In this document: positions 1 to 64,000 of the stretch, one piece after another
Layout: every line of letters begins with the position of its first letter
Position numbering within the stretch: position 1 is the first letter of the stretch
NCBI RefSeq assembly: GCF_921293095.1
Contig: NC_060257.1
Location: forward strand, 57,820,968 to 57,884,967
Source: Ischnura elegans
Taxonomy: Eukaryota > Arthropoda > Insecta > Odonata > Coenagrionidae
Length of the DNA stretch: 64,000 bases
Direction of reading: 5' to 3'
Program-made: the position numbers and the translations under genes
The notes under the pieces: model-generated
Databases searched by the model: none
What the model was told of the DNA's origin: nothing
What the model saw: the letters and a program-made list of their open reading frames with translations, nothing else

Positions 1-3000
1 GAAAAGTAGCCTTCTACTGTTATAAATCATCTGGCTAAAAAATTCAAATTTTGTGATTACTTCAAAGAACGAGAGAAACTAAAACAAGGGAAATGTTACT
101 TAGCCTGTATTCATCTAATGTGGGAGGGTTGTCAAAAAATCTTTACGATTCCTTGATTTTCACAATTTTAAGCGCAGTTTTAGTTCTTGTGCAATTTTTA
201 GTATTTTTGGTCTATATAATGACTTTTTACATAGTTGGGAAAGCTTTTTTCGGTGAATTTGCTAAGTTTTTGATTTCACAGCACAAATAAGCATTTTTTT
301 AAACGAATTCCTCGATGTAAGTTCAAGCCATAAATTAAAACATTGAAAAATTGGCGCTGCTGCATTGCATAACCCTAAAATTCCCCATCAAATGAGTCAG
401 CAATTGCCTTATACACACCACCAATAATGGGTTCTATTTTCTCTGTACAAAATACTCAAACCCAGAAAGAATAGTCCGAGAAATAACACTGTGCTCACTT
501 GATGTGTAAAGGGGTTAAAATGCATTCAAGTTTTTCAAAGTTTTATTGTGAGTCATTGTGTTACAAGTTAAATCTCTCCATATTTTGAATTGTAGTTAGA
601 GCTATTTCAGGTTGCTGCTGATTCTGGAATATTGCTATCATTTATTGTCATTTTTTCTTTCAACTTTTCAGGAACTGATTAGTTATGCTGGACCCTAAGA
701 AAAGATTTCCCCCTTAATTTGAGTGTAATTTACCTAATACATAGTTATTTATCATTATTCATGGTGAATTTAGTTTTATTGCTTGAAATACTTCACCCTT
801 TTTATCAATCAATAGAAATATGGTCTTTGAAAACTAAGGTGTTGCTTTTAGAATTCATGTTGAATACAAAGATTACCATAGTGACACGCAAAATGCAGGT
901 TTTTGCATCATACATGTATAAAATAGCCCTACATAACCTCCAAAGCTGATGGACAGCTTATACAAACTTAAGAATCCTTAGGCCACTTTTTTCATTTTTA
1001 GATGAGGCTGTGGATTGCTAGGTATGTAAAGGGGTTTAATTACATTTGAGTTTTACCAATTTTTATCATGAGTCTAATTCTTATAACCCATTTTACTTGG
1101 TATTTTTCTAAGCACCATTTATTATTAAAACACCTGGAATGCTGTCTTGTCTAATGTTTGTGGAAAGTTCCCTCAATGAGAATGATTTATTACTTTTACT
1201 GTTTTCTATCTTTGTAGAAAATTAGATTAGCCTAGTATTATGTGCCATGGAATAACTCTGGAATGTAGTTGGAAGAATCTCCTGAAGGAGAGTGACTATT
1301 GCTGAAATGTGGTGTTATTTGCAGGGCTGAGGTGAAAAATGGCAAGACAATTTTTGATTTATTACTTTATTAATTGCTGTTCTCTGGGAAAAAACAGCTT
1401 TAACAATCACAATTTTTTTTGGAATTGCACAGTAGATGTTAGTAAGAAGAATTTTGTCAGAAGATTTTTTCAGATTATATTTTTGCAAGACACCTGAATC
1501 ACTGGTATATGAAATGTCAGAGTACTTCGTCTTATATTGGGCTGGCAATCTGAATTAATAGTGATTGTTCTGGAGTATGCAAAGGCCTATCCTCAGCCTT
1601 TCCACCTTCCTTAGTTCCTTAATTAATCTGTGCTATACCATCTATTTAGTCCCATTCACGATTGTTCTGAGCATCGTTAATCCTAGCTTTTGGCCCCCTC
1701 CCCTTATAGCTAGGACTTATGGCAGGGCTTGTTTGATGGGTTATTATGTACTGTTGATTTTCACTGGCTAAAAGAAAAAAATATGCTATGATCAGGGTAA
1801 TTTTTTTTGGGAGGAATGGTTGAGCCTCTTCTCGCTATTGCCTTGGCTGTGATGTTGGTGGGGATGGAAAATAATGGCTACTGATCGTCAATGGTCTCAG
1901 TTAAATTGGTCTCAATTAGATTATTGCTGACAACAACTGCTGGAGGTGCAATAAATACTTGCTGTTTCAACTTAAACTCAAAGCAAATGGGGTATGTTGG
2001 AAACAGTCATAGGCAATTATCATAATAGGTACCCAAGTAATCTACTTCGTAAATGAAATACATAAAGGTTTTTAATAAATTAAAACAAATAATAGTTTTG
2101 AAAGGGAGAGGCAGTTTCTGGCTGAGATACAGAGGAGACAGAAGGTATGGATGGAGCGAATACTGAGTAGAGCGGTGGCGCTGACTCCATGGGGCCCGAG
2201 CCCCCTCAAAAATTCATTATGGGTGTGAGGAAAAAATGTGTCAGGCTTGTCGATTTTTCCCTGTAGTGTCCAGATATCGAGATTCGAGTTATCAGGGTTC
2301 TAATGTTGATCATATGACTCTTCTAAAATGCTTAGAAAACTTAAAACTCACTACTAATAAAGTTTGACCCCCTCCTAATAAAGTTTCCCGGGGCAAGGTC
2401 CCTGGTTTTTCCCCCCCAATATTTTTTAAAAGTGACATCCCTGGAGTGGAGTATGGGTATGTTGAACACAGTGTTAGAGGGTAGAACGATAAGTAAACGA
2501 GGGAGAGGAAGGAAGAGAATAGGAATTTTTAGATAGAGTGAAAAAAATGAGGTTAGGATATTTAGATGGAATGTAAGGGGGTGGGCCTTATTGTGAATTG
2601 AAGTGGGAAGTACATGAAGGGAAGGGAGACTGAGAATAATTTTTAAATACTCCATGCAAACCTACCTTAATTGGTAAAGTACTCAAATGATAATAATTAT
2701 GGTCTTTCACCTTCAAATTATGCAGTAGCAGATATTTATAGTTAGTAAAATGCTTTTATGCTTAAATAATGATTTTGTCTGTGCAAAATGACTCGAGCTG
2801 CCGATGCACCCAAACAAACCAACTCAAATCTAGCAACTGGCAAGATATAGCAACTGGAAAGATCAGTGGCGCAGCAAGGGATGGGTTTTTTGGGGGATAA
2901 ACCCCCCCCAGAGCTCAGAGAAATTTTTAATTTAAATCCATTTTACTTAATTGGATTGATATTACTAATAGAATAGTGTAAGGATTAATAAAAATATACC

Positions 3001-4028
3001 TCAGAAAGCCGTAAAACTCACCATTTTCAACCATTTATCTTAAAATTCCACAATTTATTAATCTCACCTACCTCTTATCCAGGTGGGTATACCATACCCC
3101 CACACAATCTGGTATTAGTTGCACCTAAACTACCCCCTAAAGCCTTAATTCCTAGATGAACCCCTGATATAGATAATGGATTGACTCTGAAATAATAGCT
3201 GGATATAATAAATTAATTTACTATCAGCAGTTGTCGGAGTACAATTCATGGAGCTTAGGTAAAATTTTCTGACTTCCCTCCGGTTGATATATTCCATGGG
3301 GGCTGAAATTTTGGAGATGAACCTTTTCCATTTGTGGTTTTCTATGGAGCTTTTCTAACAGCCCTTCGCGATGTGAGCAGCTGGTTGATGTGGTAAGGCA
3401 GGGGCTTATTTGTCGTGATTGGCCGTTTTTTTATAATAAGGTTTATAAAAAAGTTCCGAAAGAGACCTGGATCAGAAATTTTTCTTAAATCCCATAAATA
3501 TTGCCTGCGTTAGAGTACATCAACCTGTGTTAAGCCTGGAAAATTTTCACACGAATGATTTGCTGGGAAAAACATCAGGTCGGTAAGCTGTCACATATTA
3601 GGCTGACAACAAATATTTTATTTGCATCAATGAAAATAATACATAATAATAACAGATATGCCACAGCTGTTTATATGGTCAGTAAACAAGCTTATCTCAT
3701 GTTGCTCTCTTTAATCAGTCATGCAAAGTATTCACTTGGATTCTGGTTGCCAATAAGCTTTTTAAATTTCTTTTATCGGGAGTGAATGAAATTTTTTAAA
3801 TTGCCGGATTGATCTTGTTTAGTATCTGTTAACCTAGCGTAATTTCAACATTTTCTTTTGTGTTACAAATGTTTCTGCAACTCAGTGCTAATTGCTTTAG
3901 AATTTAACGAACTACTCGGAGTAGGTACTTGCAAAAATTTGAATTGGATTTTTCTTACAGAGCGTTGTGGCAGATGCATTTTTTTCGTGTTTCTTCTCAT
4001 TGTGCTTCTTCTTTTTTATTTGATGTAG
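1..4028. other. AGPAT upstream intron, no exon seen
   Basis: This is presumably intron lying upstream of the first visible AGPAT exon. I searched both strands for the acyltransferase HX4D block and other conserved AGPAT segments and found none, so the 5' exons should be left of the window. The content is AT-rich with a weak direct similarity between about 490-560 and 1015-1080 (both contain GTAAAGGGGTT), a purine-rich tract at 2450-2640 and a MITE end at 2864. Confidence 0.5.
2864..2920 (+). repeat. MITE end, CAGTGGCGTAGCC-type
   Basis: The segment starts CAGTGGCGCAGCAAGGGATG and runs into a G tract followed by a C tract. The same kind of terminus occurs at 25556-25742 (both ends) and at 27680 (reverse orientation). 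No partner end is recognisable nearby, so this is a solo end or a truncated copy. Confidence 0.4.
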
Positions 4029-4257
4029 ATCAAACTCTGGGTGTTTCCCGAAGGAACTCGCAATGCTTGTGGTCCCATGAAAACTGCTGCTCTGATGAAA
4101 GCTGGAAATGGTGCAGGCAACAGTGGCTCCACGGGAATGATGCTTCCCTTCAAGAAGGGTGCATTCCACGTCGCTCTCTCGGCACAGATTCCAATCCTAC
4201 CTGTCGTGTTTTCTTCGTATTATTTCCTCGATGGACACCAAAAGCACCTTGATCCTG
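4029..4257 (+). CDS. AGPAT: AGPAT exon n-1 (PEGTR motif exon)
   Basis: The acceptor TTTGATGTAG precedes ATC AAA CTC TGG, and the donor is CCTG|GTAAATG. It encodes [12 protein letters not shown], the inserted Gly/Ala-rich segment, then MLPFKKGAF and [14 protein letters not shown]. The length is 229 nt, phase 0 in and phase 1 out. Confidence 0.92.
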
Positions 4258-6068
4258 GTAAATGTCACCATATCTTTTTTGTTGATATTCGATTCGTGCA
4301 ACCCAAAGGTTGATTTGAATAGGTGAGGGTAGAGCTCCTGATTCAGAAAGATTTCGTGCTTTCCCGGCGAATGGACTTAGTGAAGAGTTCTCAGGATCCC
4401 ACCGGGTCAGGAACGCCATATCTGCCGATGTTTAGGTGTCCAACTCAGTCATTGTCCTCAGGGCTGTGAATGTTGAGTGAGAATTTTGACTTGCTTATAT
4501 ACAGTCACTCTGGTGGTCAGGTGACTTTGAGCAGCACTTGGAAACCTGTGCTCAAGACTATACGAAAGGCTAGACAAAACCATCACACCAGCCAATCAGA
4601 GCATGCCGCTGACGTCAGCCAATCAGCAGTCACCTGACCACCAGAGTGACTGTATATAAGCAAGTCAAAATTCTTACTCGACATTCACAGCCCTGAGGAC
4701 GATGACCAAGTCGGACATCAAAACGTTGGCAGATTTGGAGTTCCTGACCCGGTGGCGATCCCGAGAACTCTTCACTAACTCCTGATTTAGATTTTCACAG
4801 TGCTCAGGTTCTCAGTAGGGTAGATTTCTGGGGTGCCATCCACGTCATTTTGATGGCTGTTTCTCCTACTCTCCTGTAGGCGTCCTCAGGCGTGGCTGAA
4901 GACACCTACAGCACAGTAGGCGAACTGTCGCCATCAAAATGAAAAATAGGATGGAATCTGGAAATCTACCCTACTGCAAGGTTAGAGCTCACCCCAGACC
5001 AAACCACAGGTGTCATTCAAATTTTGAGCAAAGTCAAACCAATACGATACCTCCACTGCACAAACACTCAAAAATCACCCATCGGATCAAATGCGCTCAT
5101 TTGGAGTCCAACAATATGCATGCGCTGAGCTGGCAGTAGCCAGAGCACAAATGCTCACCTCCGAAGCGTGGAGACTTGGAGGTGAGCGTGTTTACTCCAG
5201 CTACTGCCAGCTGAGCGCATTTGATCTGGTGGGCAATTTTTGAGCGTTCATGCGGTATAGGTATCATATTGGTTTGACTTTGCTCAAAGTTTGAATGACA
5301 CCTGTGGTTTAGTCTGGGGTGAGCTCTACCCATGCAGTAGGTTAGATTTCCGAATTCCATCCGTGCTGTCATTTTGATGGCGACACCTCACCTCTGTGCT
5401 GTAGGCGTCTTCAGCCTGGCCTGAGGATGCCTTCAGCAGAGTAGGAGAAACATCGCCATCAAAATGACAATGTGAACGGAACCCATAAATCTACCCTACT
5501 GCAAACCTGAATGCTGTAAAAACCTACATCTGGAGCTCTACCCTCACCTATCCAAATCGACCTTCGGATTGCATGTTGGCTCAAAGATTTTCTCGGCGTT
5601 TATCAAATGATTTCTGCATTTTTTGCGGGTTCTGTGTCAGTTGGCTTTTGTTGACAATTTAATGTTTTAATTAATTTTGTGACTAACCTTTGACCTGATG
5701 ATGCTGTCACTGCTAACAAAAGCCAACGGACACGGTGCGAACCCGAAGAAAATGCATAAATGTTCGGTTTGTTTGACAGGGAGAGTGAATTTGAGTATGC
5801 GTGCCAACACTTTTTGTTTCTTTTAGGTCATGTGATTATGACAGCTCTTCCGCCAATTGAAACCCGTGGACTTGGTCCGGAGGATTTAGATTTGATCCTC
5901 AACCGTACCCGAGAGGTGATGCTGTCGACATTCGTCGAGTCATCTCTCGAAGCTTTATCTAATGACTTAAGCTGGCCACGGCCATCTGCTAGTCTTTCCA
6001 CCTCAAACCCATCACAAAAAGTTTTCAGAAACCAATTTAACGCTGGACCAAAGAGCAGCATCAATTGA
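4029..6068 (+). CDS. AGPAT: 1-acyl-sn-glycerol-3-phosphate acyltransferase, C-terminal part
   Basis: These are the last two coding exons, 4029-4257 and 5827-6068, joined by a GT-AG intron in phase 1. They encode the C-terminal 156 residues. The family transfers an acyl group from acyl-CoA to lysophosphatidic acid to make phosphatidic acid in the ER membrane. Visible motifs are VFPEGTR (acceptor-phosphate binding, motif III), LPFKKGAFH and [13 protein letters not shown] (motif IV), followed by the [13 protein letters not shown] segment typical of AGPAT1/2. The N-terminal membrane segments and catalytic HX4D motif are not in the window. Unlike human AGPAT1, about 21 extra residues, rich in Gly, Ala and Lys, sit between PEGTRN and MLPFKKGAF. 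The C-terminus is about 40 residues of low-complexity Ser/Asn-rich sequence ending at a TGA. The family call is firm; whether it is AGPAT1 or AGPAT2 is not. Confidence 0.92.
4295..5576. mobile_element. Nested foldback transposon in AGPAT intron
   Basis: Its termini are inverted copies: TGCAACCCAAAGGTTGATTT at the left, and CAAATCGACCTTCGGATTGC at the right. Two further inverted-repeat systems lie inside. About 4495-4530 pairs with 4627-4675 (the CAGTCACTCTGGTGGTCAGG block), and about 4805-5145 pairs with 5175-5515 around a centre near 5160. The reading frames at 4939-5139 and 5097-5372 are the two arms of this palindrome read on opposite strands and are not genes. No transposase is visible. 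It starts only 37 bp after the exon donor. Confidence 0.8.
5611..5760. mobile_element. Short hairpin MITE
   Basis: The two arms (about 45 bp) are inverted copies: left contains AGTTGGCTTTTGTTGACA, right contains TAACAAAAGCCAACGGACAC. The outer ends are TTTCTGCATTTTTTGCGGGT and GAAAATGCATAAA. It lies between the foldback element and the last AGPAT exon; no coding capacity. Confidence 0.75.
5827..6068 (+). CDS. AGPAT: AGPAT terminal coding exon
   Basis: The acceptor TTCTTTTAG precedes GTCATGTG. The split Gly codon restores [16 protein letters not shown]. It continues through the conserved helix with [13 protein letters not shown] and ends at TGA 6066-6068. An open frame extends upstream to an ATG at 5760, but that stretch is MITE sequence, so it is not the start. 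Confidence 0.92.
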
Positions 6069-8123
6069 TGATGTCTTGTCTCTCAGATGTTGTCTTATTT
6101 AACGTGCAAGAAGTAGCATTCCGGCTTCAAAACTGTGTCAGTAATTGACAAGTTTTGGATGGGGAGACGCAGTGGGAAAACGTGCAGGAGTTGGTTTTGG
6201 GCATTGTTACTGTTTTTCGGTGGCAGTGCCAAGGAATGTTTGTTGTTGAGCAGCTATGCAACTCATATTCATGAGTTACTCATTATAATTTTAAAACTTC
6301 ATCAACAGCTCAGATTCATTGAGCATTACAAATGTATGTATTTAAAATAATTCCATAACATAGTTAGTCTCTCAGAAGTGTACTGACATGGCCAAGGCTC
6401 ATGGAATATGTTCCTTTTTTTTCTGTGAGGGATATTGGGACACGTGTCAGATGTGTGAAACTTTACACCAAATTGTATTTTAATGTCAAATATTCCCATG
6501 TACAACCTTAAAAAAAATGCAGGAAACCAAAGTACCTAAGGGATAGGTGGTTGGCTAGCTTTTTGCCGTCAGTATTAATATTCTATTCACTGCAAATTCT
6601 ACATTTATGTAATTTTAGGGATATAATTTTTGTAATTGTCTACACAACCACTCCCATCTATTTTTTTGCATTCCGAGTTCAGTAGATTAGTGGCAGCTGG
6701 AATTAAGGATGCTTGTATTCACCTTTTTATGGTCTTAGCAGTGAAGGATTACGGTTTTGATCCACATTTTTACCAAAGATTTAAAAGTATGAACTTTGAA
6801 TACGATAGGATACATAAAATTTCCTGAAGTGTCCGTTTGAGTGTTGCGGATAGAGTTGATAAGTGCATATTATTTTTATATTCCATGCTTGAGCTAGCTG
6901 AACATTGTTATTTTGACAATGACAAGTGAAATGGTCGAGATTTATATATTCCCCTTTGGCTAAACGACTTGATTATTATACTAGACATAAATCAAGTGGT
7001 ATTCCATTGATATTTGTCATGATGGAGTGAAATGACTCAGAATAGCACTCCATAGGAGCTTTCAAAGGCCTAAATAATTTAGCACTCTGCGTTTAATTTT
7101 GGCTACCAGTTTTGGCAGTCAAAAAAATGATAATTTTAGCAATATCATGTAGAATATAGCGGTGTTGACTCATCTTTTGTGTTTTATAAGCATGCATAGT
7201 GATTAAATCACTAAGACCTCATGATACTCTCAATGCATTTGCAGTATATAAATGCGTGATGATATCAAATTTGAAGTGAATCTGTATATTTAGGTCAAAG
7301 TTTGCCTCAATTTTACTCTCGTTTATTATTCTGTATCATTATTTTTTATAGTGGAATAGATAGTCAGTACATTTCTGAGTATGCTGAAAGATGATGATAA
7401 AGTTTATATATTTTCATATATATAACTGAAAAGTCTACTTATTTAGAATCTCAGAATCCAAAGTTTTTGCATGTCGAAAATTTTCGCATGCACAATCAAA
7501 ATATTTAGATACTCAGGTATTTTATGTTGATCTTTGTTAATGGCTATTTTCTTCTAAGATGGTATTATTTTACTCATAGATTTCAACCAAATTAATTCAA
7601 TAGTGACTGTAATCATTACTTAACTGTGATGAAGGTACAGTATTATAATTTTTGTTTGATATTGTGTCACTTCATCTGTATAATTTGGTTTTTAATGACA
7701 AAGCGATGTATTTAGAGTGCTTTATACTGTATATTATCATATATACTTAATTTTTTGCACTACAGAAGCAAAATTTTATGTAGATAGTTTATATCATGAT
7801 ATTAAGTGGTACTTTTTAAATATAAAGTTATTTGAATTTTTTTGGTTCATCAAATGCTAAGTACAATATATGTATGTATAATTTGTAATATATTTACATT
7901 AGTTAATTTTAGAATTTAAGGTGTATTTACCTATCATGTAAATATGTATTTGTCATGTCTCCAGTCTATGCTTAACCCTTGAGATACAGGAAAGATTTTT
8001 CCATTGTTTCTTGGGCAACTGTTGGAAAAATGAATGTGTAAATATGTTTGGGTGGCATGTTTGCCTGTTCTCTAGTCCTCCTTTCAGTTTCTTGACCAAC
8101 CTTCCCCTGTTAAAATTCAAATA
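6069..8123 (+). other. AGPAT 3' UTR / downstream DNA
   Basis: This AT-rich sequence follows the AGPAT stop and has no recognisable gene or element. Part should be 3' UTR. The first AATAAA outside a transposon is at 9294-9299, with another at 10317-10322, so the cleavage site cannot be placed. TATATA-rich tracts dominate 7380-7960. Confidence 0.4.
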
Positions 8124-8827
8124 CAGCAGACTCCCTATTATCCGGCCGCGGTTTCTCCGGGTTGCGGATTATCCGTGCATGATTGTACTCTCGATCAATT
8201 TTTTCCGCGATCTTTATAAAAAAATAAAATAGGACCCAAAATCATCGGAATTACTGCATAAATGCCAGGATACACCGCACTTATCATTTCCATCAGAATC
8301 CCGTTCGTAAAACGGAAGCGATCGTGCGCCAGCTGCATTCACGGGAGCACCGAGTTCGTGTTTTCCAAGCCTAGCAGTGCGCGAACGCACTTCGGATACA
8401 CGTCCGGCAGCAGTTGCAACCCGGGCAACTTGTGCGAGACGCAACTGCATAGCGTGGTGCCTGACAATGTAGTTTCCGATGTTGAGCAGTGGTTTTGAAG
8501 CATTCGTGCAAACCACCTTTCTGTATCCGCGATCTCACAGGCACGAATGTGTGGATTTCGAAACCAGGCGTTACATGGAGCATTAATTATACGAGTACAA
8601 CCATGTTATCGCCGTTAAAAAGATCGCGAACTGGCGAAGAAAGCTCTCATTGAGTCCGGGAAGCACTCTAAAATAGCAGAATAACGGCATAAATAATAAT
8701 ATATTGTTTGTTTTATGTCAATTATGTACATTACAAGACATTGGAGTGGAGGTTTGGGTTATCCGCGTTTTCTGATTATTCGTGCCGTCCCTCCTCATCA
8801 TTAGCCCGGATAATCGGGAGTCTACTG
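8124..8827. mobile_element. pogo/Tigger-like non-autonomous element, copy 1
   Basis: It is bounded by TA dinucleotides with inverted termini CAGCAGACTCCCTATTATCC and GGATAATCGGGAGTCTACTG. The subterminal region repeats the GGTTGCGGATTATCCG motif. The interior (8240-8690) has short frames on both strands, none recognisable as an intact transposase. Copies of the family also lie at 54559 and, decayed, at 47761. Confidence 0.85.
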
Positions 8828-11800
8828 TATTACCAGTTTTAATATTATTTGGATCATTGATTTCACAGTAGGGAGGGAGCTGTGACTTTAGGCCTAAGTT
8901 CGTGTCCGTGTTGCATAATTCTCCTCGATGATATAGGGTGTTATTTTGTGAAATAGCTGAATGTTCACGTTGAAGAGGAAGTAATTTTATTTGCTTGTTA
9001 TTAATTTTTATTAAGAGAAAAAACTATCAAGAGGACCTTTATTATGGAGGGCACACTGGTATTGTAACTTTGGTCATTATAAATAGTGAAATAAGTACAG
9101 AGAATTTTATTTATTGCCTCAAGAAATTTAATTTTTTACTTCAACCCTAAAAATAGCTGCTATTGACTTATAATTCTATTGATCATGAAACTTAAGGGAA
9201 AGTTGTGAGTGCCCTGTTAAATAATTAGAAATTTCATCTCCGTATTATATTTTGGAGAGACTTTTGGGGTGTTTGACAAAGGTTAGTCTTCGAAATAAAA
9301 GTCCTTTTCCTTCTGAATGTATAATGGGCTAAAATTCCTGTGTGGTAGTTGCAAAGATGCAGCCTACCTCTAGTACTTGTAAGTTTCAATTAATGAGTGC
9401 TAATTCACTTGGTTATTGATAATTGTCTTTATACTTCATTGTTAAGTGATCAATCCAATCTTTCACAGTTCATGCAGAAATTCCTAATATGTAACTTATG
9501 TTGTGTTTAGCTTTTCTTCTCCTATGGATGTAGTGCTGGTCTGTGCACACACCGTAGGAAACCTTTGGATAATCATTCTGGGATGATTTTGTTAATGCCA
9601 CTGTAATGTTGAGTGAAAGATGCCAGTAGTTGTTAGTGCTTATCATCAAATGTCACTCCTTGTACTTATCTTTTAATTGAAATCATAAATCATTGTGCAA
9701 AATGAGTTAAAATTCTATGAGTACATTGTGTTTTCATTGCTTGTTATCATATATACCAGTGGCTAATCTAGCATGATTGAACTGTACACTTCTGTTCATC
9801 AAAACTTCTCCCAGCTTCTTAAAACTAATCACTCCTTTGTCCAGGGTTGTGCCAAAATCATTTTTTTCTTTAATATGTTTTTTGCAAACTCTTTACTTTT
9901 CTAGATTGAAAGGATTAGCATATAAACAAAGACTGATTTTAAATGTAATACCAGCTCTTTTTGAAGTATGTAGTTGCAATCTTTATGTGCAAGGAGGAAA
10001 ATCAACCACTAAATGTGTAGGACTTCAATTGTAAAAACAAGGAAAATGTTACAACAAACATTACATTTATTTGTTCATTATGTACAAAGGCAACTTGCAG
10101 GTTTTAATACACATTGTATAAATGTTATGTCTCTTAAATCCCTCAGGAGACTTCATTCTCTACATGTGTCAATGTCATTTATTCTTCCCTTACAAATACT
10201 TCCAAGTTCTGTATGTAATATAAGGCTGTCTAGATAACATTAACATGATAATCAACATACCAAATAAGCCTTCAAAAACTTTTTAAAATATAGAAACCTG
10301 TGTTGCAGTGTGCACAATAAATAATGAAGGAATGGCAGGAAATTTTTTGGTTGCTAGGAAGTGGGTTAATCTCTTAAAGGAATGTATTCTTTAAACACGT
10401 CAAATATTCTTCTTCAAATACATTGTAGTTGAATTCTTCTAAAGCAAGGCACTGATAAGTTAAATTATATCTTTAATACTTCTAGGGTTGGAATTTCAGG
10501 TATTACTGTTAAATGGGCGTGGGGTAACTGACGTCACTACCTCTACTTGTGAATATAATGGTATGTGATCACCAGGATATATAACTCTTGGAAAGTCGGT
10601 GGTTTTTGGGAAACAAGTTTACTTGTTGTGAGAGATGCATCATCTAATGTACTGAAAACTTAGTCGACTGAAAGTGTGTTTTCAGTCACAAGGCACAGAG
10701 CATTCATTTTTCTGTGATACCCGAGGATTTAACTAAGAATAAATTCACAGAACAAGTCATTTGTCCGTTGAAAGAATTAAAATAAGACTATCAATCATAC
10801 AGCTCCTAATCAAGCCAGACAATGCTTCATTGACAAAGGAATTGTATCACAAGAAATCTTGATATCCTACAAGTTATTCGCGAATGATATTCTTTAGAAA
10901 GACTACCAGTGAGGGAAGGAAACATAATGTGGCATAAGACATGCTGTGCACCTTAAAGAGGTGGAAGCATGATCAAACTCGCAACTCTCTCAGACCATGG
11001 TGATAGAGTAGTTGTGGTGTACTTGTCAGTACCAAGTTGTACCTCAACATGAAGGAAGGAATGTCCTATTCTCTCTTAAATAACGTGTTGGCTGGAAAGG
11101 CCATCCCTCCAACTAACCTAATGCAGTTCTCAGAGGGCAAATTTCCTCCACTTAGGGTAAAACCTGGATTCTCTAGATAATACTCTCGTATCTCCTAGCT
11201 ATTGGTATGCATACTAGGGAGAATGAAAGTTCATTCACCTTGTGTGATAAGTTGAAAAAGAATTGCCCATTTATTTAAGCAAATGCTCAGACCCACACCT
11301 TGCATTTGAATTAGGAAAGTGATCCCTAATTTTAACCTGAGCCCTAGCACCAGGTATGAAGCCAAACATTTAGGCGGCAACTCTTAATGGCAAACAGCAA
11401 TTTATTTATTAGTGAAGTAATTAGGCCCAAAAGAGCACTGCAACATAAACGAATAACTTACAAAATAAATGTGGACCTGCAGACAGCAAAAGAAGCAACA
11501 AAGTTGTTACTGCTCAGATGTTAATTATAAATGGCTAGGTAAATCATCCACGATGGAATTACTGTCTACTTCTTTCTAGGCATTAGATAAGGTTTCACCT
11601 CTTTTTGGATGAATTATCTTGTAAAGGAAAGATTAGTTCACTGAACGATTCAATCTAATATATTTAAAAATTCATTATTAACTGATTAGGGCATAATAAA
11701 ATAAGGTTATTTATGGTATTCATAAATTCTCATGAATATTTATGGCCCCAAGTTTTAAATGAAGCAATTTATTCAAATTTTAAAACATGAGTAAGTGTAT

Positions 11801-14800
11801 TCAAGACAAAAAATATCACAAACATTGTAATTGACAAAATTTAAAAAAATTATATCCTACTGTGCAACTTAGAAATTTCTTTGGCATTTACAAATTTTCC
11901 CATCCTGCCACAAGTATTAATAAAAATTCTTCATCTTCTACCAACATGAGAAATGCACACGTTGATTGATAAGCAGCTGCTTAGAATTTCAATTAAAATA
12001 ATCACTGGGAGCTCACCCATTGACATTTTTCACTTAACCATGGGTAAACACTTTGGAAGGTTCAAAAATTATTTATAAGGATTTAAAACAGGAAACGTAA
12101 TCCAGAAAAGCATGCGAATGTAAGAAAATAAACCCATAGCATTTTACCACCGACTTAAATAAAAATAATTCTTTATATTCAGCTAACAATGCTCCAATTC
12201 ATGTAGGAAGACAAACAGCAAGGCCTTCAAAAGTCATTAGCTTGTAAGACCTTGGCATATAACCAATAATTATTCTCTTGGATGTTTGAATTTGAGCACA
12301 TCACAGGGTAGGTTCCTACTTACAAATGTACAATAATTATTCCCAGAATTGCATATAACAGAATAACTCTGCACACCCATATATTCACAGGCACTGTAAC
12401 TGGCTATAAATGTTACTCTATAGATTTCAGCACAAGTCTAAAAGGACGGGCATGCATGAAACCTTAAAACTTGGTGTATCGCAACAAATGAGCTATTTTC
12501 ACATCAATCAATGGTGGAAGAGACTGTCAAAAATGGCCTAAATTATGGAACGAAGAAAGTAATAAGTGCACGACGGGTTACCTAAATGCCATGAAAAATA
12601 GCTTCCAGCTAGTGAATAGCTGTTAGACTTCATTCCTTGCACTTTCATGACTTTTAAAGTTAAAAATAAACAAGTTTACTAGAAATAGGCACTGCTGTGA
12701 AGGTGTAAAACTGGAATGTCTTGCAACTTAAGTAACACTACGGGGCCTAAATGAATTACAATAGTCATGCACATTTCCAATTCATTTCATTAAAATAAAT
12801 TTTTTAGCATGTCATAAAACTGCATTAGTTCACGCTAAGTTTTTGTCTATTTAGGAGTCACTGAAGTTTCGCATTGACCTCTCATTGAAAAAGAATTGAG
12901 ATTGGGCCGTAGAAAAAACTTTAAAAAACCTTTTCTTTGACCTTGGTTCATGAAAGAGCTGTCAAAAACTGACGAATTTCCCATGTCTCTACATTCACTG
13001 GCAATGTACGATGAGTGGCTATTACAGCATGAAATAAGCCATACAAACAAGAAAATTCCTGAAAACTCTATACATATTTACAAGTAGCAATCCTGAGTCC
13101 ATGTTATTATGAAGGAACTGCCCATACTATGGGAAAATTTTCAATACTATCCTGATGTGATGTCAAGTGATATTGGCCTTGTTAATTTTGCACACAGGAA
13201 TAGAACACATAAGTTACCTTGGTTTCTCAATTGGCCTAGTTATCCCTAAATGATTATGAAAATTTATAACTGAGCAAATGTGACCATGAAATGGAAGAGT
13301 TACTTAAACCTCTGGCTTGTTAACAGAAAAAGATATTGCAAATGTGGTTAATTTTTGAGACAAAGTAATATGGAAAAAAATATCTCCCAGTAATTTGATG
13401 GGCTTGTTCACTTGAATTCTTGACTCATTGCAAGAATTTGAAAAATGTAATAGAGATAAGATTTTAAAAAAAGTGAAAGTTGCCACCTACTCATCATGAG
13501 GTGGTGACACCATTAAGAGTTCCGGTTCCTTAGCTCATAAAGGGAAGGAATTGCTATTATGAGTGTAAACAAAAACAAACAATGATATTTAGGAGTCATT
13601 GATTTTTTGCCGCAAATAACTCGGGAAGTAAGCAATACATCGAGAAAAAAAATATGGGTCTCTACATTTTGTAAACTTGACAATTTAAAAAAAATTGGTG
13701 AACAAGCCCATTGTTATTACCACATGATCCAATTACAAAATGAAAAGAACGAAAAAGGAAAATACAATTAATTAAACCAAGAATTAATGATACCAGCTAT
13801 TTTAAAGTTAGGAAAAAGTTACTTCTATTAAAAATTTTAATAAATATTTTCATCACTGCAAAATTTCTCAAAACCACGAGAATTCATCTTCCCCAAACTT
13901 ACAGCTTTGGGCCATTGTTAGGTGTTATAATGCAATAAACCAAGAGCTAGTGGATTCAGTTGGAGTGTCTCTAAAGATACTTTGAGCTGAGGTGGTTGCC
14001 TGCACTCAGTTACTCAGCTTAAGTAACATGAACAGATTAACATGGAGCAAATTTTGACACCAATTTCCACAACTCACGGAAAAAAATGAATTTAGGACAC
14101 TTTACATTCATAATTTTAAAAAATGGGACTATTAATCTTTGTAGCCTCATTGTTGAGGACAGTGAGGTATTCCATGCACATGAGAGATGATTTTCAAATG
14201 TAAGGATTTCATATTGAGGATGCACGAGAAACTTCTCAGTCTTGTAGATAGTGAATCCAGAAATTAAGTTCTGATTGATGCACTCCAACAATTCCACTGC
14301 CAATACAATTTGTTTGCTCTTTCTTTCAATGGTTACCTTTAGCCCCAGCAGCCATGAGTTCATGGTGTACTAATATGAACGAGCCTCTCCAAGTATGATA
14401 TGCACGTAGTAGTATTAAGAAGTGGGAAGTAGAGAAGCTGTAAACACTGACATTTTAATCGACAATTTTGGATGTTTGGTAAAGCTGGTTGTACTATCAA
14501 TTCTGTCCTTGAAACACAAATTCACAACTTTTTCCATCACCAACTTCACTTGATCAGCTTGATGAAAGTATCGCCCGATTGATTTTGATTGATAAGACAA
14601 AGTGTGATTTCAACCTATGTCCAAAGACACGTGAGACAACACTAAGTACGCAAGCCTTAATTTTCATCCAAATTAGTTAGCTCCTCAACTTTACAACAGT
14701 TCTGGGTTAAACACCTATCACATAGGTTAAACCCAACAAAATTGGGCTGGGAAATAATTGTGCCACTTAACATAATGACATTTTTTTATATAGTAGGGGA

Positions 14801-15612
14801 GGGAATACTGCCTGAAGATTTCATACAATCAAGCCCATCACAAACTATAAAGCTCAAAACTGTGCTCTCCTACTTTCTCACAATATTTCACCCATCTCCA
14901 AACCCATCTTTTCCAATCACACACAAATCCTATGCTTCCCAACTCATGACAGTTTTCCTAAAGGAAAGAGATGGGGAAAAACAGCAAAGCTGCTACGCGT
15001 TTCGATTCTCATAACTTCGAAAAGATGGTTGAAAACCTCACATTCACACATTGCAAATCTGAATACATTCCAGCTCATCTTAGCCTTTACCGCTCATATA
15101 TAACCAAACACTTTTCGACATGTAACCCTGTCTCCACTAGGAAAGAGGCATTGAAAACCTTCCCAATATTGAGCACATATGCTGGCAGGAGAGGAACATG
15201 ATATAGGAGAAAAATAATGAAGGCCTCTGGAAAGAAAAAAAGCTTATAAAAGGAGAGAAAGGCAGTAGGTACTTTGGCAATACTGTCTTTATAGAGGAAT
15301 AATAAGGACAAAAATAAAACATCAGGGCAAAGGGAGTTATGATTCATTTCCCTGCAGCACCATCACTGTTTTCTTCTCCTACACAATCTTCATAATCTTC
15401 CTCCTGCTGCACTGGCTCACCAACGCGCCATTCAAATGCTGCCCACTCAGCTGGCATATCAAGTAGAAGCAGGTTAAGAAAGTCAAGGGTGCCCAAATGG
15501 CTTGCTGCACCAAATCACCCTTATCCGCGCCTCCTTTCACAATTCCAATGTCCGTTGCCACCGAACACCCATGTAACAGATCCTTGCCACCCACCCATAC
15601 AGCCTGCAGACA
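8828..15612. other. Tail-to-tail intergenic / 3' UTR region
   Basis: There is no recognisable coding exon on either strand between the pogo-like element and the PP6 stop codon. AGPAT (+) and PP6 (-) converge here, so both 3' UTRs lie in it. On the minus strand the AATAAA at about 10066-10071, followed by a GT-rich stretch, is one plausible PP6 polyadenylation site, but several other AATAAA hexamers exist (for example 11267 and 11405). Small open frames up to 108 codons have no recognisable similarity or composition. Confidence 0.4.
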
Positions 15613-15803
15613 TCACAAAAAGTACGGAGTCGTCGTGCGAGGTGGGATCACACGTTCCGTGTCGGGCACAGCGTGGAAGATGAGAGGTGACTTGTCTTCG
15701 ACATTCTTAAACTGAAGGATTGAAGCCACGTTTCCACAGCGGTAGCAGTAATTTGGGGCAGACCACACTGTGACCAATTTATCCTTGAACATGTATTTGT
15801 AAC
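15613..15803 (-). CDS. PPP6C: PP6 exon 7 (terminal)
   Basis: The acceptor is ATTTTCAG|GTTAC on the minus strand. It encodes [20 protein letters not shown] through [13 protein letters not shown] and ends in TGA at 15615-15613. It covers residues 241-303. Confidence 0.96.
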
Positions 15804-18800
15804 CTGAAAATGAAATAATTTCCCACTCACTCGCTGCTATGCGTACACACATGGAATTTCCTCCTAGATTAAGCAAGTTCATAAAGCCTTGTTCACAACT
15901 TCACTTGGTGTAATTAAGGAGTTGAAAATTCTGAAGAGCATCTGATGGTTTACAATGACTTTAACACTAAAAGTATCAACATGGCTCACAGTGAGGTCGT
16001 AAATTTTTACGCCTGGCAAGTGGTTCAGGCTGACTCAAAATCTTTGTAACAGTTAAATATTTTTACCATATAATGTTTAATACTTAATATCTTAAAGGAT
16101 GCAATATAAAAAAATAGAATGTTTTCCACACCAGGTAAAATTTACAGCACATCAGTATGATTACCAATGACTTTATATACACACATTTCATAAGGCTAAT
16201 TGAATCTTTAGTTTTCACCAAAACAGCCATAGTTATTATGGCTAGGTATCTAAAGAAATTTGTTTACAAAATTCACCTCATTTTTTAACACATTCAAAAC
16301 TTTCGTGCTCTGACATCAATGCAAAATATTATTTCATTAAGACTAAATTTCAGATCGGAGACCCCTGATATCTGTAAAAATCATCAGTGGTTGAGAGGAA
16401 GTCAAAGAGTAAGTGCCTCTAGGGTCCTTAAGAGGATGCATCCTGGGTAGTTGCCACAAAGAAAAAAAATTCAGGGGGGAGAGACTAAAGCCCCCAACCC
16501 CCAAATTATGCCCCTAGGGGTACCGATGAAGTAATGATACATGCTGACTTCTACTATCCATTAGAGCACCATGAAGTTCAGCTGTAGTGTGGTTGAGGGC
16601 AAAGTTGCTGGCATTGTAGTCAGAAGGACAGCAAGATTCCTAAGATGGTTCTGACGATAATAATGGGAACGAGGCATTATACTTAAGGACGACAAATCCA
16701 GGGCTGTGCAAAATATAGGCTGAGGAGTATTTGAAATACAAAATACCTTTGACTTGGGAATTTCAAAAACAAACTACAAATTAAAATTTTAAATGCCTTT
16801 TAAAATAAAAAATACATTTGTATGGAAACTAAGAGATCTTAACACATTGTGTACGGATGGAGAGAATTCATGTCATTTTTTTCCCGAACGTTCCGGATGG
16901 ATGACAAAGATTCTCGTCATTTAGGCACGTCAACCTAAACAATTTTAAAGCGTACAACACGTATTCGTTAGTATGTTTTCAGTTGTTGTTCGTTATTCAT
17001 AATGAATTGATGCATCATGGCGTTTGATTGGGTAACGTTATATTCTAAACATTAGCTTTTTAACCATGTTTAAACCAAAGGCATTACGCCCTAATAGACA
17101 CATATTTCCAAATCGGCATTCCTAGGAATTTAAATACCCTGGTACGCAACGTGTTAAAAAAATATAACCTGTCTTGACACATTATGGATAGTTGCAAACA
17201 TGAAAAAACAATTCTAACGATAATGAAGTTATCTCTGAAGCATAATGTTGCAGAAAAGCTATCAGAGCTACTTCAAAAGTTTTTCACGAATGTATTTTTT
17301 ATTTTAGAATGGGAAAACACAAAACAAATCTGTATATGAAATACAAGATACATTCAGGTCGTGTATTTGAGATATTGCCCAGCCGTAGACAAATTTGAAC
17401 CACCCAAGAGCAAGCATTGAGAGGAGATAAGAAATTCGGATATACCATACCTTCATGTACTAATTGATGTGCACGGCAGATTAAAGATAGTGAATTTAAA
17501 TCCATGAACTCATGCGTAACTTGAGCACCAAACAGCCAGCCTGCACCTCTTGGGCTCACAGTCCACTTATCAACATCCTCAGGGTCACTCCACACCAGAT
17601 CACAAAATGCACCTTAACATAATAATTGAAAAATATTAATAATTGCCATACCAACAGAACACTTGAATCAATCATTTCGAAGCACTACTTTCTCCCTTGA
17701 AATGAAACCATAATAATTTACCATGTTTGGAAGGAATATACTGTACACTCTCATGTACCATTCTCCCTAGTGTGCGACACAACCTTTATTTTTGGGCATG
17801 ACTTGAGGAAAATAATAATTTTGAAAATAGCACAATAAAATGTGTATTATTATCTGTAAAAATGATAAAACTTACATTACTGTAACAAAAAGTGCTCAAC
17901 TGTTTCCCAGAATATGCAGCAAACTTGCTTTTACAATAAGAAGCCACCAACCTTAGCAACTCGTTTGCACACCATGCACACAAGATAAATGGCAATGACT
18001 TCAACTGTACCTTGAGGGTCCGACTAGGTGTGCCAAAACTGGCAGGGAAATATCAAGGCAACAAAATAACAGCTTGTTTGGAGATTGTGGATTTCGTATC
18101 CATTACAAGCCTTCCCTATCAATGCCATTAAAAATACTAACCTCTTGAATTAAGTGCACCCAGTTTTGGGTATTGGTAAAGCCTAAACCACACGGTCATT
18201 TTTTCCACCCCTCTGAATGATGGCTCCAGTGATAGGTTTTCAGGGACCAAAAGAGTGATTGCTTGACCCATACTTTCTGTATCATACTGTCATTCCCACC
18301 GTGCCATTTTTCATTGCTCATTCCGTCATTATCCATTTAAAACTGTTATTCAATTATAAGCCAAGCATGGCATAATAATCACTGTAAGCGGCCGTACATT
18401 CTGATTGGCTGAAGGACTGTGCCAGCAATGGTTACAGCAAAAGGACAGAAAAAGGGGCTAGCTGAGTGATGGAGAAACAGATGGGATTCCCAACTCCGGC
18501 CATCACAGAAAATGATTGTGTGAACCGGTCATTTTTTTCTGCCATCACAGGGGCGATCTCTGGAGATGTCCGTCGCAAGGGATGGAAAAAAATGACCTTG
18601 TGATTCAGACTTAAAAATATGTGCGTAGTACACAAGAAAATACAGTATTGGGGACTTATAAAGTAAAATAGTGGACATATACCCATACAGGGCTTAATTG
18701 ATCAATCTTAGGTGATATTTACAAAGAAAATAAATCACTGTCCAAGAAAACATGGTGAACATGCATCAATAAGACTTGAAGACCCCCCTGCAGTTAAAAT

Positions 18801-21138
18801 GAGGGCATGTTGAACCGTAGCAAAAGAATAAAATTGAATGCTGGGAAGGCTATTTCTAACTATTGTACATGAAATACCAACATAATTTCAAAAGTAACAA
18901 CCCTCTTATAAATACCTTCATGAGGAATTTCCTGATTCCTTTCAATAGTCCGAATCTGGTCAAGTGTCCGAATATCAGGAGAAAGACCACCATGCACACA
19001 TAAAACCTGCTCTTCAATTAACTAAAACAAAAAGGAAAAAGACATGAGATAAGCCCACAGAGTTCAGTTTTTAAGACTTTGATTGCTAATTTATGTTTGA
19101 ATATGTGCACAAGTGCTATTTTATAGGAGAAAATAATCTAATAGTTATCAGTCAGCTGGATATTGTTCCACAAAATGCTGTGTGAAGACCTGGCTACACG
19201 ATATATTGACTAAAACAAGTTAAATGTCTAAATGCACACACAATTTAGGTGTTCAGGATCGGAGCATTTAAAATTACATGAATGGAGTTACAACGGGTTC
19301 TATTTTCTGTTCCTGCATTCACATAATTGGGAAGTTACATGCGGCATTTTGGTTTTCATTCTCGTGTTTGTGCATTTAGACATAAACTTATACATGTAAT
19401 ATATAATATAACGAGACCTTAAGAACGAACTGTGATCACTTATCTCGAAGAAAAATACACAACCCATGAGACTGTTTCCAGTGGCATGAAATAAGAGAAC
19501 CATTTGAAAACGTTCAACAAAATCTTTCAAATTGTCACCATTGTTTTGATTATTACGGTCAATAACATATACCTCGAAGTTATATCATTTAGCGTCCCTA
19601 ATAATATGTTCAAGTGTTTAAGAAAGTGAAAGACTATAATGAAATACCACTTCAAAAATTAGGCAGCACAATCAACTCACAGAAATATGAAGTGGAAAAA
19701 CAGGAAGAGGATAGAAAAATTTTCAAAAATGTACTGATCAGCTCACAATATCTTCCCAACAGGATTTCTGACAGATGCATAAGAATATCTGTAACTTTGG
19801 CCACAACTCTATCATCATGCCTATTATGGCTTATATTGCTATGAACAATAAGTTACATAACGAAGGTACACAATAAAAAACAATGATAAGGAAATGTATT
19901 AGTCAGTACATGTGTCATTTGTGCAAAGACCTGTATGATAGCTATATACACCATGGTGTACTTACCGCGGCTATGGTCAGAAGGTCAAAGACTCTACAGC
20001 AATACCTCCAGGCATTGGCATTGCCGTATTTTTTCTGGCATTCATCTAGAGAGTAATAATAAGAAAATCAATTGGCCAATTAAGGCAGTATTAATTGCAG
20101 GCGTAATTCGTAATTACATTTTCCCTCCCATTACAGCAAATTTATATACAAAAAAGATTATACTTATTATTAGTTATTAATACAAAAAAACTAAGTCGCC
20201 AAAATGTGTAATTCGCACATTACAGTTTTATCGCCATTTACAACATCTGCCTATATCAATGATATTAAAGAAATGTCATATGCACAGTCAGTTAAAAGGA
20301 TTTCGACATTAAGATGTTTCCGTGCTTAAAATATCTAATGAGAACTATTTAAAACTCACCATAAAATCCATATACTTGTGTGATCTGTCGCGACTCGTGA
20401 TTCCCACGCAACAATGTTATTCGATCCGGCCACTTGGCTTTTAACGTTAATAGTCGGGTAAATGTCTCCAAAGAATAGTAGCCTCTGTCAACAAAATCCC
20501 CCATGAATATGTAATTTGTATCTGGAACTTGTCCACCTTTCCTAAAAAGCTCTTCAAGGTCATAAAACTGAAAACAAATAGTTAATAATGAATCGTTTGA
20601 GCACAATGAAGTACTATATATAGACTTCACACTGAAAGGATAATTACCTGACCATGAATATCACCACAAACAGTAACAGGAGTGGAAACAGGATGAATAT
20701 TTGATTCTTCGAGAAGGTAATCGCACACCATATCACATAATTTCTGAAATACATAAACCGCCAAATCAGTTGAAGTTGAGGGTGTAAACTTGGTTGTAAA
20801 CTTAAAATGAAACAGTAAAATCGCGTGAACATAATGTAAAATTTCACTCTTATGCATGAATATAAACACCTTGGGTGTTTAAGAAGCTAACCGAAACGTA
20901 ATCAACCAAAATATTTAAAAAACAATGATACAGAGGCTCATGGGCACAAAATACTGTTCTGAACAAGTGGTTAACGTATTTTAACAGAAAGATACCCCAG
21001 CAAAATCTCCACACCGATTACGGTACAAAATACGGCTAATTGATGTCATTTTCTCATAAATTGACTTGCCTTTAAATCATTTTCAGGGAGGTATTTACAT
21101 TCTTTCGCTATATCAATCCACTTGTCCAATTCCGACAT
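15613..21138 (-). CDS. PPP6C: Serine/threonine protein phosphatase 6 catalytic subunit (PP6/PpV)
   Basis: This is a complete gene of seven coding exons: 21138-21070, 20743-20648, 20567-20360, 20045-19966, 19021-18916, 17612-17451 and 15803-15613. They total 912 nt, encoding 303 aa, close to human PPP6C (305 aa). PP6 is a PP2A-family metallophosphatase that acts with SAPS and ankyrin subunits, for example in mitotic control. The N-terminus has KYLPENDLK. Metal-site motifs are GDIHG (50-54), GDFVDRG (78-84), GNHE (110-113), H161 in CVHGG and H235 in [19 protein letters not shown] and [10 protein letters not shown] are PP6-type. The C-terminal TPYFL is the PP2A/4/6 tail that is carboxyl-methylated on the last Leu. 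All metal ligands are present. Intron 1 begins GC instead of GT. The gene starts 956 bp from dynamin, head to head. Confidence 0.97.
15804..17450 (-). other. PP6 intron 6
   Basis: 1647-bp GT-AG intron. It contains the TTAA-flanked piggyBac-like MITE at 16839-17157. Around 16440-16520 is a C/G-tract-rich remnant with CCTGGGTAGTTGCCAC, weakly like an inverted CAGTGGCGTAGCC-type MITE end. The rest shows nothing recognisable. Confidence 0.7.
16839..17157. mobile_element. piggyBac-like MITE
   Basis: TTAA at both ends and matching inverted termini: TTAACACATTGTGTACGG at the left, and GGTACGCAACGTGTTAA at the right. At 319 bp it has no coding capacity. Other TTAA elements lie at 50527, 53942 and (one end only) 46645. 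Confidence 0.75.
17451..17612 (-). CDS. PPP6C: PP6 exon 6
   Basis: The acceptor TATGTTAAG precedes GTGCATTTTG, and the donor is GAAG|GTATGG. It encodes [16 protein letters not shown] through [17 protein letters not shown] to [10 protein letters not shown], residues 187-240, and includes metal ligand H235. Confidence 0.96.
17613..18915 (-). other. PP6 intron 5
   Basis: 1303-bp GT-AG intron. It contains a probable foldback element at 18181-18610; the rest is unremarkable AT-rich sequence. Confidence 0.7.
18181..18610. mobile_element. Probable foldback MITE
   Basis: Imperfect terminal inverted repeats of about 30 bp: left AACCACACGGTCATTTTTTC, right GAAAAAAATGACCTTGTGAT. No clear target duplication is visible and there is no coding capacity. 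Confidence 0.55.
18916..19021 (-). CDS. PPP6C: PP6 exon 5
   Basis: The acceptor is TTGTTTTAG and the donor is GAAG|GTATTT. It encodes [20 protein letters not shown] and then the [15 protein letters not shown] segment, residues 152-186, with metal ligand H161. Confidence 0.96.
19022..19965 (-). other. PP6 intron 4
   Basis: 944-bp GT-AG intron. No element or exon recognised. Confidence 0.7.
19966..20045 (-). CDS. PPP6C: PP6 exon 4
   Basis: The acceptor is ACTCTCTAG and the donor is GCCGCG|GTAAGT. The 80 nt encode [16 protein letters not shown] and [11 protein letters not shown], residues 125-151, with the first base of Asp125 in exon 3. It is too short to appear as a long open frame but matches the family closely. 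Confidence 0.95.
20046..20359 (-). other. PP6 intron 3
   Basis: 314-bp GT-AG intron, AT-rich, with nothing recognisable inside. Confidence 0.7.
20360..20567 (-). CDS. PPP6C: PP6 exon 3
   Basis: The acceptor is TGTTTTCAG and the donor is TATG|GTGAGT. It carries GDFVDRG (78-84) and GNHE (110-113), the heart of the binuclear metal site, and spans residues 56-124. Confidence 0.97.
20648..20743 (-). CDS. PPP6C: PP6 exon 2
   Basis: The acceptor is TATTTCAG and the donor is GGTCAG|GTAATT. The 32 codons encode [14 protein letters not shown] through [12 protein letters not shown], residues 24-55, with metal ligands D51 and H53. Confidence 0.97.
20744..21069 (-). other. PP6 intron 1, GC-AG type
   Basis: 326-bp intron whose donor is TTAAAG|GCAAGTC and acceptor TATTTCAG. 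The only nearby GT (four bases downstream) would add four bases and break the frame, whereas the GC site joins LPENDLK to KLCD exactly as in other PP6 proteins. Confidence 0.88.
21070..21138 (-). CDS. PPP6C: PP6 exon 1 (start codon)
   Basis: The 23 codons read [20 protein letters not shown] and then DLK, matching the PP6 N-terminus in length and sequence. The ATG at 21138-21136 is the only suitable start. Confidence 0.94.
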
Positions 21139-22094
21139 CTTGGGTAACTAGACCTCACAACTAGCGCCACAGAGGTGAAAAAGAGATGAACTACTTGAAC
21201 CACTCAAAACACGGTTAATTGTGAAAGACGTTGAAGATTATCTCTGAATTATGTTCATTATTACCTCCATATATATAGACAAAAATAAAAATTTGTGAAA
21301 ATAAGAATATTATAATCAGTTTTATCGCAAATATTGAGTATTTAATGATGTGAAGTCACTAATATAAATTTCGTATGTACTTTGTTTTCAGCAGCATAAT
21401 CAACTTTAATAATCACGCCCAAATCTTGTGGTAGTCAGTGTAAAAACGTAATAATTACTCGTTTTCTCATTTATTTTCCTATGGGGGACTTGATGATGAC
21501 CATTTAAAGCTTCAGGCTTCATCTCTTCCGTGTTCTATGATGATAGGTCATGGAAGTGTTTGGGCAATCTTATGAAAACATTTACTACAAAAGTATGTCT
21601 AATTTTTCTGTTAACCCAATAAAACAGTACTTTCGCCTTGCCTAGACACAGAAATCGTTTTCATGAGGTTCTGAGGAAGGGGCTTAGTAGTCTTTCTTCT
21701 GCGCACGCTCTGTTCACGATCTTGCACATATTGATTGAAAGTCTATGGGTCAATCTTTACGCTATGCGAAAACTGATGCGACCCACTTTTTAACTCGTTT
21801 TTCAAATGATGACGATTAAAGTCATCTTTGTGTAATTTAAATTTTCTGTCATCGGTATTTATAATTGGTTTTACAGGGCAAGCGTTAACGAAGAAGAGAA
21901 TGTCCTTCCTAGATCCACTCTCAACGTAGGGCAATCTTCGATCTGAAACGGCCGGGCGACGGGGAGCATTGTGGGAAATAAGCCTTCCATCTTGGTATTC
22001 CGTACCGTGTCGGCTGGAGGCCTAGGACGGCGGAAGGGGTGTCGAGAATTTCAGACGGGATAACAAGGAGGGCGTAAATTAAGATATTGTAAAG
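21139..22094. promoter_or_regulatory. Divergent PP6/dynamin promoter region
   Basis: The 956 bp between the two start codons must contain the 5' UTRs and promoters of both genes, which are transcribed away from each other. The dynamin-proximal 21940-22080 is markedly GC-richer than its surroundings. It includes CCATCTTGG at 21987-21995, which read on the other strand (CCAAGATGG) resembles a YY1-type core. I see no convincing TATA box at a suitable position. No transposon is recognised here. Transcription start sites cannot be placed by eye. Confidence 0.6.
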
Positions 22095-22258
22095 ATGTCG
22101 GGGAATACGGGGATGGAGCAACTCATCCCCATTGTAAATAAACTTCAAGATGCATTTACCCAGTTGGGAGTTAATATGCAATTGGACTTACCACAAATCG
22201 CTGTGGTAGGTGGGCAGAGTGCTGGTAAAAGTTCTGTGCTAGAAAATTTTGTGGGAAG
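22095..22258 (+). CDS. shi: Dynamin exon 1 (start, P-loop)
   Basis: The ATG at 22095 opens [19 protein letters not shown]. The P-loop GGQSAGKS is at 39-46 (K45 corresponds to human K44). Donor GGAAG|GTAAGT, phase 2. A second in-frame ATG (Met7) aligns better with the usual family start, so the true start could be six codons later. Confidence 0.95.
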
Positions 22259-25200
22259 GTAAGTGTTCATTATTACTGTTAAGTTTTGTATTTCATATTT
22301 AACAGGCCTAATAATTCTTTGCTATCAATTTTCATCTGTCGACAAACGTGATTTTAAACTTAACGGTTTTTGACGTACGCAAACCAGTGACAGCTCCCTT
22401 GTATGAGTCATTTATCGTGATTTCACATCTCTCTAGGGATTTTTTGCCAAGAGGATCGGGGATAGTGACACGAAGACCTCTTATTTTGCAGCTAATCAAC
22501 AGTAGCATAGGCAAGTTATCTAGTGCAGTTCATTTGACGATTGTTTTGTCTCTTCGTCTTTGGGTGTTTGTTGATAACACCGTTTTGTACTTCAATCTTT
22601 TTCAGAATATGCCGAATTTCTTCATTGCAAGGGCAAAAAATTCACTGATTTTGATGAAGTACGCAAGGAAATCGAAGGGGAAACGGATCGAGTGACGGGT
22701 ACTAACAAGGGATTATCTCCCATTCCAATAAACCTTCGTGTGTATTCGCCAAACGGTAAGTGGAGCATTTTTTAGACAATTTTCAAGGTTCTCTTTGGAT
22801 GTGATATGGCGTTAGTTTTCTATGGAAGAAGAATTTTCATAATCAGTATTTTTTTCGTCCCATTAATCGTTTATCTGTCCGTAATTATCCTAACCAAGTA
22901 TTTCCAAGAATTCTCGGAATGAGATGGCGGTATGTTTTTATCCCCCTACGTATTCATTTATACAGGGTTCAATAGTTAAATGTCAAGATATTGGCGGAAG
23001 TAACGTTTTAATTGACACACAGTATGGGTGTTCCCTTTAGGTCTTGACCGTTCCTTTAGAGGTAACGTGCGTCAGGAGTATTTCCGCAATAAATTCCCAT
23101 CGTTCAAAATATTTGGTGCATTTGGTAATTGTACCAAATTCGACGCCAATATTTATTAACTTTATTCTGAAACTTAGAGAATGAGTCCACTAATTTTATT
23201 GATGGCAGATGCCAGTAAATGTCAGTCATTATTTTCCTAAATATTCCTTAGTTGACATTGATTAGTATTGATTACTCCAGGTCTTATAAAATGGTCTTAA
23301 TTTAATTTTTTGCTTATCATAGCAATGAATTTGATGCCAGTAAGTGATGCATCACCAATTAAAAATTCCTATTTGCACTACTGCATCAGTTCCACGAATT
23401 TTTTATTCACCGTCTCTTCATATGTAGATTTGTGCCATAAAATTACTATTGATTTGCATAGATGTAATATTTATTAGTGTCATACCAGGAAGGTGCATCG
23501 ACAGTGAAATGTCAGTTTCTGACAGGTGGTAGTCATCAATCAGGGATAAATTAAATTGGTTTTAAGTTATAGAGGTGGCTTCTTACCTATCTCAGGAAGG
23601 TATTTTATGTTACAATGGTAAATGATTATTATTACTTGTAAATATTTTCTAATTCAACCTCCTCCGATGTTATAGCAGAGCACATTTAGTGGACTTTACA
23701 ATAGTGACTGATTTTTTTTTCTAATACACCCTATAATTTGAATCTTTGAATTGGGGTACCTGTAAGAAAAGAGACAACACAAACGCTTTGATTTTGGTGT
23801 ACAATTATTTTAAATATTGTGGTTGTTGTTTAACGTTGGGTGATGTGGTGTGTAACTATTTTCAAAGTGATGACTAAGTCATTGGGGTCAATCGGATGCA
23901 AAATTGCAATTTTTTTAAGAATTCGGTAGATTGGAATAAAATATAAGTTATGATAAAAACTTCTCCTTCATTCAGTCATTCTCGCTTTAATTTTCAAGTA
24001 GGGTCATTCCATGTCTGTTCACCCAGGCATGGCACCCACCGTCTCGGATTTTAATGAAATTTTTGTCACTAGCTACAATCACCTATCTAATGACCCATAT
24101 AAAATATATACTCTCTCACCCTCACAGTGTGCAAGATATGAGGAGTCGAAGTTTGAGATGTTTGTTCAGAAGTGGCGCTAGTGGTGCACGGAGGCAGAAA
24201 AAAAGTAAAACTTGAAATGCTCATAGTGGCAGTCAAAACACCACCATTTTTATTTCACAGTATATTGGAGCACATATTAACCTTCAATAAAAAAAAATTG
24301 GATGAGTTAACTACTCTGCCTTTTGGTGATAATTCTGAAAATATGAAGTAATGTTTTTGACCTAAAAAAATCGGTTAATTAACAACTGTTGACATCATCT
24401 TGGCTTACATAGCAATGCAAGGGGAATAAAAGAAATTACTATGGAAACTGTGTACTTGGATAGACAAGGGGTCAAAATTTCATTCAAATATATTTTGTGG
24501 TTTCTGAGTTATGAATTTTTACCCAGTGCCCTGCACTCTGGAATTTGACTCCCACTAGCGCCACGTGTGAGCAAACATCTCAAACTTCGACTCCTCATAT
24601 CTTGCAAACTATGAGGGTGAGAGAGGAAATATTTGATATGGGTCATTAGATAGGTGATTGTAGCTAGTGACAAAAATTTCATTAAAATCCGAGACGGTGG
24701 GTGTCATTTTGAAAATTTCTGGGTGATTTGACGTGGAATGACCCAGTAAGGAAATGTGATGGTTGCCGCCCACTTGTTGGAAAGTTTTGGTTTATTAACT
24801 AGTTGAGGGTGAACCTCATGCTGAGGGATATAATTGCTCTCAAGAGTGTTAACAGAAATGAAATAGGTGAGGTGGCGCTGAAATGCAGTTACCTTCTCTG
24901 TAGGAATTCATGATATCATCAACTTGACCAGCAAAAAGGCCATCAATTTTTTAGCCTCAAGTAGCTTGAGAAGTAGGAATGAAAAACAGAAAAAATAGCT
25001 CTCTTAATTTTTCAAATTGGTCGTGAATTTGTCGTTATTGATTGAAAATTGAGTTCTTAGAATTTGGAAGTGCAAAATTAACATTGATTATTGAGTATTT
25101 ATTCTGGTACCAAGTATGTTCTGTGAGATTGGTATCATATTTTCAGCTGATTTGGGTGTATCACTTCAGTGTCATTGGCTCAGTCCCACCCACCTCTAAT

Positions 25201-28200
25201 CGACTTAAACCTCTATTCCACCAATTTTGCTTGTTCATGACTTATATTCTTACCAAATGACTCACCACTTCTTCCGTATGGGTTAATGAACCACAGATCT
25301 AATGACACCATCAACTCGTGAAAAGTGGGCAGCAACTTTCGGGTGTTTTATTTCTGGATGGAACGGCTGAATGAGGAACATTTTTTTCTGTGTAGTTTCT
25401 CTTTCCCTTACATCATGCAAATTTTTCAGCAATCAGGTATGAGTTAATGACCTCATCTACTGTGATAGAAGTAATAGGATCAGAAAATTAATGTTAGTTT
25501 CTGTAATCCTTTTTGCATACCATGTGTAAAGCTGCACATTTAAACTCACGCAGTTCAGTGGCCTAGCCATTAGGGGGCAGAAAGAGTTTCCCGGCTACAA
25601 CCCTCCACCCCCCCTTTGAACCTTTAAAAGATGTGCTAAAAATGAGTGAGATGGCCGCAATGAATAAAAAATAATATATTTTAATTAATAAATTTTTTTT
25701 AAAAGACATTTTCAACATCTCAAAATCCTGGCTACACTTCTGTTTAAGTTGCGTTTATGCGTTGAGAATCATGCTTTCATTATTTCATCCAAGCTGGTAT
25801 ATATGTGCAGGGAAGTCATAGAAATAATATAAGAATTAGGTTATTGTTTGGGGAAAACTCCAGATGCGTGGCATACAGATGAAAATCTTGCTTAAACACT
25901 GAGACTGCTGCAAACGAAGCAGCAAGGTTGACATTTCGTTTCGGTATTGGCTGGGTGGCTAGGGTTTATACTGACTTGGTTCTACCTGACTTATTTCTGC
26001 TTTGACAACCTCTGCTTTACTTCATTTCACAACGTACCTTGCTCCATTTTTCTCTATTATTTCTTTATACTCATTGTCATCATCATCACTGGTCAACAAT
26101 CCTAGGATTGGTTTGACGCAGCTCTCCACTCAGTTCTCCTATCAGCTAATCTTTTCACACCTACGTATTTCTTCTCTTTCACATCTCTCTTTACTTGTTC
26201 CATATATTTTGTTCGGGATCTTCCTTATCCATTCTTGCCTTCCACTTGTCATTCGACCATTGTCTTCATCAGGCCATCATGTCTCAAGATGTGGCCTATA
26301 AGGTTGTTCCGTCTTCTTATTAAGGTTTTCATGAGGCTTCTCTTCTCTCCTACCCTTCTTAGGACTTCCTCGTTACTAACTCGGTCGATCCATTTGATTT
26401 TCATCATTCTTCTGTAGCACCACATTTCAAAGGCCTCTATCCTTGCTTTCTCTGCTGCGGTCATTGTCCATGCCTCACTTCCGTATATACTAATGAATGA
26501 AATCAATTGATTTTGGCGTGACTTAGTGGAATAATGAGATATTCATGGTGAAGCAAAAGTACAGTACAGTCTTGACGGCTATGGCGTCATTATCAAGACA
26601 AAAAGAAGGAGCACTTACAAAGTCAAGCCTACTGTTATCGGTCATATAAGACTCAAATTTGAAAATGCTCCTCCTGTTTGTCTTGATAATGATGCTATAG
26701 CCATCAAAACTGGTCGACAGTAAATAAAAGTTTGTGGAACAGTACTAGGTTCATCCAGCTGCTTTGCCACTGATATAAATTCATGGAATTTAAAAAAAAT
26801 TGCAAATGTAAATCAGGGTAACACTTTCTTAATGGATTACACTTATCAGTACTTAATCATGGTCGTACTCAGTGTGCAACACATATTGCTCCCTGGAGAG
26901 AACTGTCATTGGACCATGGAATGAATATTAGCGACTGTGAATTGGTCAACTAACCCTCTTCAGCAATTTATAATTTTTGTCTTTGAATTGCCTGTTTTCA
27001 TTAATTTTCTCGTCTCCAAGAACTTCTAATAGGTATGGGAGAGCTTTGATTTCTGTAGTAGTGATGGGGAAGCTCAAATGGATAATCAAAAGAGATGTCA
27101 CATAAGACTTTCAAGAAAATTTTATTTCAGCAGTTTTCATTTTGGTTTCATTATCGAGCTCTCCACTGCATCTTTGTGTGAATTCCCATGGAAGTTAGAG
27201 GAGTCATGGAAATTAGGTCACTGTCAGATAAAAACTCCAGAAGTGTAGCAAAAGGATGAAAATTGTAGATGAACTAGTTGGGTATTGTGATGAACGGGTC
27301 AGGCTCTCCATTTCTGCCAGCATTTCAATGGAAAATTATGTCATTGAAACATCGGCTGAAATGGAGAGCTAGGATGGAAGCGGGAGAAAAGTTCATCGCA
27401 TTAGTTCACGAGGGAAACACCAAATCATTATCATGCAGAGTGTAGCTGCGTTTGAGTCCGGACCCTCAAAACATATAAACACAATTTCTCTTCTTCTTAA
27501 AAGAAAAAATATGAAAAATCATGACTTTACAAAAGATTTCTTTGACAAATGTAGTTTTTTCAATTATGAAAAGTGTTAAAATTATTTTAAAAGCCTCTAA
27601 TTAGTATCCTGTTTTTTCAAAAACTTTCCACCCTGGTTTTGGAACCCCCCCTAATGAAATTCCTGGCTACCCTACCAGTGAGGTGTTTGTTATCTTGTGA
27701 GCTGGTTGGCACAGGGTAGTGCTGACTTGATGCTATTTGAGTCTATTTCTGCCACTGCTTCTTCTACTTGACTTAAATTCACAACTGTGCTACATTTTTC
27801 CTTAAAGACATGACTGCTTTTCCAATGATACAAAGTCAGGGAAATTTAAAATGGAAAGTGGGCATGAACTCTGCCATGACATGCAAGCTATTTAAGGTGG
27901 TGAAGGGTATGAAAGGAAGAATAGAGGAGGAGTGTGCTTGGGGAGGACTGGGTAGGAAAGTAATATGAGGAATATTCAACAAAAAGTTAATCGAAGAGCA
28001 GATAATCTAGGCTCCTCACTTCATATTTTTCTATGCTTGAAGTATTGTTCCCGATAGCATAGTGCCTACTTTCAGGCTAAAAACTTGCCACAAGGGTGGC
28101 TAATTATCTGAAAGAATAATGTTTAAACATCCGCAATAATAGTCGAGCAAAATATCTGGGTTGAAAGTAATTTTTTCTGGCTCATTTCATAGCGCAATCA

Positions 28201-31200
28201 TGATTATAGAGGTGCATAAGGTGGAGGAATGAAATCAATTCCTATTCTAATGGAATGCCAGCCCATATAGCATGCAGTTGAATAGTTTTTATCCTTAAAA
28301 AGTATTTTTCCTGAGTTGAGCCAAGTTGTAATTTAGTTCTGCCTCTTGCATTTTATTTATGTCACTGTTAATTCAGGTCATAAAATGAATTCAAATATCT
28401 TCTTGACAGGAAGACAGCATTACAAATGGATGCTTTTATGATTCAGTTCAGATTTCAATTCTGCATGTAAAACCATTCTGTAGTCATAATGGACAGCCTG
28501 GCTTGGAAATTTTTTAAGTTGCTCATTATGAGTTCTGGTATTTTTATTCATTTTTACTTTATTTGCCTGGTACAACGTTTGAATTCTTTGTATGAACATT
28601 TTTTCATCTAACATCTGCAATTCACCTTAATAGTTTTCTTATCTGAATCCCCTCCTATTTTTAGTGTTGAACCTCACCTTGATCGATTTACCGGGGTTGA
28701 CCAAAGTACCTGTTGGAGACCAGCCTGCAGATATTGAGCAGCAGATTCGCAGCATGATTATGCAGTTCATCAAAAAGGAGAACTGCCTCTGCCTTGCAGT
28801 AACCCCTGCCAATGTGGATTTGGCTAATTCCGATGCATTAAAACTGGTTAAGGAAGTTGATCCTGCAGGTAAGTTTCATAATTTCATTATTTTCTCGGTA
28901 TAGGTATTAAAGTTTAACTACCTTCTCAAAATATTGGTGCCTGCCAAAAGCTGCCTTTTCTGTTAACACTTTTAACATCTAGTAGCCTCACTCGCCATAG
29001 AAGGGACGTGTTTGAATTATTTTAAATTGATTCCTGTGCAGAATAATCTTGAATGCTCATTACTTATCTATTGGATTAGTCCTTGGAGGGGATCGGGTTG
29101 GTGTCGTGGCTAGAGTGTTGGCTTCCCACACTGTGGTCTCTCGTTCCAATCCCAGCGGCAGAGGATATTTTTCAGAGACTGCGTGATCTCTGCTTGAATG
29201 CTATTTGGAAGACATTTCAAGCCCAGCACTCCATCCGTCGTATGGGACGTTAAGCTGTGATCCCCTTGTGGCTTTAGTTACGAGAAGGCTAATGCCAATG
29301 CTGGGTTTCTCTCCTTCCTTCTCTACCTGCCATTCCTTCATGGTGCATATACGCTGAGCTATCAGTTGCCTCCTCCAAATACACCATGCCAGTCCTTAGA
29401 TTAGACAGAGATATCCTGCAATGGCTCTTGCATGACTACTGCCCCTGATAGGTTTTCGGTTCCTTAAGACTCGATCCTTCTGGATTTGGATTTCTACAAG
29501 AGGAATTAGTGTTGAAGCCATTAAGGTCAATTGGGTATTTACTTGTCTATAGCTTTACTATATACCTTTTTAATTGGCCTTTTGCACTATTTAGTTGCTA
29601 TTTCATGTGATGGAGTAGTATTTTGGTTAACATGAGAACAACTTTATCGTTCACTTTCATGTCTACGTTGGCATATTTCTACAAGCTGTATCAATAAAAC
29701 AAAATCAGTGATTTTATTGTGTAGTGGCTGAGCTTTACAGTGCCCTTAGTGGTTGAAATCAGTGGAGAATGAAGACTGCTTGTGAAAAGTCTTCGCTCAT
29801 ATACTTCTCACCATCGTGAGAGCAAGGACATTATTTTTGGTGAAACTTTTTCTACTCAAGTTCCAGCTTAATGCAGCACCTTTGCAAAAAGATCACTGTC
29901 AATTTTTGTGTTAAACTCTCAAAATCTACAGTGAAAACTTATTACCATGGCAATCGAAGGCTTTAGTGATTACTGTTGGTGAGAAATTCATGTCTGTAGG
30001 TGGCTTAAGCCCTTTGTAGAAGACTGTAGAAGATGAATTCCTCTCTGAATGGCCATTTTTGATCACGAGTGATGAAAATTCAGGTCAAGAGCATGTTCCA
30101 TGTGTTATGTAGCATGTAGACGCTCATCCACTCTGAGTAGTGAGGTACGACAAAGTTTACTTTGAAATGATCAGTAAATTCAAATGAAGATCTGATTGCA
30201 CCTACACCTTTATTTTGAATGGTTAGAAACTTGGCACCTCAACCTAGTTTGTGACTCAATTTCAGATAAGCACCATTTATTCCTCAAGTAGCCTAGTCTT
30301 CTTATGGCTTGTTAAGTTTTATTTTGATGTCAAGACTCAAAAATGCCATTGACATGGCATTATTTCTGAACTGGAATGAAGTCTAAGAGGATTACATTGA
30401 GAAATTGGATGACCATAAATATGTTCCATGTGAAAGTGGAGCATTTGATCAGACTTTTCTGATATTTGAACCATCAACCTTCGGAAGTGGAGTAAGATGC
30501 TTTCCCCGATATTCCAGGATAGTGATGCATTTAAAGTGTTTCTAAGTTCAGGATGGAGGGAAGTGACAGATTTTTCAATGGCTTTGATTCCCACTTTTGA
30601 TGAGAAATTAGCTAAGATATAATTTAATATGAATGGAGGAAACCTTTCAGTTTCATCTTAAATGCATTGTTATGTTGTCAAACGTGCAATTTAATTTTGC
30701 TGGGCCCAAGGAAATTTTATAGGTCCTGTCGTATGAGTATCTTTTGTTGTCACATTCTTGTCGGAGTTTTCTTCAGGAAGTTCTTGTCTCTCCTCCATTC
30801 AGATGCTTGTGGAGTTCATGTTAATTTCCTCTGCCAATTTGCTTCACTTATATGAGGAGTATCCTTAGTAACGTTACTGGATATTTGTGGGTGTAAGATT
30901 CCTTTGTTGTCATTTCTCTGTAAATTAAAATTCCAATAGTAGAAGTTAATAGAAGTCCTTGCTATGCTCAATATATCATCATAGAGTTCAAGAGTCCAAT
31001 CTTGGAAGAACAATTCTGTTTTAATTGCTCATTGGAAACAATGAAAGTTTAGTAGTTTTAGCTAAAGGTTAGGATTTTGTGGCTATTGTCAAACAATTTT
31101 TTTTCGTCAATTTAATGAAATTATCTTCCAAATGAGTTCTTTCAAAGCTCCCTCTATAATACCCCCTTTACAAATACAAATAAAATGCAGTCAGATGTTA

Positions 31201-34200
31201 CAGGTGGAAATATGCCATGTTTATTATGTATTAGCCACGCCCCCTTTGGTGGATATTCAGTGTTTACCTTCATATGCCTTGAAAACATTTGGAAGAGTCA
31301 ATAATGTGTCCAAAATTATCAATGTCTATCTCAACCAATTAAAAATAGTAAAAAAGTAAAAAGTATACCCCATGTGTTTATTTGTTGAGAATTATTGACT
31401 TATTATTCTGGGAAATGACTCCCATTTTCATCAGAAACGAATCAATTCTTTGATGTAAATATCTTTTATTTTCAGCACAGAAAGATTCTACGAGTGCTAA
31501 AAAAGTGCTAAGTCCTTTCCTGTATGGTGTAATTATGTGAAATGTATTTTAATTTTCCATTAAATTGGAATAATAATCATTTTGCATCCAGCCTGAAGAT
31601 TTTTCAATAAGTGGGAGATGGGGTATGTAATATATTTGAGATCAACAGTTCCAGCCTTCTTACTCCTGTAGGGTTAACAACAAACAGGTCGTCTTCTATT
31701 TCAATGCAACTGTATTATTTCATCTAAATTTTGAAAAATAATTTCAGGTGGCATTCCTCCGTTGATATGCTTCTAGGGTTAGGAAAAGAGGTGCTGGAGT
31801 TGGGTCTTGAGGTTTCCATGGTGTATCTCTAAGCCAACACTCTAGTGGGAAGGTGGGAAGCCAACACACTAGCTACCACACCAACCCGATCCCAGAACTG
31901 TTGATGTGTTGAAATTGGCTGTCTTATATAGGAGGTTGGGGGGTCATAAGTTGACTCTGATTGGTCAGATAAATCCTATTGTCGCAGGTGGGCTCTGATT
32001 GGTCCTTGGTTCTGAAGACTCTTTTCCAAACGTTTCCGAAGTGTTGGCGGCTGGACGGTAGAGAGCTAGTAGCCAATCAGAAGCGCTGCCCCTTTCACCT
32101 CACCTTTCCCCTCCATCCCCTTCCCTTTTCCTTTCCGCTCCCCTCCATTAGGCCGACCAGGGTTGCCAGTCTGTGGAAATAACTGTACATGAGGCAGTAC
32201 GAGCGTGATCTCCACAGATTACGTTTGGCAACACTGCGAGCCAGAGAGCGATGTTCACTGCACGAAAGTGCCCCTACACACTTACACCTGCCACTCTTCT
32301 GTGATTGGCTAGAAGAGTGGGTGGGTCTCGAGCGCATTCAAGGTTACCCACCATCAGTTGGGAAAAAGGGTATAGTTAATATTTAGCCATCTTTGTTTTT
32401 GTAATTTTCTGGCTCCTTTGTTGTTTCTATTGCATCTTGGATTTTCCTGGGGTATAAGTAGCTTTTATTGCAGATGACCTTTGTCTTCTGGAAGCCCACC
32501 ATGTGGCCAGTTTCACACTACACCTGCTCCAAGACAGGGTAAAGGTGGAACTTCTTCTTCTTCATGGCATGTTCATGTTCTTGTATCCTGGTTTTTATTG
32601 ACTGCCTGGTCCGTCCTATGTATGATTTTCCACAGGAGCTTTGGAGTTGATGTACTCCTGCGTGAAGTAAATAAGAGGTCTTATCCTTCGGCTTGGGCAA
32701 GTGAACCTTGTCTTCTCATTGTGTTTGGCCAGGATTCTGGCAATTTTCACCGTAGTTCCCGCCTCGTAGTGCGGAACATTGGCATATGCTGCTGGTTACT
32801 CTCATGGCATGGCAAAGCACATGATGCTGGTTGGATCCACATGATGAGTAGTTTTCCTATCTCTTCCATCACTGTCACGTTTATTTGAAATAATGGTGGA
32901 TATCATTGGAACGTGACTTTTCAAATGTTCCATTATTTCATCTTTTTTTAGTATAATGGCAATGGTGGATGGTTCATGTTGTAGGAATGAGCGATATCAA
33001 CCATTTTCTCTCTAAGCTGAATTCTCTGTTTTGATCTTTCATTCAATTGCGATGGCCTGGCACTTCTCAGCACTACCTTCGTCTAGACTCTACTTACACT
33101 TAACACTCTTCGTACTATAATTTTTTATAATCATGGGCTAAAAATTTGTAGCAACAATAAAGAAACCACATCCTGAAGAATAAAAATAATTTTTGGAAAC
33201 ACAAACAATTTCTTTTGCGATGATACTGTACAGTGCTTGGAAGTGAACTGCTGAAAAATTTTCAAGGAAAAATCATGCCTTTCTTTCAAAGCATCAATGT
33301 ATTAGCAGGCCAAAAACAGGGGGAAAATTCAATGGAACATTTATACTCAATGTTGCAAATTACCAACTCTTGACAATGACTAGAAGATGACCTTATGTGT
33401 TACTCACTGGTGGGTACACTCCTCAGACTGAATTACATCCATAAACCACCTGTGGGTCTCACTGCACTGGAAGGGAGAGTCAGCTTTGGAATGAACATTA
33501 ATTTAACCTCTCAACTCTTTGAACTTAGCCCATGAAACCTGGATATATGCTTGATTTAATAATTATTTTTATTCAGTAGTCATTTTGTTTTCCAATAGAT
33601 CTTAAGATCCTGAAGAGAATGTTTTCACTGAAGAGACCTGTTGATCAGTAATGTGTTTGTGCTTTAAGTTTTTTTTTCACTTTTGATTGAGTTTGGAGAT
33701 CCACATTTTCCATTTTTCAATGTATCTCCTAATTTTAGAGCTATTCACAGCAAAAACCTGTCTGCCTTAAATCTTTTGCAAATGCATTGATGACATCACA
33801 TCTTCCTGTCAAGCTGGTCCGCTACTCCTGTCCTCTTCACATGGTCGTTTGTTTGTTCTCACACTTTTCAGCAATTCCTTCACTTCTTGAGCATTCTCCC
33901 TGAACAAGTTGATGAACCAGAACTCGAATTGCATCTGGTAAAACTCTTGTAAATTGGATCTTGTACAACTCATGTAAAGTAGATGACAACTTTAATTTTT
34001 TTAATTTTAAACTTATGTTATCAAAGCTCTGCGTATATAGCATGTAACTTAATACACTGTCATTCACAAGGCTTCAAAATAACACCAAATGAAATATGCT
34101 GTGAAAAAATCATTTGGATTAGCTGGGATTGAAACCCAGATCTCTTGATTGCTGTTCAAATATGCTACTACTTCTGCTATGCTGAGAATCGCCACCGAAG

Positions 34201-37200
34201 ATAATGAATTGGTGGTTTAACCAGCAATCAGGGGATCCAGGTACTAATCCTGGCTGAGCTAAATGAATTTTTCATGATCGTTTTCATACTTGGTGTCAAT
34301 TATGGTAGAATTTTTGAACGAGAAAGTTATTTTTTTTACTACATATATCTTTCTCAAATTTATTTAATAAAATAAATTTTTCAGTTTTAGTGAAGTACCC
34401 CATCGTCACCTGATTCAGTTGGAGGGGAATGAAAAATAACTGCCTAGGTATTCTCTTCAGTATTTAATTTGTGTTGCAAGCTATGGAATACAACAGCATT
34501 TGAGTCGGCCATCTGCTGTGTTGAACTATTAGCTTCTGCTGTTTTCTAAATAAGAAGGTCATTCAAGGTCATCCTAAAATGCTGATGTAGGTATGCTTTG
34601 TCCCGACTATGCAGCTGTGTTGGCCACTGCCAGTGGAGAAAAATATGAACTTTTTTTTTTCAAGTATTTATTGGCAGACCATAGTATTGGGAGCTCATCT
34701 TAAAAATATTTTTCTTGTCATTTATTCTGTCTTCATTACATGCTATCAGTGTTTTTAACAACACTCATTATAAAAAAGGTCTATGGCTTCGGGTGGAAAG
34801 GTATATTATGCTGACGGAAAAATACTTACAATAGGTTGTTCAGTACTCAGATTAGGCCTGTCGTTCAGGAAACTCAATTGCCCCCATCTTCAGGGCTAAG
34901 TTAAAAAAATGCCGGAAAAATACCAGAGAATACTTCAATATAAATTCCACCGATTGAAACATTGGCCTTAGTTATTAGTATTTAAAATCATCTGGCACTG
35001 GGTTTTCCACTCCTTTATTTAACAAAGTAATTTTTAATGAGAAAAAATTATCGAGTGTTAAGAATTTAATAGCTCTTAGAGCAGGAGTTAACACTTTTAT
35101 ATTAGATGCAAGATATTGCTAAAGGCTTTTTATTCAAAGAAATTTCAACTCTTTGTTCCTATTAATTTTAGTTTAACTTCACTGTGTAGGTATCAACCAC
35201 TGCATTTCTCGATGGATGATGTCTTCTTGTTGTGTCAAGGCTGTCACCAGTAAAATTTTTTTAGGGGTTTACCTGTGTAAGGGTTACATTTCAGGGGGAT
35301 ACTTAAAAGTCTATCCTCCAAGCATTTTGAGTGAGTTTGAACCTTAAGATCCCCCTTACTGGCTATGGTCTTATGTCACATGATTATAAATATTCTGAAA
35401 ATATTGTTTATTATTGAATATTAATGAAAATATTATTTATTATTAAATATTTTTTATTTTCAGACTATTTATAATCATTCATCAATTAGAATACATGCAT
35501 TCAAAAGCCTGAATGTGTAATGTATTTTGAGTGTTAAATTGTATGTGATTGTATTTGTAAATCTTTCAATGCTGAATGATGTATTTTGTTGATTAAATCC
35601 ATAGTAGATGTGATTAGGAAGAAGTTTATTGGTTTGTGAGAAATCTAGTTATAGTCATAACAATCAATTGCCATGTATCTTACTTTGAATGAATGTCTCA
35701 ATTATAGGTATCCGCACCATTGGTGTCATCACCAAACTGGATTTAATGGATGCTGGAACAGATGCTCGGGATATATTAGAAAACAAGCTGCTTCCACTCC
35801 GGAGAGGTTACATCGGTGTAGTCAATCGGAGCCAGAAAGATATTGATGGCAAAAAAGATATTAAAGCTGCCTTAGCAGCAGAAAGAAAATTTTTTCTAAG
35901 GTATGAATCTCCTGTCATGCTAAATTTGGTGTATAATTTCTGCTGCAAAGTATTTTTCATTAAAATCATTTAGCCATGATAAATATTAAATTAGTGACTC
36001 TTAAAACTAGATTGGATGTAGAAATTCCTGCTAAATCGTTTATCACCTGAATTTTGAGGTATGTTGAATGTATATTTTAATCCATATGTAATATTTAAAT
36101 CATGAATTCCTTTTAGGAATGTTTAGAAAAAAGTAATTTACAACCACAGGGAAAATGCCATAAATTTCTTAATATTATCTTCTTCTTTGTGTTTATTAAG
36201 ACCTCATTTTAATTTTTTTCTGGAAAATAGTGCATTGAAAATTTAGTGTGAGGTATTAAATTTCAGAAGAAGATTATTTGACAAAACTTGTTAAAAATTA
36301 GGTCTATGGCTTCAGGTAGAAATAATCTCTTAGGTATATTATGCAGACAGAAAAATACTTACAATAGGTTGTTCAGTATAAAGGTTAGGCCTATGTTTCA
36401 CGAAACTAAGTTGCACCCATCTACAGGGCTGTTTAGGTCTAAGATTGAATTTGATTTTTAGAATATTTTTCACAGGTAGTGTGAACTAAAAGCACATATA
36501 ATGCTAAGGTTGTGGTCCTTGTCTATCTTTATTTGGGTTAGATATTGCAGATAGAATGCTTCACTCACAGAAGTAACGGCTGACTAATGGTTATTCGGCT
36601 ATTCTAATTTGATTTCTTTTTTGTTATAGTCATCCAGCATACAGGCATCTAGTGGATCGGCAAGGAACTCCGTATCTGCAACGAGTTTTAAATCAGCAGC
36701 TGACTAACCACATTCGTGATACACTTCCTGGCCTTAGGGACAAGTTGCAGGTTAGCGTTACTCTGTCTAAGTTTCAGGCTTCACTTTGTGGAACTACAAT
36801 AGAGTAAAATAAAATTGTCTTTGTACGTTCCACAATTGTAATTTTTTTTTGACACTGGTTTACAGCACAAAATAAGTCATAGGCACAAATATGCTTCATA
36901 GCTTAAAACTTTAGTATCTATTTTTTTTGAGCTTGAAAACAATTTATCTCTCCACTTTTGATTTTTCTGTGTAAATAGAAATGTATTCAAGGTAACTGTG
37001 TTGGTTAATATTTCTGAATAAGGATTAGATCATTAGTAAATGTATTTATTAGAGATGTGCGAATAGTATCCGCGAATACTCGAATACCTCGAATAATAGA
37101 AAGTATTCGATATTCGAGATCTCGAATAGTTATGCCAAAGGTACCGTCTCGAATACCTCGAATACTTTGAATTTCGCGTCATACACTGTCGCTCGCACGT

Positions 37201-40200
37201 CGTTGGTAGTTGACTCGGAAAAATGAGAACTCTAGTCGTCTAGTGCATGCAGCGCCGTTTTAGGCAAGCTGACGAAATACATCAAATTCACGGGTTCGAG
37301 CGGTGAAAAGAGTTCGACGTGCTATCCCCATCCATTCAGCGTTCGCCCCACCCCTTCAGACGATTTCCTCTTCCCCGAAAACAAAAAAAAGGTCCAGGCT
37401 CGTGCAGGGATCGTATTACGAAGACCTCAGCTTTGAAAAAAATATCAAGTTACCGGAAAATAATAGAATCGTGTTTCACCCTTCCCTCTTTCTCCCCACT
37501 GACCATTTTCCCGCATCCATCTTTTGATAAAATGAGAGGAGGTGTATGCCGTGTGTCCTTTGTGGCTAATAATGACAGGCACTTATTTTGAATCTTCCCC
37601 AGGAGATGAAACTACCATAGGAAGGAACTCAGTGCCGTGGGATAGTGACATTGGCGCATTTCCCACGATCTGCTATCCCCCTCCATTCAGCATTCGCCTC
37701 AACCACTCTTGATGATTTCCTCTTCTCCGAAATCAAACAAAAGATCCCAGCTCGCGCAGGGATTGTATTACAAAGACCTTAGCTTCAAAAAATATCAAGT
37801 TACGCGAGAAAAATAAAAACGTGTCTCGCGCCCACCCCCTTTTCTCACCCACTGACCTTTTTCTACCTACCTGCTTCGAATTTCCCCCTTTCTGGAGGTC
37901 AACTGCTGCATGAGTCATCTACTAGCCCGAAAGGTGTCTAACAATGACTTTCGGCAATTGTTATTACACCTTTATTGGATTGAAATATTAGTAATGTGCG
38001 CGTAATTTAAAAAAGAATAAGACCAAACACGACATATTTCTGACTTTATTTAAGCATTTTGCGCAGGAAAATAATTACCGGGAAGAAGAAGAAATACGAC
38101 GGAGGCGTAATGCTCAAATAGGGTGGTTTCCTATTATTTTTTATTGCCTAAATCGTAATATTAATACTCCTGAAGTACGTATTTAACGATTTTAGAGTTT
38201 TATAAGACGATATCTATTTTTCGCGATTAAATTAAAAGTGAAAATTTTCAAGCGCGCGAAAACGCGACGGGTAAGTATGAATGCCGGGAAAAACTCCGCG
38301 TGACGTCGTTCTGGTTCCCGCTGCCGCAAATGAGGTGACCTTGGGGCGAGGCTCTGAGCGCTATTACGACGCAGGATGCTAGCAGGTAGCCGAGTACCAT
38401 GTTAGCTGGTAGCGCTTGGCTTAAATAAGGATTATTAATACCTTATCAAACAGACTTTGTGATTATTAAGACATGTTTCCCTGAGCTCTGTGCCTCATGC
38501 ATGCATTGGTAACCTCAGACGATGTAAAACTCCGATCCTCTCGTGTAGAAACTAGGTCCCTGTGATGTCACGTGGAGTGGCATCGCATAGGCGCCAATCT
38601 GGCCTTTTTCAAATGAGGTAAAATTGAACATTGCCATTAGTCTAAACCGGTATTTTTAGAACGAAATAATTTGTATATTATGAATACACTAATGGTGGGT
38701 AATGAATCACAATCAATACCTTTCGTTTTCTTTAATGAAGGAAACTACCCTATTGTTTACATAAAATTAAAATATTCCATTAATCAGCTAAATTCCTGTT
38801 TGAATCCTTTAAAGGCAATCACAATTACTCACCAAAATCTTGGGTTTCCTGCTGCATAGGCGACCTAGTCAAACATTTTCACATTCATCGTTTAGTATTC
38901 GAAATTCGAGGTATTCGAAATTCGAGGTATTCGAATATTCGAGCAATGATTTAATATTCGAATTCGATATTCGAATTCGATATTCGAATTCGAGAAATCT
39001 ACTATTCGACCCATCCCTAGTATTTATGTTTATGAAATGAAAAGCTTCGTTATAGTTAGTGATGGGTCGGTTCGATTCCTCGATTCTTCGATTCCTCGAT
39101 TCTTGACCAAGAACCGGAATCGAAAACGAGTACTTGCCAAGGTGAAAAATCGATTCCGATTCCAGTAGTACTTCAAACCACAAATTTATATACAACCGCG
39201 TTTCGAACAGTTATTCGAATTTTCGCGCCACGTAATCGTAATAACAAAACACATATCTTGGGATGTGCGAGTACTCGAAAATTCGAATCAAGTCGAGTAG
39301 TTGGTACTCGACTCGAGCGTTTCTAGTAGCATTACGAATGTCGAGTCGAGTAGTTAAGGTTACAGAGCTTTCGAGGCTAGTAGGTCCAGCAATCTGCCGA
39401 CAGGAGGTGCTATCATGAAACTCATGTAATAATGCAGTTTTTAAAGCCGATAAGTCATTCTAATGCCTTGGCCTGGTAGTTTCAGCTTGCCGAATACACT
39501 ATATTTGTCGACGTGGGCGCCGAATACCTTTACGCCAGCCGCGGCGGCCGATCGTCTTCCTACCCGGCGCACACTGGCCCGGAATCGGAAAAAACTGGAA
39601 TAAAGTCCAAAATGACCTTTTTGGGTATAGAGACTTGAAACTTAGTGTGAATAATCATAAATCATTACCAGATATAGATTTATATGCCATTTTACATAAA
39701 TACGACCCTTTAGTGAGATACAGTGGCCCAAACATGACCAATTTTTCAATGCCACGAGAGATATCGTTTTTCCTCAAAAATCTTTGAATTTATTCAGGTG
39801 GGTTTGCGTTGGTATGAGTTTTATGGAATAAAAAACGCAATATTCCTTTGACCTGGTGCTTTGCCTATACTTTCAATGACTTTTGAGGATTTTGGCTCTC
39901 ATCTGTCTGCTTTTACACGCAAAATGGCCGACCCGTTTTTCACGTGAAATTTGACATAAAGTAGACATTATCTTTCGTTTACGAAAAATATAACCCGGAA
40001 AATTTGAATCAAAATATATAGTAGAGATTTATAAAGAGTAATAATTAGAAATCTTGAAAAATTAAGTTTGCGACGAAGGAAATAAGAGCAATTTTTCAAT
40101 CGCGCGTCAAGGCTGAGCAACACGCCGCGGAACTCTCAGGCTCGGTGAGTGAGGCCGATTTTTCAAGTTTTTTAAAACATTAGCCATGAAAATCATCATT

Positions 40201-43200
40201 TTAAGCATGAATAATCATCTTCATTGACTTAAAACACTTAACTGGGGATATTAAAAAGGATTATGTATAGATCGACTGGACCATTTAGCGCATTACTCGA
40301 GTGAAAATACTAAGGATTGGATATTTTTCGGAACCATCCCACGCATAAGAAATATGGCTCGGGTATCGAAGTAAAGTGAAGAGATTAAGTCAGCATGCTT
40401 AAGAGAGAGGAAAATGAACTGTTTTCGTGAAAGGCAACGACCGATACCCTTTTTCCCTTTCCACCTTCGCCGAGGTGAGTCGCGCGGAAAGGGAAGTTCT
40501 GACACCACAAGGCTCTTTTAGCCTTTTTTATTACTGCGTCCGTCCGATGTGATATTCATTTGTAGCGTTTAGTTTCTTTCTTGAACTTAAAAAAAGTAAG
40601 AGATTTTAAGGTTGATTTAATGACGTGAGAAGCATAGAATTTTTTCGGCTCTACAAAACTAAAGTTTAGTTCTGTAGTTTGTTTGCTTCGTCTACTTGAA
40701 TTCCATGAAGATTCAAGATCCAAAAAAATCGTTGATATAATTTTTACTAAAATTCCAAAGTCTCCGAAATCTTGCAATTTTGGTAGGAAAGTACTTGCTC
40801 AGTCACACAATTGTGTAGCAAGAGGCAATTTTCTGCAGCAGCAATACTGTAACATGGAGACGTCAAAACCTGCTGGCTGGTCAAGATACAGTGATGCATT
40901 TGGAAAAGTACCCAAAGTCACCATAGCAAACACTGTTGAAGCTGAAGTGGAAGCTTATTTATCAGAGATGAATGCACCACCAATTTCCTTCCCTGGGAAA
41001 TACTGGAAGACTTGTATCTCCTACCCAAGCCTGAAAGTATTAGCGAAGGGGTTTCTTGCCATGCCGCCATCCCCTGTGTTCAGTGAAAGACATTTAGTTC
41101 TGCAGGAAAAATATGTGAAGTAAAATACAACAGGCTTTATGCTGACAGAGGGAAGATGGTTTGCCTTCTGAGCAAAAATTTACAGTCTGTAAAAGGAGAC
41201 TAAATTTGTGAGACATTATTGATAATGATATGATATTAAAGGAGATACTTTTACTTTAAGTTTAAACATGAGTGCTAATATTCTTAAGTAATACCTATCA
41301 TGTAACAACACTTTTCAGGTATGTTTCGTTTTGAAATTTAGCTATTATATTTTAATTACATAGTGATGATATGAAAGATGCTTTTCTCAACTGACTCTTT
41401 CACAGAGTAATATTTTTTTGAGTGGTTTTCCTGTTGCCTGGAATTAAGTGATATTTTTCTTGGAGCTTATGGCATCAGAATCGATGGAATCGGTATCGGT
41501 AGAATCGGAATCGAAATCTCAGAATCGGAATCGGGATCGGAATCGATAAAATTCTGGAATCGACCCATCACTAGTTATAGTCCATCAATTTATTTTAAGG
41601 TAAGACTAGTTTCGATGCAGCGGAGTCATCCTCGGCATTTCTGCATCAAAACTAGTCATACCTCAAAATAAATTGGCAGAATACAACTAAGTTTTTCATT
41701 TCATTAACATTAAAATGAACTTCGACAAAGTTGAACCTGGGACTATAATGATAAGAAATGTATTAAAGACGTTGTGTTTGATAATAACTTATTATAATTT
41801 TTTCTAGAAACAATTACTTGCATTGGAAAAAGATGTTGAACAGTACAAAAACTTCAGGCCTGATGATCCAGCAATCAAAACTAAAGCTATGCTGCAGTAA
41901 GTTTTATATTTTCCCGGTTTTAATTATGCTAATTAGTTGTATCTAGGTATGGCTTTACACAACTTATCTCCAATTTGCTCATTCTTTTAACTCATTGCAG
42001 TATTTGTTAAAGCTTATGCATTTGTTGCCTGCCTTTTAAAAATCTTCTTCACAGACTTTATTTTATCTCTTTTCATTTCAGAATGATACAGCAGTTGCAA
42101 TCGGACTTTGAACGTACCATCGAAGGATCTGGGTCTGCCCAGATAAATACAATGGAACTCTCTGGTGGTGCCAAAATCAACAGATTGTTCCATGAAAGGT
42201 TTCCATTTGAAATTGTAAAAATGGAATTTGATGAAAAGGAACTAAGGAGAGAAATTGCATTTGCAATCCGAAACATCCACGGTGAGATTTTTTTATCATG
42301 TTTCACAGTGCAACAACCATTGTGGCAATATACTTGAGTACCATAAAGATATTGTCTGAGTATCAATCAATCTTAGCAAATGATAAAAAACCTTTTTCAG
42401 GCTTAATTATATTAATGACCCTTAGCAATGAAATAAATGGTGCTCTTGTTAAGAATGACTCAATTGCAGAAAGCTAGTACTTATATTAAGACTTTTTAAT
42501 TGTGACACCAGTTGTATTAAAATTAGTGGTCAACAACCTCATTGTGGTATTAAATCAGAATTGATTAGGTTTTGTGCTTATATTATGAAGTAGACTCTCA
42601 TTATTACAAAATCACGGTGACGAAAAACTGGATGTTTATGATTTAAGCTCGTATGAACTTTTCTTTTAGGAATCATTAGAAAAAAACATTGTCAGAGTTT
42701 CTTGTCTCTTTTAACTCCCGTACTTATAGTCGCACTGTGTAATAGCTTCAGAGTCATGTCTATAATATACGCTATTAAATATGATATACGAACAAGATGC
42801 ATTCCAAGTCTTAGTTCGCAAGTATTAAACCTATGCAAGGCATTGAAAAGTGTTTTTATCCTGCAGAATGCAACACTGCATTACAATCATGCATTAACTC
42901 ATTATTGTAACGAAATGATTCAGCTCTGCGTGCTACGCAGATCGAGTCGAAAAAATCACTGACCGCAGGAAGGCAGAATGTGCAAAATGCTAAACAGTTC
43001 CCGACTTCACTATGAATTAAATGATAATTTGTTTAGATTATGCCCAAAGTGCAAGTTTCCCTACGCCACACCCTGTCACATTGGGCAACTGGAAAGGCAC
43101 TAAATTTGAACTTTCTGGCACGCTAGAATTTTTCGAATGCATGCATCTCTAAAAATTAGTAAATCGAAAGTTCGTAAGAAGAGGACTTCCTGTACGTCCA

Positions 43201-46200
43201 ATAGGGTGGTTTCCTATTATTTTTTTATTCACTATATTGAAAGATTATTACTCCTGGAGTATGCATTTCATGCTTTTAGATTTTTAAATGACGATATCTA
43301 TTTTTCGCGATTAAATGAAAAGTGAAAATTTTCAAGTGCATGAAAACGCGATGGCTAAGTATGACAGCAGGGAAAAGCCCGTGTGACGTCATTCTGGTTC
43401 CTGCTGTCGCCGTATGAGGTGACCTGGACCTAGAAACTTAAAAAGTTTTTGAATAGTCATCAACGAGGTTTCGTCAATTATTTGCTGTTTTCTATTAAAC
43501 GTAGGTATGAATTTCTGGTATTCCCTTTTGCCATTATTCTTGATCCACGATTCAAAATCAGTGTATTTCAAGTTTCAAATAATGTAGAGATGATAAAGAA
43601 TCAATTTGCTTTGGAGTCTGTCTAAACAGTATCACCTTGCAGAAACTGATACCTTAGGAAAAGTGCCACCGAAAATTACCTTTTCACCTTATATGCCTTT
43701 TTATATATACATCCATCAAGTGAAATAGAAAAATGACATTTTATACACTTTGTGCAGCTCTAGTATTCGAAATTTGAGGTATTCAAATATTCGAGCTATG
43801 ATTTAATATTCGAATTCAATATATCAAGTTCGAGTAATCTGCTATTCAACCCATCTTTACTAAGTTGTCTATCACCATCGCTCAATGTATCATTTATAAC
43901 CTTGGTATATTTATTGTACGGCATGATTATTTTACAGGTATCCGTGTGGGATTGTTCACTCCTGATATGGCCTTTGAGGCTATTGTTAAAAAACAAATTA
44001 GTAGGCTGAAAGAACCTAGTCTAAAGTGTGTTGATCAAGTAGTCATGGAGCTGTCAAATGTTGTTCGAACCTGTACTGATAAGGTGAGTTGTTTGTTTCC
44101 CTTAAAGTGAATGATTTAAAATTTTATTTCAAGCATTTTCTCTTTTTTGTAATAGCTTATTACTTCGTAGCTCACAGCCCACATGCCCCATATCCCAAAG
44201 CAATGGCATTAATCCTCCCAAGTGACAATGAACCCTTTTACAAGACATTTCCAATTTCCATTAAGAATTGAACTAATCTCATTCTTTTATCTGTAATCTA
44301 TCTTATTTTTTAAAGGTATGATTTCTGTCACAGGCTTATCATTATCTGTAGAATGCCTCTTTATTTCTATCTAATATTGATAGGTCTTATCTCTAGAAAT
44401 GGGCTGTCTACAGATAATCATCACTTCTCCAATAGATTATTTTGAAGGACTTTTATATGACTTAATAGCTTAATTTAATTTTCATTTTCTCATTAAATCC
44501 AGGCTCATGTACTATTTGTAGAAATAAATTTTATATTTTCTGAGTATGTTTTCATGTTCTAGAGGGGACCCAAAAGTAACGGGAATGGGGTGGGGGGGGG
44601 GGGGAGGGCGGTTGAGTTAGGGATCAGTTTTTCCCGTAAAGGTTACTAAGCAATGATATTTCCTGAGTCAGTGTGCCAATCCTGGTCGCTCTTGAGTGCA
44701 TCCATTTGTCTATGGGATATTTTTGGTTGACCAACTTTTTCCGAATTAGGGAAAACGTGTAATGGCTGACTGCCGCGAGCAACAGGCGGCTGTAAGTTTT
44801 GTTTTTTGTTGGGGAAAAATGCCGCAGAAACTCTAGTGATGCTTAAAACTGTTCATGGGGATAGTACTGTTAGTAAAACACGTGTCCATGTCTGGTTTTT
44901 GCATTTCAAGAATGGACAGAGGTAGATTAATGACCATCCTCATTCAGGGCACCCGTCAACGAGAATGGACTACAATGTTGCAAAACTCCACTCCCTCGTT
45001 CAAGAAGATCATTGCCGAACGATTGATGAACTTTGTAGATATTTTGCAGAGGTTAAGGGAAAATATCCGGAAGAAAAGGGCAGATATTTGGCGCAGAGGT
45101 GATTGGTTCTTCCACCACACCCACACCTTCCATGAAGCGGTTTTTGATAAAAATGACATGACGCCAATTGTTCAACCCCCTTTTCACCAGAAATTGCCAC
45201 CTGTGACTTTTGATTTCCTTGACTGAAAAGGGATATGAAAGGAGAACGTTTCGGGACTGTAGATGAGTTTTAAAAAATTCCTAAAAGCCCTAAAGAACAT
45301 TGAATTAAGTGAATTAAAAATTGTTTTGAACGGTCGAAGAAACGATTAGATAGATGTGTTGCAGTCAATGAGGATTACTTTGAAGGTGGTTAAAATTCGG
45401 TGGCAAAATATTGGGAATAAAAAAGTTATTGCAAAATTCTCATTATTTTTGGGTCCCCCCTCCTCGTATCTCGTATTGTTGTTTCCCCATGTGGGATATC
45501 ATCATCATCATTGGTCTGCAATCCTATGATTGGTTTGACGCAGCACTCCTCTCAATTCCCTTGTCAGCTAATCTTTTTACACCTACGTATTTCTTCTCTT
45601 TCACATATTTCTTTGGCCTTTATTAATGTTTTAAGGGAGGTATTCATCAATAGTTTAATAGGGTCCTTTACTATTCCATTGTGAAACATATATAACGTTA
45701 TTTGTGGTGAAAACATATGGGGCATTGAAGTCGGGAATAAAAACTTAAGATAAATTTATTCTGAACCTCATGAGTGTTAGCTGAACTCCTAAAGAATGTA
45801 TATTTAACCTTTTAGAACCAGCAGGCTAATATGTGGGCCTATGTCAGATGTGCAAAAGCTTCCTTGGGCTGATTTATCTGCCCAATGTTTTACTATAATA
45901 ATAATTAAATTGTTATTTTTCCTGAATGAAAGAAATATTCAACCCCACTGTAGTGTTGGGACATAAAGAGCTAATAAAGGCCCCTTTTATCCCAAAAGTC
46001 ATATACAGTGAAACCTCGATATAACGACACCCCACTGTGCACTAATAAACACTCGCTATAGCGAATTGTCGCTTTACCGGAGGTGGAGCAAATAATAGCC
46101 AATATACCTGTTGCGAACAGATATACAGGAACAGGAGTGGTGCGGCGACAGATAAACATCTATCCGATAAATGTAAGCATAAATCCAGACGAAAGGCGAT

Positions 46201-49200
46201 GTTTTTTTGCATCACTAAATTTCCTTACTCAAATAACGACTAACTATTCAAACAATTTATAAGCGCCGCACTGAATAAAAATCATGCAAAGCATTGTTTC
46301 GTCAATCATTATATTTATCGAACGACAGTTTACCACATAAATTTGAGACTGAGCACTCCATTAACTTCATTTCTAACAGATCGCTAGCAATTACAGAGGT
46401 TAAGGAGTCTTCATGAAAGTCTTCCGGCGGTGAAACCCTCGCTATGGCGAGAGCCAACACCGAAAGGGTCTCGTAAAAAAGAATTTTTTAACACTCTTAT
46501 TATAGGGTCAATTGACGGTGCATCGGCTATCTCTCGTAATAGCGGGGGTGTCGCTATAGCCCGTACTCGCTTTAACGAGGTTCCACTGTATAAGGTGCAT
46601 GTAGGTGAAGATTGGCAGTGAAATAGCATTGTGGTGAAAAGGTTTTAACACTTTGCGTGCCATGGTCGTAATATTACATCTCAGTAATATCTCTGAAGAT
46701 TGCCTAGTACAAAATATTGCATGTAGAACAACATTCTTTATGATTTCCTTGAATAAAATAGTTCATATTGAACATTTGTACAACACATATTATGCATTTA
46801 ATGGCTGCAGATCGATGTTTCAATATTTTTTTATTTTTCAAAAACAGTATGTTTTCATAGTTACATGATGTATTTAAAAATCGGCAAGAAATTTTGTTCA
46901 ACTCATTCATCAATGAGAACAAAGGTTATTTTTATTGAATTACTCTTTGTATTAAATATAATTTTTCTGTTACTGTCTGAAAAAATGACATGAAATTTGT
47001 CAAAATGGCCAGATTTTTCAGAAAGGCATTTATATTAGCGACCAGCACTCTGTTTTATAATGTGGGAACCAGAACTGTTTTTTTTAATGAAGTTCAAATT
47101 TGAATAATAAAAGCCTCGGTGAGTTTGGTTTCATTATGATATACGTAGGTAAATATGGTCCTGAATGTCATTAATAAGGTTTTGTGGCGTAGAGAAATGG
47201 CATCTCAGCTATCTCATGTCATATTTCACTGCACACCTTCGAAGCCAAATAAAACATAAGAATAATTTTTGCTTTTTCAAATATTTTTAAGAATAGACTA
47301 ATGGTTTTATGATAATTAATATCCCTCAAGAGATTTGTTCAGAAGATTGTCTGGAACTTCTTCTCGATGTCTTAAATTTGGCCTCAGGCTCCAGTTACTA
47401 GGATATTTTCAACTAAATATGTACTTGAATGGATGATCATGCATCATTGCTTTTTTAATCTTGATAACTGTTTACTTCTTCCATTCCCTGTAGATGGCAA
47501 GGTACCCAAGATTACGTGAAGAGACAGAATCCATAATTGCACATTATGTACGTCAAAGGGAACAAATGTGTAAAGAACAAATAGTGCTTCTGAATGACTG
47601 TGAATTAGCATACATGAACACAAATCACGAAGATTTCATAGGTTTTGCTAAGTAAGTAGTTGTTTTACCTCCTTTTTTGTAGGTATTCTCCTTGATCATA
47701 AGCACTGGCCTGTGTCTCAGTTGTAACTACCTATGTTAAGTGGGTATATTAGTTGGAATACAGTAAACTCCTGATTATCACAGCACGTTTTATCAATTTT
47801 GTAAGTTATCCGTTGGTAGTTATCACTCTTTTGCTGTTTTTATATAGAGGTCAGGTTCCGTATTCTACAATTTTTTGTGTTTTGATTCTTGCAGCCATTG
47901 CTATTTGAGTTACCATTTCTTGCCAAAGATAATAACGTCATTAATCACAACTTATTTCCTTGGTAACTCATTGAGAATTTGTCATGTTTTTTCACCAATC
48001 CTATTTGGTGTTCTTGAGACTTACTTCACAACCATGGAAATACAGGATTAAAAATGGTAAAATTTGAATCTGGCAGATAATGTTACCACATTACAACCCA
48101 TTTTGTTTGCAAGTTAAAATAGTGTAGGAAAAAAATAGTTTATTAATTAGGGATTATATACATAATCATGCATTTTTACTCCTCCACTTCATTCATTCAG
48201 ATAATCAAAAGTTTACTGTGTGTGTTTCAAAACTATTTCATAATTACTAACAGCTCCTTTTAAGTATGTACTATACATTTATTGTAAGCTTTTTTTTAAC
48301 AAATCAATTCTGCCCTGTTTTTACATAATAGGGAGCATATTCAATTTCATGCTCCAAATTATGTAAACTATAGATATTTAATTCATCAGTGTTGATGATC
48401 GACTCTATCTATAAGGGTGAATAATGAGCGCAATTTCAAAAACTGTCATCCAGTTCTCTATTGCCTTCTTCAAGTGCACAGCAGTCATCGGAAAATTCAA
48501 ATAAAGCAGGGAGGAAGTTGGGCAACCAGGTCATTAGGAAAGGTTTCATGTGCATACACAATTTGGGCATAATGAAAGGAGGCTCGAGAGACTATTGGTT
48601 TGTCCTCACATCGGAGAGTATTTCTTGGTTCAAGGATGATGAGGTAAGTGTTCGTAATTAAATCGTACCCAAAAATACTTCATTTTGTTATTGTAGTCAT
48701 GCATGAACATTTTCATCGTGGTCATATTGCTGAATTTCCACGTAGCCATTATTTGAGAGATTCTGTTATTATTGTAGGTCAGTGTTTCCCAAACTTTTAA
48801 TCAAAATCTTATATGTACTAATTAAACAAATCAGGAACATTGTAAAAATTAAATTAAAAAACAATGACTAATTAAATGACTAATAAATAATTCAGTTCTC
48901 TGTGTCGTGAAGTTGTACCAACGATAGACCAAATGAAACTAAACCCCTTCAAAAGTTTCCCTCGTCCAAGAAAGGCTTGGAAATATTTTTCAACCGTTCT
49001 TACTTTAAAATGTAGGAAAACACATGGTTTAAATTACTTCCATACGCGGGAACAAAATAAACTTTAGAAGCGAAGCTTGAAAACAAAGACAAAAGGAAGG
49101 TTCGCATTTGTCACATTGTCAGGACCCTCCGGCACCCCCCTGCCGCCCTCTTGGCACTTTTCGCCCCTATAGACTGTAGCAACGCCCCCCAGGGGGCAGT

Positions 49201-52200
49201 AGCACCCCTTTTGGGAACCACTGTTGTAGGTTGTGTCAGTACTTGGTTGGAATTCTTTTTCTATTATCATGGCATATTGCCTTATTTAAGTGAGTCTAAA
49301 GTGAAGCTAATTGTTTCATTTTCTGCTCTTTTCGAAACATTGCTTTCTTTACGTGTACTCTTTAAGAAAACCATAATAGTCAGAGGTGGGCCGAGGTAAA
49401 ATACTGTAGATGCCAGTGGCAGGTAACAGATGCCCGATTACTTTTGATGATGGAGAATCTTACCATGGTTTTTTTTACCTTGTGAGTAAAGTTTAAATTT
49501 CGTCGTTGCATTATTATTGGAATGTCATGAAATAAATAATTCAAATCTATTTTCAATCCTGCCGACCTCTAAATGATAGTTATAGTAAGTAATGAAATTG
49601 CAGTACAGGTTATTAACGTTTGTTATAAAGTATGCATTGAAAAAAGCTAAAAATACTAAATGCAAGCATGATGACTGGTGAGAAAGTGATTTTCAGGTGT
49701 CAAAATAAGTTTTAAAAACTTTTGTTGGCTAATTTTCAACCCTCTTGTTTAGAGTTGTTCTCAGCATTGATTTTTTTGTTCAAATTTCAGGAAAGAGAAA
49801 AGAAATATATGTTGCCCTTGGATGGCCTAAAGCTCAGGGATCTGGAGCAAGGTTTTATGTCTCGAAGACATACATTTGCTCTTTTCAACCCAGAAGGCAG
49901 AAATGTATATAAGGTATGTCATTAAAAAATGTATTTCCCCATTTTGGTTCATGTATTTAACGTTAACTAGTTTGATGATGTTGATTTTGCATTATTTTGA
50001 ACATTCTTGTAATAAAATTACTGAGGAACCCAGGAAAAAAAGAATTCTGGGGAACCAAAAGTAGGAAAATCTTATTGCGAAATTCACTTTTAAGATATTA
50101 AATTTATTGAATTAATTTTCTATGATATACTAGCTTGGAAACTAAGTTATGATGAAGTTTATGGCATCCATTAATGTTACATTCACACTTTTCTTGGTAA
50201 CTTTTCGAAAAAAATTGTGTAGTTATGACAATTGTTTAAATGAATCTATGCCAAAAAAGCTCAAAATGTAATTCTGTCTGTAAGACCTGTGTATAAAACC
50301 TATCATTTGTGTTTATGGTTAGGGTTCCAAAAATATGATTCTGTTGCCATAATATGTATCCCAGACATGTGAAACATTTTATTGTATTTACTCATGTAAA
50401 CCTTGGGTATCTAGTGCACCCCCATTTATGGGTCGGCTTGTGAAGAAATTTTTTTTTTTTTTTTTCAAAAGATCAAATTATTTCTCTTGAGCCTGCATAA
50501 TGTTGTTAGAAAATGAACTCATACTTTTAACCTTTTCCCTACTAAAGACGTAAATATACGTGTGGATGTTTCTTGACCCGGGAAACTAAAGCCATATATT
50601 TGCATCAGAGAATTTCTTACACTAGTGAACAAATGCCATATATATACGTTTCCTAGCTCTCCCCCTTTTATGACGGTTGCGGGTGTTCGACGTCTTTGTT
50701 TCGGGACCCAATACTGCGGGTTTTAGACTTTACCCTCGGAATCCGGGAGCAGGTACCCGGACCCCTCGTCTTTTATTATCCCTCTTAGCGGTAAGGGTCA
50801 TGGAATTGTTTATCCAGTCAGTTTTCAAAATAAATATTTGTTCTTTTCTCAAGAAATATAAACTAAGAGTTGAATTCTTTGTCTTTTGAGCAGCTTTTGC
50901 AATGTTTAAACCAAATTCTATGATAAATATTAACTTATGTCTTGAGTTCTGTATAAACATCAACATGGAAATTGTTGCTGAATTAAATGCGTTAATATTG
51001 ACCTTAGAACTTCATTTAAAATTTGACAATGCTCAGAAAAAATTGGGGAATTCAATTCAAAGTCTGCAATTTATGTGCAAGCAACAATTATCCATATGCC
51101 AAATACATATATGCAATCCATTAGTTGACCACGAACTAATGCCACAGGTATGGCCGTGAACCCAGAAAGGAGGGAGAACAACTACCCTCGGAGTCCGCGA
51201 TAATGCGGAGTCCTTGCTGGGAGGGGTCGAAAAATGTTGGAGCTGAAAGCGTGTGATTATCCGTGAGAACCTTCTTAACGAATGCCCTCCAAAAATGCTC
51301 CCTACCATGAGAAAGAAGAGTCGTTTAGGGCTCAGTATAGCAGTCATTCTAAGACGAAAACTCCACCGTCTCGAAAGGGTTAAATAAAAATTCTTTGCTT
51401 AAATTAAGTGCTAATGTGCATCTTTCTTATTAATTTATTGTGTCACATAATAATATCATCGCAATGCCCCGCCTGTTTTACTGTGCATCTTTTTCTCCTA
51501 ACATCACACAATAATTACAGTACAGTCACAGATATACTTTAGCCAGGGTTCCCACTCAACCATGAAAACCTTAAAACCGTGAATAAGCCGTGAATTTCGT
51601 ATACCGTGAAAAAATCTGGAAATAGCCGTGAATTTCATCATAAAACCTTAAAAATCATTCAAACTTGATTGTAGACCAGCGATTGATTGATCAAAAGAAA
51701 AATCGATACGTCGATAATGTTTCAAGGTCAGTCACGTGCAGTCGCTGTCCACGAATTAGTCTGCACACGTATATTCGAAGCGTAATTATTGGTCCGTGTG
51801 CCATGACGACACATTGGCCTTACGCCTGTGATTGGAAGACAAAGTGTTCATTAAGTCTGGAGAAGAAACAGACTCTTCTTCTCTCCCTACACACCTGCTC
51901 CCTCCGTTTTCCCACTCACAACCGGTAGCCGGCCCTGAATTTTGCTAACGATAAGTAGGTGACGTCATAAGGGCTGAAAGCATGTGATTATCCGCGAGAC
52001 CCTTCTTAACGAATGTCCTCCAAAAATGATCCCTACCACGAGAAAGAAGAGTCTCTTGGGGCTCAGTACAGCACTTTCATTGCTGCGTTTGCTTTCATGG
52101 CGTCTGTCGCGTTTGATAAATCTTTAGTTAACGTGCGGTCGGTGATTGTTTTGTGATCAAAATAGGGTGGTTTCCTATTATTTTTTTATTGCCTAAATCG

Positions 52201-55200
52201 AAAGATTATTACACCTGGAGTGCATATTTCACGCATTTAGATTTTTAAAAGACCAATTCTATTTTTCGCGATTAAATGAAAAGTGAAAATTTTCAAGCAC
52301 GCGAAAACGCGACGCGTAAGTATGAATGCCGGTAAATCTCTCCGTGAGACTTATTTCTGGTTCCCGCTGCCCCCCTGTGAGGTGACCTTGAGGCTGATAC
52401 GACGCAGGCTGCTAGGGGGCAGCTGAGTACCCTGCTGGCTGGTAGCGCTTGTCTTAAATAAGGATTATTAATACCTTATCAAATGAAGAAAACTTTCCGA
52501 CCTTAGCCAGTTTTAATAAGTGATTATTAAGACATGTTTCCTTGAGCTCTACGCCTCATGCATGCATTGGTAACCTCAGAGGATGTATAACTCCTATCCT
52601 CTCGTATAGAAACTAGGTCCCTGTGACATCACGTGGAGTGGCATCGCATGGGCGCCAATCTGGCCCTTTTCAAATGAGGATAAAAATGGACCATTGCCAT
52701 TCGTCTAAACCGCTATTTCTAAAACGAAATAATTTGTATATTTTGAATACACTAATGGTGGGTAACGAATCGCAATCAATGCCTTTCGTTTTCTTTGATG
52801 AAGGAAACTACCCTATTTCTGTCTAAAATGGCTTATCAACAGACCGTGAATTTGACGACATTTGACCGTGAAAACCTGGAAAAAAACGTGAATTTTATAA
52901 TTTAGCTAGAGTGGACAATTTTCCATGAAATTCCTATACACTACTGATTTGCCATTTATATAAATTCAGGAAAATTTAAAATGGAAAGTCAGATCAGTAT
53001 GAGTCCTGTCCTTAGGTTAATTTGTTTGTCTCCTGTAGGATTACAAGCAATTGGAGCTGAGCTGTGAAACACAGGATGAAGTTGATTCATGGAAAGCGTC
53101 ATTCCTGAGGGCTGGAGTTTATCCTGAGAAGTCCACCGACCAAACAAATGGAGATGAGGTTTGTATTTTTCTTGTCATTCTTGAAGCTCTTCTCATTAAT
53201 AGCAATAAAAATTGGTGTTAATGTTATTGATATGGTTGCCTGTCAACAGTAATAGAAATTTTTTGCTGTTTTGGACCATGTTGTTACAGGAGAGGTGGAC
53301 ATATTGGGGACATTGGTTATCATGTCATATTTGAGCATTGCTTATCCTTTATTTTTTTATTGTTTTTTTGCTCCCTCATCATCTTATTCTGTTATTGTTG
53401 AAAGTCATCGACCATAGATCATTTGGTGTGTTCACTTTGATGTGCTGTTATTATTACTTTTAAGCGACATCCACTTTTGATTGTTACTCCCTAATTTTAG
53501 TGCTGACTGAAGTTGGGTTTTAGTAATGGAAAATTATCCATTGAAATGGAAATCGATAGAGTGGTAAAACAATTTATAACGTTTGTCCTCATTTTTAATG
53601 TAATGATTGGTGCATTGTTTTTTTGCTCCCTCATCATCTTATTCTGTTATTGTTGAAAGTCATCAACCATAGATCATTTGGTGTGTTCACTTTGATGTGC
53701 TGTTATTATTACTTTTAAGCGACATCCACTTTTGATTGTTACTCCCTAATTTTAGTGCTGACTGAAGTTGGGCTGTAGTAATGGAAAATTATCCATTGAA
53801 ATGGAAATCGATCGAGTGGTAAAACAATTTATAACGTTTGTCCTCATTTTTAATGTAATGATTGGTGCAATGTCTTGACGAGACATGGAAACAAAGAAAT
53901 GCTTAAGTATTATTGGCAGCGTGAAAGGAATGCTTTTAGCATTAACACGTTGACCGCCATATGTGTCATAGTGACAGAGAACGAAACTTCCCACCTCACC
54001 ATAGCAGTGATATTGACAGGCCACAGAGCAGCCAAGTACCAGGGTATTTCTTGCACCAGCGATTACTGAGTGAGATTCTTCTGGCATGGGCAGTGACTGA
54101 AGTGGTCACTGCGGACAAATTACTTCAAATTCGAGTGAAATTATATTTAAATTCAGGAATTCTTCTCAGGCTCTACACCTGGTTAATTCAGTCGTATTGG
54201 CCAACCTAACCTAATCTGGTGTAGACCCATAGAAGGATTCCTGAATATTATTCAGCAGGAAAAATTTAAATCGATTATATTTAAATTCATTATTCATATA
54301 GTCCTTTACGTACAAACGAGATGCGTTCTGAGACCTTGTTCGTAAATTGAAAAACACAAGGAAGGCATTGAAAAGTGTTGTTATCCTGTAGAGTGCTGCA
54401 CTATTTTACATTGACTCACGACAGACATGAACTTATCTAGCACGATTCTCTATCTACCATCAGTTTCCCGATCAGGCATGCTTAGTAACGTTGTTTATCA
54501 AGCAACATTTTCGAAGTTGTGTCCCTGAAGGATAATATCTATGTAATGTGATAATATACAGCAGACTCCCAATTATCCGGGTGCGGCTTATCTTTGTTGT
54601 GGGTTATCCGGGCATGAGTTCATACTCCTTCGATGTTTTCCGCAATCTTTTTAAAAAAAATAAAAAAGCGTTATCGCAGCAAAAAAGATCGCAGTAGGGA
54701 AAAGAAAGCTGCTAATGATTCCAGAAAGCAAACTAAAATAATGTAAAATGTGCGTGTATAATAATAGATTGATTGATTTACGTATATGATGGAAATTGCA
54801 AGAAATTGGAGTTGAGGTTTGGATTATTCGTGCTTCTAGAAAAAAATTCCGATACACTGGCCGAAAGGTATTAAAAAACGCCCCTGGAAAACATTTTTTA
54901 TTCATGGCCCTCTCAAAAATATTTTATAAAAACATGCGTTAGAAATTTTCAAATTGACGCCATTTCTCCTTTTCCCGCTGAAAATTCTTTAAAACAAAAT
55001 TTGACATTTGCTCCATTAATTAAGCTTTCAAATACAAATGGAAGGAAACCCTAGGGCGGGCTCGCAAGGATACACTCCCGGAGCAGGGTCTATAAGCGCG
55101 AGCTTTTTACCTCTGCACCCAGAAGGGGGAGGACAGGAAGGAGAAGGGAAGGAGGCGCCGCCGCGAGACGCCTCCTGGGAGGAGATAGGGAAGGAAGGGA

Positions 55201-58200
55201 GGGGACAAGGAATCCCGCACCGTCACAAAGGCGGGTCGGGTCCTACTACTAACAAAACCAAGCTTACGCAATTAATGTTCTAACAATCTTGGAGGACCAT
55301 TCTATGAGGAAGAAGGATCCAACGATCAAATCGTTAGATGCTTTCAAATACAGCAAACTGCATTTAAAAAAAACTTTTTTGACCGAGACGTATAAAAAAG
55401 AGTGAGAATCGTATTTTCGAGCTAGCCGGCCCTGGTGGGCTTCTAGTGGGCTGGAAGTGTGGGGAGGTTGGTCATATTTGATCCCAAATCAGATGCCCTA
55501 AGTTCAGAAAAAATTCTGGAGGGGGGACTTTTCACCCTCTTATTCATCTATGCTCTTTGAAATTTAGGGCAATAACTGTTTGTATTCCTGAAGGTTCATA
55601 AGGAGAGGACTTACTGTAATGATATTTCTCTATGACATTAATCCATAATTCAAAACTGATGAAAAATAAACATCAAGGTATCACAGGAAATATGTGCTAA
55701 AACATCATGGCGGTCAGCATGTTAAGAAATTCAACAAAAAACATTTTAGGATTAATTATTTTTAAATGCTCTTTGAGTAATATTGATATTTTTTGTGTAT
55801 ATTGAAGTGCCATTTGATTGCTTAAAAAACAGACTGATTGTACTCGATATGGAAGCATCCAGTTTTTGTTCATTTTTGTTTTCTTTCTTCCCCTACCCAT
55901 TCCGTTCTCTCATTCCTCCCCAAAATCCCAAAACATAGGAAACCAGGGTAAGTTCTCCAAGTCTTTTGGCCCCTAAAAAATCCCTCCATCCAGATGGTGA
56001 GTCTCTTCCCCCACTTCTTAATCAGGTGCTCTCCTATACTCTTCTCCCTCGTGGACCTCCTGCTTCTATGGAGTTGAGCAAGCACCAACAAAAAGTGCCG
56101 TTTTTACGCTCGTTCCTTGTCATTCTTTTGTGTGTGTCTCACTCTTTTGTGTTCTGTACATGGCTCGTTTAATTTTGCTTCTTGTTACTTGCCCTTTTGT
56201 GACTGTTTTCCTCTACACGAGGCTCTTCAAGGTCTCGTAAACGCAGTAAATTGTTACCTTCATTCTTTTGGTACTTACGAGGACTTTTATGTCTTGATTT
56301 TATTTTTCGTGCTAATGCATTTTGTTTGCTGGTGAGAAAAAAAAGTGGCGGTACTTATTTGGGACTAGACAAAAAGTGGTGCTTGGGGTACATATTTGAA
56401 CTTAAAAATAAAAAGCCATTCGTATATGTTGAATACTGTGTTAAGTGTTGTATGATGGTGGATCTCAAATAGTACTTAATCATTCAATGTGGCTTGGCAG
56501 ACTTAAAAATTGTTTATTTTTGCCTGCATTACCAGCCTTGAGGTGTCTCCCTTCTTGCCTGTTTACACTTGCTCTTAGCTTATTTTTCTGTATTGAAATA
56601 TTTATGCTAGGTTAAAAGCACTTGATTGAAACTTATTTTGAGGACATGATGGATGGTCAAACTCCTTACTTAGGAAAGCAGGTATATCAGGTCACTTGGA
56701 GCCATTTTTGCTTTATTGTAGGCTCATTTATCTCTCTTTAATCTCAGTATTTTCACCTGCCTACCTCCTCCTAGTAAATTATGAGTCATAATTTCAAATT
56801 GATATTATTTCGGGGTGGCTTTTCATGTTTACATCTGAGAAATAATAGTAACGGTCTGCGTTCATTAATTCGACGACCTTTTATTATTTTTTGAAAGATG
56901 CATGGTGATAACATTAAACATGAACTTCTGTGCAGCCTGGTGAATTGTTAGACGAAGGACATGATAACTTAGTCAGCCTCTGCACCTAAATGAAATATAT
57001 TCTGACTGTAGATAAATTTTTCATCATAGAAATAATTCATTTGCAGCATGCACATTCATTAAATTAGTCTAAATATTAGTGTGATTCCTGCTATCTTCAC
57101 TTTTTACACTCTCAAGTGTCAGCTAAGAGGAGCTAATAGCTGTCTTAGTTTCTATTTTGTCTTCTTTTGCCGCAAATTAAGCAAATATTGGCAGTTTTTT
57201 GTTTTTTTTTTTTTACTTGAAACCGTGCAGAAATCGTGGTTGTAATGTCTGATGGTTTTTTGTCGCTAGTTCTTTACATGAATTCAAAAATTTTGCATAT
57301 TGCTACTATCTATCGCTATAGATCTATGAGGAAAGGGATTTAGACTGCCACGGTCCAGAGATGGATGGTTTATTAAGATAAAATTCTTCTTCACACTAAA
57401 TCTGGGAGCACCCTCAAATTTAGCCATACATTTGCTTCTGAAACATCCTTGTCGAGCATTTTGGTTGAATGAATAATGGTTGCATTGTGTATATGATGCA
57501 TGCTAAGTCTAATTTTTCATGAGTGATAAATTGTTCTAAAGGTAAATTTAATGTCAACAGACGTGCTGTGTGTACAGGTTCCAGACTTATTCTTTTTTGT
57601 GGAAATGTATGCAATTTTCCTGTTAATGTTTTTTGTAGCATTATTCTTAATGACATTTTTACTCATTTTTTTCCTTTTTGATTGCTGGAATATGCATTTT
57701 GGTGTTCAGGAGAGAGAGAAGAAATTAATATTGGTTGTTAAAACTGCCTTTTCACCATGGTTTTTCAAGTTTGATACTTTTTAAGGTAGTTAGTGGACTA
57801 TATTCCAGTCAGCATAAGTCTCATCATCTCTCTAAATTTGCCCATTTTTGTTGAGGTGTATCAAAGCCGGTGGAGTATATTGTTGTTTATCATCATGCTG
57901 TGCCAGCAGCTTCTATGAGGCACATTTCAGACATTTCTTCCGTCAAAGTGTGCTGCATTCATTCATGATGGGTGTGCCATACGGCTGAATCATTTTGAAT
58001 TACAATACCTTAGTTCCTTGGGTGCCCTAAGATTACTGAAAAGTTCTTATGTCTTGGATTTGTTTTGATCTTGCCTGGAATAACTAATTTCTTTCAGTAA
58101 AATTTCTTTTGGCAGTTAATTTTGGATAAAACTTCACCTATACCCCTTGAATTTCATTCAAACACAATCTCAGCTATGCTTCCTACTTATTAATTTCTTT

Positions 58201-61200
58201 AAGGTAGTAGAACAAACTTATCATTCCTCTTCAAAGGCTTTCTCGAGTTTGTTTTCTACATGCTCACTGTTTAGCTAAGTTTTGCAGTTAACAATTGGTG
58301 AATCAAACTATGGATATAATGGGATGGTTTTTTTTATCTTCAAACAAACCTTAAAGTGGTCATCTTAAACCTTAAAGTTATCATCACCTTTACACTTCAC
58401 TTTTATCCTTTTTTATTGTTAAAGAAATGGGTGTGAATTTTTTTCATCCTGTGTTGATCATCATGGTAACACAGAAAATATTGCTTTCTCTTGATAAGTG
58501 TATGAAACTCATCGCCTCTCTTCATTTTGCTCTCATCTCACTTCACTTTATTTTTTTTCAAGTCTTAACACTTAATTCAACCGCAACTTTTGGATTCTTC
58601 CGTCTTTCTATTGCTACTTAGCAGTATTCCTCCATATTTCTAATATTTTTTTTCTTCAGCGGCCCTCAGATGTGGAGTTTTCATGGTAAATTTCTCTCTT
58701 TAATCTTTGACGGTGAAAAGAGGAGGACACTAATCATTTGCTTTATTGCCACTCTTTCCTCCATGCTCTCCCTCTGAAGTCCTCTGAGGTTTGTACAATT
58801 ATTGAATGTCTGTGCTCCAATTACACCATTGGTTTGCAATGTGAATTGCACATAAAACATGAGTATCAGCAAGGATGCAATTGATGACAGTTACTATTGT
58901 TTTAATAGATGTTTACGTGTAATAAAGAAAGGTGAATGTCGATATGCAGGAAGATTTACCTTCTTCTGATTTCAAATTCGGATTCAAACTGAGCTCAGGG
59001 TTGCTCACTCAGACGTGAAACTGCAGTTCATTATAAGTAGTGGGAATGCAATATTGCAATGAAGCGGAAAAGGTTTTATAGGCTCAGTTAATTACACAGC
59101 ATAGTCATTGCGCAGATATTTTTAATGTTTATTTCATTGCTAAAGAGATGGATGGATGCTCAGGAATAACACAAGAATTTTTTTTTTATTTCTACTCCGT
59201 AGAAATGGAATGAGAAAATCATCTGTAACTGTGTTTTTGTGATTAAAAGTACGGATGGGCAACTTGAATACATACTAAAATACTAATGAAGTATTCTTGG
59301 TATTAGATGATCAAGGGAGAAATCCTTCGCTCAAAGAATTCAGTTGTTGGTAGAGAAAGATAAGTTATGACAGAAAAATAGTTGCCTCCCTTTTTCATGA
59401 TGTGATGACTACATTTTAAGGCTTGCTTATTAGCTTTTACTGAAAGAACCACAGATTGAGGGAAAGAATTGCTCTCAAGGCTACAAACGACTTGAAGTTG
59501 ATGCTCTAGACTAAAAAGTAAGCTATGTATTGAAAAATGTCGGTCCCTTTATTTTTTTTTTGCTACATATTACTATCCGGAGAGAGAAAACATTGTGGAA
59601 ACCATTATATTTCTAATCCATTATTCAAGTAGCCTTTGAGATACGAGAAAAAGAGTAGCAAAAACCACAAAAATGGCGTGTGAAGGTTAAAAGGCACAAA
59701 CTTTTTCATTATTTTTAGGTGAGTTTTACTTAGAAAGGGCCACTATTACAAATAAAACCTCAGGGTGTCTTTTTTTCTGTGCAGTTTTCAGAATAATTTC
59801 ATTTTTAGCTACTTAAATCCTTGCATTGGCACCACCACTACTTGCTTTGTGCAAGTACATATATCTTTTGTTTGCCTGTTAGGTACTGTCACTTCTTTTT
59901 CATAATCAATCTAGCTGAAATCTAAGTGGAAAAGTAAATTTTTTTTTGAAGTTGTAGAAGTAATATTATGAGTGGCAAAGTAAGCTCAAGGATGGCTGCA
60001 TTTTATCATTAACTGCTTTGAAATAAATGTGAAAATAATACACAATGAGGAACTTCTTGCATGAAACGCAGATGTAATTCTAATGCATAGTTCGACTGGT
60101 TCAGGCTTGGCTTTTTTGCGGCAGAAAAAAATAGGATTTTTTTGTTAGAATTTGTCTGGCAACGTGAATGACTTCTTCCGGAGTACGCAAGTGGGGAAAA
60201 GGGTGTTCAAATATATGATAGACTCCTGTAGTTAGGTCCTTGTTAGCTTGTGTTATGGATGTGGTCCAACAGTACTTTGGTGATGCTCATGTTTAACGTT
60301 CATCATTTCATGCCATTATACAAAAGCATTAGTGTTGGTGTGTGAGTGATAGCTACCATAGTTCTAGAAAGGTCTATAATAATATGCATGTATGTAGTCT
60401 CTTCTCTAGATTGTGTGATCCTTAAATATTTGACTTCCTTCATGTTGATTGGATCCTGAGTCTTTCTTACGCATTTGTTTTGGTGTGTGATCACAGTGCA
60501 CAGAAATTATCCTAATTTGAAATTTCGTATTGCTAGTGTATAGTTTTACATACCTTTTCTCGTTAATGTGTGGTAAGGATTGTTTTTTAAAAATCTGTTG
60601 TATATTGCTAGGGTTTTGGTTTTTTCCATCATTGGCCTGTTCACTTTGCATAGTTTAATCAAGCTTCTTAATGTGTGGGATTTTAATGTTGTACCATGAT
60701 TACATTTCATTTCATTTTGTTTTACTTTCATTTCAAAACCATTCAGTTTCAAATTTCATCTTTTTTTGGCCATTGTGGCTCCCTTGAGAAATTATCGATA
60801 TTTTGATTGCTGTGAGCGCAGTAATTTTCATATTTTTAATAACTGAAGTAACTTGGCTGAAACTGAATTTTTAAATTAAAAAATTAAAGCATTGAAAAGC
60901 AGTTGTTTCCACGTTTAAAAATAGGGCTGTCATTGTCTCTGAATAGTGGACTTAAACAAGGCCATTGTCATTTTAAATATAAGGTTTGTGGCCGGAGACT
61001 AATTTACCGTGTAATTTTTCCCTTTTTCTTTGGGTTGTTTTGCTGCATTGCTTGTGGGATCCTGACTCAACTGTACTTCCCAACTGCTTGGATTATCATC
61101 ACTATGGCATCTACGATGTTTCACTTTCTTCTGTCGTGGCCCAATAATGGTCGGGATTGGTTTTGTCTTGTACCTTCCACACTGTTGGCTCCCCAATGCA

Positions 61201-63090
61201 TTTTTTTCCTTGAACACTTTATGAAATTTTTGTTAAATTTTATTTTCTATATGAAACATCCTTCATTATTACTGTCCTTTTGTTGATTTTCAATACATTT
61301 TTGATCCATCTTGTGAATACTGAAAATTAACTTCGATTTGCCCGCCGGCAATTTTAATTTCTGAATCTTGGGCCTTCTCTGACTTTCTTGTTTTCTCTTT
61401 TATGGTTTCTCTGTTTACTTTCTGATAAAAAAATATTATTTTGGAATGCAATAAACAAAATTTATTTTCTGAAAATTATCAAAATAATTTTTTGTTTAAT
61501 CTTAAAAACTTTTAATTTGTTCAATGTCATCCTTGGCATATAACCTGTTGGTATTGAAATGAACCAACTATTCTTCCAATGCTGAACGAAATTATTTCCT
61601 ACGTATCCCACGTGTTCCTATATGCTTTGGTCTTCATCCTCCCTCCGCACCTATCTCCCCTTGTGTTGTTTGGTGGGACATTACGTTCAGGGTTCCTCGG
61701 AAGGAAGTTCATCCATGGATCCTCAACTGGAGAGACAGGTGGAGACAATAAGAAATCTAGTTGATTCGTACATGAAGATTGTGACCAAAACGACTAGAGA
61801 TCTAGTACCCAAAACCATAATGCACCTCATCATCAACAACGCTAAGGATTTCATCAATGGAGAACTTCTAGCTCATCTGTATGCATCTGGAGATCAGGCA
61901 AGTTGAAATATCTAACGAGATAATTTTGTATACCTGTATTTCTGGCTTAATCCCTTGTGCTCAAATTACGAGTGTAGCTCATCATGGAATTTTTATGAAT
62001 TTAGCTGTATTTAGGGGAACAATATGAATATTTTGAAATTTTAACTACCGTATATGTCTGAATATAGTCCCCCCTTTTTTTCCAAAAATGCCCGTGGTAA
62101 AAGTAATGGGAGGGACAATATTCAAACGCATTTTTTTTTTTTTAACTTTTCCCGAAACTGAAGCCTCAAAATTAGGGGGGGGGGGGAATATTCAGTGGGG
62201 TACTATATTCGGAGAAATACGGTATGTTAATACATCCATAATGTGCATAAAGAATTCATATTTCATGAAATATGATTCATTGGAAGGAATAAAATGATTT
62301 TATATGATAGCTGATTTCTCGATTTTTAAAACGTAATCACTTTTTATTGCATTTCTACGTAGATTACAAAGTATAAAATATCATTTCATAACCTATCATT
62401 CCATTTAAAAAGAAAATCAGAAATGATAGAGGTTAGGAGCTTGGTATTCAGGAAATAAATTGAAGTGGAAGAGGTTAATGACATGTATGGATATGTTCTC
62501 AAAAAGAGTCGTCTAAAGTCAGAGGTGTATTGTAGATGATGTGTTTACACTTATGACTGCATTGAAGTTGATTAACTCTGGGTAACAGAATTTATTTGGC
62601 ATTTAATTTGTAAATAATTACGTTTGCCTCAACTCAGTTGATATTCCACAGTGATGAATCAATCCAAGTGATAATTGTCTTTTGTAGAGTAAACCAATTC
62701 ATGAATATGTTAGGTAAATGATGTCCAATCTTTCTTTTTTTCATCTGTTAACAACCCTGAAAAACTGTGTCCTACACGCATTTTGTTGAGCTACTTTTTT
62801 CTTTCTTCATGGCTAGATTATTTTAATGTGGCCCTTTATTATTGTAGACTTAATTTCCAGAAACATTTCATATTTATATTAATGTTTGTGTTAATTGTTG
62901 ATTTGGTTTAGGCAAGTATGATGGAGGAATCGCCTGAAGAAGCATTGAAGAGGGAGGAGATGCTTAGAATGTACCACGCTTGCAAAGAAGCTTTGCGCAT
63001 CATTGGAGATGTCTCAATGGCAACTGTCAGCACTCCCGTGCCTCCCCCAGTGAGAGATGACTGGCTACGGTCAGGTTTGGACAATCCCAG
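22095..63090 (+). CDS. shi: Dynamin (shibire), 15 coding exons, 3' end outside window
   Basis: Dynamin is the GTPase that assembles on and cuts the necks of endocytic vesicles. The joined exons give 765 complete codons with no gap against fly and human dynamins. The GTPase domain has GGQSAGKS (39-46), T66 in switch I, DLPG (137-140), TKLD (206-209) and NRSQ (237-240). The stalk spans roughly 300-500 and the PH domain about 519-628, with the membrane loop GIMKGG (531-536). The GED starts near [15 protein letters not shown] (646 onward). The sequence enters the proline-rich region at [12 protein letters not shown]. Exons: 22095-22258, 22437-22510, 22606-22755, 28665-28868, 35708-35900, 36630-36750, 41808-41896, 42082-42281, 43938-44083, 47494-47651, 48475-48643, 49791-49913, 53039-53158, 61691-61897, 62912-63090. 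Introns 2 and 14 are GC-AG. The remaining proline-rich exon(s) should lie right of 64000. Confidence 0.97.
22437..22510 (+). CDS. shi: Dynamin exon 2 (switch I)
   Basis: The acceptor is CTCTCTAG. It encodes [20 protein letters not shown] and then NSSI, with switch I T66. Only 74 nt. The donor is ATAG|GCAAGT, a GC donor; the following exon completes the Glu codon in frame. Confidence 0.93.
22511..22605 (+). other. Dynamin intron 2, GC-AG type
   Basis: 95-bp intron with donor ATAG|GCAAGTTA and acceptor CTTTTTCAG. Using the downstream GT (GCAA|GTTATC) would shift the frame. The GC site gives [16 protein letters not shown], the same length as the fly and human proteins. Confidence 0.9.
22606..22755 (+). 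CDS. shi: Dynamin exon 3
   Basis: Encodes [18 protein letters not shown] through [19 protein letters not shown] to SPN, residues 80-129. Donor AACG|GTAAGT, phase 1. Confidence 0.96.
24001..24744. mobile_element. Foldback element with ~185-bp arms
   Basis: The left arm 24001-24184 and right arm 24552-24744 are long inverted copies sharing the GACGGTGGGTG, CTAGCTACAATCACCTATCT and CAAACTTCGACTCCTCATAT blocks. The ends are GGGTCATTCCATGTC and GACGTGGAATGACCC. Flanking AGTA at 23997-24000 and 24745-24748 looks like a 4-bp target duplication. No coding capacity. Confidence 0.82.
25556..25742. mobile_element. Short MITE with CAGTGGCGTAGCC-type ends
   Basis: The left end CAGTGGCCTAGCCATTAGG and right end AAAATCCTGGCTACACTTCT are inverted matches, and C-rich and AT-rich blocks lie between. 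Related ends occur at 2864 and 27680. Confidence 0.55.
26082..26512 (-). mobile_element. 5'-truncated LINE, reverse transcriptase C-terminus and 3' tail
   Basis: On the minus strand, 26506-26249 encodes [20 protein letters not shown] and then [20 protein letters not shown], the conserved C-terminal region of arthropod non-LTR retrotransposon polymerases, ending [12 protein letters not shown]. It is followed by a 3' UTR ending in a GATGAT-type repeat. The same 3' tail occurs again at 45498-45617. Most of the element is missing, so it is a dead-on-arrival copy. Confidence 0.85.
26567..26712. mobile_element. Hairpin MITE
   Basis: 146 bp with about 46-bp inverted arms. The left contains TATGGCGTCATTATCAAGAC, the right GTCTTGATAATGATGCTATA. 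The ends are CAGTCTTGACGGC and GCCATCAAAACTG. No coding capacity. Confidence 0.75.
27302..27371. repeat. Imperfect hairpin
   Basis: GGCTCTCCATTTCTGCC at the left pairs with GGCTGAAATGGAGAGC at the right, around ATTTCAATGGAAAATTATGT. About 70 bp in all; possibly a very small MITE remnant. Confidence 0.45.
27625..27680 (-). repeat. MITE end, reverse orientation
   Basis: The segment ends ATTCCTGGCTACCCTACCAG-TG, the inverted form of the CAGTGGCGTAGCC-type terminus, preceded by a C tract. No partner end found. Confidence 0.4.
28665..28868 (+). CDS. shi: Dynamin exon 4 (G3 motif)
   Basis: The acceptor is TATTTTTAG. It encodes [20 protein letters not shown] through [19 protein letters not shown] to EVDPA, including DLPG at 137-140. 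Donor GCAG|GTAAGT, phase 1. Confidence 0.97.
29089..29500 (+). mobile_element. tRNA-derived SINE
   Basis: The head starts GGATCGGGTTGGTGTCGTGG and has pol III-like boxes: TGGCTAGAGTGTTGG as box A and GTTCCAATCCC as box B, about 40 bp apart. The body contains GGGACGTTAAGCTGTGATCC. An antisense copy of the same head occurs at 31832-31892. The 3' boundary is approximate. Confidence 0.7.
31832..31892 (-). mobile_element. SINE head fragment, antisense
   Basis: On the minus strand this begins GGATCGGGTTGGTGTGGTAG and continues through TGTTGGCTTCCCACC, matching the head of the SINE at 29089. The GTTGGCTT portion is present twice, so the head is partly duplicated. Confidence 0.65.
32383..32770 (-). 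mobile_element. Penelope-like retroelement fragment (GIY-YIG endonuclease)
   Basis: Minus-strand 32700-32518 encodes [20 protein letters not shown] followed by [11 protein letters not shown], a GIY-YIG nuclease core (GV-Q, SYIG and the catalytic-type Arg). After one in-frame stop the same frame continues [20 protein letters not shown] to [10 protein letters not shown], ending at 32383, which is the usual PLE C-terminus. Upstream, 32700-32770 matches the [10 protein letters not shown]-type linker only after a frame change. This is a degenerate fragment. The + strand frame 32481-32888 is its antisense shadow. Confidence 0.78.
34094..34281. repeat. Inverted pair of tRNA-like SINE fragments
   Basis: The left arm, read on the minus strand, has CAGCAATCAAGAGATCTGGG then TTTCAATCCCAGC (box B-like). 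The right arm, on the + strand, has CAGCAATCAGGGGATCCAGG then TACTAATCCTGGC. The arms continue into matching ATGATTTTTTC-type flanks. The loop includes CACCGAAGATAATGAATTGG-TG. It resembles two head-to-head SINE tails or one foldback element. Confidence 0.55.
34778..34900 (+). repeat. Direct repeat, copy 1 (upstream of dynamin exon 5)
   Basis: It begins GGTCTATGGCTTC and includes AATACTTACAATAGGTTGTT and CATCTTCAGGGCT. It is the same sequence and orientation as 36301-36430 but lacks about 12 bp present there. Confidence 0.7.
35708..35900 (+). CDS. shi: Dynamin exon 5 (G4/G5 motifs)
   Basis: The acceptor is CAATTATAG. It encodes [20 protein letters not shown], then [20 protein letters not shown] and [11 protein letters not shown], with TKLD at 206-209 and NRSQ at 237-240. 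Donor CTAAG|GTATGA. Confidence 0.97.
35901..36629 (+). other. Dynamin intron 5
   Basis: 729-bp GT-AG intron. It carries the second direct-repeat copy at 36301-36430; otherwise nothing recognised. Confidence 0.7.
36301..36430 (+). repeat. Direct repeat, copy 2 (downstream of dynamin exon 5)
   Basis: Second copy of the 34778-34900 sequence, sharing GGTCTATGGCTTC, TATATTATGC and AATACTTACAATAGGTTGTT, with an extra AATAATCTCTTA. Exon 5 lies between the two copies. Confidence 0.7.
36630..36750 (+). CDS. shi: Dynamin exon 6
   Basis: The acceptor is TTGTTATAG. It encodes [20 protein letters not shown] then [20 protein letters not shown]. Donor TTGCAG|GTTAGC, phase 0. Confidence 0.97.
37321..37878 (+). 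repeat. Internal direct duplication in hAT element A
   Basis: About 205 bp starting GCTATCCCCATCCATTCAGC (37321) recurs at 37672 with a period of 351 bp, diverged by many substitutions. Both copies contain GATTTCCTCTTC, TCGTGCAGGGAT or TCGCGCAGGGAT, and AAATATCAAGTTAC. Confidence 0.75.
38117..38754. mobile_element. AATAGGGTGG family element, copy 1
   Basis: 638 bp with inverted ends AATAGGGTGGTTTCC and GGAAACTACCCTATT. It is nested inside hAT element A. It has a 657-bp sister at 52161-52817 and a truncated one at 43200-43426. Contains TATTTTTCGCGATTAAAT and GGTAACCTCAGA blocks. No transposase frame; target duplication not resolved. Confidence 0.75.
39057..41573 (+). mobile_element. hAT element B with decayed transposase
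   Basis: The perfect 8-bp target duplication GTTATAGT lies at 39049-39056 and 41574-41581. The inverted ends are TAGTGATGGGTCG and CGACCCATCACTA, with subterminal GGAATCG/CGATTCC repeats in place of the ATTCGAATA repeats of element A. The C-terminal part of a hAT transposase lies at 40859-41205. Near 39260 a further terminus-like stretch, TTGGGATGTGCGAGTACTCG, suggests a nested related end. The segment 39550-40500 is not recognised. Confidence 0.87.
40859..41205 (+). pseudogene. hAT transposase C-terminal fragment, frameshifted
   Basis: An open frame ending at 41123 encodes [20 protein letters not shown] then [20 protein letters not shown] and SER, the Dimer_Tnp_hAT signature. From about 41090 the expected continuation is in a different frame: FSSAGKI, then NRL and MVCLLSKNL. 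The earlier RNase H-like part is not recognisable. This is a broken copy within hAT element B. Confidence 0.8.
41587..41674. mobile_element. 88-bp hairpin MITE
   Basis: The arms AATTTATTTTAAGGTAAGAC and CATACCTCAAAATAAATT are inverted, continuing inward through CTAGTTTCGATGCAG and CTGCATCAAAACTAG. It lies five bases beyond the right target duplication of hAT element B. Confidence 0.7.
41808..41896 (+). CDS. shi: Dynamin exon 7
   Basis: The acceptor is TTTTTTCTAG. It encodes [20 protein letters not shown] then PAIKTKAML. Donor CTGCA|GTAAGT, phase 2. Confidence 0.96.
42082..42281 (+). CDS. shi: Dynamin exon 8
   Basis: The acceptor is TTCATTTCAG. It encodes [20 protein letters not shown] through [19 protein letters not shown] and [17 protein letters not shown], stalk residues 332-398. 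Donor CACG|GTGAGA, phase 1. Confidence 0.97.
42744..42890. repeat. Dispersed repeat, copy 1
   Basis: Shares ACGAACAAGATGCATTCC-type sequence and then GGCATTGAAAAGTGTTTTTA with 54303-54480. The opening resembles the TACGAAC...GTTCGTAA ends of a widespread pogo/Tigger-type MITE group. Decayed, with no coding capacity. Confidence 0.5.
43200..43426. mobile_element. AATAGGGTGG family element, truncated copy 3
   Basis: It matches the left 230 bp of 38117-38754 (AATAGGGTGGTTTCCTATTA onward, through TATTTTTCGCGATTAAAT to ATGAGGTGACC) and then breaks off. No right end. Confidence 0.72.
43430..43858 (+). mobile_element. hAT fragment with LDPRFK motif and right terminus
   Basis: The + strand at about 43510-43625 encodes [20 protein letters not shown], with the hAT transposase hallmark LDPRFK. 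The right end, 43770-43858, has the same ATTCGAA-type subterminal repeats as hAT element A and stops at CTATTCAACCCATCTTTA. No matching left end or target duplication was found. Confidence 0.7.
43938..44083 (+). CDS. shi: Dynamin exon 9
   Basis: The acceptor is TTTTACAG. It encodes [20 protein letters not shown] then [20 protein letters not shown] and VVRTCTDK. Donor AAG|GTGAGT, phase 0. Confidence 0.97.
44562..45466 (+). mobile_element. mariner element with internal deletion
   Basis: The inverted ends are GGGGACCCAAAAGTAACGGG and TTATTTTTGGGTCCCC, with TA at each side. Decayed frames on the + strand give the N-terminal HTH region ([20 protein letters not shown], then [13 protein letters not shown]). 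This runs directly into the C-terminal region ([19 protein letters not shown], then MTPIVQPPF and the PCDF-like segment). The part carrying the first catalytic Asp is missing. A run of G at about 44590 expands the left end. Confidence 0.85.
45498..45617 (-). mobile_element. LINE 3' end, copy 2
   Basis: On the minus strand this 120-bp piece matches the 3' UTR of the LINE at 26082 (TGCGTCAAACCAATCATAGG region) and ends in the same GATGAT repeat. It is a 5'-truncated insertion of the same family, about 30 bp past the mariner relic. Confidence 0.78.
46006..46588. mobile_element. pogo/Tigger-like MITE (CAGTGAAACCTCG type)
   Basis: It is flanked by TA on both sides, with ends CAGTGAAACCTCGATATAAC and TTTAACGAGGTTCCACTG. 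Subterminal motifs CTCGCTATAGCGA and CTCGCTATGGCGA are arranged symmetrically. 583 bp with no transposase. Confidence 0.85.
46645..46665. repeat. Solo piggyBac-like terminus
   Basis: TTAACACTTTGCGTGCCATG resembles the TTAACACRTTGYGTACC end of the element at 16839. I could not find an inverted partner within the next 800 bp. Confidence 0.35.
47494..47651 (+). CDS. shi: Dynamin exon 10
   Basis: The acceptor is TTCCCTGTAG. It encodes [20 protein letters not shown] through [20 protein letters not shown] to EDFIGFA. Donor GCTAA|GTAAGT, phase 2. Confidence 0.97.
47652..48474 (+). other. Dynamin intron 10
   Basis: 823-bp GT-AG intron. More than half is the decayed pogo-like element at 47761-48218. 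Confidence 0.7.
47761..48218. mobile_element. pogo/Tigger-like element, old decayed copy
   Basis: The left end CAGTAAACTCCTGATTATCA and right end GATAATCAAAAGTTTACTG are inverted and related to the ends of 8124-8827. TA precedes the left end; the right TA is lost. Internal sequence is diverged. Confidence 0.65.
48475..48643 (+). CDS. shi: Dynamin exon 11 (PH domain start)
   Basis: The acceptor is TTCTTCAAG. It encodes [20 protein letters not shown] through [20 protein letters not shown] to [10 protein letters not shown]534 aligns with human K535 in the lipid-binding loop. Donor GATGAG|GTAAGT. Confidence 0.96.
48644..49790 (+). other. Dynamin intron 11
   Basis: 1147-bp GT-AG intron, containing the hAT MITE at 48780-49223; the remainder is unremarkable. 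Confidence 0.7.
48780..49223. mobile_element. hAT MITE with perfect 8-bp target duplication
   Basis: TTGTAGGT flanks both sides (48772-48779 and 49224-49231). The ends are CAGTGTTTCCCAAACTTTT and CCTTTTGGGAACCACTG. 444 bp; the interior has a G/C-rich patch and no transposase. Confidence 0.88.
49791..49913 (+). CDS. shi: Dynamin exon 12 (PH domain)
   Basis: The acceptor is AAATTTCAG. It encodes [20 protein letters not shown] then [20 protein letters not shown] and K. Exactly 41 codons, phase 0 both sides. Confidence 0.97.
50527..51383. mobile_element. piggyBac-like element
   Basis: TTAA at both ends, with TTAACCTTTTCCCTACTAAA at the left and CGTCTCGAAAGGGTTAA at the right. The interior includes a GC-rich part at 50680-50790 and a 110-bp block at 51239-51350 that recurs at 51974-52076. 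No intact transposase. Confidence 0.7.
51239..52076 (+). repeat. Direct repeat pair shared by two elements
   Basis: 51239-51350 and 51974-52076 share GAAAGCGTGTGATTATCC or GAAAGCATGTGATTATCC, CTTCTTAACGAATG, CTCCAAAAATG and GAGAAAGAAGAGTC. One copy is inside the piggyBac-like element and the other inside the neighbouring CAGGGTTCCC element. Confidence 0.7.
51544..52917 (+). mobile_element. CAGGGTTCCCACTC element (hAT-like), copy A
   Basis: It starts CAGGGTTCCCACTCAACC and has several CCGTGAATTT-type direct repeats at both ends. The right end, TAGAGTGG, is degenerate. A second copy starts at 63717. It carries the nested element at 52161-52817. No transposase recognised; the right boundary is approximate. 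Confidence 0.65.
52161..52817. mobile_element. AATAGGGTGG family element, copy 2
   Basis: 657 bp with ends AATAGGGTGGTTTCC and GGAAACTACCCTATT. Closely similar to 38117-38754 over its full length. Nested in the CAGGGTTCCC element. Confidence 0.8.
53039..53158 (+). CDS. shi: Dynamin exon 13 (PH domain end)
   Basis: The acceptor is TCTCCTGTAG. It encodes [20 protein letters not shown] then [20 protein letters not shown]. Exactly 40 codons. Donor GATGAG|GTTTGT. Confidence 0.96.
53361..53871 (+). repeat. Tandem duplication, 255-bp period
   Basis: Two adjacent copies of about 255 bp (CTCCCTCATCATC begins at 53371 and again at 53626). They differ at only about four or five positions that I can see, for example CATCGACC/CATCAACC and ATAGAG/ATCGAG. 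Confidence 0.93.
54303..54480. repeat. Dispersed repeat, copy 2
   Basis: Contains ACGAGATGCGTTCTGAGACC, TTGTTCGTAA and GGCATTGAAAAGTGTTGTTA, matching 42744-42890. Confidence 0.5.
54559..54838. mobile_element. pogo/Tigger-like element, truncated copy 2
   Basis: Starts CAGCAGACTCCCAATTATCC after TA and follows the 8124 element, including an AAAAAAGATCGC segment and GGATTATTCGTGC near the end. The right terminus is missing. Confidence 0.75.
55040..55230. other. GC/purine-rich block with strong hairpin
   Basis: This block is far richer in G and A than anything around it. GGAGGCGCCGCCGCGAGACG followed by CCTCC can form a stable stem (GGAGGCG with CGCCTCC). It lies inside the TTAA element. No function is evident. 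Confidence 0.5.
61691..61897 (+). CDS. shi: Dynamin exon 14 (GED)
   Basis: The acceptor is TACGTTCAG. It encodes [20 protein letters not shown] through [20 protein letters not shown] and [16 protein letters not shown]. 69 codons, phase 0. The donor is GATCAG|GCAAGT, a GC donor; reading on gives a TGA two codons later. Confidence 0.94.
61898..62911 (+). other. Dynamin intron 14, GC-AG type
   Basis: 1014-bp intron with donor CAG|GCAAGTTG and acceptor GGTTTAG. The next exon also starts GCAAGT, so AGGCAAGT occurs at both junctions. A GT donor at +4 gives a frameshift with either possible acceptor. Contains the MITE at 62048-62222. Confidence 0.87.
62048..62222. mobile_element. Short MITE, CCGTATWT type
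   Basis: TA-flanked, 175 bp, with ends CCGTATATGTCTGAATATAG and CTATATTCGGAGAAATACGG. G and C tracts lie just inside the ends. Terminal sequence and TA target suggest a Tc1/mariner-superfamily MITE. Confidence 0.8.
62912..63090 (+). CDS. shi: Dynamin exon 15 (GED end, start of proline-rich region)
   Basis: Encodes [20 protein letters not shown] then [20 protein letters not shown] and [19 protein letters not shown]. Donor CCCAG|GTGCGT, phase 2. Reading on into the intron runs open to a stop at 63239-63241. Confidence 0.95.
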
Positions 63091-63716
63091 GTGCGTGCGT
63101 TGCATGTGGCGTTTGTCACTCAATATGCCTGTTGGTGCATGGGTGTCGGAAACTTTGCTTTTGGTGTCGTACAAAAGCATAGGCATTGTGCAATATGGGG
63201 AAATAACTATCTGGTCTATGCTGTACTTATGCATGACATAATGGTCTGCAGTAATTTCGTTGGGAGTGGCAGGAATTTGGTACTAGCCTTGGTTGAAGGT
63301 TTTGTTGTTCATTTTTCTTCCTTTCTCCTCATCAGTGGTCTGTTAGTCTTGCAATCTGTTGCTTGTAATTGCACTTTACAGGTCTCCACACTTTGAACAT
63401 ATTACTTACACAGCTCTTGGTGGTTGTGATGGTATTAGAGCTCTGGATAGCTTAGACTGAAGCATTTTGCTGCAGACCATTCACCAAACAATGTTCATAT
63501 TAGTTGTTTGAAAAGAGACATTGAATTATGTGTAGGAGTGGTGAACTTATCATGCTGCTTATATTGAAAAATTAAGATAGTCAATAATTAAGAGTAAAAC
63601 TCAGGAGAGCTTTAGTTACATCTATCCGTCATTTGCAATTATTATTGAATGTCACTCAGGCAAGATTTGCGACAAAATTGATGAAGTGTTGGTTTGGAAA
63701 GTGGCAGTTTAATGAG
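63091..63716 (+). other. Dynamin intron 15, partial
   Basis: Intronic sequence after the last visible donor. No further coding exon is recognised before the transposon at 63717. Confidence 0.6.
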
Positions 63717-64000
63717 CAGGGTTCCCACTCAACCGTGAAAACCTTAAAACCGTGAATTAGCCGTGAATTTCGTCTACCGTGAAAAAACCTGGAAAAAGCC
63801 GTGAATTTTGTCCTAAAACCTTAAAAATCTCTCAATCTTGATAATAATACCTTCCCAGAAATTTTCAACTTCGTTCGTAGCGAGGGCACTTCTATTCATT
63901 GTGGCGAGCATCGTCGCATGTGTCAGAAAAGCGTGGGAACGAATGTTGCCTGAAGAAAAAAAATATTTTCCCAGCGCAGGCCTTTTCTCTCCCCCCACCT
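63717..64000 (+). mobile_element. CAGGGTTCCCACTC element (hAT-like), copy B, cut by window end
   Basis: Begins CAGGGTTCCCACTCAACCGT and repeats the CCGTGAATTAGCCGTGAATT structure of 51544. The first 120 bp match copy A closely; beyond that the two diverge. Confidence 0.72.

What the first reader, a model, noticed from the sequence alone, without database searches (positions are those of the whole stretch)
20744..62911. Three GC-AG introns among 21 visible introns
PP6 intron 1 (donor at 21069), dynamin intron 2 (22511) and dynamin intron 14 (61898) all start GCAAGT after AG. In each case the GC site alone keeps the frame and the conserved protein length, and the nearest GT breaks it. GC donors are generally around 1% of introns in animals, so 3 of 21 in two adjacent genes is high. 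The lineage may tolerate GC donors more than usual, or chance may explain it.
Basis: partly seen in the sequence, partly recalled or inferred. Interest (0 to 1): 0.72.

Follow-up and report, generated by a model that had tools for sequence, protein, structure and literature searches.

The report
Three ordinary GC-AG introns, probably chance
Three introns in two neighbouring genes of a damselfly start with GC instead of the usual GT; they look real, but this is a known rare intron type, and a spot check elsewhere in the same genome found one in 65, so the local cluster is most simply chance.

Summary
PP6 intron 1, dynamin intron 2 and dynamin intron 14 all begin GCAAGT and end AG; no GT site tested keeps both the frame and the conserved protein length. 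I found one further intron (an acyltransferase gene), so the window shows 3 GC of 22 donors. The window is chromosome 12 of Ischnura elegans, judged by assembly size and contig lengths. All three fit the known U2-type GC-AG class: near-perfect consensus around the C and ordinary AG acceptors. A junction caller blind to the base at +2 recovered all three. Used elsewhere in the genome (PP1/PP2A/PP4, Rab, DEAD-box and chaperonin genes), together with six hand-read donors in neighbouring genes, it gave 1 GC of 65 donors (Rab7), 1.5% (95% interval 0.04 to 8.3%). That fits the animal mean of 0.98% and rejects a genome rate near the window's 13.6%. The U1 snRNA 5' end is canonical in 27 of 30 loci read; the other 3 lack it. 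The GC-tolerant-lineage idea is unsupported in strong form; a modest excess (2 to 8%) is not excluded. No RNA-seq could be checked. Ordinary; low interest.

The parts
20744..21069 (-). PP6 catalytic subunit intron 1, GC-AG, 326 nt, phase 0; donor AAG|GCAAGT at 21069, acceptor TTTCAG|AAA
   Evidence: gapless over the junction against PDB PP2A-C
22511..22605 (+). dynamin intron 2, GC-AG, 95 nt, phase 1; donor TAG|GCAAGT, acceptor TTTCAG|AAT
   Evidence: gapless over the junction against PDB dynamin-1
61898..62911 (+). dynamin intron 14, GC-AG, 1014 nt, phase 0; donor CAG|GCAAGT, acceptor GTTTAG|GCA; 8-mer AGGCAAGT repeated at 61896-61903 and 62910-62917
   Evidence: gapless over the junction against PDB dynamin-1
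15613..21138 (-). PP6 catalytic subunit gene, 7 coding exons, 303 aa, 6 introns (1 GC, 5 GT)
   Evidence: 80% identical over 303 aa without gaps to a recalled PP6 probe; in the genome search the window's exons are the only near-identical matches
22113..63090 (+). dynamin (shibire-like) gene, 15 coding exons in the window, 14 complete introns (2 GC, 12 GT) and the GT donor of intron 15 at 63091
   Evidence: intron 15 acceptor and the next exon found downstream of the window
   Evidence: upstream exons outside the window. In one search the caller preferred another GT (AAT|GTCACC) by 1.9 units over the hand-set CTG|GTAAAT; either way the donor is GT

Best explanation
The three are ordinary U2-type GC-AG introns, spliced by the major spliceosome. 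U1 snRNA with a canonical 5' end pairs with nearly every donor position except the C at +2, and the near-perfect rest of the donor (xAG|G_AAGT) makes up for that mismatch. Each most likely arose by a T-to-C change at +2 in a donor strong enough to bear it. Their clustering in two neighbouring genes is most simply chance in a genome whose GC-donor rate is near the animal mean of about 1% (up to a few percent not excluded). Shown: the sequences, the frame, the protein continuity, the donor match, the U1 5' ends and the sample outside the window. Inferred: use in vivo, the mutational origin, and chance as the cause of the clustering.
For: Junctions fixed by frame and gapless conserved protein. 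A caller blind to the +2 base picks all three GC sites; the best GT alternative is 20.2 (dynamin intron 2), 54.5 (dynamin intron 14) and 88.2 (PP6 intron 1) score units worse. The GC donors match the consensus at 7 (dynamin intron 2), 8 and 8 of the 8 positions other than +2; the 19 GT donors range from 5 to 8 (one-sided rank test p = 0.03), the compensation described for the class in PMC2490688 (part 1 of 2 of its text read). All four AGGCAAGT found on the two strands of the window lie at these junctions. Outside the window 1 of 65 donors is GC against an animal mean of 0.983% (PMC7072748 Table 1) and 0.7% in D. melanogaster protein-coding genes (PMC7242645 passages). Of 30 U1 loci read, 27 keep ACTTACCTG at the 5' end (26 ATACTTACCTG, 1 TTACTTACCTG) and 3 lack the 5' end.
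Against: P(3 or more of 22) at 0.983% is 0.0013. The window differs from the outside sample at Fisher p = 0.048. Pooled, 4 of 87 is above 0.983% (P = 0.011), so a modestly raised rate fits a little better than exactly 1%; but pooling includes the window that prompted the question. No RNA-seq was available, so use of the sites is not shown directly.
Confidence: 0.78

Rival explanations
1. The lineage (Odonata, or Ischnura) carries a modestly raised GC-donor rate of 2 to 8%, through relaxed selection on +2 or a spliceosomal change other than the U1 5' end.
For: 3 of 22 in the window plus one more GC donor (Rab7, CAG|GCAAGA) in 65 outside; pooled 4 of 87 = 4.6%, interval 1.3 to 11.4%.
Against: Without the window that prompted the question the rate is 1 of 65, as expected at 1% (P of one or more 0.47). 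The U1 5' end is canonical in 27 of 30 loci read, the others lacking it.
Confidence: 0.2
2. The GC donors are regulated weak sites used for alternative splicing. At dynamin intron 2 the GC site would compete with the in-frame GT sites and change a loop by -3 or +4 residues.
For: GC donors are reported as enriched in alternatively spliced genes, with let-2 a tested case (PMC2490688). In-frame GT alternatives exist at intron 2.
Against: Those GT sites match U1 very poorly (3 of 9 positions; -1.9 and -1.3 kcal/mol) and would break a length conserved with PDB dynamin-1. At PP6 intron 1 and dynamin intron 14 the alternatives listed lose 8 or 9 residues or score far worse.
Confidence: 0.07
3. Assembly errors or rare alleles at +2, the usual sequence being GT.
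For: Not tested with reads.
Against: It would need three independent T-to-C errors, all at +2 of strong donors, plus a fourth in Rab7. The paper reports long-read assembly polished with linked reads (PMC9975421 passages).
Confidence: 0.03
4. Intron 14 came from an insertion that duplicated AGGCAAGT (an introner-like origin), which would make its GC donor a by-product of a target-site duplication.
For: An exact 8-nt repeat spans both ends; the next largest end repeat among the 21 complete introns is 5 nt.
Against: None of the 9 inverted-repeat pairs listed joins the two intron ends; the MITE-like one lies inside at 62046-62224. GCAAGT is both a strong donor and a plausible Ala-Ser codon pair.
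Confidence: 0.03

Closest known systems
U2-type GC-AG introns (major non-canonical class of animals)
   Same: GC at +1 +2, AG at the 3' end, near-consensus -3 to +6 otherwise, canonical U1 5' ends in the genome, ordinary lengths (95, 326 and 1014 nt)
   Different: Nothing that was tested; only the local density (3 of 22) is above the class's usual share
Lineages with very common non-GT donors: Eurytemora affinis and Oikopleura dioica (GA-AG), Aureococcus and Micromonas pusilla (GC-AG 39.6% and 22.2%)
   Same: Non-GT donors exceed 10% in the local count only
   Different: The sample outside the window is 1 of 65, and no changed U1 5' end was seen. What is said of the named species was read in passages of PMC7072748 and PMC3033335

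Membership tests
U2-type GC-AG intron | Intron starts GC and ends AG at the junction that keeps frame and conserved protein length | tested here: met
   for 3 of 3; for dynamin intron 14 the junction can slide within an 8-nt repeat
U2-type GC-AG intron | Rest of the donor close to consensus, compensating the +2 mismatch | tested here: met
   7, 8 and 8 of 8 positions
U2-type GC-AG intron | Not a U12-type donor (ATATCC-like) | tested here: met
   donors are GCAAGT; the U12 consensus is as printed in PMC3033335; branch points were not examined
U2-type GC-AG intron | Junction used in RNA | not testable with these tools
   no RNA reads held
Lineage with raised GC-donor rate | Genome rate like the window's 13.6% | tested here: not met
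   1 of 65 outside the window; P(1 or fewer at 13.6%) = 0.0008
Lineage with raised GC-donor rate | Genome rate modestly above 1% (2 to 8%) | tested here: inconclusive
   1 of 65, 95% interval 0.04 to 8.3%
Lineage with raised GC-donor rate | U1 variant whose 5' end pairs C at +2 | tested here: not met
   30 of 35 U1 matches read: 26 ATACTTACCTG, 1 TTACTTACCTG, 3 without the 5' end; the 5 lowest-scoring matches were not read, and the tool calls its counts lower bounds
Introner-like (transposon-born) intron, for dynamin intron 14 | Element termini (inverted repeats) at the intron ends beside the duplication | tested here: not met
   (minimum length 11): 9 inverted-repeat pairs, none joining the two intron ends

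The most novel reading that the evidence does not exclude
Damselflies, and perhaps Odonata, keep GC donors at several times the usual animal rate (about 2 to 8% of introns) with an unchanged U1 5' end. That would make an early-branching winged-insect lineage a case of relaxed +2 selection.
Probability: 0.18. Interest if true: 0.35.

Novelty: new member of a known kind. Interest (0 to 1): 0.13.

Why it matters
Mostly practical: gene finders that allow only GT donors would lose exons or shift frame in PP6, dynamin and Rab7 of this species. If the whole-genome rate did prove several percent, it would be a natural case for asking what lets a lineage tolerate C at +2; the sample here does not point strongly that way.

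Tried and rejected
High GC-donor rate as a lineage trait at the window's 13.6%: rejected by 1 of 65 elsewhere. U1 5'-end change: none in the 27 of 30 loci read that have a 5' end. GT donors at the three sites: of the in-frame stop-free pairs printed (shifts up to 36 nt; 4, 3 and 0 of 16, 5 and 1 within 60 nt for dynamin introns 2, 14 and PP6 intron 1), none keeps the protein length, and in the scored search within 45 nt the best GT choice was far worse each time. Introner origin of intron 14: no terminal repeats. More genes in the window: Pfam over the three + frames of 1-6122 and all six frames of 6001-15602 found only the acyltransferase; the - strand of 1-6000, the dynamin introns and 15.6-22 kb were not scanned this way. 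Rfam at gathering scores: nothing in the window. Lineage by a SINE pattern in viral contigs: no match. Counting genome donors by a bare pattern is not informative, the background being too high (334 + 339 matches against 244 + 230 for the reversed pattern).

The outside sample is not random: from the matches (32; 65; 56; 60) I fetched places where exons of one gene lay near each other, 11, 20, 10 and 13 stretches (108, 110 and 111). In one search exons of about nine chaperonin-like genes were listed; four were fetched, and one of these (L090) gave no junction. Rows dropped before the count: 1 of 20 rows (an apparent GA donor lying on an N spacer between two stretches, an artefact); 1 of 13 rows (eIF4A1 position 106, a GT call with weak context, a small exon missed by the chaining). 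Pairs skipped because the protein gap was over the limit or no junction was found: 4 (1 of them PP6 intron 6 in the window, set by hand), 3, 5, 2. Of the 65 outside donors, 6 come from neighbouring genes (3 and 2 in two acyltransferase genes, 1 at dynamin intron 16) and were read by hand. The caller, run on these stretches, repeated 2 of the 6, the second with a near-tie (-1.2, a GA site); the other 4 were skipped or not covered. In one search the caller put the acyltransferase intron at 4258 at another GT, 1.9 units ahead of the hand-set one. Several Rab and DEAD-box pairs rest on 30 to 50% identity to the probe, so single junctions there are less certain.

Paper searches: GC-AG, splice sites and dragonfly together gave 0 papers. 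GC-AG, dynamin and intron gave 3; of these, passages of PMC5036811 concern another gene, the other two were seen in the listing only. Passages of PMC10639083 and PMC4028053 were looked at and gave nothing used here.

Full report
Identity of the window. The window is G000:C12:57820968-57884967 of a 1,722,721,009-base, 110-contig assembly. This agrees with Ischnura elegans ioIscEleg1.1: 1,723 Mb, 110 scaffolds, chromosomes 1, 12 and X of 170.58, 94.74 and 123.64 Mb (PMC9975421, passages), against contigs C1 170,575,982, C12 94,743,817 and C19 123,641,648.

The observation. I built both gene models from the DNA. PP6 has 7 coding exons (21138 to 15613, minus strand, 303 aa). Dynamin has 15 coding exons in the window (22113 to 63090). 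Donors are 6 for PP6, 14 complete plus one open for dynamin, and one more for an acyltransferase gene at 4258: 22 in all. Three are GC: PP6 intron 1, dynamin introns 2 and 14, exactly at 21069, 22511 and 61898. The joined dynamin aligns without gaps across both GC junctions to PDB dynamin-1 ([13 protein letters not shown] / LQLVNATTEYAEF; ASGDQASMMEES / SCGDQNTLMEES). The PP6 junction aligns without gaps to PDB PP2A-C.

How firm the junctions are. Within 60 nt I counted 16, 5 and 1 GT-AG pairs that keep the frame without stops, for dynamin introns 2 and 14 and PP6 intron 1; those with shifts up to 36 nt were printed (4, 3 and 0) and none keeps the protein length. The two nearest rivals at dynamin intron 2 match U1 at 3 of 9 positions. 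A caller that scores protein fit and donor context but ignores the +2 base was run on dynamin and PP6: 19 junctions came out, all as in the hand models, the three GC sites included, with the best GT alternative 20.2, 54.5 and 88.2 units worse for dynamin introns 2 and 14 and PP6 intron 1. PP6 intron 6 was skipped by its chaining step. It later repeated dynamin intron 15, and at the acyltransferase intron preferred a different GT by 1.9 units. At dynamin intron 14 the 8-mer AGGCAAGT stands at both ends, so nine placements give the same mRNA; only GC-AG is a known class.

What they are. The donors TAG|GCAAGT, CAG|GCAAGT and AAG|GCAAGT match the consensus at 7, 8 and 8 of 8 positions other than +2, while the 19 GT donors range from 5 to 8. 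This is the compensation described for GC donors (PMC2490688, part 1 of 2 of the text). Intron lengths of 95, 326 and 1014 nt and AG acceptors are ordinary. U1 genes: 35 matches, 33 over the cut-off; I read the best 30, of which 26 start ATACTTACCTG, one TTACTTACCTG, and three lack the 5' end. So there is no sign of a U1 suited to C at +2.

Is three of 22 special? At the animal mean of 0.983% (PMC7072748 Table 1) the chance is 0.0013, or one such window in about 790, before allowing for a finding chosen after reading. With the +2-blind caller I sampled donors from genes of this genome found by homology, choosing places where exons of one gene lay close together: PP1/PP2A/PP4 genes 13 GT; Rab genes 18 GT and 1 GC, after dropping one artefact of 20 rows; DEAD-box genes 12 GT, after dropping one ambiguous GT of 13 rows; chaperonin genes 15 GT. 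Six GT donors in genes overlapping or next to the window were read by hand (2 of the 6 repeated by the caller). Together 1 GC of 65, 1.5%, interval 0.04 to 8.3%. The one GC donor is in Rab7...VDDRTVTMQ|GCAAGA...TAG|IWDTAGQERF; there the best GT alternative was 18.7 units worse.

Reading. A genome rate like the window's 13.6% is rejected (P = 0.0008); 1% fits (P of 1 or fewer 0.87), and 3% (0.42) or 5% (0.16) cannot be excluded. Window against outside, Fisher p = 0.048; pooled 4 of 87, P = 0.011 at 0.983%, though the pool contains the window that raised the question. I take chance clustering in a genome with a rate of one to a few percent as most likely.

Limits. No RNA reads, no related species' genomes and no annotation were available. 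Gene names rest on recalled probes plus the PDB and Pfam matches named. Several Rab and DEAD-box junctions rest on moderate identity to the probe.

Verdict: well-supported GC-AG introns of a well-known class; the density is a mild local oddity, not shown to be a property of the lineage.

Noticed in passing
L076 and L077 (G000:C10:54543450-54544150 and 54549550-54550150, - strand): Rab7 gene has a GC donor, CAG|GCAAGA, between VTMQ and IWDTAGQERF; found in the outside sample.
   Followed up: yes
61896-61903 and 62910-62917: Exact 8-nt repeat AGGCAAGT at both ends of dynamin intron 14, longer than the end repeats of the other 20 complete introns (at most 5).
   Followed up: partly
62046-62224: MITE-like element in dynamin intron 14: 28-nt inverted arms, 86% complementary, beginning and ending TACCGTAT / ATACGGTA.
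   Followed up: no
4297-5573: Nested inverted repeats inside the acyltransferase intron: 7 pairs with arms of 43 to 187 nt, 78 to 91% complementary, probably transposon copies.
   Followed up: no
L039, L044-L046 (upstream flank): A second acyltransferase-like gene on the opposite strand lies upstream of the one cut by the window start: a neighbouring pair.
   Followed up: partly
G000:C2:86876992-86877897: Uninterrupted PP2A-like phosphatase reading frame of 312 aa, 56% identical to this PP6, with no intron in the match.
   Followed up: no
L036, L037, L038: U1 copies lacking the 5' end (136-nt matches), pseudogene-like.
   Followed up: no
26252-26542 (- strand): Frame resembling the C-terminal part of a LINE reverse transcriptase by eye; Pfam gave no match over cut-off.
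   Followed up: no
about 29090-29430 and 31780-31900: SINE-like unit (GGTTGGTGT.GT.GCTAG.GTGTTGGCTTCC), a copy and an opposite-strand fragment in dynamin intron 4, seen by eye; no exact match in viral contigs.
   Followed up: partly
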